Assembly (NCBI GenBank): GCA_963678705.1
Contig: CAVMBN010000158.1
Span: 496,001-560,000 of the forward strand
Reading direction: 5' to 3'
Origin: Panorpa germanica
Taxonomy: Eukaryota > Arthropoda > Insecta > Mecoptera > Panorpidae
Length of the DNA: 64,000 bases
The position numbers and the translations under genes are program-made. Shown piece by piece: positions 1 to 64,000 of this stretch; the first letter of the stretch is position 1; every line of letters starts with the position of its first letter. The notes beneath the pieces were generated by a model. The model was given only the letters and a program-made list of their open reading frames with translations. It was not told the origin of the DNA and ran no database searches.

Positions 1-1326
1 ACGTCCTTGTAAACCAATACGTCGGTCTTCCTTTTTGTATTAAGTCCAATCTGTCTTGCCAGAGCTTATGCATATATGCATTCATCTCTTTGGCAATATA
101 TTTGGTATCGTCTCCAGACTTTTATCCTACAGCCGCATTAACTTTAAATCCTCGAAATTTGTCGCATTAATTTTAAATCATCAAAATTTGATTTTTTCAG
201 TTCTAGCGTAATTTGTACTTGAGTAAGTGCATGAGTGATTTTTAAATCTAAAGGAATTGTCCCCAATATCACTTGCACCACTTCTGTAGATACAGTTCTG
301 CAACAACGCGTCATCGTCAATAACATAGTTCTTTGCATGGAAGATCTGGAAGATTGATCCTGTAATACCATGCCGAAGCACAATACACAACTATTAGCAT
401 AAATGCCCCCTTGTATAGTGTCGGCATAGTTGCCGAGTTTAAGCTTCATTCCGTCCTTGTGACACGCGCAAGGTGTGTTACAAGCTAATTATTCGTTGTT
501 ACTGTATTTGTTTCGTAGCTTTGTAGCTTCAAGAAACTACAGATTTTATATATAGCAGGTCGAGAACGGCTTTCTAGGGTTTCTGTACTATTTGCACCGA
601 TAAGGATCACATTATCGTTGGCAAAACATATGTCTACACAACCTTTCGAGTGAGAAACACAGTTCTCGTCGAATACCATGTTCCAGAGCTCAGGCCCCAT
701 TACAGATCGATGAGGACAACCTTTAGATAGTTGCCTTTTCATGGAACGGTTATCGGTTTGTAAAATAATGTTCGACAATGAAAATAGTTCTCCATAGCGC
801 AGTAGACGTACCTATAGGTTTTTGCCGCTCTAATTCTTTCAAGGTCACTTGGCCACCGGACATCAACAAAGACACACTGAATTTCTATAAATATCTCATA
901 TACATACTTGTACTTATGCCTACTTACATACCATTTGTTTGTTACCATTGAATGTTTATGAACGATCAATCACTATTTCCAAGAAAACCGCATATATTGT
1001 TCACTTAATCACTTATAACAATTAATACACTCTTATTATTATTTAAAACACGCATTTATATAAACTAATTCTTGTGTTTTAATATTATTTATAGTTAATG
1101 TTATTCGACTTACTTGATAGTGGGCGGCAACCTTTTGTCTTCCGTATATATGTAGTATTTATATGAGGTCTTCCTTATATATCTCTACAGATTTCTTGAA
1201 TTTTAAACCACTTGATGTTTTAGCACTAACACTAACCTAATTATTATCACTTTTTTTGTCTATCGCACTTATTAATGTCTAATAACAAACATCAAAGTTA
1301 CAAATTTGAGGTTATGTTTATAAGAC

Positions 1327-1338
1327 CGCGTGTACGCG
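1327..1338. repeat. CG-rich dyad in the satellite unit (copy 1 shown)
   Basis: CGCGTGTACGCG has five-base arms around GT. It stands out as CG-rich in AT-rich surroundings and is kept in almost all copies (copy 18 has TATGCG). Confidence 0.8.
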
Positions 1339-1435
1339 TAATGAAAAATTCGTTTTTAACACTGGTTTCCAACTGTAAAACTTTTGTAAAAACACTTTGT
1401 TTAGGGTAAATTAACACAAATTTAAAACAAACTTA

Positions 1436-1460
1436 AATACTTTTCGTTTGAAAAAGTATT
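1436..1460. repeat. Short hairpin in the satellite unit (copy 1 shown)
   Basis: AATACTTTT and AAAAGTATT are inverted arms around a short CGTTTGA-type loop. It recurs in nearly all copies; in copy 27 the right arm is damaged. Confidence 0.8.
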
Positions 1461-1653
1461 CATATAATTTATTTAATTTTTTTCCATAATTAATTTCTCA
1501 CTTTTAATCACTTTTTTCACCTAAAGTAGCAGGAGCCGATCACACACATAGTAGATAGGAACCACTTGTGTTGCAAAGCAATATTAACGTCCTTGTAAAC
1601 CAATATGTCGGTCTTCCTTTTTGTATTAAGTCCAATCTGTCTTGCCAGAGCTT

Positions 1654-1667
1654 ATGCATATATGCAT
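1654..1667. repeat. Perfect 14-bp palindrome in the satellite unit (copy 2 shown)
   Basis: ATGCATATATGCAT is its own reverse complement. It recurs in nearly every copy (first at 68-81). Copy 12 has lost it and copy 19 has one base changed (ATGCATAAATGCAT). Confidence 0.9.
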
Positions 1668-2511
1668 TCATCTCTTTGGCAATATATTTGGTATCGTCTC
1701 CAGACTTTTATCCTACAGCCGCATTAACTTTAAATCCTCGAAATTTGTCGCATTAATTTTAAATCATCAAAATTTGATTTTTTCAGTTCTAGCGTAATTT
1801 GTACTTGAGTAAGTGCATGAGTGATTTTTAAATCTAAAGGAATTGTCCCCAATATCACTTGCACCACTTCTGTAGATACAGTTCTGCAACAACGCGTCAT
1901 CGTCAATAACATAGTTCTTTGCATGGAAGATCTGGAAGATTGATCCTGTAATACCATGCCGAAGCACAATACACAACTATTAGCATAAATGCCCCCTTGT
2001 ATAGTGTCGGCATAGTTGCCAAAATTAAGCTTCATTCCGGCCTTGTGACACGCGCAAGGTGTGTTACAAACTTATTATTCGTTGTTACTGTATTTGTTTC
2101 GTAGCTTTGTAGCTTCAAGAAACTACAGATTTTATATATAGCAGGTCGAGAACGGCTTTCTAGGGTTTCTGTACTATTTGCACCGATAAGGATCACATTA
2201 TCGTTGGCAAAACATATGTCTACACAACATTTCGAGTGAGAAACACAGTTCTCGTCGAATACCATGTTCCAGAGCTCAGGCCCCATTACAGATCGCTGAG
2301 GACAACCTTTAGATAGTTGCCTTTTCATGGAACGGTAATCGGTTTGTAAAATAATGTTCGACAATGAAAATAGTTTTCCATAGCGCAGTAGACGTACCTA
2401 TAGCTTTTTGCCGCTCTAATTCTTTGAAGGTCACTTGGCCACCGGACATCAACAAAGACACACTGAATTTCTATAAATATCTCATATACATACTTGTACT
2501 TATGCCTACTT

Positions 2512-2520
2512 ACTTACCAT
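2512..2520 (-). other. Splice-donor-like site next to the RT relic (copy 2 shown)
   Basis: The minus strand reads ATG|GTAAGT, a near-perfect donor, just upstream of RT motif A. It is present in nearly all copies (copy 1 has GTATGT). No matching acceptor was identified, so splicing is only a possibility. Confidence 0.35.
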
Positions 2521-2556
2521 TTGTTTGTTACCATTGAATGTTCATGAACGATCAAT

Positions 2557-3173
2557 CACTATTTCTAAGAAAACCGCATATATTGTTCACTTAATCACTT
2601 ATAACAATTAATACACTCTTATTATTATTTAAAACACGCATTTATATAAACTAATTCTTGTGTTTTAATATTATTTATAGTTAATGTTATTCGACTTACT
2701 TGATAGTGGGCGGCAACCTTTTGTCTTCCGTATATATGTAGTGTTTATATGAGGTCTTCCTTTATATATCTCTACAGATTTCTTGAATTTTAAACCACTT
2801 GATGTTTTAGCACTAACACTAACCTAATTATTATCACTTTTTTTGTCTATCGCACTTATTAATGTCTTCTATCAAACATCAAAGTTACAAATTTGATGTT
2901 ATGTTTATAAGACCGCGTGTACGCGTAATGAAAAATTCGTTTTTAACACTGGTTTCCAACTGTCAAACTTTTGTAAAAACACTTTGTTTAGGGTAAATTA
3001 ACACAAATTTAAAACAAACTTAAATACTTTTCGTTTGAAAAAGTATTCATATAATTTATTTAATTTTTTTCCATAATTAATTTCTCACTTTTAATCACTT
3101 TTTTCACCTAAAGTAGCAGGAGCTGATCACACACATAGTAGATAGGAACCACTTGTGTTGCAAAGCAATATTA
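2557..3173. other. Non-RT part of the satellite unit (copy 2 shown)
   Basis: About 615 bp of AT-rich DNA with no coding signal in any frame. On the minus strand, which is the sense strand of the RT relic, it lies upstream of RT motif A. It contains a TATA-like TTTATATAAA (2641-2650), a CGCGTGTACGCG dyad, an AATACTTTT hairpin, and ends next to a splice-donor-like ATG|GTAAGT. It could be the 5' untranslated or promoter region of the ancestral element, or unrelated DNA joined before amplification. I cannot tell which from sequence alone. Confidence 0.5.
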
Positions 3174-4759
3174 ACGTCCTTGTAAACCAATACGTCGGTC
3201 TTCCTTTTTGTATTAAGTCCAATCTGTCTTGCCAGAGCTTATGCATATATGCATTGATCTCTTTAGCAATATATTTGGTATCGTCTCCAGACTTTTATCC
3301 TACAGCCGCATTCACTTTAAATCCTCGAAATTTGTCGCATTAATTTTAAATCATCAAAATTTGATTTTTTCAGTTCTAGCGTAATTTGTACTTGAGTAAG
3401 TGCATGAGTGATTTTTAAATCTAAAGGAATTGTCCCCAATATCACTTGCACCACTTCTGTAGATACAGTTCTGCAACAACGCGTCATCGTCAATAACATA
3501 GTTCTTTGCATGGAAGATCTGGAAGATTGATCCTGTAATACCATGCCGAAGCACAATACACAACTATTAGCATAAATGCCCCCTTGTATAGTGTCGGCAT
3601 AGTTGCCGAGTTTAAGCTTCATTCCGTCCTTGTGACACGCGCAAGGTGTGTTACAAGTTTATCAATTGTTGTTACTGTATTTGTTTCGTAGCTTTGTAGC
3701 TTCAAGAAACTACAGATTTTATATATAGCAGGTCGAGAACGGCTTTCTAGGGTTTCTGTACTATTTGCACCGATAAGGATCACATTATCGTTGGCAAAAC
3801 ATATGTCTACACAACATTTCGAGTGAGAAACACAGTTCTCGTCGAATACCATGTTCCAGAGCTCAGGCCCCATTACAGATCGCTGAGGACAACCTTTAGA
3901 TAGTTGCCTTTTCATGGAACGGTAATCGGTTTGTAAAATAATGTTCGACAATGAAAATAGTTCTCCATAGCGCAGTAGACGTACCTATAGGTTTTTGCCG
4001 CTCTAATTCTTTGAAGGTCACTTGGCCACCGGACATCAACAAAGACACACTGAATTTCTATAAATATCTCATATACATACTTGTACTTATGCCTACTTAC
4101 TTACCATTTGTTTGTTACCATTGAATGTTCATGAACGATCAATCACTATTTCTAAGAAAACCGCATATATTGTTCACTTAATCACTTATAACAATTAATA
4201 CACTCTTATTATTATTTAAAACACGCATTTATATAAACTAATTCTTGTGTTTTAATATTATTTATAGTTAATGTTATTCGACTTACTTGATAGTGGGCGG
4301 CAACCTTTTGTCTTCCGTATATATGTAGTGTTTATATGAGGTCTTCCTTATATATCTCTACAGATTTCTTGAATTTTAAACCACTTGATGTTTTAGCACT
4401 AACACTAACCTAATTATTATCACTTTTTTTGTCTATCGCACTTATTAATGTCTTCTATCAAACATCAAAGTTACAAATTTGATGTTATGTTTATAAGACC
4501 GCGTGTACGCGTAATGAAAAATTCGTTTTTAACACTGGTTTCCAACTGTCAAACTTTTGTAAAAACACTTTGTTTAGGGTAAATTAACACAAATTTAAAA
4601 CAAACTTAAATACTTTTCGTTTGAAAAAGTATTCATATAATTTATTTAATTTTTTTCCATAATTAATTTCTCACTTTTAATCACTTTTTTCACCTAAAGT
4701 AGCAGGAGCCGATCACACACATAGTAGATAGGAACCACTTGTGTTGCAAAGCAATATTA
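3174..4759. repeat. Satellite copy 3, type I (RT relic 3174-4143, minus)
   Basis: 1586 bp. Type I markers are TTIDKL in the relic (plus strand GTTTATCAATTGTTG) and TGATCTCTTTAGC after the palindrome. Its second half carries GTTCTCCAT and TAGGTTTTT, unlike copies 6-8. Confidence 0.95.
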
Positions 4760-6345
4760 ACGTCCTTGTAAACCAATACGTCGGTCTTCCTTTTTGTATT
4801 AAGTCCAATCTGTCTTGCCAGAGCTTATGCATATATGCATTCATCTCTTTGGCAATATATTTGGTATCGTCTCCAGACTTTTATCCTACAGCCGCATTAA
4901 CTTTAAATCCTCGAAATTTGTCGCATTAATTTTAAATCATAAAAATTTGATTTTTTCAGTTCTAGCGTAATTTGTACTTGAGTAAGTGCATGAGTGATTT
5001 TTAAATCTAAAGGTTTTGTTCTCAATATCACTTGCACCTCTTCTGTAGATACAGTTCTGCAACAACGCGTCATCGTCAATAACATAGTTCTTTGCATGGA
5101 AGATCTGGAAGATTGATCCTGTAATACCATGCCGAAGCACAATACACAACTATTAGCATAAATGCCCCCTTGTATAGTGTCGGCATAGTTGCCGAGTTTA
5201 AGCTTCATTCCGTCCTTGTGACACGCGCAAGGTGTGTTACAAGCTTATTCTTCGTTGTTACTGTGTTTGTTTCGTAGCTTTGTAGCTTCAAGAAATTACA
5301 GATTTTATATATAGCAGGTCGAGAACGGCTTTCTAGGGTTTCTGTACTATTTGCACCGATAAGGATCACATTATCGTTGGCAAAACATATGTCTACACAA
5401 CCTTTCGAGTGAGAAACACAGTTCTCGTCGAATACCATGTTCCAGAGCTCAGGCCCCATTACAGATCGCTGAGGACAACCTTTAGATAGTTGCCTTTTCA
5501 TGGAACGGTAATCGGTTTGTAAAATAATGTTCGACAATGAAAATAGTTCTCCATAGCGCAGTAGACGTACCTATAGGTTTTTGCCGCTCTAATTCTTTGA
5601 AGGTCACTTGGCCACCGGACATCAACAAAGACACACTGAATTTCTATAAATATCTCATATACATACTTGTACTTATGCCTACTTACTTACCATTTGTTTG
5701 TTACCATTGAATGTTCATGAACGATCAATCACTATTTCCAAGAAAACCGCATATATTGTTCACTTAATCACTTATAGCAATTAATACACTCTTATTATTA
5801 TTTAAAACACGCATTTATATAAACTAATTCTTGTGTTTTAATATTATTTATAGTTAATGTTATTCGACTTACTTGATAGTGGGCGGCAACCTTTTGTCTT
5901 CCGTATATATGTAGTATTTATATGAGGTCTTCCTTATATATCTCTACAGATTTCTTGAATTTTAAACCACTTGATGTTTTAGCACTAACACTAACCTAAT
6001 TATTATCACTTTTTTTGTCTATCGCACTTATTAATGTCTAATAACAAACATCAAAGTTACAAATTTGAGGTTATGTTTATAAGACCGCGTGTACGCGTAA
6101 TGAAAAATTCGTTTTTAACACTGGTTTCCAACTGTAAAACTTTTGTAAAAACACTTTGTTTAGGGTAAATTAACACAAATTTAAAACAAACTTAAATACT
6201 TTTCGTTTGAAAAAGTATTCATATAATTTATTTAATTTTTTTCCATAATTAATTTCTCACTTTTAATCACTTTTTTCACCTAAAGTAGCAGGAGCCGATC
6301 ACACACATAGTAGATAGGAACCACTTGTGTTGCAAAGCAATATTA
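4760..6345. repeat. Satellite copy 4, type E (RT relic 4760-5729, minus)
   Basis: 1586 bp. Type E markers are RRGASDIENKT in one relic frame (plus strand GGTTTTGTTCTCAATATC) and TTCTTCGTTG. These are shared with copy 9, five units away. Confidence 0.95.
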
Positions 6346-7932
6346 ACGTCCTTGTAAACCAATACGTCGGTCTTCCTTTTTGTATTAAGTCCAATCTGTC
6401 TTGCCAGAGCTTATGCATATATGCATTCATCTCTTTGGCAATATATTTGGTATCGTCTCCAGACTTTTATCCTACAGCCGCATTAACTTTAAATCCTCGA
6501 AATTTGTCGCATTAATTTTAAATCATCAAAATTTGATTTTTTCAGTTCTAGCGTAATTTGTACTTGAGTAAGTGCATGAGTGATTTTTAAATCTAAAGGA
6601 ATTGTCCCCAATATCACTTGCACCACTTCTGTAGATACAGTTCTGCAACAACGCGTCATCGTCAATAACATAGTTCTTTGCATGGAAGATCTGGAAGATT
6701 GATCCTGTAATACCATGCCGAAGCACAATACACAACTATTAGCATAAATGCCCCCTTGTATAGTGTCGGCATAGTTGCCAAAATTAAGCTTCATTCCGGC
6801 CTTGTGACACGCGCAAGGTGTGTTACAAACTTATTATTCGTTGTTACTGTATTTGTTTCGTAGCTTTGTAGCTTCAAGAAACTACAGATTTTATATATAG
6901 GAGGTCGAGAACGGCTTTCTAGGGTTTCTGTACTATTTGCACCGATAAGGATCACATTATCGTTGGCAAAACATATGTCTACACAACATTTCGAGTGAGA
7001 AACACAGTTCTCGTCGAATACCATGTTCCAGAGCTCAGGCCCCATTACAGATCGCTGAGGACAACCTTTAGATAGTTGCCTTTTCATGGAACGGTAATCG
7101 GTTTGTAAAATAATGTTCGACAATGAAAATAGTTTTCCATAGCGCAGTAGACGTACCTATAGCTTTTTGCCGCTCTAATTCTTTGAAGGTCACTTGGCCA
7201 CCGGACATCAACAAAGACACACTGAATTTCTATAAATATCTCATATACATACTTGTACTTATGCCTACTTACTTACCATTTGTTTGTTACCATTGAATGT
7301 TCATGAACGATCAATCACTATTTCTAAGAAAACCGCATATATTGTTCACTTAATCACTTATAACAATTAATACACTCTTATTATTATTTAAAACACGCAT
7401 TTATATAAACTAATTCTTGTGTTTTAATATTATTTATAGTTAATGTTATTCGACTTACTTGATAGTGGGCGGCAACCTTTTGTCTTCCGTATATATGTAG
7501 TGTTTATATGAGGTCTTCCTTTATATATCTCTACAGATTTCTTGAATTTTAAACCACTTGATGTTTTAGCACTAACACTAACCTAATTATTATCACTTTT
7601 TTTGTCTATCGCACTTATTAATGTCTTCTATCAAACATCAAAGTTACAAATTTGATGTTATGTTTATAAGACCGCGTGTACGCGTAATGAAAAATTCGTT
7701 TTTAACACTGGTTTCCAACTGTCAAACTTTTGTAAAAACACTTTGTTTAGGGTAAATTAACACAAATTTAAAACAAACTTAAATACTTTTCGTTTGAAAA
7801 AGTATTCATATAATTTATTTAATTTTTTTCCATAATTAATTTCTCACTTTTAATCACTTTTTTCACCTAAAGTAGCAGGAGCTGATCACACACATAGTAG
7901 ATAGGAACCACTTGTGTTGCAAAGCAATATTA
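6346..7932. repeat. Satellite copy 5, type N (RT relic 6346-7315, minus)
   Basis: 1587 bp. By eye nearly identical to copy 2, three units to the left, including MKLNF, TRPE and the CCTTTATATA insertion. It has a private change (GGAGGTCG near 6900). Confidence 0.95.
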
Positions 7933-9519
7933 ACGTCCTTGTAAACCAATACGTCGGTCTTCCTTTTTGTATTAAGTCCAATCTGTCTTGCCAGAGCTTA
8001 TGCATATATGCATTGATCTCTTTAGCAATATATTTGGTATCGTCTCCAGACTTTTATCCTACAGCCGCATTAACTTTAAATCCTCGAAATTTGTCGCATT
8101 AATTTTAAATCATCAAAATTTGATTTTTTCAGTTCTAGCGTAATTTGTACTTGAGTAAGTGCATGAGTGATTTTTAAATCTAAAGGAATTGTCCCCAATA
8201 TCACTTGCACCACTTCTGTAGATACAGTTCTGCAACAACGCGTCATCGTCAATAACATAGTTCTTTGCATGGAAGATCTGGAAGATTGATCCTGTAATAC
8301 CATGCCGAAGCACAATACACAACTATTAGCATAAATGCCCCCTTGTATAGTGTCGGCATAGTTGCCGAGTTTAAGCTTCATTCCGTCCTTGTGACACGCG
8401 CAAGGTGTGTTACAAGTTTATCAATTGTTGTTACTGTATTTGTTTCGTAGCTTTGTAGCTTCAAGAAACTACAGATTTTATATATAGCAGGTCGAGAACG
8501 GCTTTCTAGGGTTTCTGTACTATTTGCACCGATAAGGATCACATTATCGTTGGCAAAACATATGTCTACACAACATTTCGAGTGAGAAACACAGTTCTCG
8601 TCGAATACCATGTTCCAGAGCTCAGGCCCCATTACAGATCGCTGAGGACAACCTTTAGATAGTTGCCTTTTCATGGAACGGTAATCGGTTTGTAAAATAA
8701 TGTTCGACAATGAAAATAGTTTTCCATAGCGCAGTAGACGTACCTATAGCTTTTTGCCGCTCTAATTCTTTGAAGGTCACTTGGCCACCGGACATCAACA
8801 AAGACACACTGAATTTCTATAAATATCTCATATACATACTTGTACTTATGCCTACTTACTTACCATTTGTTTGTTACCATTGAATGTTCATGAACGATCA
8901 ATCACTATTTCTAAGAAAACCGCATATATTGTTCACTTAATCACTTATAACAATTAATACACTCTTATTATTATTTAAAACACGCATTTATATAAACTAA
9001 TTCTTGTGTTTTAATATTATTTATAGTTAATGTTATTCGACTTACTTGATAGTGGGCGGCAACCTTTTGTCTTCCGTATATATGTAGTGTTTATATGAGG
9101 TCTTCCTTTATATATCTCTACAGATTTCTTGAATTTTAAACCACTTGATGTTTTAGCACTAACACTAACCTAATTATTATCACTTTTTTTGTCTATCGCA
9201 CTTATTAATGTCTTCTATCAAACATCAAAGTTACAAATTTGATGTTATGTTTATAAGACCGCGTGTACGCGTAATGAAAAATTCGTTTTTAACACTGGTT
9301 TCCAACTGTCAAACTTTTGTAAAAACACTTTGTTTAGGGTAAATTAACACAAATTTAAAACAAACTTAAATACTTTTCGTTTGAAAAAGTATTCATATAA
9401 TTTATTTAATTTTTTTCCATAATTAATTTCTCACTTTTAATCACTTTTTTCACCTAAAGTAGCAGGAGCTGATCACACACATAGTAGATAGGAACCACTT
9501 GTGTTGCAAAGCAATATTA
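7933..9519. repeat. Satellite copy 6, type I (RT relic 7933-8902, minus)
   Basis: 1587 bp. The first half matches copy 3 (TTIDKL, TGATCTCTTTAGC); the second half matches copies 2 and 5 (GTTTTCCAT, TAGCTTTTT, CCTTTATATA). This looks like a recombinant of the two types. Confidence 0.95.
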
Positions 9520-11106
9520 ACGTCCTTGTAAACCAATACGTCGGTCTTCCTTTTTGTATTAAGTCCAATCTGTCTTGCCAGAGCTTATGCATATATGCAT
9601 TGATCTCTTTAGCAATATATTTGGTATCGTCTCCAGACTTTTATCCTACAGCCGCATTAACTTTAAATCCTCGAAATTTGTCGCATTAATTTTAAATCAT
9701 CAAAATTTGATTTTTTCAGTTCTAGCGTAATTTGTACTTGAGTAAGTGCATGAGTGATTTTTAAATCTAAAGGAATTGTCCCCAATATCACTTGCACCAC
9801 TTCTGTAGATACAGTTCTGCAACAACGCGTCATCGTCAATAACATAGTTCTTTGCATGGAAGATCTGGAAGATTGATCCTGTAATACCATGCCGAAGCAC
9901 AATACACAACTATTAGCATAAATGCCCCCTTGTATAGTGTCGGCATAGTTGCCGAGTTTAAGCTTCATTCCGTCCTTGTGACACGCGCAAGGTGTGTTAC
10001 AAGTTTATCAATTGTTGTTACTGTATTTGTTTCGTAGCTTTGTAGCTTCAAGAAACTACAGATTTTATATATAGCAGGTCGAGAACGGCTTTCTAGGGTT
10101 TCTGTACTATTTGCACCGATAAGGATCACATTATCGTTGGCAAAACATATGTCTACACAACATTTCGAGTGAGAAACACAGTTCTCGTCGAATACCATGT
10201 TCCAGAGCTCAGGCCCCATTACAGATCGCTGAGGACAACCTTTAGATAGTTGCCTTTTCATGGAACGGTAATCGGTTTGTAAAATAATGTTCGACAATGA
10301 AAATAGTTTTCCATAGCGCAGTAGACGTACCTATAGCTTTTTGCCGCTCTAATTCTTTGAAGGTCACTTGGCCACCGGACATCAACAAAGACACACTGAA
10401 TTTCTATAAATATCTCATATACATACTTGTACTTATGCCTACTTACTTACCATTTGTTTGTTACCATTGAATGTTCATGAACGATCAATCACTATTTCTA
10501 AGAAAACCGCATATATTGTTCACTTAATCACTTATAACAATTAATACACTCTTATTATTATTTAAAACACGCATTTATATAAACTAATTCTTGTGTTTTA
10601 ATATTATTTATAGTTAATGTTATTCGACTTACTTGATAGTGGGCGGCAACCTTTTGTCTTCCGTATATATGTAGTGTTTATATGAGGTCTTCCTTTATAT
10701 ATCTCTACAGATTTCTTGAATTTTAAACCACTTGATGTTTTAGCACTAACACTAACCTAATTATTATCACTTTTTTTGTCTATCGCACTTATTAATGTCT
10801 TCTATCAAACATCAAAGTTACAAATTTGATGTTATGTTTATAAGACCGCGTGTACGCGTAATGAAAAATTCGTTTTTAACACTGGTTTCCAACTGTCAAA
10901 CTTTTGTAAAAACACTTTGTTTAGGGTAAATTAACACAAATTTAAAACAAACTTAAATACTTTTCGTTTGAAAAAGTATTCATATAATTTATTTAATTTT
11001 TTTCCATAATTAATTTCTCACTTTTAATCACTTTTTTCACCTAAAGTAGCAGGAGCTGATCACACACATAGTAGATAGGAACCACTTGTGTTGCAAAGCA
11101 ATATTA
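9520..11106. repeat. Satellite copy 7, type I (RT relic 9520-10489, minus)
   Basis: 1587 bp. I saw no difference from copies 6 and 8 in the segments compared by eye, suggesting very recent duplication. Confidence 0.95.
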
Positions 11107-12693
11107 ACGTCCTTGTAAACCAATACGTCGGTCTTCCTTTTTGTATTAAGTCCAATCTGTCTTGCCAGAGCTTATGCATATATGCATTGATCTCTTTAGC
11201 AATATATTTGGTATCGTCTCCAGACTTTTATCCTACAGCCGCATTAACTTTAAATCCTCGAAATTTGTCGCATTAATTTTAAATCATCAAAATTTGATTT
11301 TTTCAGTTCTAGCGTAATTTGTACTTGAGTAAGTGCATGAGTGATTTTTAAATCTAAAGGAATTGTCCCCAATATCACTTGCACCACTTCTGTAGATACA
11401 GTTCTGCAACAACGCGTCATCGTCAATAACATAGTTCTTTGCATGGAAGATCTGGAAGATTGATCCTGTAATACCATGCCGAAGCACAATACACAACTAT
11501 TAGCATAAATGCCCCCTTGTATAGTGTCGGCATAGTTGCCGAGTTTAAGCTTCATTCCGTCCTTGTGACACGCGCAAGGTGTGTTACAAGTTTATCAATT
11601 GTTGTTACTGTATTTGTTTCGTAGCTTTGTAGCTTCAAGAAACTACAGATTTTATATATAGCAGGTCGAGAACGGCTTTCTAGGGTTTCTGTACTATTTG
11701 CACCGATAAGGATCACATTATCGTTGGCAAAACATATGTCTACACAACATTTCGAGTGAGAAACACAGTTCTCGTCGAATACCATGTTCCAGAGCTCAGG
11801 CCCCATTACAGATCGCTGAGGACAACCTTTAGATAGTTGCCTTTTCATGGAACGGTAATCGGTTTGTAAAATAATGTTCGACAATGAAAATAGTTTTCCA
11901 TAGCGCAGTAGACGTACCTATAGCTTTTTGCCGCTCTAATTCTTTGAAGGTCACTTGGCCACCGGACATCAACAAAGACACACTGAATTTCTATAAATAT
12001 CTCATATACATACTTGTACTTATGCCTACTTACTTACCATTTGTTTGTTACCATTGAATGTTCATGAACGATCAATCACTATTTCTAAGAAAACCGCATA
12101 TATTGTTCACTTAATCACTTATAACAATTAATACACTCTTATTATTATTTAAAACACGCATTTATATAAACTAATTCTTGTGTTTTAATATTATTTATAG
12201 TTAATGTTATTCGACTTACTTGATAGTGGGCGGCAACCTTTTGTCTTCCGTATATATGTAGTGTTTATATGAGGTCTTCCTTTATATATCTCTACAGATT
12301 TCTTGAATTTTAAACCACTTGATGTTTTAGCACTAACACTAACCTAATTATTATCACTTTTTTTGTCTATCGCACTTATTAATGTCTTCTATCAAACATC
12401 AAAGTTACAAATTTGATGTTATGTTTATAAGACCGCGTGTACGCGTAATGAAAAATTCGTTTTTAACACTGGTTTCCAACTGTCAAACTTTTGTAAAAAC
12501 ACTTTGTTTAGGGTAAATTAACACAAATTTAAAACAAACTTAAATACTTTTCGTTTGAAAAAGTATTCATATAATTTATTTAATTTTTTTCCATAATTAA
12601 TTTCTCACTTTTAATCACTTTTTTCACCTAAAGTAGCAGGAGCCGATCACACACATAGTAGATAGGAACCACTTGTGTTGCAAAGCAATATTA
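11107..12693. repeat. Satellite copy 8, type I (RT relic 11107-12076, minus)
   Basis: 1587 bp. Third member of the near-identical run of copies 6, 7 and 8. Confidence 0.95.
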
Positions 12694-14279
12694 ACGTCCT
12701 TGTAAACCAATACGTCGGTCTTCCTTTTTGTATTAAGTCCAATCTGTCTTGCCAGAGCTTATGCATATATGCATTCATCTCTTTGGCAATATATTTGGTA
12801 TCGTCTCCAGACTTTTATCCTACAGCCGCATTAACTTTAAATCCTCGAAATTTGTCGCATTAATTTTAAATCATAAAAATTTGATTTTTTCAGTTCTAGC
12901 GTAATTTGTACTTGAGTAAGTGCATGAGTGATTTTTAAATCTAAAGGTTTTGTTCTCAATATCACTTGCACCTCTTCTGTAGATACAGTTCTGCAACAAC
13001 GCGTCATCGTCAATAACATAGTTCTTTGCATGGAAGATCTGGAAGATTGATCCTGTAATACCATGCCGAAGCACAATACACAACTATTAGCATAAATGCC
13101 CCCTTGTATAGTGTCGGCATAGTTGCCGAGTTTAAGCTTCATTCCGTCCTTGTGACACGCGCAAGGTGTGTTACAAGCTTATTCTTCGTTGTTACTGTGT
13201 TTGTTTCGTAGCTTTGTAGCTTCAAGAAATTACAGATTTTATATATAGCAGGTCGAGAACGGCTTTCTAGGGTTTCTGTACTATTTGCACCGATAAGGAT
13301 CACATTATCGTTGGCAAAACATATGTCTACACAACCTTTCGAGTGAGAAACACAGTTCTCGTCGAATACCATGTTCCAGAGCTCAGGCCCCATTACAGAT
13401 CGCTGAGGACAACCTTTAGATAGTTGCCTTTTTATGGAACGGTAATCGGTTTGTAAAATAATGTTCGACAATGAAAATAGTTCTCCATAGCGCAGTAGAC
13501 GTACCTATAGGTTTTTGCCGCTCTAATTCTTTGAAGGTCACTTGGCCACCGGACATCAACAAAGACACACTGAATTTCTATAAATATCTCATATACATAC
13601 TTGTACTTATGCCTACTTACTTACCATTTGTTTGTTACCATTGAATGTTCATGAACGATCAATCACTATTTCCAAGAAAACCGCATATATTGTTCACTTA
13701 ATCACTTATAGCAATTAATACACTCTTATTATTATTTAAAACACGCATTTATATAAACTAATTCTTGTGTTTTAATATTATTTATAGTTAATGTTATTCG
13801 ACTTACTTGATAGTGGGCGGCAACCTTTTGTCTTCCGTATATATGTAGTGTTTATATGAGGTCTTCCTTATATATCTCTACAGATTTCTTGAATTTTAAA
13901 CCACTTGATGTTTTAGCACTAACACTAACCTAATTATTATCACTTTTTTTGTCTATCGCACTTATTAATGTCTAATAACAAACATCAAAGTTACAAATTT
14001 GAGGTTATGTTTATAAGACCGCGTGTACGCGTAATGAAAAATTCGTTTTTAACACTGGTTTCCAACTGTCAAACTTTTGTAAAAACACTTTGTTTAGGGT
14101 AAATTAACACAAATTTAAAACAAACTTAAATACTTTTCGTTTGAAAAAGTATTCATATAATTTATTTAATTTTTTTCCATAATTAATTTCTCACTTTTAA
14201 TCACTTTTTTCACCTAAAGTAGCAGGAGCCGATCACAAACATAGTAGATAGGAACCACTTGTGTTGCAAAGCAATATTA
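12694..14279. repeat. Satellite copy 9, type E (RT relic 12694-13663, minus)
   Basis: 1586 bp. Shares the ENKT variant with copy 4. It has a private ATG to ATA change on the minus strand (RSIKRQ instead of RSMKRQ). Confidence 0.95.
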
Positions 14280-15865
14280 ACGTCCTTGTAAACCAATACG
14301 TAGGTCTTCCTTTTTGTATTAAGACCCATCTGTCTTGCCAGAGCTTATGCATATATGCATTCATCTCTTTGGCAATATATTTGGTATCGTCTTCAGACTT
14401 TTATCCTACAGCCGCATTAACTTTAAATCCTCGAAATTTGTCGCATTAATTTTAAATTATCAAAATTTGATTTTTTCAGTTCTAGCGTAATTTGTACTTG
14501 AGTAAGTGCATGAGTGATTTTTAAATCTAAAGGAATTGTCCCCAATATCACTTGCACCACTTCTGTAGATACAGTTCTGCAACAACGCGTCATCGTCAAT
14601 AACATAGTTCATTGCATGGAAGATCTGAAAGATTGATCCTGTAATACCATGCCGAAGCACAATACACAACTATTAGCATAAATGCCCCCTTGTATAGTGT
14701 CGGCATAGTTGCCGAGTTTAAGCTTCATTCCGTCCTTGTGACACGCGCAAGGTGTGTTACAAGTTTATCAATTGTTGTTACTGTATTTGTTTCGTAGCTT
14801 TGTAGCTTCAAGAAACTACAGATTTTATATATAGCAGGTCGAGAACGGCTTTCTAGGGTTTCTGTACTATTTGCACCGATAAGGATCACATTATCGTTGG
14901 CAAAACATATGTCTACACAACCTTTCGAGTGAGAAACACAGTTCTCGTCGAATACCATGTTCCAGAGCTCAGGCCCCATTACAGATCGCTGAGGACAACC
15001 TTTAGATAGTTGCCTTTTCATGGAACGGTAATCGGTTTGTAAAATAATGTTCGACAATGAAAATAGTTCTCCATAGCGCAGTAGACGTACCTATAGGTTT
15101 TTGCCGCTCTAATTCTTTGAAGGTCACTTGGCCACCGGACATCAACAAAGACACACTGAATTTCTATAAATATCTCATATACATACTTGTACTTATGCCT
15201 ACTTACTTACCATTCGTTTGTTACCATTGAATGTTCATGAACGATCAATCACTATTTCCAAGAAAACCGCATATATTGTTCACTTAATCACTTATAGCAA
15301 TTAATACACTCTTATTATTATTTAAAACACGCATTTATATAAACTAATTCTTGTGTTTTAATATTATTTATAGTTAATGTAATTCGACTTACTTGATAGT
15401 GGGCGGCAACCTTTTGTCTTCCGTATATATGTAGTGTTTATATGAGGTCTTCCTTATATATCTCTACAGATTTCTTGAATTTTAAACCACTTGATGTTTT
15501 AGCACTAACACTAACCTAATTATTATCACTTTTTTTGTCAATCGCACTTATTAATGTCTTATATCAAACATCAAAGTTACAAATTTGAGGTTATGTTTAT
15601 AAGACCGCGTGTACGCGTAATGAAAAATTCGTTTTTAACACTGGTTTCCAACTGTCAAACTTTTGTAAAAACACTTTGTTTAGGGTAAATTAACACAAAT
15701 TTAAAACAAACTTAAATACTTTTCGTTTGAAAAAGTATTCATATAATTTATTTAATTTTTTTCCATAATTAATTTCTCACTTTTAATCACTTTTTTCACC
15801 TAAAGTAGCAGGAGCCGATCACACACATAGTAGATAGGAACCACTTGTGTTGCAAAGCAATATTA
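14280..15865. repeat. Satellite copy 10 (RT relic 14280-15249, minus)
   Basis: 1586 bp. Unlike its neighbours it has GTAGGTC and GACCCAT, giving WQDRW on the minus strand, as in the right-hand copies. It also carries ATTGCATGG in place of TTTGCATGG near 14610. Confidence 0.95.
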
Positions 15866-17451
15866 ACGTCCTTGTAAACCAATACGTCGGTCTTCCTTTT
15901 TGTATTAAGTCCAATCTGTCTTGCCAGAGCTTATGCATATATGCATTCATCTCTTTGGCAATATATTTGGTATCGTCTCCAGACTTTTATCCTACAGCCG
16001 CATTAACTTTAAATCCTCGAAATTTGTCGCATTAATTTTAAATCATCAAAATTTGATTTTTTCAGTTCTAGCGTAATTTGTACTTGAGTAAGTGCATGAG
16101 TGATTTTTAAATCTAAAGGAATTGTCCCCAATATCACTTGCACCTCTTCTGTAGATACAGTTCTGCAACAACGCGTCATCGTCAATAACATAGTTCTTTG
16201 CATGGAAGATCTGGAAGATTGATCCTGTAATACCATGCCGAAGCACAATACACAACTATTAGCATAAATGCCCCCTTGTATAGTGTCGGCATAGTTGCCG
16301 AGTTTAAGCTTCATTCCGTCCTTGTGACACGCGCAAGGTGTGTTACAAGCTTATTATTCGTTGTTACTGTGTTTGTTTCGTAGCTTTGTAGCTTCAAGAA
16401 ATTACAGATTTTATATATAGCAGGTCGAGAACGGCTTTCTAGGGTTTCTGTACTATTTGCACCGATAAGGATCACATTATCGTTGGCAAGACATATGTCT
16501 ACACAACCTTTCGAGTGAGAAACACAGTTCTCGTCGAATACCATGTTCCAGAGCTCAGGCCCCATTACAGATCGCTGAGGACAACCTTTAGATAGTTGCC
16601 TTTTCATGGAACGGTAATCGGTTTGTAAAATAATGTTCGACAATGAAAATAGTTCTCCATAGCGCAGTAGACGTACCTATAGGTTTTTGCCGCTCTAATT
16701 CTTTGAAGGTCACTTGGCCACCGGACATCAACAAAGACACACTGAATTTCTATAAATATCTCATATACATACTTGTACTTATGCCTACTTACTTACCATT
16801 TGTTTGTTACCATTGAATGTTCATGAACGATCAATCACTATTTCCAAGAAAACCGCATATATTGTTCACTTAATCACTTATAGCAATTAATACACTCTTA
16901 TTATTATTTAAAACACGCATTTATATAAACTAATTCTTGTGTTTTAATATTATTTATAGTTAATGTAATTCGACTTACTTGATAGTGGGCGGCAACCTTT
17001 TGTCTTCCGTATATATGTAGTGTTTATATGAGGTCTTCCTTATATATCTCTACAGATTTCTTGAATTTTAAACCACTTGATGTTTTAGCACTAACACTAA
17101 CCTAATTATTATCACTTTTTTTGTCTATCGCACTTATTAATGTCTAATAACAAACATCAAAGTTACAAATTTGAGGTTATGTTTATAAGACCGCGTGTAC
17201 GCGTAATGAAAAATTCGTTTTTAACACTGGTTTCCAACTGTCAAAGTTTTGTAAAAACACTTTGTTTAGGGTAAATTAACACAAATTTAAAACAAACTTA
17301 AATACTTTTCGTTTGAAAAAGTATTCTTATAATTTATTTAATTTTTTTCCATAAATAATTTCTCACTTTTAATCACTTTTTTCACCTAAAGTAGCAGGAG
17401 CCGATCACACACATAGTAGATAGGAACCACTTGTGTTGCAAAGCAATATTA
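15866..17451. repeat. Satellite copy 11 (RT relic 15866-16835, minus)
   Basis: 1586 bp. The FAND box is changed further, to LAND (GGCAAGAC near 16490). It carries RRGASDIGDN. Confidence 0.95.
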
Positions 17452-18944
17452 ACGTCCTTGTAAACCAATACGTCTAACGCATAACTTCATACGCATTAAC
17501 TTAAAATCCTCGAAATTTGTCGCATTAATTTTAAATCATCAAAATTTGATTTTTTCAGTTCTAGCGTAATTTGTACTTGAGTAAGTGCATGAGTGATTTT
17601 TAAATCTAAAGGAATTGTCCCCAATATCACATGCACCACTTCTGTAGATACAGTTCTGCAACAACGCGTCATCGTCAATAACATAGTTCTTTGCATGGAA
17701 GATCTGGAAGATTGATCCTGTAATACCATGCCGAAGCACAATACACAACTATTAGCATAAATGCCCCCTTGTATAGTGTCAGCATAGTTGCCGAGTTTAA
17801 GCTTCATTCCGTCCTTGTGACACGCGCAAGGTGTGTTACAAGTTTATTATTCGTTGTTACTGTATTTGTTTCGTAGCTTTGTAGCTTCAAGAAACTACAG
17901 ATTTTATATATAGCAGGTCGAGAACGGCTTTCTAGGGTTTCTGTACTAGTTGCACCGATAAGGATCACATTATCGTTAGCAAAACATATGTCTACACAAC
18001 CTATTGAGTGAGAAACACAGTTCTCGTCGAATACCATGTTCCAGAGCTCAGGCCCCATTACAGATCGCTAAGGACAACCTTTAGATAGTTGCCTTTTCAT
18101 GGAACGGTAATCGGTTTGTAAAATAATGTTCGACAATGAAAATAGTTCTCCATAGCGCAGTAGACGTACCTATAGGTTTTTGCCGGTCTAATTCTTTGAA
18201 GGTCACTTGGCCACCGGACATCAACAAAGGCACACTGAATTTCTATAAATATCTCATATACATACTTGTACTTATGCCTACTTACTTACCATTTGTTTGT
18301 TACCATTGAATGTTCATGAACGATCAATCACTATTTCCAAGAAAACCGCATATATTGTTCACTCAATCACTTATAACAATTAATACACTCTCATTATTAT
18401 TTAAAACACGCATTTATATAAACTAATTCTTGTGTTTTAATATTATTTATAGTTAATGTTATTCGACTTACTTGATAGTGGGCGGCAACCTTTTGTCTTC
18501 CGTATATTTGTAGTGTTTACATGAGGTCTTCCTTATATATCTCTACAGATTTCTTGAATTTTAAACCACTTGATGTTTTAGCACTAACTCTAACCTAATT
18601 ATTATCACTTTTTTTGTCTATCGCACTTATTAATGTCTTCTATCAAACATCAAAGTTACAAATTTGATGTTATGTTTATAAGACCGCGTGTACGCGTAAT
18701 AAAAAATTCGTTTTTAACACTGGTTTCCAACTGTCAAACTTTTGTAAAAACACTTTGTTTAGGGTAAATTAACACAAATTTAAAACAAACTTAAATACTT
18801 TTCGTTTGAAAAAGTATTCATATAATTTATTTAATTTTTTTCCATAATTAATTTCTCACTTTTAATCACTTTTTTCACCTAAAGTAGCAGGAGCCGATCA
18901 CACACATAGTAGATAGGAACCACTTGTGTTGCAAAGCAATATTA
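17452..18944. repeat. Satellite copy 12, internally deleted (RT relic 17452-18328, minus)
   Basis: 1493 bp. After AATACGTC (about 17474) the segment holding the ATGCATATATGCAT palindrome and the WQ motif is gone. In its place is a short unrelated stretch (TAACGCATAACTTCATAC) before the unit resumes at GCATTAACTT. The relic has a stop in the GCPQ region (CGCTAAGGAC near 18067). Confidence 0.93.
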
Positions 18945-20520
18945 ACGTCCTTGTAAACCAATACGTCGGTCTTCCTTTTTGTATTAAGTCCAATCTGTCT
19001 TGCCAGAGCTTATGCATATATGCATTCATCTCTTTGGCAATATATTTGGTATCGTCTCCAGACTTTTATCCTACAGCCGCATTAACTTTAAATCCTCGAA
19101 ATTTGTCGCATTAATTTTAAATCATCAAAATTTGATTTTTTCAGTTCTAGCGTAATTTGTACTTGAGTAAGTGCATGAGTGATTTTTAAATCTAAAGGAA
19201 TTGTCCCCAATATCACTTGCACCACTTCTGTAGATACAGTTCTGCAACAACGCGTCATCGTCAATAACATAGTTCTTTGCATGGAAGATCTGGAAGATTG
19301 ATCCTGTAATACCATGCCGAAGCACAATACACAACTATTAGCATAAATGCCCCCTTGTATAGTGTCGGCATAGTTGCCGAGTTTAAGCTTCATTCCGTCC
19401 TTGTGACACGCGCAAGGTGTGTTACAAGTTTATCAATTGTTGTTACTGTATTTGTTTCGTAGCTTTGTAGCTTCAAGAAACTACAGATTTTATATATAGC
19501 AGGTCGAGAACGGCTTTCTAGGGTTTCTGTACTATTTGCACCGATAAGAATCACATTATCGTTGGCAAAACATATGTCTACACAACATTTCGAGTGAGAA
19601 ACACAGTTCTCGTCGAATACCATATTCCAGAGCTCAGGCCCCATTACAGATCGCTGAGGACAACCTTTAGATAGTTGCCTTTTCATGGAACGGTAATCGG
19701 TTTGTAAAATAATGTTCGACAATGAAAATAGTTCTCCATAGCGCAGTAGACGTACCTATAGCTTTTTGCCGCTCTAATTCTTTGAAGGTCACTTGGCCAC
19801 CGGACATCAACAAAGACACACTGAATTTCTATAAATATCTCATATACATACTTGTACTTATGCCTACTTACTTACCATTTGTTTGTTACCATTGAATGTT
19901 CATGAACGATCAATCACTATTTCTAAGAAAACCGCATATATTGTTCACTTAATCACTTATAACAATTAATACACTCTTATTATTATTTAAAACACGCATT
20001 TATATAAACTAATTCTTGTGTTTTAATATTATTTATAGTTAATGTTATTCGACTTACTTGATAGTGGGCGGCAACCTTTTGTCTTCCGTATATATGTAGT
20101 GTTTATATGAGGTCTTCCTTATATATCTCTACAGATGTCTTGAATTTTAAACCACTTGATGTTTTAGCACTAACACTAACCTAATTATTATCAATTTTTT
20201 TGTCTATCGCACTTATTAATGTCTTCTATCAAACAACAAAGTTACAAATTTGATGTTATGTTTATAAGACCGCGTGTACGCGTAATGAAAAATTCGTTTT
20301 TAACACTGGTTTCCAACTGTCAAACTTTTGTAAAAACACTTTGTTTAGGGTAAATTAACACAAATTTAAAACAAACTTAAATACTTTTCGTTTGAAAAAG
20401 TATTCATATAATTTATTTAATTTTTTTCCATAATTAATTTCTCACTTTTTTCACCTAAAGTAGCAGGAGCCGATCACACACATAGTAGATAGGAACCACT
20501 TGTGTTGCAAAGCAATATTA
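18945..20520. repeat. Satellite copy 13, type I, 10-bp deletion (RT relic 18945-19914, minus)
   Basis: 1576 bp. Ten bases are lost between two CACTTTT direct repeats near 20445, the same deletion as in copy 23. Confidence 0.95.
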
Positions 20521-22106
20521 ACGTCCTTGTAAACCAATACGTCGGTCTTTCTTTTTGTATTAAGTCCAATCTGTCTTGCCAGAGCTTATGCATATATGCA
20601 TTCATCTCTTTGGCAATATATTTGGTATCGTCTCCAGACTTTTATCCTACAGCCGCAATAACTTTAAATCCTCGAAATTTGTCGCATTAATTTTAAATCA
20701 TCAAAATTTGATTTTTTCAGTTCTAGCGTAATTTGTACTTGAGTAAGTGCATGAGTGATTTTTAAATCTAAAGGAATTGTCCCCAATATCACTTGCACCA
20801 CTTCTGTAGATACAGTTCTGCAACAACGCGTCATCGTCAATAACATAGTTCTTTGCATGGAAGATCTGGAAGATTGATCCTGTAATACCATGCCGAAGCA
20901 CAATACACAACTATTAGCATAAATGCCCCCTTGTATAGTGTCGGCATAGTTGCCAAAATTAAGCTTCATTCCGGCCTTGTGACACGCGCAAGGTGTGTTA
21001 CAAACTTATTATTCGTTGTTACTGTATTTGTTTCGTAGCTTTGTAGCTTCAAGAAACTACAGATTTTATATATAGCAGGTCGAGAACGGCTTTCTAGGGT
21101 TTCTGTACTATTTGCACCGATAAGGATCACATTATCGTTGGCAAAACATATGTCTACACAACATTTCGAGTGAGAAACACAGTTCTCGTCGAATACCATG
21201 TTCCAGAGCTCAGGCCCCATTACAGATCGCTGAGGACAACCTTTAGATAGTTGCCTTTTCATGGAACGGTAATCGGTTTGTAAAATAATGTTCGACAATG
21301 AAAATAGTTCTCCATAGCGCAGTAGACGTACCTATAGCTTTTTGCCGCTCTAATTCTTTGAAGGTCACTTGGCCACCGGACATCAACAAAGACACACTGA
21401 ATTTCTATAAATATCTCATATACATACTTGTACTTATGCCTACTTACTTACCATTTGTTTGTTACCATTGAATGTTCATGAACGATCAATCACTATTTCT
21501 AAGAAAACCGCATATATTGTTCACTTAATCACTTATAACAATTAATACACTCTTATTATTATTTAAAACACGCATTTATATAAACTAATTCTTGTGTTTT
21601 AATATTATTTATAGTTAATGTTATTCGACTTACTTGATAGTGGGCGGCAACCTTTTGTCTTCCGTATATTTGTAGTGTATATATGAGGTCTTCCTTATAT
21701 ATCTCTACAGATTTCTTGAATTTTAAACCACTTGATGTTTTAGCACTAACTCTAACCTAATTATTATCACTTTTTTTGTCTATCGCACTTATTAATGTCT
21801 TCTATCAAACATCAAAGTTACAAATTTGATGTTATGTTTATAAGACCGCGTGTACGCGTAATAAAAAATTCGTTTTTAACACTGGTTTCCAACTGTCAAA
21901 CTTTTGTAAAAACACTTTGTTTAGGGTAAATTAACACAAATTTAAAACAAACTTAAATACTTTTCGTTTGAAAAAGTATTCATATAATTTATTTAATTTT
22001 TTTCCATAATTAATTTCTCACTTTTAATCACTTTTTTCACCTTAAGTAGCAGGAGCCGATCACACACATAGTATATAGGAACCACTTGTGTTGCAAAGCA
22101 ATATTA
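20521..22106. repeat. Satellite copy 14, type N (RT relic 20521-21490, minus)
   Basis: 1586 bp. Type N markers (MKLNF, TRPE) as in copies 2 and 5, but without the extra T in CCTTATATA. Confidence 0.95.
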
Positions 22107-23692
22107 ACGTCCTTGTAAACCAATACGTCGGTCTTCCTTTTTGTATTAAGTCCAATCTGTCTTGCAAGAGCTTATGCATATATGCATTCATCTCTTTGGC
22201 AATATATTTGGTATCGTCTCCAGACTTTTATCCTACAGCCGCATTAACTTTAAATCCTCGAAATTTGTCGCATTAATTTTAAATCATTAAAATTTGATTT
22301 TTTCAGTTCTAGCGTAATTTGTCCTTGAGTAAGTGCATGAGTGATTTTTAAATCTAAAGGAATTGTCTTCAATATCACTTGCACCTCTTTTGTAGATACA
22401 GTTCTGCAACAACGCGTCATCGTCAATAACATAGTTCTTTGCATGGAAGATCTGGAAGATTGATCCTGTAATACCATGCCGAAGCACAATACACAACTAT
22501 TAGCATAAATGCCCCCTTGTATAGTGTCGGCATAGTTGCCGAGTTTAAGCTTCATTTCGTCCTTGTGACACGCGCAAGGTGTGTTACAAGCTTATTATTC
22601 GTTGTTACTGTGTTTGTTTCGTAGCTTTGTAGCTTCAAGAAATTACAGATTTTATATATAGCAGGTCGAGAACGGCTTTCTAGGGTTTCTGTACTATTTG
22701 CACCGATAAGGATCACATTATCGTTGGCAAAACATATGTCTACACAACCTTTCGAGTGAGAAACACAGTTCTCGTCGAATACCATGTTCCAGAGCTCAGG
22801 CCCCATTACAGATCGCTGAGGACAACCTTTAGATAGTTGCCTTTTCATGGAACGGTAATCGGTTTGTAAAATAATGTTCGACAATGAAAATAGTTCTCCA
22901 TAGCGCAGTAGACGTACCTATAGGTTTTTGCCGCTCTAATTCTTTGAAGGTCACTTGGCCACCGGACATCAACAAAGACACACTGAATTTCTATAAATAT
23001 CTCATATACATACTTGTACTTATGCCTACTTACTTACCATTTGTTTGTTACCATTGAATGTTCATGAACGATCAATCACTATTTCTAAGAAAACCGCATA
23101 TATTGTTCACTTAATCACTTATAACAATTAATACACTCTTATTATTATTTAAAACACGCATTTATATAAACTAATTCTTGTGTTTTAATATTATTTATAG
23201 TTAATGTTATTCGACTTACTTGATAGTGGGCGGCAACCTTTTGTCTTCCGTATATATGTAGTGTTTATATGAGGTCTTCCTTATATATCTCTACAGATTT
23301 CTTGAATTTTAAACCACTTGATGTTTTAGCACTAACACTAACCTAATTATTATCACTTTTTTTGTCTATCGCACTTATTAATGTCTTCTATCAAACATAA
23401 AAGTTACAAATTTGATGTTATGTTTATAAGACCGCGTGTACGCGTAATGAAAAATTCGTTTTTAACACTGGTTTCCAACTGTCAAACTTTTGTAAAAACA
23501 CTTTGTTTAGGGTAAATTAACACAAATTTAAAACAAACTTAAATACTTTTCGTTTGAAAAAGTATTCATATAATTTATTTAATTTTTTTCCATAATTAAT
23601 TTCTCACTTTTAATCACTTTTTTCACCTAAAGTAGCAGGAGCTGATCACACACATAGTAGATAGGAACCACTTGTGTTGCAAAGCAATATTA
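22107..23692. repeat. Satellite copy 15 (RT relic 22107-23076, minus)
   Basis: 1586 bp. It shares CTTGCAAGAG, TTGTCCTTGAG and GTCTTCAAT with copy 17, two units away, a sign of a two-unit block. Confidence 0.95.
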
Positions 23693-25278
23693 ACGTCCTT
23701 GTAAACCAATACGTCGGTCTTCCTTTTTGTATTAAGTCCAATCTGTCTTGCCAGAGCTTATGCATATATGCATTCATCTCTTTGGCAATATATTTGGTAT
23801 CGTCTCCAGACTTTTATCCTACAGCCGCATTAACTTTAAATCCTCGAAATTTGTCGCATTAATTTTAAATCATCAAAATTTGATTTTTTCAGTTCTAGCG
23901 TAATTTGTACTTGAGTAAGTGCATGAGTGATTTTTAAATCTAAAGGAATTGTCCCCAATATCACTTGCACCACTTCTGTAGATACAGTTCTGCAACAACG
24001 CGTCATCGTCAATAACATAGTTCTTTGCATGGAAGATCTGGAAGATTGATCCTGTAATACCATGCCGAAGCACAATACACAACTATTAGCATAAATGCCC
24101 CCTTGTATAGTGTCGGCATAGTTGCCGAGTTTAAGCTTCATTCCGTCCTTGTGACACGCGCAAGGTGTGTTACAAGTTTATCAATTGTTGTTACTGTATT
24201 TGTTTCGTAGCTTTGTAGCTTCAAGAAACTACAGATTTTATATATAGCAGGTCGAGAACGGCTTTCTAGGGTTTCTGTACTATTTGCACCGATAAGGATC
24301 ACATTATCGTTGGCAAAACATATGTCTACACAACATTTCGAGTGAGAAACACAGTTCTCGTCGAATACCATGTTCCAGAGCTCAGGCCCCATTACAGATC
24401 GCTGAGGACAACCTTTAGATAGTTGCCTTTTCATGGAACGGTAATCGGTTTGTAAAATAATGTTCGACAATGAAAATAGTTTTCCATAGCGCAGTAGACG
24501 TACCTATAGCTTTTTGCCGCTCTAATTCTTTGAAGGTCACTTGGCCACCGGACATCAACAAAGACACACTGAATTTCTATAAATATCTCATATACATACT
24601 TGTACTTATGCCTACTTACTTACCATTTGTTTGTTACCATTGAATGTTCATGAACGATCAATCACTATTTCTAAGAAAACCGCATATATTGTTCACTTAA
24701 TCACTTATAACAATTAATACACTCTTATTATTATTTAAAACACGCATTTATATAAACTAATTCTTGTGTTTTAATATTATTTATAGTTAATGTTATTCGA
24801 CTTACTTGATAGTGGGCGGCAACCTTTTGTCTTCCGTATATATGTAGTGTTTATATGAGGTCTTCCTTATATATCTCTACAGATTTCTTGAATTTTAAAC
24901 CACTTGATGTTTTAGCACTAACACTAACCTAATTATTATCACTTTTTTTGTCTATCGCACTTATTAATGTCTTCTATCAAATATCAAAGTTACAAATTTG
25001 ATGTTATGTTTATAAGACCGCGTGTACGCGTAATAAAAAATTCGTTTTTAACACTGGTTTCCAACTGTCAAACTTTTGTAAAAACACTTTGTTTAGGGTA
25101 AATTAACACAAATTTAAAACAAACTTAAATACTTTTCGTTTGAAAAAGTATTCATATAATTTATTTAATTTTTTTCCATAATTAATTTCTCACTTTTAAT
25201 CACTTTTTTCACCTAAAGTAGCAGGAGCCGATCACACACATAGTATATAGGAACCACTTGTGTTGCAAAGCAATATTA
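23693..25278. repeat. Satellite copy 16, type I (RT relic 23693-24662, minus)
   Basis: 1586 bp. Type I markers, lying between the paired copies 15 and 17. Confidence 0.95.
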
Positions 25279-26863
25279 ACGTCCTTGTAAACCAATACGT
25301 CGGTCTTCCTTTTTGTATTAAGTCCAATCTGTCTTGCAAGAGCTTATGCATATATGCATTCATCTCTTTGGCAATATATTTGGTATCGTCTCCAGACTTT
25401 TATCCTACAGCCGCATTAACTTTAAATCCTCAAAATTTGTCGCATTAATTTTAAATCATTAAAATTTGATTTTTTCAGTTCTAGCGTAATTTGTCCTTGA
25501 GTAAGTGCATGAGTGATTTTTAAATCTAAAGGAATTGTCTTCAATATCACTTGCACCTCTTCTGTAGATACAGTTCTGCAACAACGCGTCATCGTCAATA
25601 ACATAGTTCTTTGCATGGAAGATCTGGAAGATTGATCCTGTAATACCATGCCGAAGCACAATACACAACTATTAGCATAAATGCCCCCTTGTATAGTGTC
25701 GGCATAGTTGCCGAGTTTAAGCTTCATTCCGTCCTTGTGACACGCGCAAGGTGTGTTACAAGCTTATTATTCGTTGTTACTGTGTTTGTTTCGTAGCTTT
25801 GTAGCTTCAAGAAATTACAGATTTTATATATAGCAGGTCGAGAACGGCTTTCTAGGGTTTCTGTACTATTTGCACCGATAAGGATCACATTATCGTTGGC
25901 AAAACATATGTCTACACAACCTTTCGAGTGAGAAACACAGTTCTCGTCGAATACCATGTTCCAGAGCTCAGGCCCCATTACAGATCGCTGAGGACAACCT
26001 TTAGATAGTTGCCTTTTCATGGAACGGTAATCGGTTTGTAAAATAATGTTCGACAATGAAAATAGTTCTCCATAGCGCAGTAGACGTACCTATAGGTTTT
26101 TGCCGCTCTAATTCTTTGAAGGTCACTTGGCCACCGGACATCAACAAAGACACACTGAATTTCTATAAATATCTCATATACATACTTGTACTTATGCCTA
26201 CTTACTTACCATTTGTTTGTTACCATTGAATGTTCATGAACGATCAATCACTATTTCCAAGAAAACCGCATATATTGTTCACTTAATCACTTATAACAAT
26301 TAATACACTCTCATTATTATTTAAAACACGCATTTATATAAACTAATTCTTGTGTTTTAATATTATTTATAGTTAATGTTATTCGACTTACTTGATAGTG
26401 GGCGGCAACCTTTTGTCTTCCGTATATTTGTAGTGTTTATATGAGGTCTTCCTTATACATCTCTACAGATTTCTTGAATTTTAAACCTTTGATGTTTTAG
26501 CACTAACACTAACCTAATTATTATCACTTTTTTAGTCTATCGCACTTATTAATGTCTTATATCAAACATCAAAGTTACAAATTTGAGGTTATGTTTATAA
26601 GACCGCGTGTATGCGTAATGAAAAATTCGTTTTTAACACTGGTTTCCAACTGTCAAACTTTTGTGAAAACACTTTGTTTAGGGTAAATTAACACAAATTT
26701 AAAACAAACTTAAATACTTTTCGTTTGAAAAAGTATTCATATAATTTATTTAATTTTTTTCCATAATTAATTTCTTACTTTTAATCACTTTTTTCACCTA
26801 AAGTAGCAGGAGCCGATCACACACATAGTAGATAGGAACCACTTGTGTTGCAAAGCAATATTA
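25279..26863. repeat. Satellite copy 17 (RT relic 25279-26248, minus)
   Basis: 1585 bp. Pairs with copy 15. It has lost two bases (AAACCTTTGATG near 26486). Confidence 0.95.
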
Positions 26864-28449
26864 ACGTCCTTGTAAACCAATACGTAGGTCTTCCTTCTTG
26901 TATTAAGACCCATCTGTCTAGCCAGAGCTTATGCATATATGCATTCATCTCTTTGGCAATATATTTGGTATCGTCTCCAGACTTTTATCCTACAGCCGCA
27001 TTAACTTTTAATCCTCGAAATTTGTCGCATTAATTTTAAATCATCAAAATTTGATTTTTTCAGTTCTAGCGTAATTTGTACTTGAGAAAGTGCATGAGTG
27101 ATTTTTAAATCTAAAGGAATTGTCCCCAATATCACTTGCACCACTTCTGTAGATACAGTTCTGCAACAACGCGTCATCGTCAATAACATAATTCTTTGCA
27201 TGGAAGATCTGGAAAATTGATCCTGTAATACCATGCCGAAGCACAATACACAACTATTAGCATAAATGCCCCCTTGTATAGTGTCGGCATAGTTGCCGAG
27301 TTTAAGCTTCATTCCGTCCTTGTGACACGCGCAAGGTGTGTTACAAGTTTATCATTCGTTGTTACTGTATTTGTTTCGTAGCTTTGTAGCTTAAAGAAAC
27401 TACAGATTTTATATATAGCAGGTCGAGAACGGCTTTCTAGGATTTCTGTACTATTTGCACCGATAAGGATCACATTATCGTTGGCAAAACATATGTCTAC
27501 ACAACCTTTCTAGTGAGAAACACAGTTCTCGTCGAATACCATGTTCCAGAGCTCAGGCCCCATTACAGATCGCTGAGGACAACCTTTAGATAGTTGCCTT
27601 TTCATGGAACGGTAATCGGTTTGTAAAATAATGTTCGACAATGAAAATAGTTCTCCATAGCGCAGTAGACGTACCTATAGGTTTTTGCCGGTCTAATTCT
27701 TTGAAGGTCACTTGGCCACCGGACATCAACAAAGACACACTGAATTTCTATAAATATCTCATATACATACTTGTACTTATGCCTACTTACTTACCGTTTG
27801 TTTGTTACCATTGAATGTTCATGAACGATCAATCACTATTTCCAAGAAAACCGCATATATTGTTCACTTAATCACTTATAACAATTAATACACTCTCATT
27901 ATTATTTAAAACACGCATTTATATAAACTAATTCTTTTGTTTTAATATTATTTATAGTTAATGTTATTCGACTTACTTGATAGTGGGCGGCAACCTTTTG
28001 TCTTCCGTATATATGTAGTGTTTATATGAGGTCTTCCTTATATATCTCTACAGATTTCTTGAATTTTAAACCACTTGATGTTTTAGCACTAACACTAACC
28101 TAATTATTATCACTTTTTTTGTCTATCGCACTTATTAATGTCTTATAACAAACATCAAAATTACAAATTTGAGGTTATGTTTATAAGACCGCGTGTACGC
28201 GTAATGAAAAATTCGTTTTTAACACTAGTTTCCAACTGTCAAACTTTTGTAAAAACACTTTGTTTAGGGTAAATTAACACAAATTTAAAACAAACTTAAA
28301 TACTTTTAGTTTAAAAAAGTATTCATATAATTTATTTAATTTTTTTCCATAATTAATTTCTCACTTTTAATCACTTTTTTCACCTAAAGTAGCAGGAGCC
28401 GATCACACACATAGTAGATAGGAACCACTTGTGTTGCAAAGCAATATTA
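26864..28449. repeat. Satellite copy 18 (RT relic 26864-27833, minus)
   Basis: 1586 bp. From here to the right end most copies carry GTAGGTC and a C-C-C-A-T form that encodes WQ.RW on the minus strand. A stop has arisen near the FAND box (CTTTCTAGTG near 27507). Confidence 0.95.
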
Positions 28450-30034
28450 ACGTCCTTGTAAACCAATACGTAGGTCTTCCTTTTTGTATTAGGACCCATC
28501 TGTCTTGCCAGAGCTTATGCATAAATGCATTCATCTCTTTTGCAATATATTTAGTATCGTCTCCAGACTTTTATCCTACAGCCGCATTAACTTTAAATCC
28601 TCGAAATTTGTCGCATTAATTTTAAATCATCAAAATTTGATTTTTTCAGTTCTAGCGTAATTTGTACTTGAGTAAGTGCATGAGTGATTTTTAAATCTAA
28701 AGAATTGTCCCCAATATCACTTGCACCACTTCTGTAGATACAGTTCTGCAACAACGCGTCATCGTCAATAACATAGTTCTTTGCATGGAAGATCTGGAAG
28801 ATTGATCCTGTAATACCATGCCAAAGCACAATACACAACTATTAGTATAAATGCCCCTTTGTATAGTGTAGGCATAGTTGCCGAGTTTAAGCTTCATTCC
28901 GTCCTTGTGACACGCGCAAGGTGTGTTACAAGTTTATCATTCGTTGTTACTGTATTTGTTTCGTAGCTTTGTAGCTTCAAGAAACTACAGATTTTATATA
29001 TAGCAGGTCGAGAACAGCTTTCTAGGGTTTCTGTACTATTTGCACCGATAAGGATCACATAATCGTTGGCAAAACATATGTCTACACAACCTTTCGAGTG
29101 AGAAACACAGTTCTCGTCGAATACCATGTTCCAGAGCTCAGGCCCCATTACAGATCGCTGAGGACAACCTTTAGATAGTTGCTTCTTCATGGAACGGTAA
29201 TCGGTTTGTAAAATAATGTTCGACAATGAAAATAGTTCTCCATAGCGCAGTAGACGTACCTATAAGTTTTTGCCGGTCTAATTCTTTGAAGGTCACTTGG
29301 CCACCGGACATCAACAAAGGCACACTGAATTTCTATAAATATCTCATATACATACTTGTACTTATGCCTACTTACTTACCATTTGTTTGTTACCATTAAA
29401 TGTTCATGAACGATCAATCACTATTTCCAAGAAAACCGCATATATTGTTCACTTAATCACTTATAACAATTAATACACTCTCATTATTATTTAAAACACG
29501 CATTTATATAAACTAATTCTTGTGTTTTAATATTATTTATAGTTATTGTTATTCGACTTACTTGATAGTGGGCGGCAACCTTTTGTCTTCCGTATATTTG
29601 TAGTGTTTATATGAGGTTTTTCTTATATATCTCTACAGATTTCTTGAATTTTAAACCACTTGATGTTTTAGCACTAACTCTAACCTAATTATTATCACTT
29701 TTTTTGTCTATCGCACTTATTAATGTCTTATATCAAACATCAAAGTTACAAATTTGAGGTTATGTTTATAAGACCGCGTGTACGCGTAATGAAAAATTCG
29801 TTTTTAACACTGGTTTCCAACTGTCAAACTTTTGTAAAAACACTTTGTTTAGGGTAAATTAACACAAATTTAAAACAAACTTAAATACTTTTCGTTTGAA
29901 AAAGTATTCATATAATTTATTTAATTTTTTTCCATAATTAATTTCTCACTTTTATTCACTTTTTTCACCTAAAGTAGCAGGAGCCGATCACACACATAGT
30001 AGATAGGAACCACTTGTGTTGCAAAGCAATATTA
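28450..30034. repeat. Satellite copy 19 (RT relic 28450-29418, minus)
   Basis: 1585 bp. One G is lost in CTAAAGAATTG (near 28701). This joins, in one frame, two relic segments that are out of frame in other copies. Confidence 0.95.
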
Positions 30035-30967
30035 ACGTCCTTGTAAACCAATACGTAGGTCTTCTTTTTTGTATTAAGTCCCATCTGTCTTGCTAGAGCT
30101 TATGCATATATGCATTCATCTCTTTGGCAATATATTTGGTATCGTCTCCAGACTTTTATCCTACAGCCGCATTAACTTTAAATCCTTGAAATTTGTCGCA
30201 TTAATTTTAAATCATCAAAATTTGATTTTTTCAGTTCTAGCGTAATTTGTACTTGAGTAAGTGCATGAGTGATTTTTAAATCTAAAGAATTGTCCCTAAT
30301 ATCACTTGCACCACTTCTGTAGATACAGTTCTGCAACAACGCGTCATCGTCAATAACATAGTTCTTTGCATGGAAGATCTGGAAGATTGATCCTGTAATA
30401 CCATGCCGAAGCACAATACACAACTATTAGCATAAATGCCTCCTTGTATAGTGTCGGCATAGTTTCCGAGTTTAAGCTTTATTCCGTCTTTGTGACACGC
30501 GCAAGGTGTATTACAAGTTTATCATTTGTTTTACTGTATTTGTTTCGTAGCTTTGTAGCTTCAAGAAACTACAGATTTTATATATAGCAGGTCAAGAACA
30601 GCTTTCTAGGGTTTCTGTACTATTTGCACCGATAAGGATCACATTATCGTTGGCAAAACATATGTCTACACAACCTTTCGAGTGAGAAACACAGTTCTCG
30701 TCGAATACCATGTTCCAGAACTCAGGCCCCATTACAGATCGCTGAGGACAACCTTTAGATAGTTGCCTTTTCATGGAACGGTAATCGGTTTGTAAAATAA
30801 TGTTCGACAATGAAAATAGTTCTCCATAGCGCAGTAGACGTACCTATAGGTTTTTGCCGGTCTAATTCTTTGAAGGTCACTTGGCCACCGGACATCAACA
30901 AAGACACACTGAATTTCTATAAATATCTCATATACATACTTGTACTTATGCCTACTTACTTACCATT
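30035..30967. repeat. Satellite copy 20, truncated at unit position ~933
   Basis: The unit is normal up to CTTACCATT (30967), where Jockey-element sequence replaces it. It carries the TCATTTGTTTTACTG variant shared with copies 23 and 25, and the CTAAAGAATTG single-base loss of copy 19. Confidence 0.95.
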
Positions 30968-31622
30968 GACGATGACTGGTGAGTGGTCAGATGAGAGATC
31001 CAGGCTTGACTCAGCTTTGAGGTAATTAGAGGAAATTCCTTTTACTACGCAAAAATCGATTAGATCAGGAGTTTTTGCCATATCCGTTGGCCAGTACGTC
31101 GGTTCACCACTTGAAAGGGTTGTAAAACCATGTGTTTTAACGCATTTATACAGTTCATTTCCCTTAGGATTTGTAAGTCTTGATCCCCATTCGGGGTGCT
31201 TTGCGTTAAAATCCCCTCCTGATATGAAACGTGGACCTAGTGTATTGTAATAAGAGTAGAACTGTTCAGACTTTATGTTGTGTTTCGGTGGACAGTATAC
31301 TGCGGAGATAGTTAAATGTCTGTTCAGCTCGCTTATTACAATACTTGTTGCTTGCAGGAAGTCTTGGCGATATTCATTAATTTCATGGTGTTGTATAGAA
31401 GACTTAATGATGATAGCTGTTCCTCCATGCGCTTTATTGTCCGGATGTTTAGTGTCATATATTCTATAGTTTGGAACCTTCATATAGCTTTTAGTGGTAA
31501 AGTGCGTTTCAGAAACTAGCAAAATGTCAATGTTTTGGTTTAGAAGAAAGGAAATTACTTCTTGGCTGTGTTTAGCAAGACCATTGGCGTTCCAGAGTGC
31601 GATTCTTAGGGACGTGAAGAGA
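30968..31622 (-). pseudogene. Jockey-clade ORF2, endonuclease part only
   Basis: The reading frame follows gag in the -1 frame with a short overlap. It starts around LRIALWNANGL (EN motif with the conserved Asn) and continues through LLVSETH (catalytic Glu), GGTAIIIK, GGDFNAKHPEWGSR (GDFNA motif), TPDLIDF and SSDHSPVIV (SDH motif). It is an apurinic-type endonuclease that nicks target DNA. The frame then runs into satellite sequence at the junction near 30967, so the RT domain is missing. No ATG was seen at the start of the conserved region; translation in the parent element may have depended on gag. Confidence 0.85.
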
Positions 31623-32793
31623 TTGGCAAGCGTGAGACTAAGGTTGTGATGAGATTGAGCATTGTACTCATTTGTTCCACCAGACTTTTCATCATAACTT
31701 TTAGTTCGGCGATGTCATTTGACTGCACGTTCGATTCACTATGATTTTGTTGCACTTGTTCAGATTGGGTTTTCACTGTTTGGTTACTAACCACCTGTGC
31801 AAAGGAGGTACCTGACTGGACTTGGCGTGATGGTAATGGGGCAACAGTTTCTGAAAATCTGGGTCTAAGTGGAGGAAATTTGCGCTCTACGATTTGCCTA
31901 TAAACATCGCATCCTTTGTAGTTGGCTGTGTGATTGTTATTGCAGAGAACACATTTAACTTTTTCGTTTAATTTGTTCTTCCAGTCACACTGGCTGGTAT
32001 GGTGATCGCCTGCGCATTTAACACATCTTGCGTTTCGGTAACAGTAGGTTTTGGTGTGACCATATCTTTGGCATTTTGTGCATTGCGGTACCTCCCTTTT
32101 GAATTTTGGTGGTTCAATTTTAATTTTACTATTTAGTAGGAATTCCAGGTCAAAGATGTCTTTGTTGTTAGGCTTTTGTTCTAATTCTACAAAGAACAAT
32201 GGTAAAGGAATTTTAGTGGTCCTTTGTTTGATGTTGCTTATTCGAATGACCTTGTGCCCATAGTTTTCTAATTCTTTCTTTATGTCCGATTCATCCGTGG
32301 AGTGATGTAGGTGTCTTACCACCACTTTATAGCTTTTGTCCATTTTTTGTTGGTATGTGTGGAACTCGGTGTTCCTATCCTTTAGGAGTGTCACTATTCT
32401 TTGGTATGTTTCAATATCCTGGAGCTGCAGCTTTACTTGCGATCCTCCGATCAACTTACTTTGATAGGCGTTTTTGGCGTGCGTGTCTAGCAGGCTAGTG
32501 AGAGGTTTGATGTCGTTGACTCCATATATAAACAGTGGTGGTGGTTTGTGTTCTGCGACTTTAACTTCTTCTGATGCATTAGCATCGGAGAGTTCGTCGA
32601 ACCTATTCGCTAATGGTATTGGGTTTAACCAGTAATCCCCTAGTGTTTTTTGCCTCACATTCCTTGGTGCATCTGGACTGACTCTTTTTTTCTTCCTATT
32701 GTTTGAAACGTTTTGCCAAACGTCCCGCGGATTTTTTATCTCTTCATGCTTTTCTTGGATGGTTCCCATCGTATCTTGTATAGCATCCGCCAT
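31606..32793 (-). CDS. Jockey-clade ORF1 (gag-like nucleic-acid-binding protein)
   Basis: Open frame of 395 residues from an ATG to TAA. It has a basic N-terminal segment (residues ~33-50), an RRM-like region (about 155-230), then three zinc knuckles at about 238-251 (CTKCQRYGHTKTYC), 257-269 (CVKCAGDHHTSQC) and 281-295 (CVLCNNNHTANYKGC). A low-complexity Gln/Ser C-terminus follows. This order is that of gag proteins of Jockey-clade elements, which bind element RNA and direct it to the nucleus. The frame is intact, but the element around it is incomplete, so it is a fossil unless transcribed from outside. Confidence 0.85.
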   Translation of the reverse strand: MADAIQDTMGTIQEKHEEIKNPRDVWQNVSNNRKKKRVSPDAPRNVRQKTLGDYWLNPIPLANRFDELSDANASEEVKVAEHKPPPLFIYGVNDIKPLTSLLDTHAKNAYQSKLIGGSQVKLQLQDIETYQRIVTLLKDRNTEFHTYQQKMDKSYKVVVRHLHHSTDESDIKKELENYGHKVIRISNIKQRTTKIPLPLFFVELEQKPNNKDIFDLEFLLNSKIKIEPPKFKREVPQCTKCQRYGHTKTYCYRNARCVKCAGDHHTSQCDWKNKLNEKVKCVLCNNNHTANYKGCDVYRQIVERKFPPLRPRFSETVAPLPSRQVQSGTSFAQVVSNQTVKTQSEQVQQNHSESNVQSNDIAELKVMMKSLVEQMSTMLNLITTLVSRLPISSRP

Positions 32794-32803
32794 ACTTTCT
32801 AGT

Positions 32804-34168
32804 GAGCAAGTGCATGAGTGATTTTTAAATCTAAAGAATTGTCCCTAATATCACTTGCACCACTTCTGTAGATACAGTTCTGCAACAACGCGTCATCGTC
32901 AATAACATAGTTCTTTGCATGGAAGATCTGCAAGATTGATCCTGTAATACCATGCCGAAGCACAATACACAACTATTAGCATAAATGCCCGTTTGTATAG
33001 TGTCGGCATAGTTGCCGAGTTTAAGCTTCATTCCGTCCTTGTGACACGCGCAAGGTGTGTTACAAGTTTATCATTCGTTGTTACTGTATTTGTTTCGTAG
33101 CTTTGTAGCTTCAAGAAACTACAGATTTTATATATAGCAGGTCGAGAACGGCTTTCTAGGGTTTCTGTACTATTTGCACCGATAAGGATCACATTATCGT
33201 TGGCAAAACATATGTCTACACAACCTTTCGAGTGAGAAACACAGTTCTCGTCGAATACCATGTTCCAGAGCTCAGGCCCCATTACAGATCGCTGAGGACA
33301 ACCTTTAGATAGTTGCCTTTTCATGGAACGGTAATCGGTTTGTAAAATAATGTTCGACAATGAAAATAGTTCTCCATAGCGCAGTAGACGTACCTATAGG
33401 TTTTTGCCGGTCTAATTCTTTGAAGGTCACTTGGCCACCGGACATCAACAAAGGCACACTGAATTTCTATAAATATCTCATATACATACTTGTACTTATG
33501 CCTACTTACTTACCATTTGTTTGTTACCATTGAATGTTCATGAACGATCAATCACTATTTCCAAGAAAACCGCATATATTGTTCACTTAATCACTTATAA
33601 CAATTAATACACTCTCATTATTATTTAAAACACGCATTTATATAAACTAATTCTTGTGTTTTAATATTATTTATAGTTAATGTTATTCGACCTACTTGAT
33701 AGTAAGCGGCAACCTTTTGTCTTCCGTATATTTGTAGTGTTTATATGAGGTTTTCCTTATATATCTCTACAGATTTCTTGAATTTTAAACCACTTGATGT
33801 TTTAGCACTAACTCTAACCTAATTATTATCACTTTTTTTGTCTATCGCACTTATTAATGTCTTATATCAAACATCAAAGTTACAAATTTGAGGTTATGTT
33901 TATAAGACCGCGTGTACGCGTAATGAAAAATTCGTTTTTAACACTGGTTTCCAACTGTCAAACTTTTGTAAAAACACTTTGTTTAGGGTAAATTAACACA
34001 AATTTAAAACAAACTTAAATACTTTTCGTTTAAAAAAGTATTCATATAATTTATTTAATTTTTTTCCATAATTAATTTCTCACTTTTAATCACTTTTTTC
34101 ACCTAAAGTAGCAGGAGCCGATCACACACATAGTAGATAGGAACCACTTGTGTTGCAAAGCAATATTA
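32804..34168. repeat. Satellite copy 21, starts at unit position ~221
   Basis: After the Jockey fragment the unit resumes at GAGCAAGTGCATGAG instead of continuing from position 934, so about 870 bp of array (or that plus whole units) is missing. It carries CTAAAGAATTG, as do copies 19 and 20. Confidence 0.95.
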
Positions 34169-35754
34169 ACGTCCTTGTAAACCAATACGTAGGTCTTCTT
34201 TTTTGTATTAAGTCCCATCTGTCTTGCCAGAGCTTATGCATATATGCATTCATCTCTTTGGCAATATATTTGGTATCGTCTCCAGACTTTTATCCTACAG
34301 CCGCATTAACTTTAAATCCTCGAAATTTGTCGCATTAACTTTAAATCATCAAAATTTGATTTTTTCAGTTCTAGCGTAATTTGTACTTGAGTAAGTGCAT
34401 GAGTGATTTTTAAATCTAAAGGAATTGTCCCCAATATCACTTGCACCACTTCTGTAGATACAGTTCTGCAACAACGCGTCATCAACAATAACATAGTTCT
34501 TTGCATGGAAGATCTGGAAGATTGATCCTGTAATACCATGCCGAAGCACAATACACAACTATTAGCATAAATGCCCCCTTGTATAGTGTCGGCATAGTTG
34601 CCGAGTTTAAGCTTCACTTCGTCTTTGTGACACGCGCAAGGTGTATTACAAGTTTATCATTCGTTGTTACTGTATTTGTTTCGTAGCTTTGTAGCTTCAA
34701 GAAACTACAGATTTTATATATAGCAGGTCGAGAACGGCTTTCTAGGGTTTCTGTACTATTTGCACCGATAAGGATCACATTATCGTTGGCAAAACATATG
34801 TCTACACAACCTTTCGAGTGAGAAACACAGTTCTCGTCGAATACCATGTTCCAGAGCTCAGGCCCTATTACAAATCGCTGAGGACAACCTTTAGATAGTT
34901 GCCTTTTCATGGAACGGTAATCGGTTTGTAAAATAATGTTCGACAATGAAAATAGTTCTCCATAGCGCAGTAGACGTACCTATAGGTTTTTGCCGGTCTA
35001 ATTCTTTGAAGGTCACTTGGCCACCGGGCATCAACAAAGGCACACTGAATTTCTATAAATATCTCATATACATACTTGTACTTATGCCTACTTACTTACC
35101 ATTTGTTTGTTACCATTGAATGTTCATGAACGATCAATCACTATTTCCAAGAAAACCGCATATATTGTTCACTTAATCACTTATAACAATTAATACACTC
35201 TCATTATTATTTAAAACACGCATTTATATAAACTAATTCTTGTGTTTTAATATTATTTATAGTTAATGTTATTCGACTTACTCGATAGTGGGCGGCAACC
35301 TTTTGTCTTCCGTATATTTGTAGTGTTTATATGAGGTTTTCCTTATATATCTCTACAGATTTCTTAAATTTTAAACCACTTGATGTTTTAGCACTAACTC
35401 TTACCTAATTATTATTACTTTTTTTGTCTATCGCACTTATTAATGTCTTATATCAAACATCAAAGTTACAAATTTGAGGTTATGTTTATAAGACCGCGTG
35501 TACGCGTAATGAAAAATTCGTTTTTAACACTGGTTTCCAACTGTCAAACTTTTGTAAAAACACTTTGTTTAGGGTAAATTAACACAAATTTAAAACAAAC
35601 TTAAATACTTTTCGTTTGAAAAAGTATTCATAAAATTTATTTAATTTTTTTCCATAATTAATTTCTCACTTTTATTCACTTTTTTCACCTAAAGTAGCAG
35701 AAGCCGATCACACACATCGTAGATAGGAACCACTTGTGTTGCAAAGCAATATTA
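34169..35754. repeat. Satellite copy 22 (RT relic 34169-35138, minus)
   Basis: 1586 bp. CATCAACAATAAC variant near 34485, shared with copy 24 two units away. Confidence 0.95.
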
Positions 35755-37329
35755 ACGTCCTTGTAAACCAATACGTAGGTGTTCCTTTTTGTATTAAGTC
35801 CCATCTGTCTTGCCAGAGCTTATGCATATATGCATTCATCTCTTTGGCAATATATTTGGTATCGTCTCCAGACTTTTATCCTACAGCCGCATTAACTTTA
35901 AATCCTCGAAATTTGTCGCATTAATTTTAAATCATCAAAATTTGATTTTTTCAGTTCTAGCGTAATTTGTACTTGAGTAAGTGCATGAGTGATTTTTAAA
36001 TCTAAAGGAATTGTCCCTAATATCACTTGCACCATTTCTGTAGATACAGTTCTGCAACAACGCGTCATCGTCAATAACATAGTTCTTTGCATGGAAGATC
36101 TGGAAGATTGATCCTGTAATACCATGCCGAAGCACAATACACAACTATTAGCATAAATGCCTCCTTGTATAGTGTCGGCATAGTTGCCGAGTTTAAGCTT
36201 CATTCCGTCTTTGTGACACGCGCAAGGTGTATTACAAGTTTATCATTTGTTTTACTGTATTTGTTTCGTAGCTTTGTAGCTTCAAGAAACTACAGATTTT
36301 ATATATAGCAGGTCAAGAACGGCTTTCTAGGGTTTCTGTACTATTTGCACCGATAAGGATCACATTATCGTTGGCAAAACATATGTCTACACAACCTTTC
36401 GAGTGAGAAACACAGTTCTCGTCGAATACCATGTTCCAGAGCTCAGGCCCCATTACAGATCGCTGAGGACAACCTTTAGATAGTTGCCTTTTCATGGAAC
36501 GGTAATCGGTTTGTAAAATAATGTTCGACAATGAAAATAGTTCTCCATAGCGCAGTAGACGTACCTATAGGTTTATGCCGGTCTAATTCTTTGAAGGTCA
36601 CTTGACCACCGGACATCAACAAAGGCACACTGAATTTCTATAAATATCTCATATACATACTTGTACTTATGCCTACTTACTAACCATTTGTTTGTTACCA
36701 TTGAATGTTCATGAACGATCAATCACTATTTCCAAGAAAACCGCATATATTGTTCACCTAATCACTTATAACAATTAATACACTCTCATTATTATTTAAA
36801 ACACGCATTTATATAAACTAATTCTTGTGTTTTTATATTATTTATAGTAAATGTTATTCGACTTACTTGATAGTGGGCGGCAACCTTTTGTCTTCCGTAT
36901 ATTTGTAGTGTTTATATGAGGTCTTCCTTATATATCTCTACAGATTTCTTGAATTTTAAACCACTTGATGTTTTAGCACTAACACTAACCTAATTATTAT
37001 CACTTTTTTTGTCAATCGCACTTATTAATGTCTTATATCAAACATCAAAGTTACAAATTTGAGGTTATGTTTATAAGACCGCGTGTACGCGTAATGAAAA
37101 ATTCGTTTTTAACACTGGTTTCCAACTGTCAAACTTTTGTAAAAACACTTTGTTTAGGGTAAATTAACACAAATTTAAAACAAACTTAAATACTTTTCGT
37201 TTGAAAAAGTATTCATATAATTTATTTAATTTTTTTCCATAATTAATTTCTCACTTTTTTCACCTAAAGTAGCAGGAGCCGATCACACACATAGTAGATA
37301 GGAACCACTTGTGTTGCAAAGCAATATTA
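35755..37329. repeat. Satellite copy 23, 10-bp deletion (RT relic 35755-36724, minus)
   Basis: 1575 bp. It shares GTAGGTGTTCC, TCATTTGTTTTACTG, TTCACCTAATC and TATAGTAAATG with copy 25, and has the same 10-bp loss as copy 13 (near 37253). Confidence 0.95.
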
Positions 37330-38914
37330 ACGTCCTTGTAAACCAATACGTAGGTCTTCCTTTTTGTATTAAGTCCCATCTGTCTTGCCAGAGCTTATGC
37401 ATATATGCATTCATCTCTTTGGCAATATATTTGGTATCGTCTCCAGACTTTTATCCTACAGCCGCATTAACTTTAAATCCTCGAAATTTGTCGCATTAAT
37501 TTTAAATCATCAAAATTTGATTTTTTCAGTTCTAGCGTAATTTGTACTTGAGTAAGTGCATGAGTGATTTTTAAATCTAAAGGAATTGTCCCAAAATATC
37601 ACTTGCACCACTTCTGTAGATACAGTTCTGCAACAACGCGTCATCAACAATAACATAGTTCTTTGCATGGAAGATCTGGAAGATTGATCCTGTAATACCA
37701 TGCCGAAGCACAATACACAATTATTAGCATAAATGCCTCTTTGTATAGTGTCGGCATAGTTGCCGAGTTTAAGCTTCATTCCGTCCTTGTGACACGCGCA
37801 AGGTGTGTTACAAGTTTATCATTCGTTGTTACTGTATTTGTTTCGTGGCTTTGTAGCTTCAAGAAACTACAGATTTTATATATAGCAGGTCGAGAACGGC
37901 TTTCTAGGGTTTCTGTTCTATTTGCACCGATAAGGATCACATTATCGTTGGCAAAACATATGTCTACACAACCTTTCGAGTGAGAAACACAGTTCTCGTA
38001 GAATACCATGTTCCAGAGCTCAGGCCCCATTACAGATCGCTGAGGACAACCTTTAGATAGTTGCGTTTTCATGGAACGGTAATCGGTTTGTAAAATAATG
38101 TTCGACAATGAAAATAGTTCTCCATAGCGCAGTAGACGTACCTATAGGTTTTTGCCGGTCTAATTCTTTGAAGGTCACTTGGCCACCGGACATCAACAAA
38201 GGCACACTGAATTTCTATAAATATCTCATATACATACTTGTACTTATGCCTACTTACTTACCATTTGTTTGTTACCATTGAATGTTCATGAACGATCAAT
38301 CACTATTTCCAAGAAAACCGCATATATTGTTCACTTAATCACTTATAACAATTAATACACTCTCATTATTATTTAAAACACGCATTTATATAAACTAATT
38401 CTTGTGTTTTAATATTATTTATAGTTAATGTTATTCGACTTACTTGATAGTGGGCGGCAACCTTTTGTCTTCCGTATACTTGTAGTGTTTATATGAGGTC
38501 TTCCTTATATATCTCTACAGATTTCTTGAATTTTAAACCACTTGATGTTTTAGCACTAACACTAACCTAATTATTATCACTTTTTTTTCTATCGCACTTA
38601 TTATATCTTATATCAAACATCAAAGTTACAAATTTGAGGTTATGGTTATAAGACCGCGTGTACGCGTAATGAAAAATTCGTTTTTAACACTATTTTCCAA
38701 CTGTCAAAATTTTGTAAAAACACTTTGTTTAGGGTAAAATAACACAAATTTAAAACAAACTTAAATACTTTTCGTTTGAAAAAGTATTCATATAATTTAT
38801 TTAATTTTTTTCCATAATTAATTTCTCACTTTTAATCACTTTTTTCACCTAAAGTAGCAGGAGCCGATCACACACATAGTAGATAGGAACCACTTGTGTT
38901 GCAAAGTAATATTA
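37330..38914. repeat. Satellite copy 24 (RT relic 37330-38300, minus)
   Basis: 1585 bp. Pairs with copy 22 (CATCAACAATAAC). It has one extra A in CCCAAAATATC near 37593. Confidence 0.95.
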
Positions 38915-40500
38915 ACGTCCTTGTAAACCAATACGTAGGTGTTCCTTTTTGTATTAAGTCCCATCTGTCTTGCCAGAGCTTATGCATATATGCATTCATC
39001 TCTTTGGCAATATATTTGGTATCGTCTCCAGACTTTTATCCTACAGCCGCATTAACTTTAAATCCTCGAAATTTGTCGCATTAATTTTAAATCATCAAAA
39101 TTTGATTTTTTCAGTTCTAGCGTAATTTGTACTTGAGTAAGTACATGAGTGATTTTCAAATCTAAAGGAATTGTCCCTAATATCACTTGCACCACTTCTG
39201 TAGATACAGTTCTGCAACAACGCGTCATCGTCAATAACATAGTTCTTTGCATGGAAGATCTGGAAGATTGATCCTGTAATACCATGCCGAAGCACAATAC
39301 ACAACTATTAGCATAAATGATCCCTTGTATAGTGTCGGCATAGATGCCGAGTTTAAGCTTCATTCCGTCTTTGTGACACGCGCAAGGTGTATTACAAGTT
39401 TATCATTTGTTTTACTGTATTTGTTTCGTAGCTTTGTAGCTTCAAGAAACTACAGATTTTATATATAGCAGGTCGAGAACGGCTTTCTAGGGTTTCTGTA
39501 CTATTTGCACCGATAAGGATCACATTATCGTTGGCAAAACATATGTCTACACAACCTTTCGAGTGAGAAACACAGTTCTCGTCGAATACCATGTTCCAGA
39601 GCTCATGCCCCATTACAGATCGCTGAGGACAACCTTTAGATAGTTGCCTTTTCATGGAACGGTAATCGGTTTGTAAAATAATGTTCGACAATGAAAATAG
39701 TTCTCCATAGCGCAGTAGACGTTCCTATAGGTTTTTGCCGGTCTAATTCTTTGAAGGTCACTTGACCACCGGACATCAACAAAGGCACACTGAATTTCTA
39801 TAAATATCTCATATACATACTTGTACTTATGCCTACTTACTTACCATTTGTTTGTTACCATTGAATGTTCATGAACGATCAATCACTATTTCCAAGAAAA
39901 CCGCATATATTGTTCACCTAATCACTTATAACAATTAATACACTCTCATTATTATTTAAAACACGCATTTATATAAACTAATTCTTGTGTTTTTATATTA
40001 TTTATAGTAAATGTTATTCGACTTACTTGATAGTGGGCGGCAACCTTTTGTCTTCCGTATATTTGTAGTGTTTATATGAGGTCTTCCTTATATATCTCTA
40101 CAGATTTCTTGAATTTTAAACCACTTGATGTTTTAGCACTAACACTAACCTAATTATTATCACTTTTTTTGTCTATCGCACTTATTAATGTCTTATATCA
40201 AACATCAAAGTTACAAATTTGAGGTTATGTTTATAAGACCGCGTGTACGCGTAATGAAAAATTCGTTTTTAACACTGGTTTCCAACTGTCAAACTTTTGT
40301 AAAAACACTTTGTTTAGGGTAAATTAACAAAAATTTAAAACAAACTTAAATACTTTTCGTTTGAAAAAGTATTCATATAATTTATTTAATTTTTTTTAAA
40401 TAATTAATTTCTCACTTTTAATCACTTTTTTCACCTAAAGTAGCAGGAGCCGATCACACACATAGTAGATAGGAACCACTTGTGTTGCAAAGCAATATTA
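38915..40500. repeat. Satellite copy 25 (RT relic 38915-39884, minus)
   Basis: 1586 bp. Pairs with copy 23 by four shared variants. Confidence 0.95.
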
Positions 40501-42086
40501 ACGTCCTTGTAAACCAATACGTAGGTCTTCCTTTTTGTATTAAGTCCCATCTGTCTTGCCAGAGCTTATGCATATATGCATTCATCTCTTTGGCAATATA
40601 TTTGGTATCGTCTCCAGACTTTTATCCTACAGCCGCATTAACTTTAAATCCTCGAAATTTGTCGCATTAATTTTAAATCATCAAAATTTGATTTTTTCAG
40701 TTCTAGCGTAATTTGTACTTGAGTAAGTGCATGAGTGATTTTTAAATCTAAAGGAATTGTCCTCAATATCACTTGCACCACTTCTGTAGATACAGTTCTG
40801 CAACAACGCGTCATCGTCAATAACATAGTTCTTTGCATAGAAGAACTGGAAGATTGATCCTGTAATACCATGCCGAAGCACAATACACAACTATTAGCAT
40901 AAATGCCCCCTTGTATAGTGTCGGCATAGTTGCCGAGTTTAAGCTTCATTCCGTCTTTGTGACACGCGCAAGGTGTATTACAAGTTTATCATTCGTTGTT
41001 ACTGTATTTGTTTCGTAGCTTTGTAGCTTCAAGAAACTACAGATTTTATATATAGCAGGTCGAGAACGGCTTTTTAGGGTTTCTGTACTATTTGCACCGA
41101 TAAGGATCACATTATCGTTGGCAAAACATATGTCTACACAACCTTTCGAGTGAGAAACACAGTTCTCGTAGAATACCATGTTCCAGAGCTCAGGCCCCAT
41201 TACAGATCGCTGAGGACAACCTTTAGATAGTTGCCTTTTCATGGAACGGTAATCGGTTTGTAAAATAATGTTCGACAATGAAAATAGTTCTCCATAGCGC
41301 AGTAGACGTACCTATAGGTTTTTGCCGGTCTAATTCTTTGAAGGTCACTTGGCCACCAGACATCAACAAAGGCACACTGAATTTCTATAAATATCTCATA
41401 TACATACTTGTACTTATGCCTACTTACTTACCATTTGTTTGTTACCATTGAATGTTCATGAACGATCAATCACTATTTCCAAGAAAACCGCATATATTGT
41501 TCACTTAATCACTTATAACAATTAATACACTCTCATTATTATTTAAAACACGCATTTATATAAACTAATTCTTGTGTTTTTTTATTATTTATAGTTAATG
41601 TTATTCGACTTACTTGATAGTGGGCGGCAACCTTTTGTCTTCCGTATACTTGTAGTGTTTATATGAGGTCTTCCTTATATATCTCTACAGATTTCTTGAA
41701 TTTTAAACCACTTGATGTTTTAGCACTGACACTAACCTAATTATTATCACTTTTTTTGTCTATCGCACTTATTAATGTCTTATATCAAACATCAAAGTTA
41801 CAAATTTGAGGTTATGTTTATAAGACCGCGTGTACGCGTAATGAAAAATTCGTTTTTAACACTGGTTTCCAACTGTCAAACTTTTGTAAAAACACTTTGT
41901 TTAGGGTAAATTAACACAAATTTAAAACAAACTTAAATACTTTTCGTTTGAAAAAGTATTCATATAATTTATTTAATTTTTTTCCATAATTAATTTCTCA
42001 CTTTTAATAACTTTTTTCACCTAAAGTAGCAGGAGCCGATCACACACATAGTAGATAGGAACCACATGTGTTGCAAAGAAATATTA
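40501..42086. repeat. Satellite copy 26 (RT relic 40501-41470, minus)
   Basis: 1586 bp. Private variants include GCATAGAAGAAC and TGTTTTTTTATT. Confidence 0.95.
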
Positions 42087-43671
42087 ACGTCCTTGTAAAC
42101 CAATACGTAGGTCTTCCTTTTTGTATTAAGTCCCATCTGTCTTGCCAGAACTTATGCATATATGCATTCATCTCTTTGGCAATATATTTGGTATCGTCTC
42201 CAGACTTTTATCCTACAGCCGCATTAACTTTAAATCCTCGAAATTTGTCGCATTAATTTTAAATCATCAAAATTTGATTTTTTCAGTTCTAGCGTAATTT
42301 GTACTTGAGTAAGTGCATGAGTGATTTTTAAATCTAAAGGAATTGTCCCCAATATCACTTGCACCACTTCTGTAGTTACAGTTCTGCAACAACGCGTCAT
42401 CGTCAATAACATAGTTCTTTGCATGGAAGATCTGGAAGATTAATCCTGTAATACCATGCCGAAGCACAAAACACAACTATTAGCATAAATGCCCCCTTGT
42501 ATAGTGTCGGCATAGTTGCCAAATTTAAGCTTCATTCCGTCCTTGTGACACGCGCAAGGTGTGTTACAAGTTTATCACTCGTTGTTACTGTATTTGTTTC
42601 GTAGCTTTGTAGCTTCAAGAAACTTCAGATTTTATATATAGCAGGTCAAGAACGGCTTTCTAGGGTTTCTGTACTATTTGCACCGATAAGGATCACATTA
42701 TCGTTGGCAAAACATATGTCTACACAACCTTTCGAGTGAGAAACACAGTTCTCGTCGAATACCATGTTCCAGAGCTCAGGCCCCATTACAGATCGCTGAG
42801 GACAACCTTTAGATAGTTGCCTTTTCATGGAACGGTAATCGGTTTGTAAAATAATGTTCGACAATGAAAATAGTTTTCCATAGCGCAGTAGACGTACCTA
42901 TAGGGTTTTGCCGGTCTAATTCTTTGAAGGTCACTTGGCCACCGGACGTCAACAAAGGCACACTGAATTTCTATAAATATCTCATATACATACTTGTACT
43001 TATGCCTACTTACTTACCATTTGTTTGTTACCATTGAATGTTCATGAACGATCAATCACTATTTCCAAGAAAACCGCATATATTGTTCACTTAATCACTT
43101 ATAACAATTAATACACTCTCATTATTATTTAAAACACGCATTTATATAAACTAATTCTTCTGTTTTAATATTATTTATAGTTAATGTTATTCGACTTACT
43201 TGATAGTGGGCGGCAACCTTTTGTCTTCCGTATATTTGTAGTGTTTATATGAGGTCTTCCTTATATATCTCTACAGATTTCTTGAACTTTAAACCACTTG
43301 ATGTTTTAGCACTAACACTAAACTAATAATTATCACTTTTTTTGTCTATCGCACTTATTAATGTCTTATATCAAACATTAAAGTTACAAATTTGAGGTTA
43401 TGTTTATAAGACCGCGTGTACGCGTAATGAAAAATTCGTTTTTAACACTGGTTTCCAACTGTCAAACTTTTGTAAAAACACTTTGTTTAGGGTAAATTAA
43501 CACAAATACAAAACAAACTTAAATACTTTTCGTTTGAAAAAGTATAATTTAATTTATTTAATTTTTTTCCATAATTAATTTCTCACTTTTAATAACTTTT
43601 TTCACCTAAAGTAGCAGTAGCCGATCACACACATAGTAGATAGGAACCACTTGTGTTGCAAAGCAATATTA
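42087..43671. repeat. Satellite copy 27 (RT relic 42087-43056, minus)
   Basis: 1585 bp. This last full copy has many private changes (for example GTAGTTACAG, CAAAACACAAC, AGTATAATTTAATT), as is usual for the edge of a satellite. Confidence 0.95.
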
Positions 43672-43757
43672 ACGTCCTTGTAAACCAATACGTAGGTCTT
43701 CCTTTTTGTATTAAGTCCCATCTGTCTTGCCAGAGCTTATGCATATATGCATTCATC
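43672..43757. repeat. Satellite copy 28, first 86 bp only
   Basis: Normal unit sequence through the ATGCATATATGCAT palindrome and TCATC. The I-clade element then starts. The array does not reappear to the right. Confidence 0.95.
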
Positions 43758-43791
43758 AGTTTGCATCGAGACTCCTTAGTGAGTGCACGTG
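43756..43791 (+). promoter_or_regulatory. Internal promoter-like start: initiator plus DPE-like motif
   Basis: The element begins at TCAGT, an arthropod initiator, with A at 43758 as +1. GCACGTG lies at +28 to +34, close to the AGACGTG downstream promoter element known from Jockey- and I-type elements and at the expected spacing. The motif and spacing are seen; function is inferred. Confidence 0.5.
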
Positions 43792-43963
43792 TTTACAATA
43801 AACAAAACAATAAAATTTTTAGTGATCTTTTTTTGCAAATTATAATATTTTTTTCTTTTTTTTGTTGATTTATTTGTATTTAAATTATAATTTTATTATT
43901 ATTAAGTAATATTACTAAAAAGTGAAGTAACTTTTATTTAATTATCACTGGTTAATTAACAAT

Positions 43964-45388
43964 ATGGATATGGAGACTAAACCTCCCGATAAAAATCCGA
44001 ACAATAAAAACAACTCTGTGACTAACAAATCATTTCCTACAGAAAAAACATCCAGTGATATGGCAGAAAACTTAAATAACAATAGTGACATTGTTAAAAA
44101 AATATATAATAATTTATACAACACAGAAACAAAATATGACTCGTATAAAGTAATGATTGTTAAAAATAATAGTGATGGAAATACATTTTTTAGTTCTCTT
44201 AAATTAGCAGAAATAATTTGCAAAATTAGCAATAAATCTAATATAATAGAAATTAAAAAAGTGGGAAGAAATAGAGTAATCGTTCAATGTGCTAATGCAA
44301 TACTAGCTAACGAAATTACTAAATCAACATAACTGAAAAACAATGGATATGAAGCGTTTATCCCATTTTACTGGTGCACAAAAGTAGCTATTATAAAAGG
44401 TGTTGATATCGAATATTCGGAAGATACAATTTTAAATAATATAGAGTGTCCACCTTTTAGAGTAACGAGAGTGCAAAGGTTAAATCGAAAATTAAGAGTT
44501 GACGGAGCTATAAAATATGAACCCAGTACAACAGTGAAATTATTCTTTGAAGGACTTGCTATTCCTGCTTATGTTTATATGTGGAGAGTGAGACGAGCAT
44601 GTGAACCATTTGTACAACAGACGATACAATGTTATAATTGTTTTAAATTTGGACATGCAGCCACAAAATGTAGAGCAAAAGTAGCAAAATGTAAATTCTG
44701 CGGAAGTGAAGATCATTTACGTACTGCATGCACATCTCCTAACCCGACATGCATAAATTGTAAACTTAACCACGAGGCTACAGACAATGAATGTCCTAAA
44801 AAAAAGACAAATCAAGATAAAAGATCTCATGGCCCAACACAATCTCAGTTTTTATGAAGCAAAATTAGAATTAACAGAAAAAAATACAGACTATTTATAC
44901 TCAGTAGGAACTCAAAACTCTTTTGAAGCTCTAAACTACAATGAGACTTTTCCCAATATCACTAATAAATACAATAGTATCAACATAATTCCAACATACA
45001 AACCAAACCCTTTAACCAGAAGAACCAATACCAGAGTGAATAAATCAAATACAGGTAACTCATTACAAAGATCTTACAGTCAACCACAACCTACGACATC
45101 CACTAAAGAACCAATTCCAAAAAGAAGAAGAGAAGAAAAGAAACCTAACAATGAAGAAAGTGACACATTCCTTAAAAAAACTAATCAAGGAAAAACAGAA
45201 AGCAAATCAACCAAGAGAAATCTGATATTACAATGGAAAACAATGATAATGATACCTGCTATAAATCAATATATAATAAAAATAATGATGACAAAATTAA
45301 AGATACAAACAAAGACCCTAATATTACATCCCAATCTTTTAGAAGCTACAAGAAACAAATATCTAGTGTACAATGGCCAAACTCGTAA
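43964..45388 (+). pseudogene. I-clade ORF1 (gag-like), broken by one stop and two compensating frameshifts
   Basis: Begins at ATG 43964 and would be about 474 residues. Domain order: Asn/Lys-rich N-terminus, an RRM-like core, then zinc knuckles CYNCFKFGHAATKC (about residues 223-236), CKFCGSEDHLRTAC and CINCKLNHEATDNEC. After these comes a conserved-looking IKDLMAQHNLSFYEAK segment and a basic, low-complexity tail. An in-frame TAA lies at 44330-44332. The frame moves by +1 at or near an eight-A run (44798-44805) and returns to the original frame near 45215, ending at TAA 45386-45388. The protein would coat element RNA. Confidence 0.8.
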
Positions 45389-45585
45389 GAAAACATCAAT
45401 ATATAAATTAAGTTTATTTTTTAATAAAAACTCTATTCACATCACTTAACCTAATCGGTTAATAAATTTACTAAAATATTAAATCAACAACAATTATATA
45501 AACATAAAGAAAAAATAAAATATATAAATAAATCGAAAAACAAGACATCAGATATAAAAATTAATCATTAATTAAAACAGTTAAA

Positions 45586-48500
45586 ATGATAAATTTTATT
45601 CAATGGAATTGCAGAGGAGTCAGATATATTAAAGAGGAACTACAACATATGTTACAGAAGCATAACATACATATATGCATACTATCAGAAACGTTTTTAA
45701 CAAAAAATCTCAATTTCAACATCAAAGGGTATTTTATTGAAAGAGAAGATAGGATACAGAATACAAACTATAATCCCCATGGGGGTGTTGCTATCTTGAT
45801 TCATAAATCTATAAAATATAAACGAGTAATGCTAAATAACCCATTTAATTCGGTCGAAATAGCTGGAATAATTTTAACACATAACGAAACTGATGTAATA
45901 TGTATTTTATCAATCTTTGCTAAACCGAATCATAAACTATCTAATTCTAATTGGTCACAGATAAAACAACAAATAGATGTTCCTGTTATACTTGCTGGAG
46001 ATTTTAACGCGACTAATCTTGCTTGGGATATAAATTGTCCAGGTAGCCAGTATGAAGGTAACGAATTGTTAGATTTCATAGAAAACGAAAATCTAAATAT
46101 TATCAACGATGATAAACCAACTAGAGTAAGCAATCTCAGTACAAGGGACAGTATATTGGATCTCACATTGGTATCAATGACGTTAACACAACAAATTACT
46201 TCGTGGCAAGTTCTTGCAGATAGCTTAGGTAGTGATCACTACCCAATTTTTTTCTGTTTGAATGACTATAATAAAGACCGTTACCGTACATCTGAATATT
46301 TAACGAGGAGAAATTTCCGAAAAGCAGATTGGGAGAAATATAGCCTTGAAATAGAAAGCAGAATTTCAAACATTAGCACAAATGGAATCACAAGTAATCC
46401 CCAAGATGTTGAAAACAAATACAACCAATTTAGAGATGTTATTAATAATTCGGCAGACATACATATTCCATCTACCAGATTGTATAATATCCCTCCTAAT
46501 AAAATAAAACCGTCTTGGTGGGACACAGAGTGCAATAAAATGATAGCTTAAAGAAAATTAGCACTAACTATTTTTAATAAAAACATGACAATGGCGAATT
46601 ATTTAAATTATAAAAAACATCAAGCTAAAACCAGACGATATTTTAGAGCCAGAAAAAAAATAGAATGGCAAAATTTCTGCGAGAATTTAAACCCAAACAC
46701 AACAACCAACATTGTCTGGAATAATATAAGAAAAATTAACAATAAAAGCTATAGTACTAAAAGGATAAGTGATAATGAAAATTTAATAGAAGAATTCATT
46801 AAAAAAAAATTTCCACAGAACAACAATTCAAATATTACTACCACCACCATCGTGAAAGATAATTTTCTAGATAATAACATAAATAAAAATGAAGTAAATT
46901 TCGCGTTAAATCATAATAAAAACAGTAGCACAGGATTTGATAGAATAAATTACAAAATGATACAAAACTTACCTGACAATGCAATAAATCATCTTACACA
47001 AATATATAATCTGTCATTAAACACTGCTGATGTACCATTAGACTGGAAAAAACATATCGTTGTTCCTATATTAAAACCAGAAAAAGATCCAAACAAAGAA
47101 GAATCATTCAGACCAATTACTTTACTATCATGTATGGGCAAAACTATGGAATCCATCATCAAAAACAGACTGGAGTTGTATCTCGAACATCATAAAAGAT
47201 TACCTGAGTTACAATTTGCGTCTAGAAAAACAAGAAGTACGCAGCATAACTTAAACATATTAAATATCGATATTCAAAGAACATACAGTAAAAATCATTA
47301 TATGATAGCTGCTTTCATTGACATTAAAGCTGCTTATGACAATGTTAATCTAAAAATATTAAAAGAAAAAGTAGAAAACATAGGTATATCTTCCAAAATA
47401 TCCAACTGGATTATAAACTACTTCCAAAATAGGGAAATAATAGTTAGATACAATAATAAGTTAACTGGTCCTATACTATGTAATCACGGAATTCCACAAG
47501 GCTCAATATTATCTCCCTTATTATTCAACATATACACAGAAAACTTAACAACATTATCAGATAACAACACAACAGTACTGATGTATTCAGATGACATGGT
47601 TATTTATAGTATGGGCCATACACAAGATATAGCTCAAAACAGATTACAATCAAAATTAAGAAAACTAGATATTTTACTAAAGGAAATCAAATTAAATATA
47701 TCGTCAGAAAAAAATTAAATAGTTATATTTACAAGGCATAGAATAAACTGCAGTCCAATAATAACCATCAGAAACAAAAATATAACTGTTAGTTCAAATA
47801 CCAAATTTCTGGGTATATTCTTTGATACGAAAAGCACTTGGGCGAAAGAAATTGCACATATTATTAACAAATGTCAAAAAGGCTTAAATTTGATGCGATG
47901 TATAGCAGGATACAAATGGGGCGCACACCCAACAACCTTAATAAAAATATATAAAGCTATTGTTAGACCGCATATTGACTATTCTAGTACTATGATCTGC
48001 ACCGCAAATAACTCAAGATTAAAAAAAATTGAAATTATACAAAACAAATGTTTAAGAATAATATTAGGTGCAATGGTTTCAACACCAATCCAAATCCTCA
48101 ACTATCAAACTAATATTCCTCCGGTAAATATCAGAATACAACAAATATCAGACAGTTTCTTTTGTAAAACCAGACATAACTCATGTGGCCCCTTAAATAC
48201 AAGATTATCTAAACTATATGTTCTTTATAATAAACCATATTGGACAACTCATAAAAAACCGGCACTTTTAACTAGTTTTGATAGATATAATAACTTGAAC
48301 TTAGAGGTACACAACATTATACCTTTTTTCAAATTTCCATTAGAAATAAGCATGACAACAATACATACAGAAATAAATTTGTTTAAGAAGAATGACAGCA
48401 AGGAAATAATTTATCAAAAATATATGGAATATATAACAAAAGATGATATAAATTGGAGTATATTGTTTACCGATGGTTCATTCGAAAAAAACTCTAAAAC

Positions 48501-49314
48501 TGGAGGAATTGGCATTTTCAATTATAATACAGATCAACAATACAAATACAAACTTAACAATATCACAAATTCTTATAATACAGAAGTAACAGCAATAATG
48601 AAATTATTAGAAATAATACAAAACACTGACAATAAAAATATATTAATCTTCACTGATTCTCGTAGTGTTTGTGTATCTTTAAATAACAATAAATTCAAAA
48701 ACAATAATAATAACAATATATGTTCAATTAAAGAATATCTTTTAAAAATGGAAAAAAGTGATATCAATGTTGAACTCATTTGGATTCCTGGACATGTAGG
48801 CATAAAAGGGAATGAAATGGCTGACAAACTTGCCAAAGAAGCTTGTGTAGATGGAGAAATAATCGAAATAAATTGGTCAATAAATGATTCCAAAAAAATA
48901 ATTTAAGAAAATTGTATGTCAGATTGGCAGAATATATATAATGAGAAAAGTCAAAGTACTGGAAAGTTGTTTTTTGCAGCGAATCAAAAAATTCCAACAA
49001 CCACATGGTTTAATAAAAATCATTCACGGAGATATATTTCAACAAATTGTCGAATGAAATCTGGGCATTCTAGATGTCCAGCTCATCTATACAAAATAGA
49101 GATAAAAGACACACCAAATTGTAGATGTGGAGAAGAAGGTTCTTTGGACCATATAATTCTAGGGTGTCATCTTTTAACATCAAAAATTGATAGACTTTTA
49201 AATGATTTATGTAATGTAGCACAGTTCCCAGTCAACATGTCCTGTTTAATGACAAGTGAAGCAACGGCGGAAATAGTAACTAACTTTGTGATAGAAAATA
49301 ATATAGAAGTGTAA
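45586..49314 (+). pseudogene. I-clade ORF2 (endonuclease, reverse transcriptase, RNase H), three in-frame TAA stops
   Basis: One frame runs 3.7 kb without a shift (1243 codons including the stop). EN: QWNCRG, SETF (Glu ~35), GDFNA, SDHYP (Asp/His ~217-218). RT: FRPITLLS, FIDIKAAYD (Asp ~579), GIPQGSILSPLLFN, YSDD (Asp ~669-670). RNase H: FTDGS (Asp ~963), NTEV (Glu ~1000), FTDSR (Asp ~1025), GHVGIKGNEMAD (His ~1070, Asp ~1080). The C-terminus has CRCGEEGSLDHIILGC (from ~1179), the CCHC motif of I-type ORF2. Premature TAA codons are at 46549, 47716 and 48904 (codons 322, 711, 1107). All catalytic residues I can place are intact, suggesting recent death. Confidence 0.87.
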
Positions 49315-49364
49315 TATAAGTTAGAATATTTTATTTAGTATGTATTTAATTTTAAGTTTAATTT

Positions 49365-49571
49365 TGTTGGAATTACAATACATTCATTCTTAAATTAAAT
49401 TACTTAAACTTGTTTTGTTTTTGTTTATATAAAAATATATTATATTAAATTCAATTGTTTTATGTCTATAAGAAATATTGTCTGAGGACTTTCTGTATAA
49501 TTTCAGTCTGAGGACTTATTTATTAATAAAATATTTAATATATAACTGTGCATATAATATCTGCTTCAATA
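49365..49571 (+). repeat. Copia 5' LTR (207 bp)
   Basis: Matches the 3' LTR from TGTTGGAATT to CTTCAATA but lacks about 88 bp in the middle (after CAATTGTTT near 49460). It contains a twice-repeated GTCTGAGGACTT. The 3' limit is set by the primer site that follows. Confidence 0.9.
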
Positions 49572-49587
49572 GGTTATGGGACCAAGC
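49572..49587 (+). other. Copia primer binding site
   Basis: GGTTATGGGACCAAGC directly follows the LTR. Drosophila copia has GGTTATGGGCCCAG here, complementary to an internal part of initiator tRNA-Met, so this element likely primes from a half-tRNA. This is a match to remembered sequence with small differences. Confidence 0.75.
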
Positions 49588-49606
49588 TTTAATTAAAAAA
49601 ATTAAT

Positions 49607-52600
49607 ATGACGACATCAGTGAGTGCTACAAGATTTGAGCTGTTGAGTAAGGACAATTATGAAGCCTGGAAAATTCATGTTGAGGCGCTATTGATCAAAA
49701 ATGATTTGTGGGAATATGTCAGTGGTGAAAAACCGATTCCTGTTGCTGCGGAAGATAATCAAGAAGAAAGAAATGGATGGATAAAAATTGATCGTAAAGC
49801 TAAGTCAGAAGTAATATTAGCAATTAGTTCAACGGAATTGCAGCATGTCCGAGGTTGTAATACTTCTCATGAAGTTTGGCAAAAACTTGCCTCAGTTTAT
49901 GCTTCCAAAGGACCTGCAAGAAAAGCTTTATTACTTAAGCAACTTATGCTTCACAAGATGTCTGAAGGTGGTGATGTCAGGGATCATGTAAACAAGTTTT
50001 CGGATATAGTTGATCGACTTGGAGCTATGGATATTGAAGTGAATAAAGATTTATTGTCTGTAATGTTATTATATAGTCTACCAGATAGCTATGAAGGTTT
50101 TAAATGTGCTATGGAATCACGTGATGAACTCTTGGAGGTTGAAGCTCTTAAGGTTAAGATACTTGAGAAGAGTGAAATTGGTTCAAATTCAGTTGTTGAG
50201 TTAACTGGAAATGTAAGGGCTGAAAATCAACCAAGTTACAAAAATATTTTTAAAGGATATTGTTTTAAATGTGGAAAACAAGGACATAAGTCTCCTGAAT
50301 GTCCAACTCAATTGAAACCAAATTTCAGAAGAAATAGACCAGATAGACAGAATAGATACACACAAGAAAACCAATGTTCTCAAGCGGATGATGATACTTT
50401 TGCAGTATTTAATGTTGAATTTGCTGGTAGTGTTCCAAGTTGTCGACCTTGGATTCTTGATAGTGGCTGTACAACACATTTATGTGGTAATAAACAATTA
50501 TTTAAGTCTTTAAATGAAGAAATTAGTGGGAAAATAAATTTGGCTAATCAAGCAAATAGTGAAATCAAAGGAAAAGGTACTGTTAATTTGTCGATTAGTA
50601 ATGGTAAACAGCTGAGGTCAGTAGATTTTTCAAACACATTATTTGTACCAGATTTAAGGTCAAATCTAGTATCAGTTGCTAAAATTACTAATAAGGATCA
50701 TGAAATTCTATTTAAAAAAGATTCAGCTGTAATTATGGATATGACTGGAAATGTTAAATTTGTTGCTGAAAGGCGTGGTGATCTCTATTATTTACAAGAA
50801 GGTAATGAAGAAGCTTGTATTGGAGAAGATAAAGCTAATTCTGAGTTATTGATGTGGCATTGTCGTATGGGTCATTTAAATGCTAAGGATTTATTTCGGG
50901 TGATTAATCAGAATACTACAAGTAAAGTAACCTCTGAACAATTGAAATGTTTGTCAAGATGTGAAGTGTGTCTACGAGGCAAGATGACAGAGTTACCGTT
51001 TTCAGGAAGTGAACGACAGAGTGAAGAACTTCTTGAAATAGTTCATACAGATATTGTTGGACCATTTAGGACACAATCAGTGAATGGAGCAAAATATTTT
51101 ATTACATTTATTGATGATTATTCTCGATGGTGTGAAGTATACTTTCTTAAACAGAAGAGTGGTGCACTAGAAGCTTTCAAAATGTATCAAAATCAAGCTG
51201 AACGTATGACAGGGAAGAAGATTAAGTATCTTCAAAGTGATAATGGTAAAGAGTATTGTAATACTGAGATGGATTCTTTCCTGCGCAATCAAGGTATTCA
51301 ACGTCGATTAAGTGTTGTAAGAACACCTCAGCAAAATGGTGTTGCTGAACGTTTAAATCGAACATTAGTTGAAATGGGACGATGTTTATTACTTCAATCA
51401 AATTTATCGGATATGTTTTGGACTGATGCTGTAGCTACAGCATGTCATTTGAGAAACAGATGTCCTTCAAGAAGTATTAATGGAGATACTCCTTATCAGA
51501 AATGGTTCAACAGGGATAAAGTTCATTTAAATTATTTACGAGCATTTGGATCAACTGTATATGTCTTAGATAAAGATCCAACAAAAGGCAAATTATCTGA
51601 TAGATCAATGAAAGGAATTTTTGTAGGTTATCCACGTGAATCAAAAGGATACAGAATTTGGTTACCAGAAAAGAGAAAATTTATTGTTGCTCGTGATGTG
51701 AAATTTATTGAAGATAATGTTACTACAGTTTTAAAGAACCAAGAGATTAAACAGCTGATTATTAATGATTTTGAAAACAAGGATAAACCATGGATTGAAT
51801 TGATAACAGGATTTAAAAATAGTAATGAGACAGAAACTTTAGATGGAATTCCAGAAGAAAATTTAGAAGATAATGAAGAAAATGAAAATTCATCTGGTAT
51901 TCAATCATCTATTCAAGAAACTCCTAGAAGAAACTCAAGAGAATATACTAGAGAAGAAAGAAGAGGACCAGGAAGACCAAAATTAATTAAAACAGGTTTG
52001 AAAGGACGTCCCAGAAATTTTTTTTCAAAAGTTAATAATTGTGAAGTTAAAGAAAGGATTGAATCTGATTCTAATGAAGATGATAATGATAATGATAATA
52101 TATTTGTTGGAGTAGCTGAAGTTAAATTGGAAGATGCTATTAATTCTCAAGAGTGTGCTGAGTGGAAGAGAGCAATTAAATCAGAAGTCATAAGTTTATT
52201 AAAAAATGATACTTGGAATATTGTAAAATTACCTGAAGGTCAAAGTGTTGTGGGAAGTCGAATGATTTTAACAAATAAATTTGGATCAGATGGGCTTATT
52301 GAAAAAAGAAAAGCTCGTATTGTTGCAAAAGGTTATAGTCAGAAATATGGTATTGATTATGATCAAACTTTTGCTCCAGTTGCAAGAATGGAATCAATGA
52401 GACTTTTAATTGCATTGTCTGTGGAATTAAAACTTGTAATAAGACAATTTGATGTTGTAACTGCCTATTTAAATGAATTACAAAAGAAGAAAATATTTTA
52501 TTCAACTGAAAAAGAAGAAATTAATAGTAAATTTTATAGAGAAGTTATTGGAGCACTAATGTATTTAGTGGTTGGAACTCGACCAGATATTGCAAATACT

Positions 52601-53194
52601 GTTTCAAGATTAGCTCAATTTGTAAACAAACCAAGTAAACAAGATTGGTTGGGAGTTAAGAGAATATTGAGATATTTAGCTGGTACAATAGAATTAGGAA
52701 TACTTTATACTAAAGAAACAAAATCTATGATTGGATACTGTGATGCTGATTGGGGAGGTTGTCTTGAAGATCGAAGATCATATTCTGGATATGTATTTAT
52801 GTTGGCAGGGGGTGCTGTGAGCTGGAAATCTCAAAAACAAAGAACTGTGGCACTTTCATCTACTGAATCAGAATATGTTAGTTTATCAGAAGCTGTAAAA
52901 GAAGCAATATATTTAAATGATTTATTGACTGAACTAGAGCAAGAAAAATTTTTGAAAATTAAAATATTAATTGACAATCGTGGAGCTGAACAACTGGCAA
53001 TAAACTCGATTTATCATGCACGTACAAAACATATAGATATTCGTCATTATTTTGTTCGTGATGTAGTTGATGAAGGAATTATTAAATTACGTCATGTATC
53101 AACTAATGAAATGGTTGCGGATATTTTAACAAAAGCACTGCCAAGAGAGTTACATGAAAAATTCACTGAAGGATTGGGACTTCAAATTATTTAA
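49607..53194 (+). CDS. Copia gag-pol polyprotein, open but lacking the RT centre
   Basis: 1195 residues from ATG 49607; an earlier in-frame TTG at 49478 lies inside the LTR and was rejected as the start. Gag (about 1-210) is followed by the zinc knuckle CFKCGKQGHKSPEC (219-232), protease DSG (285-287), the GAG-pre-integrase HHCC (His 418 to CEVC 452-455), and integrase D482, D545, E581 (DD35E). An acidic, low-complexity stretch follows. RT starts near 840 and reads RQFDVVTAYLN (Asp 949), then jumps within about 20 residues to REVIGALMYLVVGTRPDIA. The segment with the YVDD box, usually about 190 residues, is missing without a frame change. RNase H (YCDADWGG 1046, STESEY 1087, DNRGA 1123) is intact. 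Full-length relatives have about 1400 residues. It cannot reverse transcribe itself. Confidence 0.92.
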   Translation: MTTSVSATRFELLSKDNYEAWKIHVEALLIKNDLWEYVSGEKPIPVAAEDNQEERNGWIKIDRKAKSEVILAISSTELQHVRGCNTSHEVWQKLASVYASKGPARKALLLKQLMLHKMSEGGDVRDHVNKFSDIVDRLGAMDIEVNKDLLSVMLLYSLPDSYEGFKCAMESRDELLEVEALKVKILEKSEIGSNSVVELTGNVRAENQPSYKNIFKGYCFKCGKQGHKSPECPTQLKPNFRRNRPDRQNRYTQENQCSQADDDTFAVFNVEFAGSVPSCRPWILDSGCTTHLCGNKQLFKSLNEEISGKINLANQANSEIKGKGTVNLSISNGKQLRSVDFSNTLFVPDLRSNLVSVAKITNKDHEILFKKDSAVIMDMTGNVKFVAERRGDLYYLQEGNEEACIGEDKANSELLMWHCRMGHLNAKDLFRVINQNTTSKVTSEQLKCLSRCEVCLRGKMTELPFSGSERQSEELLEIVHTDIVGPFRTQSVNGAKYFITFIDDYSRWCEVYFLKQKSGALEAFKMYQNQAERMTGKKIKYLQSDNGKEYCNTEMDSFLRNQGIQRRLSVVRTPQQNGVAERLNRTLVEMGRCLLLQSNLSDMFWTDAVATACHLRNRCPSRSINGDTPYQKWFNRDKVHLNYLRAFGSTVYVLDKDPTKGKLSDRSMKGIFVGYPRESKGYRIWLPEKRKFIVARDVKFIEDNVTTVLKNQEIKQLIINDFENKDKPWIELITGFKNSNETETLDGIPEENLEDNEENENSSGIQSSIQETPRRNSREYTREERRGPGRPKLIKTGLKGRPRNFFSKVNNCEVKERIESDSNEDDNDNDNIFVGVAEVKLEDAINSQECAEWKRAIKSEVISLLKNDTWNIVKLPEGQSVVGSRMILTNKFGSDGLIEKRKARIVAKGYSQKYGIDYDQTFAPVARMESMRLLIALSVELKLVIRQFDVVTAYLNELQKKKIFYSTEKEEINSKFYREVIGALMYLVVGTRPDIANTVSRLAQFVNKPSKQDWLGVKRILRYLAGTIELGILYTKETKSMIGYCDADWGGCLEDRRSYSGYVFMLAGGAVSWKSQKQRTVALSSTESEYVSLSEAVKEAIYLNDLLTELEQEKFLKIKILIDNRGAEQLAINSIYHARTKHIDIRHYFVRDVVDEGIIKLRHVSTNEMVADILTKALPRELHEKFTEGLGLQII

Positions 53195-53214
53195 ATTGTT
53201 GAAATGAATATCTT

Positions 53215-53223
53215 GAGGGGGTG
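53215..53223 (+). other. Copia polypurine tract
   Basis: GAGGGGGTG lies immediately before the 3' LTR and 20 bp after the stop codon, in the position used to prime plus-strand DNA. Confidence 0.8.
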
Positions 53224-53518
53224 TGTTGGAATTACAATACATTCATTCTTAAATTAAATTACTTAAACTTGTTTTGTTTTTGTTTATATAAAAAATATAT
53301 TAAATTCAATTGTTTCCTATTTAATCTCCTGAATTGTTTGAATTGTTTACTTTATTTGAATTTATTGAATTTATTCAATTGTATAATATCTGTTTTTAAT
53401 ATTGTCTTCAGTATCTGAGAAATATTGTCTGAGGACTTTCTGTATAATTTCAGTCTGAGGACTTATTAATTAATAAAATATTTAATATATAACTGTGCAT
53501 ATAATATCTGCTTCAATA
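53224..53518 (+). repeat. Copia 3' LTR (295 bp)
   Basis: Same ends as the 5' LTR but about 88 bp longer. The extra part (about 53316-53418) is rich in TTGAATT and TTATTGAATTTA repeats and ends at a second ATATTGTCT, so the 5' copy may have lost it by slippage. Confidence 0.9.
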
Positions 53519-54034
53519 ATTATTTTACCCACTAATAATATTACCACTTGTTCGCTCTAATCCCTAAACTTCCTCAATTACATTTAAATATTTAATCCTT
53601 CTACAAAACAGAAATAATTCCTGTTAAAACTACCTGCCTATACTTAAGTTATCCATTACCAATTGCTTCAACTTAAAAAGGTGCCGTAGCCAAACAAGGA
53701 ATACGTAAAAGAATAATCAGCCTCTGAAGTACGGAAAATAAAACAAAAAGATATAGAAAATGTATGTGATACAATTAATATGAAAAAACAGAACAACGAA
53801 TCTTGTTATATGTTTGTGGATGACTTGGACTCTTCGACAGGCAGTGACCATGGTAACACAACTATAGAATTAGAAACATTGCAGTATTTTAATGACAATT
53901 ATACTAACATAGAATCTTGAAATAATTATCCATACACAAAGAAAGTATTTTTAAAATGCAACACTAGAGCTACCTAGATACATGAGACAACATGAGCTAC
54001 ATAGATACTCCTTTACAAACGGCGGTGCCGGCAA
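53519..54034. other. Region between copia and the Jockey relic
   Basis: AT-rich, with no recognised gene. The one open stretch worth noting is described separately (53717-53920). It may contain decayed 5' parts of the Jockey relic that follows. Confidence 0.4.
53717..53920 (+). other. Unidentified short open frame
   Basis: 67 sense codons between stops, with an ATG at 53780 giving 46 residues. The peptide is acidic (YMFVDDLDSSTGSDHG) and unlike low-complexity AT translation, so it may be a decayed exon or a retroelement ORF1 remnant. I recognise no family. Confidence 0.2.
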
Positions 54035-54600
54035 ATACTTTTCATCAGTAGAAAATCAAAAAGCTCCTAAATATGAACTACATCTAGAAAAGCCCCCGGT
54101 TATGACTTGATTACAGGTCCCATTCTTAAAGAACTGCCCAAAGAGCAATAATACTAATAAAAATCATACTTAATGCAATACTGAGAATTGTACATTTTCC
54201 AGGACAATGGAAAATCGCTGATATTATTTTAGTTTAAAACCGAGTAAACCTCTTAATGAAGTTAAATCATACGAACCTATTAACCTTTTACCCATCTCTT
54301 CCAAGTTGTTCGAAAGGCTTTTACTAAAAAGCCAGAAAATAATTGCAACTTTTGCTGATGACACAACAATTTTGGCTGAGCATAAAGCTCCAGATGTTGG
54401 TTCACAGCAAGTACAAGCTATCCTAGACAAGATTGAAGACTGGCTATTGAACTGGCGAATTAAAGTAATTGTAACTTTGTTAAGTAACACATGTCCTCCT
54501 TTACGTTTAAATGAACAAATTATACCACAATGTGAAGAAGCTAAGTATCTAAGCATGCATTTAGATCGGCCCCTAACACGGAAAAAGTACAAGTTAAAAT
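54035..54600 (+). pseudogene. Jockey-clade RT relic with internal deletion
   Basis: Across frameshifts the plus strand reads KAPGYDLITGPILKEL, then ILIKIILNAILRI.HFPGQWK, then EVKSYEPINLLPISSKLFERL, the first RT motifs. It then jumps directly to ATFADDTTILAEH (YADD-type box), LDKIEDWLLNWRIKV, NTCPPLRLNEQIIPQ and AKYLSMHLDRPLT. The part between the PI.LLP.SK motif and FADD (including motif A and the QGSVLGP box) is absent. There are shifts near 54089, 54153 and 54232. The match to Jockey RT is strong; activity is impossible. Confidence 0.85.
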
Positions 54601-54659
54601 TTATATGTAGGTTACATAATTTATATATTGTACATAATTTACAAATAGAAAAAAATTAA

Positions 54660-57600
54660 ATTTTAATTTTGAAAAAAAGTAACAAATTATTTTTGAATAT
54701 TAAAAAAATTTTATATTTTGTTTAAAATACTATTCTCCTAAAATAAATACTACAGTTTACATGAAAAACTATTTTAATATTGAAGAAGCTAAATATTTCA
54801 ATTTAAAAAGGGAATCATCGCATTTGCTGTGACATGAATGCTGTAAAAGCATCTAAATGAGAAACAAACACCGCCATGGAATTTTCAGATGAAATGTAAT
54901 TTTTTAAACTTCCCTAATAGAACGATGATGATCTAAAAAGAGAGGGTTGTATACATTTTCGAATCCAACAAAGAAAACAGTCCTATTTTTATGCTCAACG
55001 AGATCAGTCTAAAACTAACATTCAATATGTACCTTTTACATGTAATTTTAAAATTAATTTTTTTGGTTAAATATATTTCATTTATTATTATTATTATAAT
55101 TAAATGTTATAAGTATTTTTCACATGTGAGAAAGATACCTTAATTTTTTTTTCTTTATTTTGCCCCTTTAAATTGAACGCAAAACTGTCTTTCCGCAAAA
55201 CCGATAAGCGGGGTTGGTTAATCCATATAGCTAATCAATAGATGTATTCAATTATTTCGTTTCTTATTATTAATTTTTATTATTTTATTGGCTGAATTTC
55301 TAATTTACATCTTAAATATAAATTAAGTAGCGCTGCGTTAGAATATTTTAAAACGTAGTAAAATAAAATTTATTTAAATTAAAGTTATAGATAATTTGTC
55401 ATAATTAAACAAACTTTATAATTCAAAAAGCTCAATGACTTTAGTAAGTTTAGGGTAGGATTTAATGAAGTTTTCTATGTTTAAAATTTATTATAAAAAA
55501 TTAGTTTTTAATTATTTAAATTTCTTTTTTTAGGTTCTAGAAACTTCAAATTTTACTCATCTACTAACTATGCTTAACTCAGCTAAAACTATGATGAATA
55601 GAGATAAAAGTCTTTAAAAATTTTGTATGTAGAATTCTATGCTCTATTAAATTTATTCAAATTATTTTAAAAATCTTTTACCGTTTTTAAGTTAAATGCA
55701 AACAAAGCATACATGGGATGGTTTTTAATTTCATATTTCACAAAATTTCTATGCCGATTTAAAGTTTATAAAAAACAAATCAGCATCTGAAAACGTATTG
55801 TCACTTATGGCTCCCCTTCATACCACGTAACTCCTAACCCTAATATTTCCTTACCACCTACAATAAGAAAATGACACCAGATTTGATATACCTTTGTGCG
55901 AACATGCGTGAATAAATTCAAAAAAGTTGAAAATCTTTTGCAACCCTTTTCTTAAGAATAGTATTACAGAATTTGGTACAGAATTTTCAGTATTATTGCC
56001 TTGGATTTTATGCACGCATTATTGATTCTCCAAAAACTTACAAAGATATAGATGTTTTTGCTATAATTGAATATTTACATAAAAGATCAGTATAATAATA
56101 TTAGTCAAAGGCCAGCTTAACAATTGTTTATATAACTTTTGTTTTTGTAAAAAAAATTTTTTGAAAAATTTTGTCAATATAAAATCATTTTACGCAATAT
56201 TTAAACGTAATTATACAAAAGTAAAAAAGTACAATGATTCTTGCCAATAGTTAACAAGTTAAACTATTATTTGTTATAGTATTATATATTACAATGTATA
56301 ATATAGTATTATTTATCGTAGTTGTAACTTACTGACTACATAAAATAAACAATTTCGTAATAATTTAAATAACCCTATAATTTGTATACAATTTATATTT
56401 AATTCAAATAATTATAAAATTGGTACAAAATGCTATAAAACTTGCTATATTTTTAATGTAAAACATTTTAAATGATGCAACTGAGTGATAGGCAGAATGT
56501 CAACCACAGTTAAATAATTTAAGATTAGGAATGTTAAACACTATGTTTTAGGATTGAAAGTAGTAATTTCCAAATCAACCAATTAATATAATTATAAGAA
56601 ATATTTTTACAAAAAATATGTTAATTTGTAATATCTATTGTTTTAAATATAATTGTGTAAGGCTCTACAAGCTTATAAAGGTGGTATTGGTCAGGATCTG
56701 TGTTATTCGTAGAATAAATTAAACAGAAGTTAAGATTAATATTTTATTAATTAATATTATTTAATAACTAAAATATATACTGAATACAAAGCTACTATAT
56801 GTGTGCTTACTTCGACACGCTCTAAAAGACTATTCAGATTAAGCTGTATCTATCTGTTACATTTCACTTAATGCTAGCTTATACTATAAATTCAAATTTT
56901 GGCGGTTATAGTAATCTAATACTTATAATTCTATTAGAATATTTCAAATGTTTTGATTTGATGCTTTTAATTATACGAATCTTAATCGAATTTTAATTAT
57001 ACTTCACTTAAGTCGTGTATTATTAGGTTTAGCAGAACATAGCGTTATTGATATCACAAATATAATATTATAAACAGTTTTGTTTAGTACTTACGGCCTA
57101 TAACGTGAAATTTAAATTAATGAAAGTGAACAATAAAAGATATATACAATACAATATAATAGATTGCAATTAGGATGAATCCTTAGTCTTGAACTTTATA
57201 ATACCATTTTATGAAAATATTTTTGTGCACATTACAAATTGCAGCAATAAATTGGATAATTGATGATTTTATCCATCTAAATCTAAAAATATTGTTATGC
57301 AAAAGAAATGTTATAGCGAGTTTAGTAAAAAAAAACGTAAAAAGTGAATATTAGTTTTTATTTGTATAATAATATTATCTTAATATTTCCGTATCAATAA
57401 TTTATACTGTTACGAGTTTGCAGACGTCTGAAAATAAAATAATTAAAGATGTGATTAAATATATATTATAGCTAGAAATTGATAAATCGACTGTACTTTC
57501 GGAAGAGATAAATAGGCATAAACAAGACGTAGATTAAATTGTAATGGAATGTTTCTTGTGTAATTAAATACAACAATTAAACTGTAAAAAATATTACGTC

Positions 57601-57854
57601 GCACTAAGGACTTCTTTTTTGCATGTTCACACGCTACAGACGAAAATAAACATAAATTCAGCATTACACTCTACTATGTTGTTCAGCGATGCTGTTCGTA
57701 TTGAAATTCGTTTGATTTGTGAACAAACGAATGAACGAGTGGACGTACACTTTGTGTTCAGACGATTCATTTTTTGTTCATTCGCCATCTGCGCAGCGTA
57801 AGTAAACGATTCCGAATGAATGTATCCAACATCACTGGATCGGTTCACTTAATA
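54660..57854. other. AT-rich intergenic stretch
   Basis: About 3.2 kb with frequent A/T runs and stops in all frames. I see no gene, tRNA, known repeat or long inverted repeat. The last 250 bp holds several GAATGAA/TTCATTC motifs (see findings). Confidence 0.5.
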
Positions 57855-57973
57855 GACCAGGGTCGAAGCCGTCAAAAATAATTAAAAACAAAAAAAAATT
57901 AAAGTAGAATGAAACCTATTGGAAAAGGAAAAGAATACTACTAAAATGAAAGGAAAAATAAATTGCGGGCGAT
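57855..57973 (+). repeat. MITE left inverted repeat
   Basis: About 119 bp, pairing with 58157-58265 with a few mismatches and small gaps. Confidence 0.8.
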
Positions 57974-58156
57974 CTGTGGTTGGGAAGAGGTAGGGGGTGA
58001 GTTTTTAAGGGTAAAAATCGGTAAGTCCCGATTTCCGGCAAAACTACAAGGCCTATCGAAAAAAGTTAAATAACAAAGTTGTAGATATTAAATAGATCTA
58101 CAACTGTTGTATCTACACTTCTTCTCCATAACCTCAAAATTCATGTAAAAAATCCA

Positions 58157-58265
58157 ATCGCCCGTAATTTATTTTTCCTTTCATTTTAGTGGTATTCCCT
58201 TTTTTTTCCAATAGGATTTATTCTACTTTAATTTTTTTTCGTTTCTAAAATTATCGACCCTGGTC
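58157..58265 (-). repeat. MITE right inverted repeat
   Basis: About 109 bp. Its reverse complement follows the left arm from the terminal GACCAGGGTCGA to ATCGCCCG. Confidence 0.8.
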
Positions 58266-58267
58266 TA

Positions 58268-59640
58268 TAAGAATTCATTCATTTTGTGTTCAGACAATAC
58301 ATTTCGAATGAAGGATGCCGAATGCAAGGCAGTAAAACGCCTGATATTACCTTAGACATTAGACATTATGGACAGCAGTGAGTCGATTCTAACAATTTGT
58401 CGGTACCGGCTTGCATTTTCTCCATTCGCCACACACGCACATTTGTTACAGTATTATATAACATACAAGTATACTTCTGTTTTGTTTTATATGTTGTTTT
58501 AATCTAGAAGTGGGTGAACCATCTTTTACAGAGAATGCTGACTATCATCATCCGCTAAGAACATTATACAAAACAAAGTAATTGAAACATTACTTTTTGT
58601 TACAGTACACTTAATCGACTATTATCTACAATTTCTCTACACATATTTAAAGTATGTATTATCGAATATTGCTCAGACAGTATCAATAATAAACAAAAAA
58701 ATTATAATTAAAAAATAATTATAAAAATCGTTTTTTTTAAGTTTGATAACAACGAGAAATTATTAATTTAGTTTTAACTTACAGACTGAATTTAATAAAA
58801 TGAGGTTTTATTTAGGTATTCACAGCGTAAGCAAGCCCAGTTAAATACCGCTAGGTATTTAACGTTATTATTAATTTCGATAATAGATATTAAAAGAAAT
58901 GTTGGGGTAAAGTTTGGATCTAGCAGTCACAGCATACGGTTCTACTGTTAGATACTGACGTATAAAAACAAATAAGTAAAAAAGTATATATTTTTTCATA
59001 TTGTGTATTTTTTACTTCTATTTTAGTGATTTACTATACATTATTTATACATTATAATAATTGCACTGTTTAAAATCAAAGAAACTACATTTACTTCATA
59101 GTGTTAATCAGTAAACATTACTTTTTAAATATAAACCTAAAATCGCACAAATATTAGCGTTATCAACGATCCTAAAGTATCTGCGCAATTGTCTTGATAA
59201 TTTTAATTGATTATGAGAGGTGTGTTGTTTGTTATTTCCATATTCTCCCTATTACCCCCACATTAAGACATCTGATTTTTGTTTACCTATATTTGTTTAT
59301 CATATTGTAGCGTTCATTACTTCATTTACTACATTAACACCTACACTTTATTTATATATTATTATTATATTATTTTATTCCTTTCCGAAATGCATATACA
59401 AAAATATTTACTTAATCCACTAACCCTATCACTTATTCACTTAAATCCCTAATCCAACTACATGTCTATTTTATCTCTCATCCAAATACAAATTATTTTA
59501 AATTTTTTATTGCAGATAAATCTAATTAACAAAATTAAATTAAAAATACTAAAATAAACGCATTCTTAAAATGAAAATAACATTACAAAATTAGGTAATT
59601 AATGATTATTTTACAATACACGATAGAGAATACTTTTACT
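58268..59640. other. Intergenic stretch right of the MITE
   Basis: AT-rich, with no supported gene. The largest open frame (59220-59423, plus) is hydrophobic, starts at GTG and lacks any recognisable motif. Confidence 0.45.
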
Positions 59641-59644
59641 GAAC

Positions 59645-59695
59645 TAGGGGCCATCCATTAATCTCACGCGACTGGGGTGAGGAGGAGGGGTTTAT
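59645..59695 (+). repeat. Possible transposon-end relic
   Basis: GGGGCCATCCATTAATCTCACGCG followed by a G-rich run resembles the GGGGCCGTCCATAAATTACG repeat ends common in insect genomes. Only one end is seen, so this is weak. Confidence 0.25.
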
Positions 59696-60165
59696 AAATT
59701 GTAACAATTAGGTTGTAAACTTTTTTTTTAAGGGTCGATTTATTATTTCTATACTGAATAATTGGTTAATAAACGTATATTGACGTTATTATTTTATTAA
59801 AGGTTCAAAAATTCATGAGTCTCATGATAGGCCATACAAATCTCAATGATAACTGCTTATTCAAAAGAGCCCCACAAGATGGTAACAATGTAATAGCCAC
59901 TAACGGTGTAGCATATTATTCTTTGATGGTCAAGGTTTTTGTCGCACAGTCAAAGTTAAAAATAAGGTTCATAGGCAGATATATAACAGCAGGGAAAGTC
60001 TGAAAAATCTTATTAACTTTATTATTAAAACTAGTTTCATCTTTTTATTTTAAGTACCCATACTCGTGTCTATAACTTGTAAACAATTTAAAAGTTTATA
60101 AATGTATACATAATTTTATTATAATTAATTTTAAAAGTTAAGGAACTTAAATAAATATTTTAAAG
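59696..60165. other. Intergenic stretch before the RNase H relic
   Basis: An open frame from ATG 59815 to TGA 60003 (62 codons) has no recognisable motif. Nothing else is supported. Confidence 0.35.
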
Positions 60166-60560
60166 AAACCATCTTTAACAGCATGGATCATAAGGCTACT
60201 ATCTATAGATTTAACTTTTTCAAAAGTGAATAAATGTAAAGCCAATCTAATAATACTAACTAAAATAGAACTAGATAGTATTATGAAAGAGTACCAAGAT
60301 TCCATTAAAATCTTTACAGACGAGTCCAAATTACAGGATGAGACAGCTTACGCGTATGTAATTAAAGAATCTATTGGAAAAAGGAAATTAGACATAACCT
60401 ACAGTATTTCTACGTCTGAATTATATGCTATAAAATAACATTTACTAGACATCATAACAGCTAACAACAAAAGAAATATGGTAATTTTATCTGACTCACT
60501 GTTGGTCGTAAAATCCCAATATACCAACTATACAATAGTTCAAACCAGAGTTTATTCTCT
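60166..60560 (+). pseudogene. RNase H relic of a non-LTR retrotransposon
   Basis: The frame reads ...SIKIFTDESKLQDETAYAYV, then YSISTSELYAIK, a TAA at 60436, and HLLDIITANNKRNMVILSDSLLVVKS. The spaced FTD, SEL and LSDS motifs carry the Asp, Glu and Asp of the RNase H active site. The final GH..I.GNE.AD part is not found. This domain order occurs in the ORF2 C-terminus of several non-LTR clades. The neighbouring RT is missing. Confidence 0.72.
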
Positions 60561-62972
60561 CAGGGTACTCTCAAAATTCTTGGCGACTCAACATAAGAAG
60601 AGAATGAAGAAGTAAGAGAGTACACTTCAAAAAAATTGCTTTCAGCGACCTCTCGAAAGTATTATTACTATTATGTAATTTTAGTCTCTTTTTTGACATA
60701 TCTACTCCAGTATATAGCTAACATTTCCAGCAGTTTCTCTAATATTTCTAATAATACGGACATGACTAAATGTTATTTAGGATTTTAAGTCTCTTTTAGT
60801 TGCTCTTGTCATTGGGTTACAAATATTTGTACATTATTATAACACTTACAAGCTATTGTGATCATTATAGAATAAAGAGATAATAGCAACCAATATTGCA
60901 ACATAAAATAATTAAACTTAAATAATTTATGAAAATGTTTTTATGAAACGGTTGATTGTGCATTAATATATTAATATATACTATTTGTTTCAATATGACA
61001 CTTTATATTTAAAAGAAAATTAGCAAAGATAAGATAAATGCAAACTTACTTACTGAAAAACGAGTTTTGTAATAAAAATAATATTATACGTTCTGCAATT
61101 TAATTTTGTTCTGGTTCTAAATCCTGTCATATCATGTTGTTGAAAGTAACTAAAAAGAAAATTCTAACGAGCTTATGTTACGAAATGACATTTACAACTT
61201 ATTACGCTTGTTCTATTGAATTACGGAGTGTATAGGTGGTACTTATTTACTCTTGGTAATTTTTTTTCTATTTCTGCTAAAGCCACCTTCCCCCTGCTTT
61301 GCGCCATGGCATGAAAAACTTTAGGTCAACCGAATAAAAATTAAAAATCTAAAAATCACCATAACACAGAAGGACTTTAATAATATATGTCGCAAAATAT
61401 TGATTAGATGGAAAAATATAATACAAAATGTGTATATTAATAACAAATGCAACGACACCAAAGTTGGAAAAGGGGTAGATGCACAGCCCATAGAATATTT
61501 TAACTTTTCCAAGTGACCTAAGAGCAGAGGTGGAATAAAGGTACACAGTGCCTTAGGCAAGTGGTCAGACCACCAGAGATGTGCCGATGAGATATTATAA
61601 ATTACAGGCGTTTACCCCAGTCGCATGCGACGTCTGCTTTTGATATAAATTTCATTTCCAATTTACCCATTTTTACCAATTAATTCCATTTTTGAATTGA
61701 AATATTTATCTTGTTATATATAAATTTTACATATAACAAAAAAAAAAAAAATTTCATATAAACTTTCACTAAATATATATACTTTCTCAAACGTCCATTT
61801 ATGTTAAATTGCTTTTTTGTCTCTATATTTAATATATGATCTAAATGTAATATAAAATTAGTAATCCATCCCTATTCCTTCTGTTTTTCTAATGTAAATT
61901 GTTTTTTAATTAAACTGTCTCAAAAAACACATATTAGGTTTTGATAGTATGAAGTTGATAAATAAAATCATTTACTTTTTTTATTGTCTTTAATAATCTT
62001 CCCGTTACCTTAAAATATATCTAAGTAGCAAAAGAATAAACGGAAGTTTAGATTCTTATACAAAATATTATTAAAACTAAAAAATTAGCACATATTTTAA
62101 TATATATTTAAAAATCCAACTTTGACATAAGATCATAAGATCACAAGCCCATTCTTTATAATTTTAAACAAGAGAACAGTTAAAACTTTAGAAAAACAAT
62201 GATGATATAGATGATTGCGTGAAATAAGTATTTAATAAACTAGCAATTATTTTATTTCTAAATTTTATATAATAAATTCTTGTCTTCTGCAAATGCACAC
62301 ATTAATTAACTCAATAAATATTTCTGAAAATATGTAACTTTTGATATTGATACTTAAATATTGCCAAACTATTGTTAACTTACAAGCTTTATAAAAAACC
62401 AGGAATTACCTAATTTGTTTACTACATTCATTTTGAATAACATTTAATCTAACACAAAAACAATCTGTACTTTTTATATAGTTCCAATTACAGTAAATTT
62501 GTATAAACCTACGTCGTAAGGGAAAACACTATTGCCTTTAACAATATATTTCAAGTTAAGAACTTTAGTTCTTTGCAACCTTTTCTTAGTGAATCATATT
62601 ATATTTTCGTATAAAAAGAAATATGCTTAGAAAGAATATATATGAGAATGTTTAACGAAAGATCGCTTTATAAAGCTAGATGACAAAAGTAACGGTTAGT
62701 AATATTTTTTAAAAGAAATATTTAAAGAAATCCGAGTTAAAATTACATTTTTAGCTTAATTTATTTACGTTCAAAACAAAACTGATTTTATGAAAAACGC
62801 GTTACAAATCATTTCAGCAAAGTATTGGGCTAGATTATCGTGATAAAAAGCAAATTTGTTCAATAAATGGTTTATACTACAGTTTTTTTTTTTCTTTGCA
62901 ATGTATATATTAGTCCTAATATTTTTACCAATACATAGTACATTATAGCAGAAAGACTAATTAATAAATTAC
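60561..62972. other. AT-rich intergenic or intronic stretch
   Basis: No supported gene. It may in part be intron of the candidate gene at the right end. A GGTGGTCTGACCACC-type palindrome occurs near 61560-61575. A hydrophobic minus-strand frame (61321-61560) is judged to be chance. Confidence 0.35.
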
Positions 62973-63114
62973 CTATATAAAAAAATATCTCAACCAAACC
63001 AAAAGGGCTAAAAACTGAAGTTATGTTTCTTGCTAAAGAAAATCGCCCTTTAAACATAAAATAAATTGACCGACAATGTATAACATCTTCCACCTTATCA
63101 CTGCGAGTATCGCT
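62973..63114 (-). CDS. Candidate second exon of the same gene
   Basis: Reading on from the donor at 63447, an acceptor CCACTAG lies 333 bp downstream, about 25 bp after a branch-like TTACTAATG. Taken in phase 0 it opens SDTRSDKVEDVIHC, then RSIYFMFKGRFSLARN, then ITSVFSPFGLVEIFF, ending at a donor ATAG|GTAATT in phase 1. The frame match and signals are suggestive, but the acceptor has a poor pyrimidine tract. Further exons would lie at lower coordinates and were not found. Confidence 0.33.
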
Positions 63115-63447
63115 CTAGTGGTTATCAGTGTGCCATCATTAGTAAATGTACATATTACATTATAAACAATTATTATATAAATAAACATACAAATACGATT
63201 TTTAAAACTCAATTATTTTCTACTATTTATCAGAAAACTAACATGCATACTACACATGTTTAGTTAAAATATGTTTCTTTCATTTAACACGCCTCTCAGG
63301 TATATTTCCAAATATTTTGCATTATTTGATTGTAGATGCGCGCTATTCAGTTTGACTGCACTCATGTTTATTGATTACTAGTAAACTTAACTTTCACTAA
63401 GTTAGTTTCGTTTGCTTAATAAGACAGACATTACGCTTGTCACTTAC

Positions 63448-63600
63448 ATTGTCTACACATGTCTGCAGGTTAGCTAATGCTGATAATAAGTTTAAATACT
63501 TGTTTAATACTGGCGTATTGTCGGTGAATATTATTGTAACCAGTCTTGCAGTCATAAGAGGATCTTCGGTGTGTAGTTGAAATAAGTTAGGAAACTCCAT
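63448..63600 (-). CDS. Candidate first coding exon of an unidentified gene
   Basis: The minus strand has CAAGATGG at the start, then 51 codons (MEFPNLFQLHTEDPL...LANLQTCVDN), and ends exactly at a consensus donor AAT|GTAAGT in phase 0. Codon composition is mixed, unlike the AT-rich noise around it. The peptide is leucine-rich and probably helical. I do not recognise the family. An alternative is a chance open frame with a chance donor. Confidence 0.45.
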
Positions 63601-64000
63601 CTTGAATTTTATAAAGGTATATTATTTCCGTTTCTCGTTTCACAAAATATATATTAATTTATACTTAAATAGGAAAAGGTACATTTGCAATATAAAACAC
63701 GAAACTTTATAAATAAATAATTGCTTTTATAAAACATAGCTTACCATCTTATTATTTTAGCCATAATTATTTTTATTTATTTTATTTGTCAGTACTGAAA
63801 GACACTTTATCCGATTTCTTAATTATATTACTAATCGATTTAATTCATTTTAGTTTGGTTTTGCGGTTAAATTAACTGAACCCATTCCAAACTTTGGGTT
63901 GAAATAAACATGCACCTAAGAGCAAAATGTGGATATTATTTTAAATACCGGTTACAAATTACTTTTGATATGTGATTTTTGACTCTTAAAAAGGTATTTC
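63601..64000. other. Upstream flank of the candidate gene
   Basis: AT-rich. If the exon at 63448-63600 is real, this is its 5' UTR and promoter, but no clear core-promoter motif was seen. Confidence 0.25.

Follow-up and report, generated by a model that had tools for sequence, protein, structure and literature searches.

The window is a stretch of 64,000 nucleotides (C174:496001-560000) within the 464-Mb, 249-contig assembly of Panorpa germanica. Positions 1..43763 are occupied by a satellite array, here called family A, whose consensus unit of 1586 bp contains a reverse transcriptase (RT) relic with its coding sense on the minus strand. With the first unit as query, BLAST resolves 25 head-to-tail units that are 1493-1587 bp long, besides a broken one and a 92-bp tail; among the 16-mers of the window, a spacing of 1585-1587 is dominant. 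Most units (22 of 25) measure 1585-1587 bp; the other three are 1493, 1575 and 1576 bp long, the shortest being a unit with a 93-bp deletion detected by BLAST (17452..18944, minus strand). An earlier note on this DNA had described 28 head-to-tail copies of about 1586 bp ending at 43757. The array itself stands, but that count includes the two halves of the broken unit and the tail, and the actual end lies at 43763. The note was right that the array exceeds the window: outside it, 8.5 kb upstream of its start, satellite DNA is present at C174:487474, and such DNA is absent at C174:450001 and C174:570001, where 200-base probes were used.

Several features distinguish individual parts of the array. 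The broken unit consists of two halves (30035-30967 and 32803-34168) with foreign DNA between them, a LINE piece (30968..32802, minus strand) that stands in place of unit positions 936-1586 and 1-219. This piece carries a PRE_C2HC gag-like ORF and an endonuclease, and a search within it found no RT. The last unit (43672..43763, minus strand), delimited by BLAST, is truncated to 92 bp, differs from the consensus by 4.4% and forms the right edge of the array; another LINE starts beside it. A 29-bp tandem duplication within the RT thumb relic (134..190, minus strand) is carried by 26 copies along the array. Unit comparison further reveals a block duplication at 1587..14279, in which the units starting at 1587, 3174 and 4760 are repeated as 6346, 7933/9520/11107 and 12694, the units at 7933 and 9520 being exactly identical. 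Such repeated blocks are expected from unequal exchange or conversion. Divergence from the consensus rises toward the right edge, from 0.6-1.0% in the first 11 units to 1.3-1.8% in the last six, and 145 of the 214 variant alleles among the window units are singletons.

The RT-derived part of the first unit was delimited by blastn and by alignment with L070, an R1-related locus of the same genome. On the minus strand it opens with motif A (at 914), takes in the B and C boxes and reaches the thumb (1..914), and it continues from unit position 1 into 1560..1586 (minus strand), where R1 similarity ends at 1560. RT-derived DNA thus amounts to 941 of 1586 bp (914 to 1 and then 1586 to 1560 of the unit), with internal losses. 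The earlier note had proposed about 970 bp of RT joined to about 615 bp of other DNA; the fusion is upheld, and the sizes become 941 bp and 645 bp. KGCPQ, FAND and RTVSTE sequences, which we take to be motifs of R1-type RTs, occur on the minus strand of the units, spread over different frames. Pfam RVT_1 was found in one of three unit frames scanned, at E=0.13 only, and in neither of the two frames of another scan; when frames of single units were compared with Pfam and PDB, no RT match was significant. Since RVT_1 appears only at E=0.13, motif order alone is insufficient for R1 identity, and it is the relative in the same genome that decides.

This relative was obtained by searching the assembly with a hand-composed R1-clade RT query, which gave 136 scored matches of 18369 candidates, from which 12 loci were fetched. 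L070 overlaps a second locus, L071, and the two represent one element. Over unit positions 522-914 the unit is 81.2% identical to L070 in blastn, and 73.4% over 1560-1586 plus 1-487. The tblastn match has an E value of about 1e-75, compared with 1e-26 to 4e-12 for the other ten fetched R1 loci (both strands, all 12). L070 carries endonuclease and RT domains. Its endonuclease, partial because it is cut at the locus start, finds its best matches in the solved structures of TRAS1 (5.6e-20) and R1Bm (2.6e-13); for comparison, of two further LINE endonucleases encoded in the window, one matches TRAS1 at 7.5e-5 and the other has no match at E 0.001. TRAS and R1 both belong to the R1 clade. A pattern scan of viral contigs gave 34 pattern matches and no relative. 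To judge from the DNA match and the endonuclease matches, the parent of the unit was an R1-clade LINE near the L070 lineage. The hunt for a parent elsewhere in the genome, advised in the earlier note, led to a close R1-clade relative and bears out the R1-clade RT origin proposed there.

The relic is also dead, as had been supposed. No intact ORF, endonuclease or ORF1 was recognised in the unit, and its frameshifts and stops show that it is not a working R1-clade LINE. Over 410 aligned sites, changes at codon positions 1/2/3 number 13/11/39 on the branch comprising L070 and the stem, 11/10/7 on the branch to family A and 5/7/10 on that to a sister family, B. These changes on the three branches indicate that the fragment was coding before the A/B split and was free of coding constraint after it.

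Family B is a 1103-bp satellite that fills the first 6 kb of contig C10 and shows 80.5-80.8% identity to unit positions 622-1586 of family A (five complete copies). Both junctions between RT and non-RT DNA are common to the two families. Family A has lost an RT stretch after the C box, partly kept in B, and B has lost the thumb, which is kept in A. The common junctions and the different deletions argue that both descend from one longer fused unit; derivation of A from B, or of B from A, by simple deletion was rejected, each retaining RT segments lost in the other. The presence of both junctions in both families also makes the fusion older than the A/B split and shows that it was amplified as a unit, in agreement with the earlier proposal that an RT fragment joined to other DNA had become a satellite. 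The spacing of matches on C7 suggests a third unit length near 1175 bp.

For the non-RT part of the unit (915..1559, minus strand, 645 bp), neither the sequence read around L070 nor Rfam offered a match. It was unmatched in 5.3 kb of L070 plus L071, in 3.7 kb further upstream at the 5' side of L070 (loci L082 and L083), and in about 360 nt downstream of each of four R1 3' ends. The 5' UTR of L070 was considered as its source, and no match was found in L082 or L083; C8:2584501-2585866 (about 1.4 kb) lies outside the stretches read. Rfam gave no match up to E=1 in window positions 1-3200 and none at gathering score in the window, and no rRNA was found in or beside the array, consistent with the earlier observation that none is visible.

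The breakpoint between the two parts holds a possible trace of how the unit arose. R1 similarity ends exactly before CCTATCTACT, the sequence reading ...AAGTGGTT|CCTATCTACT in family A and ...AAGTGGTA|CCTATCTACT in family B. These 10 nt (1550..1559, minus strand), the same in both families, are the last 10 of 14 nt that come after the R1 3' end in four genomic copies. The 14-nt sequence TGTCCCTATCTACT is present at the R1 3' side in four of the 12 fetched R1 loci, with different DNA after each; in one of them (L079) a further R1 piece comes next, which shares 94.8% identity over 362 nt with the second element of L071. We take it to be the R1 target site in 28S rDNA. An exact 33-mer of the 28S site has no match in the assembly, and a 27-mer made of the site and what we assume to be its 28S continuation occurs at 30 places with at most two mismatches (17 exact, 11 with one, 2 with two). 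Five of these places, all on C8, sit 600-700 nt downstream of R1 matches when compared by hand. In L083, 2.2 kb from the 5' side of L070, the 10-mer CCTATCTACT is absent. The idea that it is mere coding sequence of the R1 C-terminus was discarded, as past the breakpoint shuffled sequences align with L070 just as well (p 0.53 for family A and 0.72 for family B). The chance of ten matching bases at one fixed place is about one in a million, a figure to be read with the facts that A and B are not independent and that the match was found by eye. The target-site relic is a hint, at the level of sequence, that the unit may have been born in a tandem R1 array; since the 3.7 kb covered on that side of L070 do not resemble the 645-bp part, a tandem-R1 origin rests on 10 bp.

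Tandem R1 copies in Drosophila are joined by the 14-bp site, and the site of an existing copy seems to serve as the target for new insertions (PMC2718515). It could be asked whether the present array is simply a run of tandem R1 insertions of the usual rDNA kind, viewed without its context, given such comparable Drosophila arrays (PMC2718515) and genomic R1 copies that are followed by the target-site sequence, one of them, L079, running straight into another R1 piece. The units, however, are 1.6-kb fusions with no ORF1, endonuclease or recognisable 3' UTR, and the window has no rRNA match, so that this explanation is hardly credible. A different possibility is that the unit is a non-autonomous R1 derivative, similar to a short internally deleted element (SIDE), that was retrotransposed and only afterwards accumulated in head-to-tail order. 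In outline, the fusion of a 5' segment with an RT segment resembles a SIDE (PMC3414825), and the target-site relic at the unit junction would fit such an element. However, the R1 similarity of the unit ends inside the C-terminal coding region of the RT, leaving no recognised R1 3' UTR, whereas a SIDE retains its 3' end and R1 proteins appear to recognise their own 3' UTR (PMC3414825). The copies, moreover, cluster in blocks, with one stray among the matches listed. Retrotransposition of the unit itself is for these reasons quite improbable.

The array of the window is one of many. A 40-mer common to families A and B has 3836 exact copies in the assembly, and 79 of some 146 A units from the window and the C1 samples contain it. 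If this rate holds elsewhere, the satellite is estimated at about 7000 units, or 8-11 Mb, 2% of the assembly. Seven large contigs are positive (C1, C3, C6, C7, C10, C11 and C15), mostly with one zone each, the longest of about 4 Mb; C2, C4, C5 and other large contigs are outside the positives among the matches listed and cannot be counted as negative. The longest zone, at 10.86-14.82 Mb of the 30.6-Mb contig C1, was defined by 40-mer matches and samples and contains switches of orientation. Dense matches start at 10.86 Mb with a spacing of about 1104 bp; between 12.95 and 14.82 Mb satellite was present in all 19 fetched 10-kb samples, in two of them beside other DNA, and a 10-kb sample at 14.90 Mb had none. 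Family B lies at the left edge of this block and family A in its sampled bulk, with an enclave of B at C1:13.18-13.23 Mb. The other zones are at 17.7-18.3 Mb on C3, 18.38-18.88 Mb on C6 (with a second small cluster at 22.58 Mb), 5.01-5.88 Mb on C7, 0-0.3 Mb on C10, 0.60-1.00 Mb on C11 and 1.35-1.48 Mb on C15. A lone match at C1:8.81 Mb is the only stray copy among the matches listed. Zones are not continuous, probes being negative at C1:12.80, C7:5.80 and C11:0.85 Mb. A first set of probes matched in 3 of 20 cases (12 of the 20 were contig starts, of which one, C10, matched); in a second set 15 of 20 matched A or B and five neither. The satellite is also present, with different variants, on at least 38 further contigs numbered C27 or higher. 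The view taken in the earlier note needs widening: instead of a single local event, the array represents one block among many across contigs. Long, homogenised head-to-tail arrays at many loci and in high copy number, all seen here, are the hallmarks of satellite DNA.

The many copies on contigs other than the large ones might suggest an assembly artefact produced by collapsed or repeated reads. Against this, each copy has distinct variants, and there are insertions, deletions and edges. The occurrence of the satellite on seven large contigs and at least 38 further contigs, with different variants, makes an artefact extremely improbable.

Comparison of 120 full units (89 from C1 and 24 from the window) gave a mean distance of 2.3% between contigs and 2.6% between C1 loci. 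Together with the block duplications and the more divergent right edge, this similarity of the between-contig distance to that within C1 leads us to infer exchange among units. Exchange between chromosomes does not appear to be free, since for 109 of the 120 units the nearest neighbour lies on the same contig, although C1 is the source of 89 of them. Exact copies of a consensus 160-mer from the window array number nine, on seven contigs including its own, which points to local homogenisation as well.

Fusion, loss of coding constraint, amplification and block duplication are thus recorded in the DNA itself. We consider it likely that the unit is what fusion and internal deletion have left of an R1-clade LINE, and that the satellite built from it is homogenised by exchange and constitutes passive centromeric or pericentromeric DNA. 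Its ancestor would have been a tandem R1 array joined through duplication of the R1 target site; loss of internal and 3' parts from the array, or from the fusion, would have produced a short unit, which may then have spread between chromosomes. Unequal exchange and conversion would make and homogenise the arrays. The satellite would be kept by recombination and not by any encoded protein, as a main part of pericentromeric or centromeric heterochromatin.

Judged by contig position only, a centromeric placement is plausible. The satellite might even be the functional centromere satellite, bound by CenH3. Such a role would agree with the block at the centre of C1, some 4 Mb long, which changes orientation internally and has B on its left margin and A in its sampled bulk, and also with the occurrence of mostly one zone per large contig where the satellite is found. 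The B enclave inside the A block speaks against it, as does the fact that several large contigs are not among the positives in the matches listed. From these sequence patterns we regard CenH3 binding as a real possibility, short of an even chance. A fuller history can be imagined, in which an rDNA-specific retrotransposon inserted tandemly into its own target-site duplication to form the first array, and the shortened unit then moved out of the rDNA and took the place of older DNA as the main centromeric satellite of the genome; we hold this to be rather unlikely.

The reading as a homogenised LINE relic has parallels. LINE-derived satellites include the chicken Cen satDNAs (CR1-C) and chicken HinfI (CR1), as well as Phodopus PROsat and seal Pvc20 (L1 ORF2) and Drosophila 18HT (HeT-A/TART) (PMC9659126, PMC6947457). 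Like the present satellite they are built from part of a LINE, some from RT coding sequence, and some are centromeric; the Panorpa case differs in its R1-clade source and in its two families with one common fusion to other DNA, the relevant entries of these reviews holding no R1 case. The unit resembles tandem R1 arrays in its head-to-tail R1 sequence and in the last 10 bp of the 14-bp 28S target site at its junction, but in those arrays the R1 copies are mostly or all in rDNA (PMC2718515), whereas here a 1.6-kb fused relic has no rRNA beside it. D. simulans has, outside rDNA, a tandem array in which the 5' end of R1 is joined to the 3' end of R2 (PMC2718515). This is likewise a fused piece of an R element, in tandem and outside rDNA, but other parts are fused, and the relevant section of that paper does not mention megabase blocks for D. 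simulans. The R2 and R2/R1 SIDEs are also internally deleted R-element derivatives; they keep their 3' end and move (PMC3414825), whereas the satellite unit has no recognisable R1 3' end. No R1-derived satellite was named in the titles or abstract openings found in the open-licence literature, a result that does not prove that none has been described.

That satellites arise from LINEs, and that jumping genes turn into DNA of chromosome structure, was known already; what the present case adds is an R1-derived satellite with an unusually readable anatomy. The birth of a satellite is seldom observable because its source is usually lost. In Panorpa germanica the order of events can be read, since one genome contains the breakpoints, a near relative of the source and two sister families that differ in their deletions. 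If the blocks prove to be centromeric, a retrotransposon of the rDNA type would be a source of centromere DNA, and the R1 habit of inserting beside itself would have offered a ready route to the first tandem copies.

The satellite array is interrupted at window 30968-32802 by a piece of a LINE on the minus strand, in which a gag-like PRE_C2HC ORF is accompanied by an endonuclease; a reverse transcriptase was looked for in this piece and none was found. Satellite sequence directly flanks the LINE piece on both sides, and 870 bp of the satellite unit are absent at this position, so a deletion accompanied or followed the insertion.

The right edge of the array is adjoined by a second LINE (window ~43764-49364, plus strand, start approximate), with CCHC-like, endonuclease, RT and RNase H frames. 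On the 3' side of this LINE lies a Copia-type element (window 49365-53518, plus strand), whose 1240-aa open frame is flanked by direct repeats (49365-49571 and 53224-53518). A short frame on the same strand (window 54222-54659) gives a weak RVT_1 match (E=4.2e-4, under Pfam's cut-off) and is perhaps another RT fragment. The inverted repeat at window 57882-58248, with 92-nt arms that are 89% complementary and spaced 183 nt apart, may represent a small inverted-repeat element.

Elsewhere in the assembly, the block of the 1586-bp satellite (family A) on contig C1 includes an enclave of the sister satellite, family B, at 13.175-13.230 Mb. Contig C2 opens with a 46-bp tandem repeat, which fills its first 200 bases (C2:1-200, L029) and is not of the TTAGG type.

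Upstream of L070, the R1-clade element on contig C8 that, among the 12 R1 loci compared, is closest to the RT part of the satellite, a long frame with internal repeats is preceded by subrepeats of about 300 bp (L082, L083). R1-clade matches are densely clustered at 0.14-3.65 Mb of this contig (L070-L077, L080, L081), and the R1 target-site sequence follows some of them. This cluster may correspond to tandem R1 or to a former rDNA region.
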